Assembly (NCBI GenBank): GCA_009602725.1
Contig: WELB01000074.1
Location: 562,757 to 588,026, forward strand
DNA from: Spirogloea muscicola
Lineage: Eukaryota > Streptophyta > Zygnematophyceae > Spirogloeales > Spirogloeaceae
DNA length: 25,270 bases
Reading direction: 5' to 3'
The notes under the pieces: model-generated
Told to the model about the DNA's origin: nothing
What the model saw: only the letters and a program-made list of their open reading frames with translations
Databases searched by the model: none
Part shown: in pieces, positions 1 to 25,270 of the stretch
Numbering within the stretch: the first letter of the stretch is position 1
Layout of the letters: each line of letters starts with the position of its first letter
Position numbers and translations under genes: made by a program

Positions 1-640
1 GGCGGCGGCGGGGGGGGGAGGGGGAGTGAGCGTCCGCCGCGGCGGAGCCGCCGGGAAGGAGGACCCCGCGGGCCGCCGACGGCGCCGGGCCGCGCGCCGG
101 GATCTTCGGCGGGCGGCCGGACGGATCTGAGCTGCCGACACCGCGGACGTCATCCCAGGGCGCTACTGCTGTAGGGAACCGTAGAGGACTTGCCACGTGT
201 TATGACATCAAAGGGTGGCCGCCCTCCGTGGGCCTTCCTCTACCGTCGGATGCGAGAATCGTGCCGCCCGCTCCGCTTTGAGGCCCTCGCGATGTGCACG
301 TGCGCTCGGCCGGCCGTCGCCGAGCGGGGGTGGCAGTAGCGCCAGACGTCAACCGACTGTACCCGCCAAGCCCCACGTGCGCAGCACGGGCGGCCCAGCC
401 TGTCGTATCACCTGCGATTGGGCCGCTCGGTGACCTCTAGCCCAGCAAGTGCTGATTAGAATAACCAGAGGGCGGCGAACCGGCGCACCGCCCCTGTCAG
501 AAACCAAGCCGGAGGGCAGCCGCCAAGTCGCAGCCTGCCCGCAAGTGGCGAATGCCGAGGATACGCTGCAGGAAGAAAAGCAAGTTGCGTCCTGTACACC
601 TGGCTGCGTACACTTGGCAAGCGACCCGATGGGATGGAGG
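1..640. other. GC-rich arm, no gene recognised
   Basis: The first 120 bases are almost pure G/C with long G runs and GGC repeats. The rest up to about 640 is GC-rich with several overlapping open frames on both strands. None of these shows a recognisable domain, a convincing start or splice sites. I see no RNA gene here. Confidence 0.5.
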
Positions 641-644
641 CCGG

Positions 645-720
645 GCTGCTCGTGCTGCTCGTGCCTTCTGGGCTGGACTTTCACAGCCACTGCCGCAGAG
701 TGTCAGAGCTGTATGTTGGG
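645..720 (+). repeat. LINE-family 3'-end remnant with hairpin
   Basis: Contains the hairpin GGCTG (671-675) ... CAGCC (684-688), preceded by a short C/T-rich stretch and followed by an ACTGCCGC block. It closely resembles the copy at 4895-4945, including the downstream AGAGCTG. This is one of at least eleven copies of the same 3' end in the window. No coding tail is recognisable just upstream, so it is an isolated 3' fragment. Confidence 0.5.
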
Positions 721-1149
721 GCGGGACAGAGAACGCCGCGCAAGGCCGCTGGATATCTCGACCTCGAAGTGCCAACTGGGCATCGTCTGCAAGCAAGCGT
801 GACAACTGGCGCCGGGGTGGTCTGCTTACTTCCTCTCCTTGGCGCCTGCCACTTGGCGACTGCGGAGCCCCCTCCTCTGCCGTTTGTTGGGAGCTCCTAG
901 ACTCAAAAGCAGTTGGTGGTGACGTCGCCTGCAATGATCCGGGGGCCTCCGCCCAGCGCGCTAGGCGACGAGATGAGCATGACGCGCGTGACACGCCCCA
1001 GCTTCAGGGGCATGATGCTGGAGTTCTCCTTGGCCACTCTGTAGCCTCTGCCTTCAGGAAGATGCCATATATGGCGTTCCGAAGAAGGTCGTGCGTGCCT
1101 CCCCTCCCCGTGCGCACCGAAGCATGTGTGCCGCCAACGCCGCGGCCTC

Positions 1150-1350
1150 TGACGCCGCTTAGGGCTTTTCGTCAAGGGATTACATTCCCGGCGGCTAGTC
1201 TTTCCGACTTGCGGTTCCTAACTGGAGGTCACTAAGTGATCATTTTACAGGGGAAGCTTTCGAAAAGTGTTTTCGGCCCTGTCGGACCTTGTCATTCCTT
1301 TTCGGGCTGGCTGTTCACAGGCCTCGCCTCCTTTGAAATAGCCACTTTCG
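1150..1350 (+). mobile_element. LINE fragment: C-terminal ORF tail plus 3' UTR
   Basis: The frame ending at the TAA at 1233-1235 reads FRQGITFPAASLSDLRFLTGG at its end. This matches the C-terminal signature of the better copies at 20525-20953 and 21093-21404 (S-SDLL-LTRGY). About 70 bases after the stop lies the family hairpin (1304-1309 paired with 1318-1323). It is followed by a pyrimidine-rich end GCCACTTTCGTTCTTCTGAG like that of other copies. The fragment is 5'-truncated: upstream the frame no longer resembles the family. It is a dead remnant. Confidence 0.6.
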
Positions 1351-1466
1351 TTCTTCTGAGCCCCACTCGCACTGCACCACACCTCGGAGGCAGGGTGGAT
1401 GGAGGCCGAGGAGGTGGTGAAATGCTGTCCGCCTGGCATACTGAGCGCCGCTTAGATTGACAGGGC

Positions 1467-1916
1467 CATTCACCATGCTGCAGCCCCTAGGGAGGATGCA
1501 GACAACAGCCGCTCGCGCCCCCGGTGGTTGCCTGTAGGCAGGAGCTCCGCAGCCGCGTTGAAGGAGCCCTTATCCACCTCCGCCATGAAGCGAGCTTGGG
1601 CCCGGAGATCGGTCGTATGCGAGAGGTGCGCGAATGAGACTACGTGCGCCAAGGCGGGGGGGTCCGCAAGCAGCACATCGCAGGCCGAGCGAAGAGCCGC
1701 CTGGAAGGGCAGCGAGCCGGTCTCCACGTTTGCAGCCGCCTGCCCCAGCATACGACCACCATGCCAGATGAACCGCTGGTACACGGGAGCCACAATTCGC
1801 GCCCAGTTGCCCAGGTATGCTGTCCGGCAGGCGCGAGCAAGCGGGCGGCAGCCCAAACCACCACGGCTCACTAGCAGGGAGGCCCGGTGAACAGAGGCCG
1901 GCGACTCGAGGAAGGC
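1467..1916 (-). mobile_element. LINE fragment: internal region of ORF2, downstream of the RT
   Basis: Read on the minus strand, this gives a continuous frame with blocks SRGGLGCRPLARACRTAYL and RLLSASSLGAAAW. This pattern (GGLG-RS-----AAYLGSW, then after about 100 residues LLSA---GA-AWL) is typical of the segment between the reverse transcriptase and the C-terminal domain of many non-LTR retrotransposon polyproteins. The frame stops right after AAW at 1467-1469, where an intact element would continue. The RT motifs themselves (for example YADD) are not present. It is the only internal piece in the window; the other remnants are C-terminal. Assignment rests on remembered family pattern, not on a search. 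Confidence 0.6.
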
Positions 1917-1954
1917 CGGATGATGGACATGGAGGGGTCGTGCTTCCGGACAAA

Positions 1955-2020
1955 GACGTGAGCACTTCCAAGATGGGGGCGAGGCTGTAAAAAGCTAGCC
2001 CAAAGAATGGACAATACTCC
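1955..2020 (-). repeat. LINE 3' end with hairpin, minus orientation
   Basis: The minus strand reads TTGTCCATTCTTTGGGCTAG, then GCTTTTTACAGCC and a CGCCCCCAT block. This is the same order as the plus-strand copies at 16220-16290 and 20450-20520. The hairpin arms are at 1983-1988 and 1996-2001 with one mismatch. It lies immediately upstream, in the minus direction, of the internal LINE fragment 1467-1916, so two copies abut. Confidence 0.55.
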
Positions 2021-2182
2021 AAACCACACGACTATGCAAGATAACAGCGATTGGGAGCATGAGAATCCCAATCGTAAGCAGCCACAAGTCAATGCAACTT
2101 GCAGCCGGACGTCACCGTGGGGGCCGCGATGCGCATGTGAGAAGGCGAGGGAGGTGCCGCGCTGACGCCCCGGACGTACCTC

Positions 2183-2397
2183 GGGGACCCAGGGCCGGGT
2201 CGCGCCAATGCTCCCGTCGCCGCCAGGGTGAGCTTGGGCGGCACACGCCAAAACCGGACCCTCGTACGCCTTGCGGGAGATGCGCCGGCCGGCACGGTTG
2301 GCGTCCCGGGAGGTTGTCGCGCAGGCAAACAGCCCCGTTTCCCGAGCGCCACTGGCAGCCTGAACGACGCCGCCATGGCCGCTGCGGTAAATGTCAA
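2183..2397 (-). other. Possible first exon with transit-peptide-like N-terminus
   Basis: A minus-strand frame starts with ATG at 2395-2397. It encodes an N-terminus rich in Ala, Arg and Pro with few acidic residues (MTFTAAAMAASFRLPVALGK at the start), the composition of a plastid transit peptide. It runs to a good donor (GAG|GTACGT). No following exon can be recognised: LINE debris lies downstream at 2020-1467. It may be the stranded first exon of an interrupted gene, or a chance frame in GC-rich DNA. Confidence 0.2.
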
Positions 2398-2400
2398 GGC

Positions 2401-2418
2401 TTAGGGTTAGGGTTAGGG
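2401..2418 (+). repeat. Interstitial telomere-like repeat (TTAGGG)3
   Basis: Three perfect TTAGGG units. A second, inverted array of CCCTAA-type units lies about 310 bases downstream (2727-2752). The unit is TTAGGG here, while the right end of the window (25083-25115) has TTTAGGG-like units. Confidence 0.8.
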
Positions 2419-2726
2419 CCTCCTGATTCATGAATGTGAGAATATGGTGATTCAGCGATCGAGCTGGGCACATTTGAGCAGCCCAGCGGGCCGAAGGAGC
2501 GCTCCCTATTCGCCAGAAAGCTGGTCGAGCCTTAGCTGGTGGCACGAGGACTTGTCAATTGCCGTCCTGTTTTCGGGCATCAGTCAGCGACCCTCTATGT
2601 GCTGACTCGTGGCTACTGAGCGGGTCAGCTTGGCAGCAGCTGATTTACATCTGTCAATGTTCTTGCCTTTGTCCTTGGTCAATCTGGCCCTCCACCACTC
2701 AATACATACTCCATCTGCCCAGGCTT

Positions 2727-2752
2727 ACCCTAACCCTTAAGCCCTAACCCTA
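2727..2752 (-). repeat. Interstitial telomere-like repeat, inverted
   Basis: ACCCTAACCC followed by TTAAG and CCCTAACCCTA. On the minus strand it reads TTAGGG-type units, opposite in orientation to 2401-2418. Together the two bracket a segment of about 310 bases with no recognised gene, which includes a short stretch near 2552-2580 faintly like the LINE 3' end. Confidence 0.75.
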
Positions 2753-2864
2753 TTGGCTCACTCCAGATCTGAGACCATGCGGTGCTCCCGTGCGCCCTAG
2801 CCATGGGTGCCACTCACCTTGGGTGAGGGCAGAGTCTGTGCTAGTCTGACTGCTGTCTGTCGCC

Positions 2865-3035
2865 ATGAGCGGAACTGCGTCTGTGTCGCCGCGACGGGGC
2901 CGGTCTGCTAGGCCTGTGGAAATGGGCACACGTCCGAAGAAGGACCCTGACTGGAGAAGGCACGAATCTGGGAATGGTGATCGCAGCAGACAGGAGCAGG
3001 AGCAGGAGCAGCCAGACCAAGAAAGCTTTCACTGA
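2865..3035 (+). CDS. Short ORF of 56 residues, unknown
   Basis: ATG in a good context (GCCATGAGC), then a hydrophilic, charged 56-residue frame ending in TGA. The product is rich in Arg, Glu and Gln, with an EQEQEQ run encoded by a CAGGAG microsatellite (about 2991-3012). I recognise no family. The opposite strand over the same microsatellite gives a leucine-run frame that mimics a signal peptide; both may be chance. A retroelement ORF1 remnant is another possibility. Confidence 0.2.
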   Translation: MSGTASVSPRRGRSARPVEMGTRPKKDPDWRRHESGNGDRSRQEQEQEQPDQESFH

Positions 3036-4022
3036 AACCCCTTGACGGCCGAAGTGAACCCTGATCTTTTGAATCTCTTTGTTCCTATAAGCCCATCTTC
3101 TCTGATTTCACTTGCCTCGTCCTCCGTCGCCCGAGAAGCGCTGCCGCGCCGGCGCCGCACCGGAGGTGCGAGCGCAGCCGAGCCTGCGCCGAGACTCTCT
3201 CTCCCCGTTGGCGAGCCCCTCAGACCTCCTCGCTCTCCGCACTCCTGCTGGTGGCAAGCCCCATCCTAGCACACTCGCGCATGTCTTCCACCTTCTGGGG
3301 GCAATCTTCCTTCCTTAATTCCTCCCTCCTCAGGTAGGACTTGAATCTACGACCAATTGGTCAACAGCCGCTCGGGCTCGTCTGTGCCCTGGCAGCGCTC
3401 GATAGCCAGCCGGTCGCGTCGTCGGCTGCTCCGTCGTGCGTCCGCTGCAAAGGTCCATCTCAGTCTATTCGACTCGGGCTGCAGTCTCGGGTTACTGAGC
3501 TTACTTCTGGGTCGCGTGGCTTTGGCTTGCTGCGTCGGCCATCTCCGCTGCCGTCCGCCCCAATTTCTGTTTTTCCCTCGGGGCTGACCATTCAAGATCA
3601 TTGCCGCCATTTGTGAAACCCGCATACATCCTCCACGGTCCTTTTGCTGGCCAATGCATTCTTTGCCCCGTGCATATGGGGTGCCTACGATTCGGGCAAG
3701 TGCTTTGCAATAGTCACAGCTTGTGCAGGACAAGTAGCGTAACTTTGGGTTGGCAGGTCCAAGTCCGTCTTGCGATGGCTGTTGCCACGGCTAGCCACTT
3801 AGCCACCTCCAGCTTATCAGCACCAGTCATGCCTCCTTCTGTATCTCGTCTCGCAGTTGGCAATTGCAGCAACTCCGCTTCTTTGAAGTGGCGTTCTTCA
3901 CTGTCGCCACTGTCTATGACAAATCTGGCTTGGTCATTCACAACCCCTGCCTTCTTGGCGGAGCCCTTCTCCCATGCTTTCCACTCCCATGCTAAAGACC
4001 CGTCAGGCGCACCTCCTCACAA
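3036..4022. other. No gene assigned; moderate-GC spacer
   Basis: Open frames occur on both strands: a Pro/Ser-rich frame at 3112-3318 (plus) and a charged frame at 3714-3941 (minus). Neither shows a known motif or a convincing exon structure. Because 4023-4448 is a LINE ORF fragment in plus orientation, some of this stretch may be decayed upstream element sequence, but I cannot show it. Confidence 0.4.
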
Positions 4023-4945
4023 GCTACCGCCCTCTACATGTTTGCTGGCGCACCCACGTCAACCGTGTCTGGCTGGGCCACGTCCAGCGCGGAGCGCAAG
4101 AAGGAGCGGCACTACCAGGACCATCCCCGAGGGGACCATCTTTGCCCGTGTGCCATGGATATCTACGGCGGCTACGGCTTGAAATGATCCTCTCTGATCC
4201 AGCATCTGGCCCGGCTGGTTGATGCGTGTCGTAGAAGTCGGGGGGGCAGCTTGGGCCACTCCAGCATTCCACAGGCCTTAGTTGCATACTATAGAATGCG
4301 TCTCTCGCTTTGTTTGCTGCGCTCGCAAGCCTTGGCTCTTCATCAACGTGCATGGCGCGCTCTAAGTCGGGCCTCCGGCTTTCGTGGCGGCGCTCCAGCT
4401 CCCCAAATTAGCTTGTCCGATTTGTTCGTGCTCTCCCGTGGGTACTAATGTCACCTTAGGCACCTTTAGTTTAGGTCTCTATATTATGTAGCCTTGTTTA
4501 GTTTGCACTCGCCTCTGCTTGAACTGTGTATTGGCTTGAATTCGCCTCCCTTTTCATTTCATGCGCCCCGCGCGCCTTCCCCCCCTCTACATGTTCTGAG
4601 CTCCCTTTGCTATCGTCGTCTATGGCTTGCGCTTGTCGGTCTCGGATGCAGACGCCCCTTGCCTTCGCTTTATGATTGCAAGTCGGCCTTGCACCTGCCG
4701 CTGCTTTCAGCCTCTGGAAAAGTGACTCGCTTTCATCACCGACGTGTCCAACTTCGCCTGCTGAGCTAGGCTGCTGAGTATCTCTGTAAGACTAGGCTCT
4801 TGCTTTGCTTGAGGTCATTGAGAGTCCACTTACTGACGTCTTGGAGACTAGTATCCTGCTTTCTGCGCCATCCGGCCCTTTCAGACCTAGTCCATACCTC
4901 TGGGCTGGCCTTCCACAGCCATTGCCGTCACTTTGCAAGAGCTGT
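4023..4945 (+). mobile_element. LINE copy, 5'-truncated, with frame-broken ORF end and 3' UTR
   Basis: One frame from 4023 reads through APTSTVSGWATSSAERKKER, then HYQDHPRGD and MDIYGGYG. It hits a stop at about 4182 and resumes in frame with YYRMRLSLCLLRSQALALH and SLSDLFVLSRGY before TAA at 4446-4448. The order (conserved DPT block, RKKERHY--HP, (A)MD-YGG-G, R-RLS--L-RSQALALH, SDL--L-RGY) is the same as in the copies at 20525-20953 and 21093-21700. It corresponds to the C-terminal region after the RT of LINE polyproteins. The stretch after the stop is unusually long (about 450 bases) before the family hairpin at 4902-4920, so an insertion in the 3' UTR is likely. Confidence 0.65.
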
Positions 4946-6876
4946 TTTCTTTGCTAAGCCCCTCTACTGGGGCTGCTTGCCCATCCTTGTCATTTCTTTT
5001 GGGACTGCCTCTGGAATTACGTCCTCCTTTGCCTGAACCACCCACCCTCCTGAAATGAGCACTCTTTGTACCCTTTATTTGTACCTTTTACAGCCTTCCC
5101 CCTTCGCGCCCACGCCCTTCAGGCGTGTGCGCCCTTCAGGTCCCCCGGGGCAATCGGCATCAGTTTAATTTCTCCAAGCGAGGAGGCCCTTAACGATTTC
5201 CGGTGCATTGGTGCAAGCTGTGGTGTTGACTACCTCAGCATATTGTATGTCACTTGTCTTGTTCACCTCCTCTTACGATCACATCGTTACATGGCATCGG
5301 GCAGTACTGGTAACCTCTCCCTCACATCAAGCATGGAGCTATATCTAGAAGCACTTGAAAGCTTACCTGCGCGACAATTGGCCTGCGCCGGGCTTGCCAG
5401 CCCAGTGGTACCTTTAAGAGCTGCTTACTGAGCCCTTGAGCAGAGAGATGAGCTGCGTGGTTTGGCGCACACTCAACACCCCACCTTTGCAGATGAGCAC
5501 CGAGATGTTGAAGCCAAAGGTGGAGTCCGGACGTCCTCACGCGCGCCGGCACTGTCAATGATCTGCCTGAGTCTCTCGAATTGCTTTTGGTCGCCAAGCA
5601 ACACCAGGCGACTCTAGGCTGCCTATGGACAAGATGACAATGGACGAGATTATAAATGTCCAGATTGTTGGACAGTCATGCTCTCTAATCCCAGACTGCT
5701 GTCGGCGCCTATCTCGTCAACCCCCTTTGGGCTACCTTCTCAAAGCCACTGCCACATTATCAGAACAGTCCTTTAAGCTGTCCAGGTAATTTACCAACAT
5801 AGCAGTCCTTGATTTAGAGACTCTTTTGGTGTTCTCCTCCATCCATGTACTTATTGAGCTTACTGCTTCCAATACTGCAGGACAATCAGTCAGTCCTTGA
5901 CTCCACCTTTGGACTTAAAGTCCAACTTGCAACGATGCAGCACTGCTTAATCAAACGAGTAGGAACCTCCACCATTACGTACCAGTCCTGAGGGCTTACT
6001 GCGCAAGCTGTAGTGCTATGAACACCCTCTTCGATATGGTACTGCACCACACAAACAGCTTTACAGCCCGAGTCGGCTCAAATGGCAGCTGCAGTCATGG
6101 TAAACGTTCCACCCAGCTTCTTTCAACAGGATATATTCTCCAGGTTAGAGAACTCTACATAAGAGCTGATTGGGCATGTGGATACATCAACTTACATCCT
6201 TTTGCTGCAAGGGGTCTGGATCACTAACTTAAATGTACATGACATACCCGATCAAATTACTGATGAGGAGCTGCGGAAGAAATTGCAAACAAATAACACC
6301 AAATGCCCCCCACTTTCTCTTCAAGGCACTTTCCCATACAGGTGCGTTCACACATTTCCTCAAAGCTGTTGAGATACGATCATTGTGACACGGACTAGTC
6401 TGCTTGTAAGCCTGCTGTAGCAGCTTGCTTTGCTTCAAGGAACATAGCACCTCCATTTGCACGGGAAGGTACAGTAAGCTGCTCAGCGATGCACGATTTC
6501 CAGGTCAACAGCATAGGTCAGCTGCAGCATCACCAGCCTCTCAGCTGATCCTGTGAAGCAACGCCGACAAGGGCGTGAAGAATGTGAGGTCTTGCTATGC
6601 CATAGGGCAGCTACCTTTCCACAGATCATACTGCTTCTCTACAGGTCATACTGCTCCCTACCAATTTCTCATGGCACGAGTATCTACATCTGAGCTTTGT
6701 ATTTTACAACGAGGGCTTGCCACCACCACCGACTAATACAGGAGCTCAGAGGAAGCCATCTAGGCTATCCTGCAGAAACTTATGATCTGGAAGAATGCAT
6801 TGTGGTCGTGGGAGGACACCAAAGGCAGGAGAGAGGTGGGAGGCAATAGAGGGATAAGCAGTGGCTAAATTTGTGC
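4946..6876. other. AT-richer spacer, no gene confidently assigned
   Basis: GC content is clearly lower than in the host genes. Minus-strand blocks at 5119-5217, 5367-5484 and 5541-5613 read like protein and have plausible splice sites (GTAAGC, GTGAGG, CACAG, TGCAAAG), but their phases give conflicting models. The plus strand over the same bases is just as open. A plus frame at 6178-6372 (DIPDQITDEELRKKLQ, ending at CAG|GTGCGT) is another candidate exon. A perfect short palindrome (TTGGACTT-A-AAGTCCAA) lies at 5909-5925. I found no family match. Confidence 0.35.
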
Positions 6877-9800
6877 TCAAAGGAGGTGACGGTCAAGGAA
6901 CTCGAAGATGCGCTCCTCCATGTACGTGCGATCACGCAGAGAGCGTGGCATATGGCGCTCGTCAGGAAATACGAGGAGCTCATAACCCTTAACACCGGAC
7001 CCGTTCAGGGCATTCACGAGCCGGGCGGTGTGCCGAAAGTGCACATTCTCATCAATCATCCCATGCACAAGCAGCAAGCGGCCTTGCATTCCAGCTGAGA
7101 CGTGCCGCATGACCGACGCTGCCTCATAGGCTGCCGGGTTTGCCGCCGGCGTGCCCATGTACCGTTCTGTGTAGTGCGTGTCATAACCATCCCAGGACGT
7201 GACCGGTGCGCCAGCGACCGCACAGCGGAACATGCCAGGCAGCTTGGCCAGCGCCATGGCCGCAAGGTATCCACCATAGCTCCACCCATAGATACCGATG
7301 CGAGCCGGGTCCGCAAGGCCACTCTTGACCAGCCAGTGCACGCCAAAGGCCTGGTCCTCCACGTCCACGGTGCCCATGGCATGCTTAATTGCGCCCTCGA
7401 ATGCCAGCCCGCGCCTCGCGCTGCCGCGGTTGTCCAGCTGCATCCCCCCCCGGCAAGTTGCCCACCGTGGGCAGGCAAGGGACGTGAGGGCCAGCAGACA
7501 CTTGCAACCGAGCAACTTAGTGAGCTTCTCATTTCTTGCTGCGGAAGATAGTACTTAAGCTTGTCCAGCTTATTGAGTCAATTCTTCTCATTATGTGAGA
7601 CGCGTCCATTAACGTGACAGGCCATGCATTACAGGGTCAGGATCCATTGGCCACCAAGTAATTGTAACCACGATAAGAAGCTTCTCTGCTGAGCAATCAA
7701 GGGCATGAGGCCAACCAACATCACAATTCAAGGTTGTTGACAAACATGCCACAGTGGAGGGCAAGCGGTCGAGTGCCTCACCTTCCAGACTAGGAAGCCA
7801 CGAGAGCGCAGGAACTGCGCCCGCATGTCCACCGTGGATATCCACGAATTGCACACCGTCTGCACGTGCGGCCCACCGTAGACGCTGACTACAGTGCGCC
7901 AGGGCGGCGGCCCATACACACGCTCATCCGGCCGGTAGAGGGCGCCGAAGAGGTCCAGGCCTGCCTTGGGTGACATCTGCTGCGAATGCAACAGAGTTCA
8001 AAAACTCTACGTCAGCACGGTAGCGCAGGCCTTAGCACAAGAACCAGTGGGAAGCATCAGTAGACAAAGATGTGTCTGCATGCTGCACAGCATGTCCTCC
8101 AGCACCCACCAAATTGGTGAAGTTGCTAATGAAGTTGCGAAGCGGCAACCAAGCCCATTGTCAGGTCCAAAATTAACACCAGGAGCCTCTCAGAGTGACA
8201 GACAGGATTCAACAGAGGAGGTGGAGAGAGGAAGGGGGGGGGGGATGAGAAAAGGAAGGCAAAGGACGGAGCGGGCTGACGGAGGCAGGGGAAGAGCAGG
8301 GGGGTCAGGGGCTGGCCTTCACGAGCTCCGGCGGCCGCAGCTGCAGCCGGAGGACGCGCGGGTGCGGCGTCGGCGGCTCGAAGATGGGCGCCAGCATTCG
8401 GCCTCCGTCCAGCGTGCACAGCCGTACGCACGGCGATGTGTCCATGGAGTCGTGCGAGTCAACGAACGACACAAAGGCGTGGTCGAGCACGACCGAGTGC
8501 CGCCCCGCTCCGACCGTGAGCCGCCGCGGTGGCGGCGGCGCCGCCGCTGCCGCTGACACCGGCTCCAGCGGCACCACGTACAGGTGCGTCTCCAGCGGCC
8601 CGTCGACGGTGGCGGTGAAGTAGACGAGGCCATGCGCCTCATCGACGCCGGCGACGGCCTCCACCATCCAGCAACCAGCCGTGAGCGGTCTGAGGGGCTC
8701 GCCGGAGGCGCCGTAGACATAGAGGTGCCGGAATCCGGTGCGCTCGGATGCCCAGATGAAGTCGCCGTGCTGCAGCGGCGTGAAGCAGTCGTGCAGATTC
8801 ACCCACGTCGCATTCTCCTCGGCAAAGAGCTCGCGGCGCTCGCCAGTCGCAACGTTGAACAGCAGGACCAGCAGCCGCGTCTGCGCGCGGTTCTGGACCT
8901 GCGCCACGAGGCCGCCGCCCGGCAGCCACGTCACGCGCGCCAGGTACTCGTGCTCCTCATTGCCGCCGCCGCACTGCAGGTCCATCCACACGGGCTCTGC
9001 CGCAGGGCTGCCGACGCCACCGGCGGCGGCCGCGAGCGCCGCAGCCGGGGCAACCACACCAAGGCGCACGACGGCATTGGCCTGCCCTGCGAACGGGTAC
9101 GCGTGGTCCTCCTCGACGTCGGCCCCACCAGCGGCTGCCTTGCCCTGGTGCACGATGCGAAACGGCGGAATCGCAGACGCGTCCACTTCGGCAAACGCGA
9201 CCAGCTGGCTGTCCTGCGACCACCAGAAGCCGAGGCGCCGCTCCATCTCCTCCTGCGCGATGTACTCCGCCAGGCCTCGCGTCTGCATCCGCAGCCGCCA
9301 TGGCCCACCACCACCAATGCAAGCCAGCTGTCAGACGGAGGCCTGTCTTGCCATTGGCAGCTACACTCAAGCGGGCGTGGTGAGCCATGGCCGGGGATTG
9401 GCGGCCTCGCCGCAAGCCTGCAAGTTGGGAAGGCTGCGGGGGGCGGCCTGGTGGCCATGCGATGTGGCGCACCTTGCCCTGGGCCTTGCCACCATACGTC
9501 AGCTGGACGTGCTCGCCGACGGAGGCCGAGATGACGTGCAGCTCGTCGTCCATCACGAAAGCGATCATGGAGCCGTCAGGCGAGAGCTGGGGATCGAGGA
9601 TCGGCGCTGCCGGCGACGCAGGTATGCACAGCCGGAACTCCCTGCCCAGCCCGTCCTGCACAAAAACCTGCAGCGGCGGCGGCAGCAAAGGCGACGGTCG
9701 GCAGCGCATCTGTCAGGGCGGCTGGCTGGAGTGGCGGGGCCACCAGCTGGCAGGGCTGAGAGGCGGCGGAGAGGGAGGCAGCACGGTGTACCCCGGTGGG

Positions 9801-10411
9801 CAGCGGGATGAGGACACGGGGTGCAGCTGCGTTCTTGGACCACTCGTAGCGCGTGACGCCGAGGCCGCGCTCGCGCAGCCGCTCGCGGCGCAGCTTCTCG
9901 GCGGTCGACAGGTTGCCCTCGTCGACGCCGCCACCCGGCGGCGGCGTGACGAGCAGCTGCTGCGCGCCGGTGGCTGGGTCAAAGACGAAGAGCTTGCGGC
10001 TGAGCGTGGCGTCGGGGCTGTACAGGTACGACACCAGGCGGTCGTCCGGGCTGAACATGATCGACGCCGGCGCGACGTACCCGGGCAGCGGGTGCTGGCA
10101 GCGGCGGCGGCAGCAATGGCGGCGGCAGCAGAGGAGTCAGCGACAGCAGGCCCACGTAGCCTGAGTGCAGCGAAAGCTCAGAACGACGCGGACGTGCCAC
10201 TGACCTGTACGATGTCCTCGACCGGGAAGTGCACGGCATCGTCGGCGCTCCCCGAGGGCGGCTCCGGGGGCGGCGGCGGCGACGGCGGCGGCGGCGCCGC
10301 AGCGACGGCCCCCTTGTTGTGGTTCTCCCCCATGCCGTCCGGCGGGCCTCGCGCTCGCTTCTCCACAGGGGCGTCCGGCATGCCACGAAGCACAGTGCAC
10401 CGGCGTTCCAC
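6877..10411 (-). CDS. Dipeptidyl peptidase, DPP8/9-like (S9 prolyl oligopeptidase family)
   Basis: Serine exopeptidase predicted to remove Xaa-Pro dipeptides from peptide N-termini, in the cytosol (no signal peptide or membrane segment seen). Six phase-0 exons on the minus strand: 10411-10205, 10094-9792, 9667-9473, 9282-8323, about 7976-7782, and 7437-6877, giving about 806 residues. The N-terminal two thirds is the beta-propeller ([30 protein letters not shown]). It carries the substrate-binding Glu pair in YIAQEEM (about 246-247), which marks dipeptidyl peptidases. The hydrolase domain follows: [18 protein letters not shown], nucleophile in GWSYGGY (Ser about 673), Asp in HGMIDENVH (about 749), His in FPDERHMPR (about 782). 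All three catalytic residues are intact. The start is uncertain: Met codons also occur at 10381 and 10333. The exon 4/5 junction may include one extra Gln codon. The gene is divergent from CAP-H. Confidence 0.95.
8215..8300 (+). repeat. Purine-rich tract inside DPP intron 4
   Basis: About 85 bases of nearly uninterrupted A/G on the plus strand, including a run of eleven G. On the coding (minus) strand it is a long polypyrimidine stretch just after the 5' donor of the 346-base intron 4. Confidence 0.6.
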
Positions 10412-10572
10412 GGCTTTGCAGGTGGCTATGGCTATGGGAGCCCCAAGCTGTGCGTCTTGGCCGCCTGCCCGCCGATCGCGGCGTCGTCGCCACAGCTACC
10501 GCAGAGCGCGCGAGCAGGAGCGCCTGATCGGCGGCGCGACGGAGAGGCTGGCATCCTGTCGTCGCCGAGGCN

Positions 10573-10576
10573 GAGA

Positions 10577-10613
<37 letters not shown>
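10573..10613 (+). repeat. (GA)n microsatellite
   Basis: About 40 bases of GA repeat with one GGG interruption, directly preceded by a single undetermined base (N at 10572). The repeat lies about 160 bases upstream of the DPP start. Confidence 0.95.
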
Positions 10614-10615
<2 letters not shown>

Positions 10616-10732
10616 TGCGCGCGCGGGAGGTTCGAACCCGCACGGTTGGCGGGAAGCCGGCCAGGCGGCCACGTGTCGCCCCTTTGTGACGGCGACGGCT
10701 CCCCCGCCGGGCGCTCTCCCGTTAGTAGTCCC

Positions 10733-10759
10733 CTCGTTTGGCACTACCCCCCAAACGAG
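10733..10759. repeat. Perfect inverted repeat (hairpin) in the divergent promoter
   Basis: CTCGTTTGG at 10733-10741 and its exact reverse complement CCAAACGAG at 10751-10759, separated by nine bases. It could form a hairpin or act as a two-site binding element; it lies about 320 bases from the DPP start and 540 from the CAP-H start. Confidence 0.6.
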
Positions 10760-10812
10760 CCCTCCCCCAGCTGTCGCCACGTGGCCTCACCTCCCGGCGA
10801 CGGCGGCGGCTG

Positions 10813-10844
<32 letters not shown>

Positions 10845-11301
10845 ATGGCGGCGGCGTCGACGACTGCCTCTGGCAAGGAGAAAAGGGGGGCCTTGCCCTT
10901 GCCCCGCTGAATCGGTGGACAAATGCGAGGCCCCGGAACGAACGGCCTCCAGCCCAGTGCTCCTTACCGGGCCGGGCAGCCGAGTCGATTGTGCGCCGGT
11001 CCCCAATCGACGGCTCGACTCTCTCGCGGGGGCCCGGAAGGCCCCCACCAGCCGTCGATCGGAGGACCCCGCCGGGTCCGCCGGATACAGTGCATCGGAC
11101 GGTCAAGGGCGGCGCGCGGGGCTGGCCCGGTTTGAAAATTGCGCCCGGATTCGAACCCCCACCCTCTCGTTCCGTCTGGTTTTTTGCGCTCGAGCTGTCC
11201 TTCCTCTGCCTCGGCGTCCTCCGGGCCGCCATTGCAGTCCGGCTCCGAGGTTGCGCCGCCTCGGCGACTGCGCCGTGGGCGAGGCCGCCCTCCTCGGCTC
11301 C

Positions 11302-14300
11302 ATGGCCGAGGCTGCGGCGTCTCAGGCGGTCGCCGCTGCCGCCGCCGAGCCGGCGGGGCCCGCAGACGACGGCCTAAGCCGGGAGCAGGTCCTGGCGCTG
11401 TACCAGAACTGCATCAAGCTCGCGTCGGAGAACGTAAGTGAGCTTTGCCGCGGTGCTGCCACCATATGGGCGCTGCCGCTCAGCGCAGGCTTGGACGTGC
11501 TGCTTGAGGGGCTGGGGCTGCATGGCCATTGCTCCCGGCAAGGTCAGCGGACGGCGCGTCAGTGACATGTCTGCGCTGTGGCGGGACGCGGGCCGCAGAA
11601 GATCAACCAGAAGAACACATGGAGCCTGCCGCTGATCGATCACATCAGCGAGATTGTGCTCGGCGGCGACGACGGCGACGACGCCCAGACCAACTTCCAA
11701 AAGGTGTGCCGATTTCTGTCAGAATTTTTCGGCAGCATTCATCGCGCCATGGCCACCAGCAGGTAGTACGCAGTGTGCAAGGCTGGCGGCATTGACGCTG
11801 CCTGCGGCAAGGCTCATGGAGGCCCGGTGGCGGCGGCGGCGATGTCGTCGTGGTAGGCCAGCTGCACGCTGGAGGCCGGCGTGAAGATCTACTCGTACCG
11901 CGTCGACTCGATGCACTCGGAGACGTACAAGGTCCTCAGCGCGCTCAACCGCTCGGCGGCTGGCCCGGCCCCGGAGGAAGGTCAGCGCCGCTGGTCCTCG
12001 TTTGTCGGTCGTCGTGCTTTCGCCAGACCAACTGTGCGTGGCATCATCTGAGGCCATCGACTTGCCACGGCGGCCTTTGGTGTCGTGCTCGCTAGCCGGC
12101 GACGGCGACGGTGACGGCGACGGTGACGGCGACGGCGACGGCGACGGCTCTGGCGAGGACGACAACGAGTCTGGCGCAAAGCGCAAGTTCTCCAAGAAGG
12201 TGCGAGCTCCCACAGCCACCAGTCTGGACTCCGCTGTCCAAGTGCCGCCTGCGGGGGCTCGCCGCCGCCGTTCATCGCAGCCGGTCCTGGCCAGCGATGT
12301 CTAAGGCTTGGCGCTCTCTGTTGGGGCCCGCAGCTCGCCTGCCCCTCGGCGACTCTGGAGCCGCCAGAGGCGCTGAATGTCAAGAAGTATGACCGTGAGT
12401 TGCCATGCGCTCCGTCGCCCGCCACGCAGCAGTGACGCCGGCCAATGCCGCCACCCGCTTGGCAGCCTGCGCCGCTCCAGCTGTCACGTGAATTTTTCGA
12501 ATCCACCAGCTGCGCTGATGCTTCGTTGCGCCGCTGCTGCGCCGGCGGGCCCTTCAGTGGCGTTCAGTGTGGACCCGCTCTTCCACCAGACGCAGGCGCA
12601 GTTTGACGAGGGCGGCGCGCGCGGCCTGCTGCTTCACACGCTCAGCGTCCACCGCGGCTGCGAGCTGGTCTTCGACTCGCTCGAGGTCCCTGACCAGACG
12701 CCGGCTGCGCCCTCGGCCGATCTCGCCGGCGGCAGCGGCGACGATGTCGTTGACCTCTCCTTTGCTTGGAGGGAGGTGCAAGCCGTGCTGGCAGCGGCTG
12801 ACGCAGAGACTGAGATCAGCCCGACGCTGGACGAGATCGTGGCGCTCCTCGACGACCCGCGCCGTGCGGCGGCCGCTGCGGCCGGGTGCTCAGCAGCAGA
12901 GGCTGATGTGGATGGAGTGCTGCAAGCCCAGCGGCAGCTTGGCAGCGCTGCCACAGAGCCCAATGTGGGGTCAGACTTTGGCCCTGCCATGGACGACGTC
13001 GAGCCCTCTGATGCAGCCGGTGACTGGGATCCCCCCAACTGGGACCTCGAACCTGGCGATGGTGGGACAACGGTGGCGGCCTCTGATGGTGGGGTCAATG
13101 CCGACATGGAGTGCGTACGTGAGGTACCGACGAGACCGCATGCTGCTATCCGGCATGCCGGCAGGGCTGCACACTGCCTATGCATGGCGACCGGGCCCCC
13201 TGCCGTGCTGACTTCTGCCGTCATGCCATGCATGACACAGGACGGGGCCTCTGACTCAGAGGTCAGCGAGGACGAGTCCAGCCAGCTGGCAACGCAGCGG
13301 CGGGCGATCGAGTGGCTGGCCGCCAGCCTCGGCCTCACGGCACCCTCCAAGTCTGGCCGCGATCCCTGGCCGCACCTCAGGCCTCGAGGTGCGGGGCCTT
13401 GGAACACCCGTGCACCGATCAATATTGTACCATAAAGATCAATATATGATATGATATCACATGTGCTATGTGATATAAATTTCCTTTGGGTGGACTGCCG
13501 GGGGCTGCGGTGCTATCTAAAGCGGGGGGGGGGAAGATTGCAATTGGTCATGCTTGATCTCGTCTACATTTGTTGCATAATGTGTGTTAACATCGTCAGG
13601 ATTGTCACGTGGGTCTGGCATGACAGCAGATCAGGCCGCCAGGAAGGCCAGGCGCGAGCGGAAGCAGCCGGTCTACATCGACTTCTACGACCTCAGCGCC
13701 GTGGACGTGGCCGCCTTCGCACCGCCCGAGGACCCACGTGAGACGCTCCTGGCCCGGTCGACGGCCACGGCGGTTGCTAACACGCTGCTGCCGCCTGGAG
13801 GCCACTACCAGCCGCTCAACCTTGTTCGCCTCTACTTCCGGCCCAACGTCTTGGTATGGCGTCTGCTCATCCTCGTTGCCTTACAGCCCTATCACAGCCA
13901 GAGTTTTGGACCCCATTACCTAGACTAATCATAACGACATCCTTCAATACTATTGCCAACACAACATCTAGTGGGTACTGATGCTGCATGGCCGTCAGCC
14001 CGTGTCAAGTATAGCAGTCCATTGAGCAACCGTCTTGAAGCCTAAGATGTACCAGCAGACTCATCTACGTTGTCCTTGTCAAGGGCTGCCGCTGTCCCGA
14101 CAAACCTGCAATAAGTTGTTTGCAACTTGCAAAACTTGGACTAATCTGGACTATTTTGGACTGCTTCTTTACAGTGCGTGAGGCGGAGGAGCAGGCAGAG
14201 AGGGGCACGCCGGGCCTGGGGACAAAAAGGCCTGATCAGTCACAGAGATTATGATGGTGATCACGATGGTATAGAAATGGACGATGTCCATGCTGGCAGC

Positions 14301-15092
14301 AACAGCCCCTTTGATGGATCGACAATGTGGGACCTGGGCGATGAGGAGCACAGCGAGGTTGACGACTTCCTCCCGCAACCCCGGAAGGTGAGGATCCAGG
14401 TACACCCAAACTTGTGAGCACTACTGCGGAATTAGGAACGGCTGAGAGCACGTGTACTTCGTGTACGTGGCACTGGGGCAGACTTTAGTGCCCATTAGTG
14501 TCCATTGAATTTTTAGTAGCCACAGGAAGTCCAGGATCCTTAAGGGTGCTTACTCCTTGCTTTTAGTCATCGTTTGACATGATTCTCGCCAACTTTAACG
14601 TATTGCTGCAGGTGGAGAAGGTTGACATCCACTATGCCCGCGCCTCCAAGCAAGTGGATGTGAAGGCCCTCAAGGAGACACTGTGGACCAAGCTGCAAAA
14701 GATGACGCCAGATTCCAATGCAGATGTAAGCTCCCGTTCTCGTGGCCAGCTTGGCAGCTGCTACATCACATTGTGCAGAGGTGCCTTCAAGATACCAAAG
14801 CCTTTGCAGTACTGAGGCACTCCATCCTTGCTGATTGTAGGATGGGGACGGGGAAGTTGTCAACGAAGGCGAGCCCGTGCAGCAGGGTGAAGGCTTGTCC
14901 TTTCGCAGCCTGCTCCAGCAGTTCCCGGAGGATTGCTCTGCAGCCCCCCTTGAGGACATCTCCGTGCATCTCTGTTTCATATGCATGCTGCACCTTGCTA
15001 ACGAGAATAATCTGCAAATCAGCAGTAGCTCCGACATGAGTGACCTCTGCATCCGCCCTGGCGCAATGTTGGTTCCGGACTCTATATTGTGA
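11302..15092 (+). CDS. CAPH: Condensin complex subunit CAP-H (kleisin, Barren family)
   Basis: Kleisin of condensin I: its N-terminal domain binds the SMC2 neck and its C-terminal winged-helix domain binds the SMC4 cap, closing the ring that compacts mitotic chromosomes. Eleven exons: 11302-11433, 11599-11703, 11857-11980, 12096-12199, 12334-12394, 12558-13114, 13241-13388, 13630-13853, 14175-14387, 14612-14725, 14841-15092. Every junction is GT-AG, phases agree, and the result is 677 residues, normal for the family. Diagnostic blocks in order: YQNCIKLASEN and KINQKNTWSLPLIDHI (about 34-60), CTLEAGVKIYSYRVDS, YDLAFSVDPLFHQTQAQFDE (about 174-193), acidic middle (DSEVSEDESS), PVYIDFYDL, VDIHYARASKQVDVKALKE, and the C-terminal VHLCFICMLHLANENNL. 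Exon 4 carries an unusual Gly-Asp repeat. Exon 9 starts basic (RRRSRQ) and then turns acidic; its 5' part is the least certain. Confidence 0.95.
12098..12148 (+). repeat. In-frame GGC-GAC minisatellite in CAP-H exon 4
   Basis: Eight tandem GGY-GAC pairs plus one GGC, encoding (Gly-Asp)8-Gly at about residues 122-138 of CAP-H. Two units use GGT instead of GGC, so the array is not perfectly homogenised. It adds an acidic, flexible linker between the N-terminal helical domain and the family block that begins VKKYDLAF. Confidence 0.9.
13454..13476. repeat. AT-rich inverted repeat in CAP-H intron 7
   Basis: ATATCACAT (13454-13462) and ATGTGATAT (13468-13476) form a perfect 9-bp stem with a 5-base loop. 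It sits in an AT-rich patch (about 13420-13490) that also has GATCAATAT twice (13437-13445 is one copy, 13417-13425 the other). The patch contrasts with the GC-rich flanking exons. Confidence 0.6.
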
Positions 15093-15154
15093 CATCGCGG
15101 ATGAGAAGGCACGCTGAGGGTGGAGCTCCCTGCAATACACCAGACTACCACTCC

Positions 15155-15788
15155 TCAAAACATGCGATGAGAATTTGCTAGTCTTTTGCTGTTCTTGCAA
15201 TTTCTGTACTTCTGATGCTGGTCTCCAATATCTGCATGTGATAGTTACAGTCAGTTGATGGGCAATGTGAGCATCTCCTGACCGTAAATAGAGGGCAATG
15301 CCGAGGAAGCTGCGGTCAGTGCTTCCAGTGCTCAAGAAGGTTGTGCATGTCAATCCCACAAAACAGCTTCTTCCCATAAAAGTTTCCCGCTGCAGCTGGA
15401 GGACCACTGATTCACTAAGCCACAAGCTTTCAGCTATGCGCTTTGTGAGAAGCAAGAACCTTTTTGTATCCTTTTCAACGAGGTCCTCCAGTGTGTCCAA
15501 CTCTGGCTCTGGGCTGTGCAAGCCACAAACTTTTCCAGGTTTTATCTGTCGGGAGATCAGATTGAGGAGCATAACAGACGCATCAGGTGCTTGGCGAGCA
15601 GCAAAATAAGAATAGCAGTTGCTACTTAAGTGGCCGCTCAATAATGCCTTGTCAGCAGCTGCAATCAAGAGATTTGAGCGGCAGGAAAGGAGTCGCTCAG
15701 CCTGAGGCGGCAGCCAGGGCACGGCCAGCTTGCAGAAGAAGTGGCTACCATGAACAGCCTCGTTTTGACTCCTGATGATTAGCTGCAA
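15155..15788 (-). other. Long minus-strand open frame, doubtful gene
   Basis: A frame without stops runs from 15788 leftwards, past 15092 into the antisense of CAP-H exon 11, to 14787. It starts with a possible acceptor (CTTGCAG|CTAATC). Its first part, down to about 15655, overlaps LINE ORF-end debris that is in another frame on the same strand. The middle (15650-15240; for example LEDLVEKDTKRFLLLTKRI) reads like protein and could be a genuine exon ending at TTTACG|GTCAGG near 15289. No family is recognised, and an open frame of this length could also be chance. Confidence 0.25.
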
Positions 15789-15892
15789 GTTGGAATAAGC
15801 AGCAGGGCAGGGTCGCCCTGCCGGTGTCCTGAAGCGGCAGCCAAAGCAGGGCCAGCATGCAGAGTGAAAGCCTGGAAGTGCTGCAGCACTTG
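15655..15892 (-). mobile_element. Two LINE ORF-end remnants in direct repeat
   Basis: On the minus strand, 15892-15779 reads FQAFTLHAGPALAAASGHRQ and ends in TAA. About 50 bases on, 15730-15655 reads AGRALAAASG, a stop, then ATPFLPLKSLDC. Both align with the family signature (SQALALH-RAGR-LAAASGLR-G). Their DNA is also alignable over about 75 bases, so this is a repeated pair of decayed copies. Between them lies GAGGCTG...GCCACTTCTTCTGCAAG, like the pyrimidine-rich end of the element's 3' UTR. Confidence 0.55.
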
Positions 15893-15969
15893 CTGTCGTT
15901 GTTCTCCAGCTTTAGCGCATCAACTGCGAGGTCCGCCACTCCCACGATGCTTTCCAACTCCTCATCTCA

Positions 15970-16320
15970 GGGCCTTCTTCATTCTTCTGTTGGCTGGCTA
16001 CTCACAGCCCTCGCCCCCTTTACAATAGCTGCTTCTCCGGCGGCTAGTCATTCTGACTGCTCTTATCGTGCTCTCGCTGCTGCCTCTGGCTTTCGTCAGG
16101 GGGATTATTTTCCGGCAACTAGTATGTCGGATTTGAGGTCCCTCACTCGTACTCACTGAGTGGCTCACCCTTCACCGGTTCTGAGCTAGCGCTTCTGGCC
16201 CCTTCGTAGTTTGGCCCCTTCGAACCTTGTCAATGCTTTTCGGGCTGGCTTCTCACAGCCCTTGCCCCCATTGGGAGAGCCACTCTCTCTTCCTATCTAA
16301 AGGTTACCATGTAATTATCC
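15970..16320 (+). mobile_element. LINE copy: C-terminal ORF tail plus 3' UTR with hairpin, nested
   Basis: A first 3' end with hairpin (15991-16010) is followed by a coding tail reading RALAAASGFRQGDYFPATS and SDLRSLTRTH, with the stop at 16157-16159. A second 3' UTR follows with the hairpin at 16242-16260 and the block CCCCCATTGGGAGAGCCACT. That second 3' end is almost base-for-base the same as 20430-20520. At 16033-16055 a piece of the tail (SPAASHSDC) precedes the fuller one, so one copy has landed in another. The copy is 5'-truncated and non-functional. Confidence 0.65.
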
Positions 16321-16374
16321 TACCGGACAAGCTTTTGGGAAAATGCTTTCTGGCTACTGACTAGAGGTTACTGA

Positions 16375-16560
16375 GAGTCCGCTTGCTGCTGTCTCAGTGC
16401 CTTAGCACTCCGGCTCCTTCAGACCTTGTCCAATCCTTTGGGCTGGCCTCGCCCAGCCACCAGTTCATCTGGCCGCGCTTGTTTCCCTTTTTCTGGCGCC
16501 TTCGGACCTTGCATTGTCATTCGGGCTGCCTGTTCACAGCCGTTCAGGCTGCGGCGTGTG
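16375..16560 (+). repeat. Two further LINE 3' ends
   Basis: Hairpins at 16440-16458 (GGGCTGG ... CCAGCC) and 16523-16541 (GGGCTG ... CAGCC), each preceded by the CCTTCRGACCTTG block. They lie in tandem about 80 bases apart with no coding tail between them. Confidence 0.55.
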
Positions 16561-16815
16561 AATGCGCAGCAGTATCCTCGCTGCAGCGTTCACACACGGC
16601 GGGGGCCGCGGCTGAGTGGACGAGGGGGGGGGGCCAGATGACCGTTGTCGCAAAAGGCGGTTTGAATATTTGAATCGATTTGGTCCGCTGATGAGTTAAT
16701 CCGGGGGCCCTAGCAATTTGCATCGACGGCTCGATGAAACCCATCGGACGGCTCAGAGTGGCCATCCACCTGCTGCAGGCCCCCCCTCCCCACCTCCCTC
16801 CTCAGGCACCCCATC

Positions 16816-16861
16816 GCCGCCGCCGCCGCCGCCCCCGCCGCCGCCGCCGCCGCCGCCGCCC
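16816..16861 (+). repeat. (CCG)n repeat at the 5' end of the coiled-coil gene
   Basis: CCG-type trinucleotide repeat of about 45 bases ending in a single undetermined base (N at 16862), seven bases before the proposed ATG. Read in frame from further upstream it would add poly-Arg or poly-Pro; I treat it as 5' leader. Confidence 0.85.
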
Positions 16862-16868
16862 NAGCACG

Positions 16869-19800
16869 ATGCTCATCGAGGAGGTGGAGCCCGGTGCGAC
16901 GCCGGCGCCGGCGGCGGCGGCGCCTGGGGCCGACGCGACGGCGCTGGTGCAGGTGCTGGAGGGCAAGCTGCAGCTGCGCGACGACCAGTGGGCACTCGAG
17001 CGCGAGGAGCTCCGGGACGCCCTGACGCTGGTGTGTGCAGGCCGCCGCCGTCGCCGCCGCCGCCGCCACCGCCGCCGCTGTTGCCAGCGAAGCGTCTCGC
17101 CAGCTACACGCCTTCACCTGGCCGGGAGGTGGCGTGGGCGCAGGTGGCGCAGCAGGCGGAGGTGCGGGATGCCGAGCGCGCGTACGAAGCCGCGGGCCTG
17201 CGCAGCGAGCTCGGGCAGCACCGCCAGGCCGTGCACCTCCTGCGCTTCCAGCTCGGTGCGGCAAAGCGCCAGTTGCAGCAACAGCTGCTGGCACCTCGGC
17301 GCTCCTGCTGAGTTTTAGTTTTATTGGCATTTGGCACGTCAACTGTCGGAGCTGAGCCGTGCAGACTGCCGCTGCAGGCCGAGCGGAAGACGAGCGCGAG
17401 GTCCTGGACGACAGATGCGCCGTCCTGGAGGCGCTGCTCGCCGCGGCCAAGGTCCGAGACATGCGACGCAGCGGCGCTGACGACCCACTGCGGGAGTCGC
17501 TGGGGATCCGTGTGTTCGGATGCTGACGGCTGCTGCGATGGCGTTCACTGCGTCTTTCAGGACCAGCGGCAGGAGCTCGCGGAGCAGCTCGACGCCCATG
17601 TCCGGCTAGCGGCGCAGCGCCATGCGGACGCGGAGGTGCGGCGGGCGGCCGCAGAAGCGGAGAGCGACGAGCGCGGCTTGCAGCTCGCCATGGCCCTCGA
17701 GGCGGCCGACCGCGGCCAGCGGCAGGCTTGGCAGGCGGAGGGCAAGGCGGAGCGGGCGGAGGCGCAGCTTGCTGCTGCGCTCGTGGAGAGGGGGGCGCTC
17801 GAGGAGCGGCTGCGCTCCATGGAGGCTGCTGCTACCGGCAGGTCAGCCACCGAGAGCTCCAGTCATGGCTGCCATGAAGGCGCATCCCGCTGAAGGTGTC
17901 TAGAGGCCACTGACAGAGCCTGCCACTCTGCTGCCGCCAGGGAGGCGGAGCTTGCGGCAGCTCAGCAGGACCGGCGCCATTGGGAGGAGCAGGACGTCGC
18001 TGAGGCCCTGGCGAGCGTGGAGCTTGTCGAGGCGCGCGCGCGCATCGAGGAGCTCGATGATGTGCTCCGCGACCTGAAAGCTCAGAAGGTGCACGCAGGC
18101 TTTGCCTGGTCCCCACCGTGCCGTTGCCAATGCCAATGACAATGACTAGTACGCTAGGGCCATTGCAGCCAATTTACACAATGTTTCTGAATTGCATATC
18201 CGCAGCAAAAGCTAGCTGCGGAGCTGGAGCGCTGCCGAGCAGAGCTGGCCGCAGCGCGCCGGGAGCTCCACGATGCTGTGGAGGAGCTGAACTTGGACCG
18301 CAGCGAGCAGGCTCATGCAACCAGCAAGACGGACGAGATGATGGCACGTTGCGCCGCAGCCTCAGTCGTGAGGACCCCAGCAACCACCACGGCATTGCTG
18401 GAGACTCAGCTGCTCTTGACAGCGAGCAATCTGCAGCACCTGATGATTATTTTGAATGCTGCCGCCAGGAAAAGCGGCGCATGCAGCAGCGGCTGGCGCA
18501 GACAGAGGCGGAGCTCGAGGCGTCGCGGCGGGACCTCGCAGCACAGCGGGAGGCAGGCGCCGTCTCTGCTGGCGCAGGGGCGTCCGAGAGGGAGCAGGAG
18601 GTGTCTGCGGCGGCGCTGAACGAGCACGAGCGGCTGGCGATGGCGGCGCAGCGCGCAGAGGGCGAACTGCAGGCAGCGCGCGCGCGCCTCGCAAGCCTGC
18701 GGGCTGAGAACGGCGACCTGCGGAAGCTCTACGCAGAGCTCGAGGAGAAGATGGCACGCACGGTGCGGCATCTCGTCAACCCTTGTACCTGCACTGCCAA
18801 GCAATGCTCGCAATGCAGCTCGCATCGCAGCTGGCAACGACCTGCCAAATCGCTGGAAGCCCAGCATGGTTGACTGCAGCATCCCATGTTGCTCCGGGCA
18901 ATGCCATTGCAGGACGCGGAGCACGCCAAGGCGACTGCTAAGCTGAGGCGACGACCGTCAGCAGCAGAGGTGGACGAGGACGAGCCCGTCTACTCGCCGC
19001 CCCGAAAGCGGGCGCCTGCCAAGAAGGCTCCTGCAAAGGTGAGGGTGCCGTCCTGGTTGACTTTACTAATTGGCACCACCTTTAGATGCTACTGGTCTTG
19101 CTCGTTCTTGATGTCAAGCTGTTCTCACTCATAACTGTGAAGCACATTAAGTAAAGCTTCTTCTCAGTCACAATGTGACATGGAATTCTGTGCTACTTCA
19201 CTATCAATGAAGTCTGCGACGATTTCTGTGTCGTGTACTGTATAATTTGTATCGTATCTATGTAAACATGTTTGGCCAGTGCACGGGGAGTGTATGGTCA
19301 AGGGAACGATTTCACTTGCATTTGCATAATTGGCTATGTCTCAGCTGTGCGGAAAACGCGTGTGCTTGCATGGGTGTCCTTACTGGACGACAGTGCTGGC
19401 ACAACTTGACCTTACTACTGCTGATACCTTGCTGCCTCAGGTGAAGGCAAATAGGCCGCCCTTAAGGCCGCTTCACACGAACGAGTCAACCAATGATGAG
19501 GCAAGGCGGCCACAGCACGAAGACGGCTACAGAGGTGATGGTGGAAAAGGCAATGTTGGCAAGGGGACAGGCATGCCAAAGGCCGCCACTGTGGCAGAGC
19601 CAAGCGATGGTGGCGATGACAGGATGCCATTTGCAAGTGACTCCAATAAGGGTCACTCGACATCCTCGGCCATGACCATAACAGGTGACGGCGCTAAGCC
19701 GCGATCTGCAGCAGCAGCACCAGAGGGTGGGCGCAAACGCAAGCTCCAGCCCGTCCTTCCTGCCGGTAGCGGCGGCATGACGGCAGCGGCATCTGGTCTG

Positions 19801-19929
19801 CTGGCAGCCGCCGAGAGCCTGCTGGCACGGCCGCGTGCCAGCACCCCCTCACTCCTCTCCAATAATGCCATCTTCGGCCACGCCTTCAAGATGCCGCGCT
19901 CAGGCTCGGAGGCCAGCATTGCTCATTGA
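16869..19929 (+). CDS. Coiled-coil protein with basic tail, probably nuclear; unknown function
   Basis: Nine exons with matching phases: 16869-17030, 17144-17255, 17378-17451, 17561-17841, 17941-18088, 18206-18367, 18469-18762, 18913-19038, 19441-19929, giving 615 residues. After a short Ala/Pro-rich N-terminus, residues of about 25-420 are one long Glu/Ala/Arg/Gln-rich coiled coil (QALEREELRD-type heptads; AEAQLAAALVERGALEERLR; RRDLAAQREAG; LRAENGDLRKLYAELEEKM). Then come an acidic stretch, a bipartite-type nuclear signal (PPRKRAPAKKAPAK, about 440-453), a low-complexity tail with a second basic cluster (GRKRK, about 551-555), and an end SNNAIFGHAFKMPRSGSEAS. I do not recognise the family. 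The layout (long coiled coil, nuclear signals, short hydrophobic/basic end motif) would suit a chromosome, spindle or nuclear-matrix protein; that is inference. It lies downstream of and codirectional with CAP-H, and converges with ATIC. Confidence 0.8.
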
Positions 19930-20304
19930 CGTCAGTGCCTCTCGGCCTGGCTCTGCTTCTGGCAAAGCAGCGGGTGCTTTGATCTGATGATACTCACGTG
20001 CCATTGGGTTCATTGTTGAGGCTGCTGCTGGCTCATACTTGTGCTGGTGATTCCTGCAGCATTGAATGATGCTGTGTCCCCGTCAGCATGCAATGATCTC
20101 TGTCATGCCCGGGCGCGTGGCGTCGTCGTAGCGTCGGCTAGAGGGCGGTTGGGCGGAACCGAGCAGGGCTAACCCGGGTCGGATATCTCAGGTAGGACGG
20201 TGGTTCAGGGAACCTCGGCGAAGGTAACCCATGGGGTGACTCGCTGGGTAGGGTGCGACCCGTATGGGCGGGCAGGAGGAGGCGGCTGCTGATATTAAAA
20301 GAGC
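19930..20304. other. Spacer after the coiled-coil gene, nothing recognised
   Basis: Contains the 3' UTR of the coiled-coil gene and then a GC-rich stretch (about 20108-20290). I see no open frame with family features, no tRNA cloverleaf and no clear polyadenylation signal (no TGTAA near the stop). Confidence 0.4.
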
Positions 20305-20321
20305 GGCTGTGAAAGCCAGCC
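20305..20321 (-). repeat. LINE hairpin, minus orientation
   Basis: On the minus strand this reads GGCTGGCTTTCACAGCC, the family hairpin with its usual loop (GGCTG and CAGCC arms). The flanks are less like the other copies, so only the hairpin core is supported. Confidence 0.4.
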
Positions 20322-20429
20322 AGATGCACACAGGTGTTCTTGACGGAGCTACCGGCTAGGCAGACAGGGCGCTCTTAGACCTCCTCCCCCGTTCTGCCAT
20401 AGCCTCTTCAGGCCCCGCAGTCGCTGCTT

Positions 20430-20524
20430 AGCTCGTAGTTTGGCCCCTTCGAACCTTGTCAATTCTTTTCGGGCTGGCTTCTCACAGCCCTTGCCCCCAT
20501 TGGGAGAGCCACTTCTTCTCTTAG
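20430..20524 (+). repeat. LINE 3' end, truncated copy
   Basis: Near-identical to 16206-16300: CGTAGTTTGGCCCCTTCGAA, the hairpin GGGCTGG...CAGCCC (20471-20490) and CCCCCATTGGGAGAGCCACT, ending TTCTTCTCTTAG at 20524. There is no coding tail upstream, so this copy consists of the last 90 or so bases only. The next copy starts immediately after the CTTAG end. Confidence 0.7.
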
Positions 20525-21092
20525 ACAACTGACTGCATCGACTCCGCCAACCCCACCAGATCGGCGTCGTTCGCAGGGCACGCGGTCGGCCAGGCGGCCA
20601 GGGGCAAGGAGCGAAAATACGCTGATCACCCGGTGGGGGATGAATTCGCGGCCCTGGCGATGGATGTACACGGGGCTTTCGGCAGCCGCTGGCTGGATCT
20701 CATTCAGCGGCTTGCCCGCCAGGCCATTGACCGGCGGCCGGGTCTGCCAGGGGCGATGCCCGGCTTCAACGCCGCCGGTTCTCTCGCACAAGTCTTTCGC
20801 ATGCGCCTGGCCGTATCGCTTCAACGCTCCCTTGCCCACGCCGTCCATACGCGCGCAGGCCGTGCTATGGCCGCCGCCTCTGGGTCTCGGCGGAGTGCCT
20901 CTTTCCCTGCAGCGAGCTACTCAGACCTGATGTTGCTCACTCGTGGGTACTGAGCTTTCCTCTGCATCGTTTCTGTGTTCTGCAGTGTTTTGTAGTTTCT
21001 CCGGCTCCTCTTTCTTTGGCTTTGGACATTGTCCATTCTTTTTTGGGCTGGCTTTGCCAGCCCCTCTTCTCTATGGGCGCGCATCCTTCTTC
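20525..21092 (+). mobile_element. LINE copy, best-preserved C-terminal domain, plus 3' UTR
   Basis: An uninterrupted frame runs from 20525 to the TGA at 20951-20953 (about 142 residues). Blocks in order: DSANPTRSASFAGHAVGQAA, RGKERKYADHPVGDEF, ALAMDVHGAFGSRW, RMRLAVSLQRSLAHAVH, RAGRAMAAASGSR, SYSDLMLLTRGY. This is the part that follows the RT in LINE polyproteins (conserved NPTR/DPT, K--KY-DHP, A(M/V)(D/E)--G--G). The RT itself is missing. The 3' UTR carries the hairpin 21045-21063 and ends TTCTTCTTAG at about 21096. The fragment directly abuts another truncated copy on its left and an inverted copy on its right. Confidence 0.75.
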
Positions 21093-21700
21093 TTAGTACC
21101 CCCGGGTCAGCAGTAGGAAGTCAGATGAGCTGAGGGGAGGAAGAGCAATCCCGCTGCGCAAGCCAGAGGCTGCTGCAAGGGTGCGACCGGCGCGGAGGTG
21201 CAAAGCAAGCGCTTGGGAGCGCTGGAGGGACATAGACAATCGCATGCGGTAGTAGGACACAAGACCCAAAGGCACCGAGCCTCCAGGAAGTGCTGCACCC
21301 TGTTCCCGGCGCCGCTGGTCAGCTTGAGATGGCAGCAGCGACAAAAACGAGGACCACCGACCCCCGTAACACCCATGGATGTCCATGGCCAGGAAAGGTA
21401 TCACCCGCCGGGTGGTCCTTGTACTTGTGCAACTTCTTCTGTTCGGCCACCTTCACGGCATAGCCTGTCTCAGAAGTTATGGGGCCCTTCTTTCTATGGG
21501 CGCGCACTTCTCTCTTTCTTCCGGACGATGTCGGTGAGGACGACGTCCATGAGGAGCCGCTTGCCACCTCCCAGGGGGACGCCAACCAGATCGACGCGCC
21601 TCGTCGCCGCGGCGCCCCGGGGCAGGAGAGCCCCGGGGCGCCGGAGCCAAGTCCCTGTACCTACTGCCTTGACCCCCCCCCTTGGAGAGAGGCCATCTGT
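21093..21700 (-). mobile_element. LINE copy in inverted orientation, frame-broken
   Basis: Read on the minus strand from about 21700: RRVDLVGVPLGGGKRLLMDV and VLTDIV, a disturbed stretch, then SETGYAVKVAEQKKLHKYKD and HPAGDTF. A one-base frame change at about 21390 follows, then MDIHGCYGGRWSSFLSLL, YYRMRLSMSLQRSQALALH, RAGRTLAAASGLR, SSSDFLLLTRGY and TAA at 21093-21095. It reaches further upstream than the other copies. There is no 3' UTR of its own: the stop codon overlaps the 3' end of the plus-strand copy. The disturbed stretch (about 21480-21525) contains a plus-strand piece resembling a LINE 3' tip. Confidence 0.7.
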
Positions 21701-22193
21701 CCGCAAGTCCCCTCGTTGGAGAAAGGCCTTAGCGTCGCCGTTGCCGTAGCCGCCGCCAAGGGTTTGCAAGGGTTTGGCGCGCGATGAGAAAGGGTACGCG
21801 CTTAAGGCCAGGACGGTCAGGGGGCCGAAGCGGTGAGAGGTCCCCAGGCGGGGGTGAGCACGCAGCGGCGCAGGAGGCGCACGCGAGAGAGGGGGAGGCG
21901 AGGAGATGGCTTTTGATCCGCCTTGTGACTTGTACTTGCGCAGAGATCCGCGTCGGAGGTCTGCGGCAGAGACCGAGGGCGAGTCTAGAGCGTTGGGGAC
22001 TGCTGTCGTTTGCTTTAGAGCAAGGGGCTCCTAGCGAGCTAGCTGGATGCCAGTATTAGCGGGATGAAGGACGGGCCAGCTAAGGCTACCCATCCAAAAA
22101 ATGATGGCCGCCAATGGGGCAGCCTCAGCAACATCAAGGGCAAAAGCAGCAATCGGCTGGTGGCAATGGCAGCGGTGACAGAGGCGACAGACT
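21701..22193. other. Spacer between LINE cluster and ATIC, nothing recognised
   Basis: GC-rich to about 21900, then more balanced. It must hold the 3' UTR of ATIC (minus strand, just left of 22194). Open frames on both strands show no recognisable features. Confidence 0.4.
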
Positions 22194-25100
22194 TCAGTGG
22201 CGGAAGTGTCGTGTGCCCGTGAAGAGCATCGCGACCCCATATTGGTTGCAGCAATCGATTGCGTCCTGGTCTCGCAAGCTGCCGCCAGGTTGCGCAATCA
22301 CAGTCACCCCCGCCTTGCAGGCCTCCTCCACAGCGTCGCCCCACGCTGCGCCCAGCCAAAGAGCAGACATGGCCTGTTTATAATTCATTAAGTATAGTAC
22401 TTAGCATTTGTAAAAGTCTTAGATGTAGGCTTCAGCGTGTGGTCAGTGAGGCGGTGCTGCTCTTGCTCCCTTGAGAGGCGTCAAATGGCGGCAGTGGCTT
22501 GGGGTGGTGGTCACCAAAGGGAAAGAACGCGTCGCTGGCGAGCGCAGCCCCACGAGCAGCGTCGCCAGCCTTCTCCAGTGCAATCTGGCAGCTCTTGACG
22601 CGGTTCGGCTGACCGCTGCCCATGCCCAGCATCCTATTATCCTGCTCCCACAACGAAATTCCAACCGAAAGAATATGGCAGTGAGATACTATGGTTGCAG
22701 GAACTAGAGGATGATCTCATGGCATTGCACATAGCTCACGAACGCCTGCCTGGCTTGCTACGTGCCGAGCGGCCACCACCGCACCTTGGCAATAGTGATG
22801 GCATTGCTCTTCACGTGCTTGACACAGAGCCATGCAAACTTGGCGTCAGCCACCTCCGCTGTCGTTGGCACCTTTGTGGTCACCACCTTAAAATTCAGGT
22901 CGTCCGGCACAAGGTCGTCAGAGTCCTGCAGACAACGCAGAGCAGTCATTAGATTAGTGTCCACAATGCTGTCAATCAGAGAGCTGCAAATACCAGAGGA
23001 GAGAGACACAGGCACGTTGGCAACGCTTGACTGTAGGATTGCAACAACTTTCAAATATTACTCATTGATCAAACAATTGATTATGACTTGTTGCTGGAGA
23101 ATCTAGGAGGGAGGAGGGATATGGACGAGAGCAGAGGGGGATGGCTTGGGGGCACGCAGCCGTGCCTGCAGCAGCCAGCCGCCGGCGACTTGCCGAAGTG
23201 AGCGGCGGCCCTTGGCGCTCGGGCATGCCTCCAGGATGCGCAACGTCTTGGACTTGCCCTTAAGCACCTCCAGGCCACGTTCCGAGTACTTGGGCGCTAT
23301 CACGATCTCGTAGAACATGCGCGACTCGCCATCCGCTGGGCTCCGGAACTCACGAATCTCCCGTGCCAGGTCCTGCAAGTAAGGCCATGCTTAGTGAGAT
23401 AGAGCACCATTGTCACTGAAGCTGCGGCAGGTGACGCTGTGGCGGCGTTTGCCAAGAGCGGACCTCTGTGACTTCGGCATTGAATGCCACGATTCCGCCG
23501 AAGGCGCTGACCGGGTCGGCGGCCACAGCGAGGCGGTAAGCCTCAAGGAGGTCCGGCCTAGCCGCGACGCCGCACGGGTTGGTGTGCTTCACAATCACAC
23601 ATGCCGGCTCGTGAAACTCGGATGCGCAGTTCCATGCTGCGTCCGCGTCCAGGTAGTTGTTGTATGACATCTCCTTTGCAGGGCCAAAACATATTATCAG
23701 AGAAGTTAGCCTGACTGACATCTAGCCAAATGCAGCTCAGCTACATCATGTCAGAAACTCGACCAAGAGCTAGGTGTCTGCATGGCCAGACGAGTGATGC
23801 ACAGGTGCAGCACGCGCAGCCTACAGCAGCCGCTGCTGCTAGCAGCTGCCATAGGAGCGCGGCGCAGTCTCAAGGTGCAGCTGAGTGCAACCTTGCCATG
23901 GTGCTGGACTGCGGTGGCGACGCCGCCGGCGTTGTGGGCATCGAGGGATCCGTCGGTGTAGAACGCGGCCGACTGGTGCGGGTTCTCACCATAACGCAGG
24001 CCGGCGGCCAGCGTCAGCGGCACCGTGAGACTCGGTGGCGGCACCCATGCCGCCCCCTCGCTCTCCTCGCTGCCTGCCGGCCGCTGGCGCCGCAGTGGCC
24101 GCTGTCAATGTCGCTGCTGCCGGCTCCAGCGCCCAGTCAGGCCAGCGCTGGCGCTGATGCGAGTGGCGCCGCGGACCTGGCCGGCTCTGCTGCCACAGCC
24201 ACTCGGCGACGAGCGCGTCATATGACGCCGTGTGCTGGTAGGCCTTCCACGCCAGCTCCCGCCGGAAGCGATCGCTGGTGCTCACACTGCCCTCGTCGAT
24301 GGCGCCCTTGGCAGCCAGCACCTCCAAGGCTCGGCTGTAGTCAGCAGGGTCCACGACCACCAACACGTCCTCATGGTTCTGCAGCGGAGCGGGCAAGCAA
24401 GCAAGCACTTGCTGTGAGATACGTCACTCCTACACGCTTACACTTTGATCCGGGTCTCTATTTATCGGCTTAAAAGAGGTTTGGTCAGGCTAAAGAAGTC
24501 ATAAAGTCTCCATGGCTCAGATGAATTCCTAAGTAGGGGTTTATCAGAGACTCGGTGGCGGGACCTTGGCAGCGGCGCGAATCATGGCAGGCCCGCCGAT
24601 GTCGACGTTCTCGATGCCCTCCTCAAAGGAAGCGCCGCCGGGGCGCGTGACGGTGCGGAAGAACGGGTACAGATTGACGACCACGACGTCGATCGGCGCT
24701 GCACAACACACTCCAGCGAGTGCAGGGGCCTGTCAGAGGCGGCCTGGCCACTGAGAATGGCCGACAAAAGCTAGCCCAGCAACTAAATATCTACAGTTCC
24801 TGTCTCGTGCATGAGCTTTGTTAGACATTAGGATGGCAGGCGCCCACCAATGCCATGCTGCTCGATTGCGGCCATGTGGGCTGGTACCGAACGGCGCGCC
24901 AGGATGCCGCCGTGCACAGCCGGGTGAAGGGTCTTCACGCGGCCATCCAGCTGCAATTTGGTGAAGAGACAGTCCAAAGAAATCAGCAGGACATCAAGGT
25001 GACAGGATTCGAATCTAAGACCTGCCGTCTGCAATGCAGGGGCCGCCGCCGCTGCATCGGAACCTTGCCCGCAAGCTCGGCATTAGGGTTCGGGTTTAGG

Positions 25101-25270
25101 GTTTGGGCTTTAGGGCGGCGGCGGCTGACCATCTCGGGGAAGGATGTGAGCTGCTCCACCCGCGTGACGGGGAGGCCGGCGCCCTCGAGCGCCGCCGCCG
25201 TGCCGCCGGTCGACAGCAGCTCGAAGCTGCGGCGGGCGCGGCGCTGGTCACGCTGACGGCGGCGGCGGCG
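22194..25270 (-). CDS. ATIC: Bifunctional AICAR transformylase/IMP cyclohydrolase (5' end beyond window)
   Basis: Catalyses the last two steps of IMP synthesis: formyl transfer from 10-formyl-THF to AICAR, then ring closure. In plants it is usually plastid-targeted; the N-terminus is off the window, so targeting cannot be judged. Exons on the minus strand: ?-25130, 24950-24848, 24698-24565, 24378-24177, 24073-23892, 23673-23464, 23372-23166, 22925-22785, 22641-22515, 22345-22194. Phases agree throughout. Cyclohydrolase part: [52 protein letters not shown]. Transformylase part: [34 protein letters not shown] (catalytic Lys-His pair), [71 protein letters not shown], and the C-terminal TGTRHFRH. 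The exon ending WLLQ appears to use a GC donor. The first exon seen (SFELLSTGG onward) may begin at CGCAG near 25226. Confidence 0.97.
25083..25115 (+). repeat. Telomere-like (TTTAGGG-type) degenerate array in an ATIC intron
   Basis: Reads TTAGGG-TTCGGG-TTTAGGG-TTTGGGC-TTTAGGG, that is, about five plant-type telomere units, two of them altered. It lies inside the intron between the first two ATIC exons seen (25129-24951), 13 bases from the donor. Confidence 0.75.

Follow-up and report, generated by a model that had tools for sequence, protein, structure and literature searches.

LINE copies and hairpins in the window

The window (the whole 25,270-nt stretch of Spirogloea muscicola contig WELB01000074.1 analyzed here) contains copies and 3' ends of LINEs (Table 1). 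These elements make up at least eight families (A-H) that are nested in one another. A search of both strands for GGGCTG-N5-9-CAGCC returned 11 matches at only 8 places, because near-palindromic sites count twice; 0.32 matches were expected, and none of 100 shuffles of the window reached 11. The looser pattern GGCTG-N4-10-CAGCC gave 10 matches versus 1.13 expected, of which the one at 13314 falls within a host gene rather than at a LINE end. No Rfam family reached its gathering score in the window.

A first-pass annotation had counted at least eleven hairpins, and pattern search found those at 670, 4902, 15992, 16242, 16440, 16523, 20471, and 21045 and at 20305-20321. The listed sites at 1304 and 1983-2001 (minus) are hairpin-like, but each carries one change that breaks a pair (3' arm CAGGC and 5' arm GGGCTA, respectively). 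As annotated, the hairpins at 1304, 16242, and 21045 follow ORF stops, by 69, 83, and 92 nt, the last bases of these stops being 1235, 16159, and 20953. The annotated pairing of the stop at 4448 with the hairpin at 4902 was wrong: the stop ends a family F copy that itself terminates near 4590, and the hairpin belongs to a family E copy with its own stop at 4819-4821. Nor do the ends form one family, as had been claimed; they derive from several (A, B, C, D, E, and H). The minus-strand hairpin at 20305-20321 is real but belongs to family H, in a copy split by a nested B copy and adjoined by an A copy. The CTTAG that had been taken as the element's end is assigned here to the target because targets of 4-10 bp are duplicated at insertions: CTTCTTCTTAG comprises the element tail plus duplicated target, with CTCTTAGA present at both 20372-20379 and 20518-20525.

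Table 1 LINE-derived features of the window
Feature	Position	Strand	Details
Hairpin GGGCTGGACTTTCACAGCC	670-688	+	Decayed 3' end, C/E-like by eye
Decayed A-like copy	1168-1375	+	ORF end ...ASLSDLRFLTGGH*, stop 1233-1235, hairpin 1304, tail
RLE-LINE ORF fragment, frameshifted	1351-1928	-	58% aa identity to L037 ORF residues 986-1157, continuing in a second frame with residues 1156-1182
Decayed A-like 3' end	1960-2031	-	Hairpin GGGCTAGCTTTTTACAGCC
G-type copy	2508-2715	+	ORF end, then G-type 3' UTR without GGGCTG hairpin
F-type copy	4044-4590	+	ORF fragment with one in-frame stop; stop 4446-4448; 3' end near 4590
E-type 3' end	4819-4955	+	Stop 4819-4821, hairpin 4902-4920
Hairpin of 5'-truncated A-like copy	15992-16010	+	
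A-type copy	16067-16285	+	ORF end ...LRSLTRTH*, stop 16157-16159, hairpin 16242-16260
C-type copy	16354-16490	+	ORF end LLTRGY*, stop 16372-16374, hairpin 16440-16458
5'-truncated decayed 3' end	16506-16545	+	Hairpin 16523-16541
H-type 3' UTR	20290-20371	-	Hairpin 20321-20305 (GGCTGGCTTTCACAGCC); ORF end at 21474-21093 (-)
Target-site duplication CTCTTAGA	20372-20379	+	Left of A copy
A-type copy, 138 nt	20380-20517	+	5'-truncated in 3' UTR; hairpin 20471-20489; ends ...GAGAGCCACTTCTT
Target-site duplication CTCTTAGA	20518-20525	+	Right of A copy
B-type copy	20526-21090	+	Stop 20951-20953, hairpin 21045-21062, ends near ...GCGCATCCTTCT; ORF C-terminus 90% aa identity to L037
Right target-site duplication TCTTAG of B copy	21091-21096	+	Overlaps H stop codon (21095-21093, minus)
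H-type ORF C-terminus ...SSSDFLLLTRGY*, frameshifted	21093-21474	-	

Encoded protein and insertion behavior

Long copies contain single open frames of 1406, 1410, and 1558 aa, measured stop to stop. In the 1406-aa ORF (locus L037), RVT_1 (2.4e-13) was the sole Pfam family at E ≤ 1, with neither a zinc finger nor an APE endonuclease at that threshold; at locus L040, zf-met was matched with an E of 0.0097, below that family's cut-off. A profile search of the PDB at E ≤ 10 returned three distinct sequences, all of them R2 proteins, with the best match (4.4e-8) over the RT. For the RLE region itself, profile search of the PDB gave no R2 or other RLE match. By inspection of motifs, the L037 ORF comprises two N-terminal zinc-finger-like motifs (CCHH/CCHC-like, at 188 and 366), the RT motif ADD at 841, a zinc knuckle CX1CX12HX3C at 1176, which has the CCHC order with spacing unlike the published CX2-3CX7-8HX4C, and the RLE catalytic residues RRxDL...DVV and KEKKY at 1292. 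The published RLE signature includes KX2KY; H stands in place of the last Y in part of the A3 rows and in place of the second K in L025. From these sequence features, the elements are classified as non-LTR retrotransposons with a predicted RLE and the architecture of R2, not as APE LINEs. The initial LINE call is upheld, the elements being R2-like RLE LINEs and not L2-type APE LINEs. Insertions sit in ORFs, UTRs, and hairpins of other copies and not at a single 28S rDNA site. The best PF00078 matches in the genome (L031-L034) were rejected as hairpin elements, being LTR retrotransposons of the Ty3/gypsy type by gag-pol order. Locus L093 is an LHCII exon, for which the best single-domain match was the moss chain 7xqp_a (273.5 bits) and the best whole-sequence match the multi-domain 9vfj_2; these matches place the host in the green lineage and no more narrowly.

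Hairpin families stop shortly 3' of the hairpin in a pyrimidine-rich stretch. In agreement with the earlier statement that no copy ends in poly(A), the 6 bases that flank the end held at least five A in 0 of 68 ends that were anchored by ORF and placed; pyrimidines occupied 298 of 340 positions at +1 to +5 versus 1538 of 2720 further out. Copies running past the end into shared sequence, which would have spoken against the annotated termini, were not seen by composition or by eye. Insertion favors targets rich in pyrimidines, commonly with C^YTCT in the top strand, and target duplications of 4-10 bp are seen at nested copies. The window's nests arise because copies land in one another, other copies' hairpins included. 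In the sampled loci, 5' truncation is usual for family A, leaving stubs of ~135 nt. These loci were also searched for a partner SINE with the family's 3' tail: of 76 A ends, 71 could be aligned to a single A reference, and their 5' breaks range from 22 to 1232 nt, with at most 4 at any one length and no shared 5' end. The flanks of 7 of the 76 A ends begin within another copy's hairpin (8 pattern matches, one by chance), a count near that roughly expected from CTCT targeting and copy abundance, and a preference for self-targeting is therefore not claimed.

A conserved 3' module with a nearly invariant stem

The 3' ends in which the hairpin was counted were picked by ORF alone. The hairpin lies 65-100 nt past the stop in all 20 ends of A/B/C type and 52-55 nt past it in all 16 of H type; the GGGCTG hairpin was found in 0 of 12 F-type and 0 of 16 G-type ends, and all 16 G-type ends contain another self-complementary sequence, GGCC...GGCC, in a comparable position. 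When tails and upstream 3' UTRs were each scored against their own shuffles (gapped identity is unsuited to the tail, for which the shuffled level is itself ~72%), the last 66 nt scored above every one of 200 shuffles for each of the 19 pairs taken across families, with z of 3.7 to 11.8, versus z of -0.7 to 2.1, i.e., the shuffled level, for the 3' UTR upstream. The shared 3' module described in the first-pass annotation thus stands: several families end in it, and it is conserved between families unlike the rest of the 3' UTR. It consists of a TTGTC-AT box, the GGCTG...CAGCC hairpin, and a variable block with a CTTCT-like tail.

At the family level the arms stay paired and the loops vary, as annotated, with loops that differ in both length and sequence (e.g., CTTTG, GCTTCTCA, CCTCTC, GCATTTCA). 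The arms, however, are conserved as sequence: among 24 aligned tails of families A-E, the commonest pair was kept in 23, 22, 23, 23, and 23 rows at the five stem pairs, and compensatory changes were found at 0 of 5, so this test does not separate structure from sequence. Single-copy arm changes (L039, L048, L090, L091, and the window copy at 1304) break pairing, as is also expected of dead copies; in subfamily B2, an arm C to T change that keeps a G-U pair is present in 5 copies. The joint alignment that includes F and G (A4) left the stems unaligned, and hence no covariation is claimed from it. When single 78-nt ends were folded, the hairpin was within the minimum-energy fold for 3 of 4 A, 3 of 3 B, 1 of 1 C, and 1 of 1 D ends and missing from that of both E ends and of the 1304 copy. 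Families A (0.0, -0.1, and -0.7; 1304 copy, -1.4) and C (-0.5) have fold z-scores close to zero, and those of B, D, and E (-1.7 to -3.4) stand out more clearly. With no compensatory change and the stem missing from some minimum-energy folds, recognition may be of structure or of sequence. For a candidate helix enclosing the hairpin (GUCCAUU/AAUGGGC, families B and D), a family-swap test gave no support: matched families ranked 78 of 120 and pairing within families averaged -10.34 versus a permuted mean of -10.49 kcal/mol for 21 representatives. A possible pseudoknot of the family A loop with GAGAGC was noted by eye.

Interpretation and comparison with known elements

We consider it likely that the hairpins mark the 3' termini of related R2-like RLE families, which would insert by target-primed reverse transcription of the R2 kind with a handle at the 3' end of their RNA. 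By analogy with R2, this handle is probably the end that bears the hairpin, through which the element's enzyme would recognize its own RNA. A single protein with N-terminal zinc-finger-like motifs, RT, zinc knuckle, and RLE would bind the last ~66 nt of an RNA that would end at ...CACUUCUU without poly(A). The RLE would nick at pyrimidine-rich sites, often C^YTCT as read on the top strand, and the bottom-strand end so freed may serve as primer for reverse transcription by pairing with the UCUU at the RNA terminus. Early termination of this synthesis would be usual in family A and give the ~135-nt stubs; a staggered second cut would give the 4-10 bp target duplications, and landing of copies in one another, hairpins included, builds the nests.

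The module may instead be read as linear sequence, in RNA or DNA, with the GGCTG/CAGCC complementarity incidental or aiding a sequence-specific contact, an account that we regard as possible but doubtful. The near-invariance of the arms across A-E with no two-sided change, the weak fold z-scores in A and C, the E folds without the hairpin, and the strong conservation of the TTGTC-AT box outside the stem are all consistent with it; against it are the persistence of both arms while loops vary between families, the G-U pair preserved in B2, and the other self-complementary sequence at a similar place in G ends. We find it unlikely that a large radiation of R2-like RLE retrotransposons in this green-lineage nucleus uses an ancestral 3' RNA handle in which the whole stem was exchanged from one lineage to the next while RT and handle evolved together; in that case, the stem would be GGCUG/CAGCC in A-E and H and GGCC/GGCC or GGCCA/UGGCC in G, and the handle loop (CTTCTC, CCTCTC) would supply the C^YTCT target, so that copies would pile onto each other's 3' ends.

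Conservation of the tail as a transcript 3'-end signal used by the host (terminator-like or a cleavage hairpin) and not by the RT appears improbable, since families F and G, in the same nucleus, end at defined places without the hairpin and R2 relatives use the same region for protein binding; that families end shortly past the hairpin in a pyrimidine-rich stretch and that a poly(A) tail is never copied would fit such a signal. Spread of the tail between families by recombination or template switching, in place of constraint from a common ancestor, would look the same where the upstream 3' UTR is unalignable above the shuffled level, and the copies are deeply nested; each tail variant nevertheless goes with its own ORF in the sampled families (A/A2, B2/B3, and D differ in both), and we judge this origin improbable.

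The elements can be compared with several known systems. Published work (PMC4640811, PMC7650587, PMC12222951, PMC5678591, and PMC4176376) describes RLE LINEs as mostly target-specific and R2-type proteins as under engineering for DNA insertion. The R2-like elements here are many dispersed, nested copies, and a single genome holds several of their diverged 3' ends, so that natural variation can be used to test what a LINE protein reads in the 3' end of its element; first-look candidates genome-wide number 14,000 to 22,000 per protein query, in rough and overlapping counts. No report of RLE LINEs in green algae appeared among the titles and opening abstract lines that literature searches listed. 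Zepp of Chlorella forms LINE nests in a green alga and ends in poly(A); the nests are alike, but poly(A) is found at 0 of 68 placed ends here. L2 elements carry an APE endonuclease, unlike the elements here, with RVT_1 as sole Pfam match plus RLE motifs. The stringent L2 LINEs UnaL2 and ZfL2 are similar in having a 3'-tail stem-loop as the likely recognition element and no poly(A). Insertion outside rDNA is shared with HERO and other RLE LINEs, some HERO families being reported at microsatellites; among PDB sequences, R2 is nearest. As in R2 (R2Bm, R2Tg), a single ORF carries zinc-finger-like motifs, RT, zinc knuckle, and an RLE with KX2KY, and 5' truncation occurs in both; R2Bm protein binds a two-hairpin 3' UTR element and R2Tg protein the structured 3' 67 nt, to which the conserved last ~66 nt here are comparable. 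In contrast to R2, which inserts at its 28S rDNA site, the elements here occupy dispersed C^YTCT-like sites with 4-10 bp duplications, have a knuckle spacing that departs from the published one, and form their mutually nested families within one genome.

The GGCTG hairpin and conservation of the 3′ end

The window belongs to an assembly of 471 contigs (153 Mb), whose green-lineage origin is indicated by a chlorophyll a/b-binding exon. In the window, which has a G+C content of 61%, GGGCTG-N5-9-CAGCC matches 11 times over both strands at 8 places (0.32 expected), and GGCTG-N4-10-CAGCC matches 10 times versus 1.13 expected, one match (13314) lying inside a host gene. The hairpin coordinates of the first-pass annotation hold, but its assignment of the hairpin at 4902 to the stop at 4448 was wrong: this family-E copy has its own stop at 4819-4821.

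Within the related R2-like LINE families A-H, 3′ flanks of A/B/C, F, G, and H ends were fetched by ORF alone, so that ends were not chosen by hairpin. Among 20 A/B/C-lineage flanks, taken for identity spread from 125 ORF-piece matches, all 20 carry it at the homologous position, 65-100 nt past the stop, with one arm base altered in locus L048; for L048 and L058 a pattern search reported a hairpin farther downstream, the first one being recognized by eye and afterwards confirmed by another pattern search. The hairpin is also present in two D copies (L040, L041), and GGCTG...CAGCC lies 52-55 nt past the stop in 16/16 H flanks (of 150 matches). Inspection by eye showed no hairpin in 12 F flanks (of 150 matches). 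GGGCTG is absent from the first 105 nt of 16 G flanks (of 134 matches), all 16 of which contain CTTTGTAC-YTGGCC-N3-6-GGCC. The GGCTG hairpin is therefore the mark of families A-E and H. Other lineages of this LINE group, whose endonuclease is assigned to the restriction-like (RLE) type, do without it. F termini (L110-L121 and window 4446-4590) read CATGCGCCCCGCGCGCCTT or near variants, a different, GC-rich, self-complementary sequence with CTCT-like flanks next to it. ORF ends of 86-140 aa (one F row, 52 aa) share 64-69% of residues among A, B, and D; identity to these three is 50-54% for H, 43-46% for F, and 33-35% for G, in a tree of A, B, D, F, G, and H that is open near its root. C-type ORF ends are 70-71% identical to the A query.

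Fourfold sites between A, B, and D are saturated (28-41% identity). When tails from seven representatives spanning families A to E were aligned in 19 between-family pairs with 200 shuffles each, the last 66 nt scored above 200/200 shuffles in all 19 pairs (z 3.7 to 11.8), whereas the 3′ UTR upstream stayed at the level of the shuffles (z -0.7 to 2.1; 5-156 of 200 shuffles score at least as high); thus the end is conserved and the rest is not. The arms are invariant except in subfamily B2, where a C-to-T change still allows a G-U pair, and in single copies, where changes disrupt pairing. For 24 tails, including one D row (L013) chosen by hairpin and E and some C rows chosen by DNA similarity that includes it, RNAalifold predicts the 5-bp stem alone, and none of the pairs has changed on both sides. 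Single-sequence folds show the hairpin in A (3/4), B, C, and D ends but miss it in both E ends and the window 1304 copy, and fold energies of A and C ends are unremarkable. Judged from sequence comparison, the 3′ end of the hairpin families is functional; the hairpin is its likeliest form, short of proof of the structure as such. An outer helix around the hairpin failed a family-swap test and was rejected.

Termini, target sites, and copy length

With hand-chosen patterns from the constant parts, the terminus was placed in 68 of 71 ORF-anchored ends (L048, L063, and L068 failed), and none of the 68 has poly(A). Pyrimidines occupy 298/340 positions at flank +1 to +5 and 1538/2720 at +16 to +55; because matching letters blur the element/target border, some of the excess may come from the element tail and not from the target. 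An automatic search for nested insertions whose uninterrupted site is present in another copy returned candidates for 45 of 202 ends (64 in a looser run). Many are tandem- or inverted-copy artefacts or too short to judge; after their removal by eye, 17 duplications look clear.

Target duplications and host gene pieces (L, fetched genome locus)
Feature	Location	Strand	Remark
CTCTTTCC	L005		
TCTGCATC	L036		
TCTGAC	L002		
TCTCTGAC	L010		
CTCT	L012		
CTCTGGCTTG	L014		
CTGTCTATA	L016		from looser search
CTCTT	L006		
CTTTGGGCT	L003		
TCTCCCAGCC	L004		
TCTCCCAGC	L030		
TCCCAGC	L024		
CTATYCAG	L028		
CTYGGC	L025		family C
CTCTC	L018		family D
CTCTTAGA	window		A copy
TCTTAG	window		B copy
DPP-IV-like S9 peptidase gene piece	window 6877-9330	-	Peptidase_S9/DPPIV_N domains
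Condensin subunit 2 (Cnd2) exon, gene piece	window 12377-13435	+	

The elements show a target preference. In the duplications the first base is C or T in all 17, and C precedes 13. Query or seeds of the DNA search with 20430-20526 account for eight (L004, L005, L010, L012, L014, L016, L030, and the window A copy), and CTCT is over-represented among these because that query itself ended in CTCTTAG; the ends behind the 298/340 count were selected independently of it. The terminal CTTAG, previously read as the element end, is duplicated target. Window 20290-21474 is a three-level nest: a B copy inserted at the stop codon of a minus-strand H copy, and an A copy subsequently inserted into the left duplication of the B copy. 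The insertions in L004, L024, and L030 share or adjoin one site within a C-type hairpin, GGGCTGGCC^TCTCCCAGCC.

A copies in the fetched loci are usually truncated. These loci contain 76 A ends whose termini are near-intact, and 71 of them were aligned to one A reference, giving lengths of 22 to 1232 nt (median 135 nt; 69/71 below 400 nt; at most 4 copies sharing a length), a distribution that is not the genome's because loci were partly picked with a 97-nt query.

First-look candidate counts, which are rough and overlap between queries, were 1302 for DNA query 20430-20526 (40 scored, 49 matches), 22,164 for a 321-aa ORF piece leading into the hairpin end (124 scored, 125 matches), and 14,139, 16,081, and 14,203 for G, H, and F pieces; the best 40 matches to the DNA query are 98-100% identical over at least 90 nt. 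By blastn, 4,122 of 25,270 window bases match the fetched LINE-bearing loci, a rough figure since these carry other sequence too and unsampled LINE families are missed.

Interstitial telomere-like TTAGGG/TTTAGGG stretches lie at window 2401-2418, 2725-2752, and 25082-25117; a G-type LINE end is located between two of them. L031-L034 hold near-identical Ty3/gypsy-like elements with a long frame containing protease, RT, RNase H, and integrase-like stretches (named by eye), and in L011 a run of ~60 A lies immediately upstream of an A-type copy (match at 1501).

Element protein, integration model, and known LINEs

Six longer stretches have open frames of 1406, 1410, 1558, 1130, 833, and 780 aa, with 89-98 nt from stop to hairpin. 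At motif level, the 1406-aa ORF (L037) contains two CCHH/CCHC-like fingers (residues 188 and 366), an RT (RVT_1, E 2.4e-13), a CX1CX12HX3C knuckle (1176-1195), and KEKKY at residue 1292; each of the six rows in alignment A3 retains the knuckle's four residues (the G row is one residue shorter). The three distinct sequences returned by a PDB search with the RT profile are all R2 proteins, the best at E 4.4e-8. With a profile restricted to the RLE end, no R2 chain was recovered, so the assignment of the endonuclease to the RLE type rests on motifs and position. RLE LINEs have a published signature that includes KX2KY plus a CX2-3CX7-8HX4C knuckle, from which the knuckle spacing here differs.

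As reported for R2 elements, R2Bm protein binds a two-hairpin element in its 3′ UTR, and R2Tg protein binds the 3′ 67 nt of its RNA, pseudoknot included. In the best-supported model for the present elements, the RT side of the protein would recognize the hairpin-bearing RNA end, a nick would be made at a C^YTCT-like site, and a short match would prime reverse transcription; it is best supported because the protein order is the same as in R2 and the last 66 nt are conserved. RNA binding, priming by annealing, and the order of cuts are what we infer within this model.

A partial literature search found no report of RLE LINEs in green algae. On the features tested, the present elements belong with the RLE LINEs, except for the deviating knuckle spacing. 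They share the protein order of R2, and their conserved last 66 nt stand beside the recognized 3′ end of R2, but they are not R2 proper because their insertion is dispersed. They would work like stringent-type LINEs, yet are not an L2/UnaL2 element.
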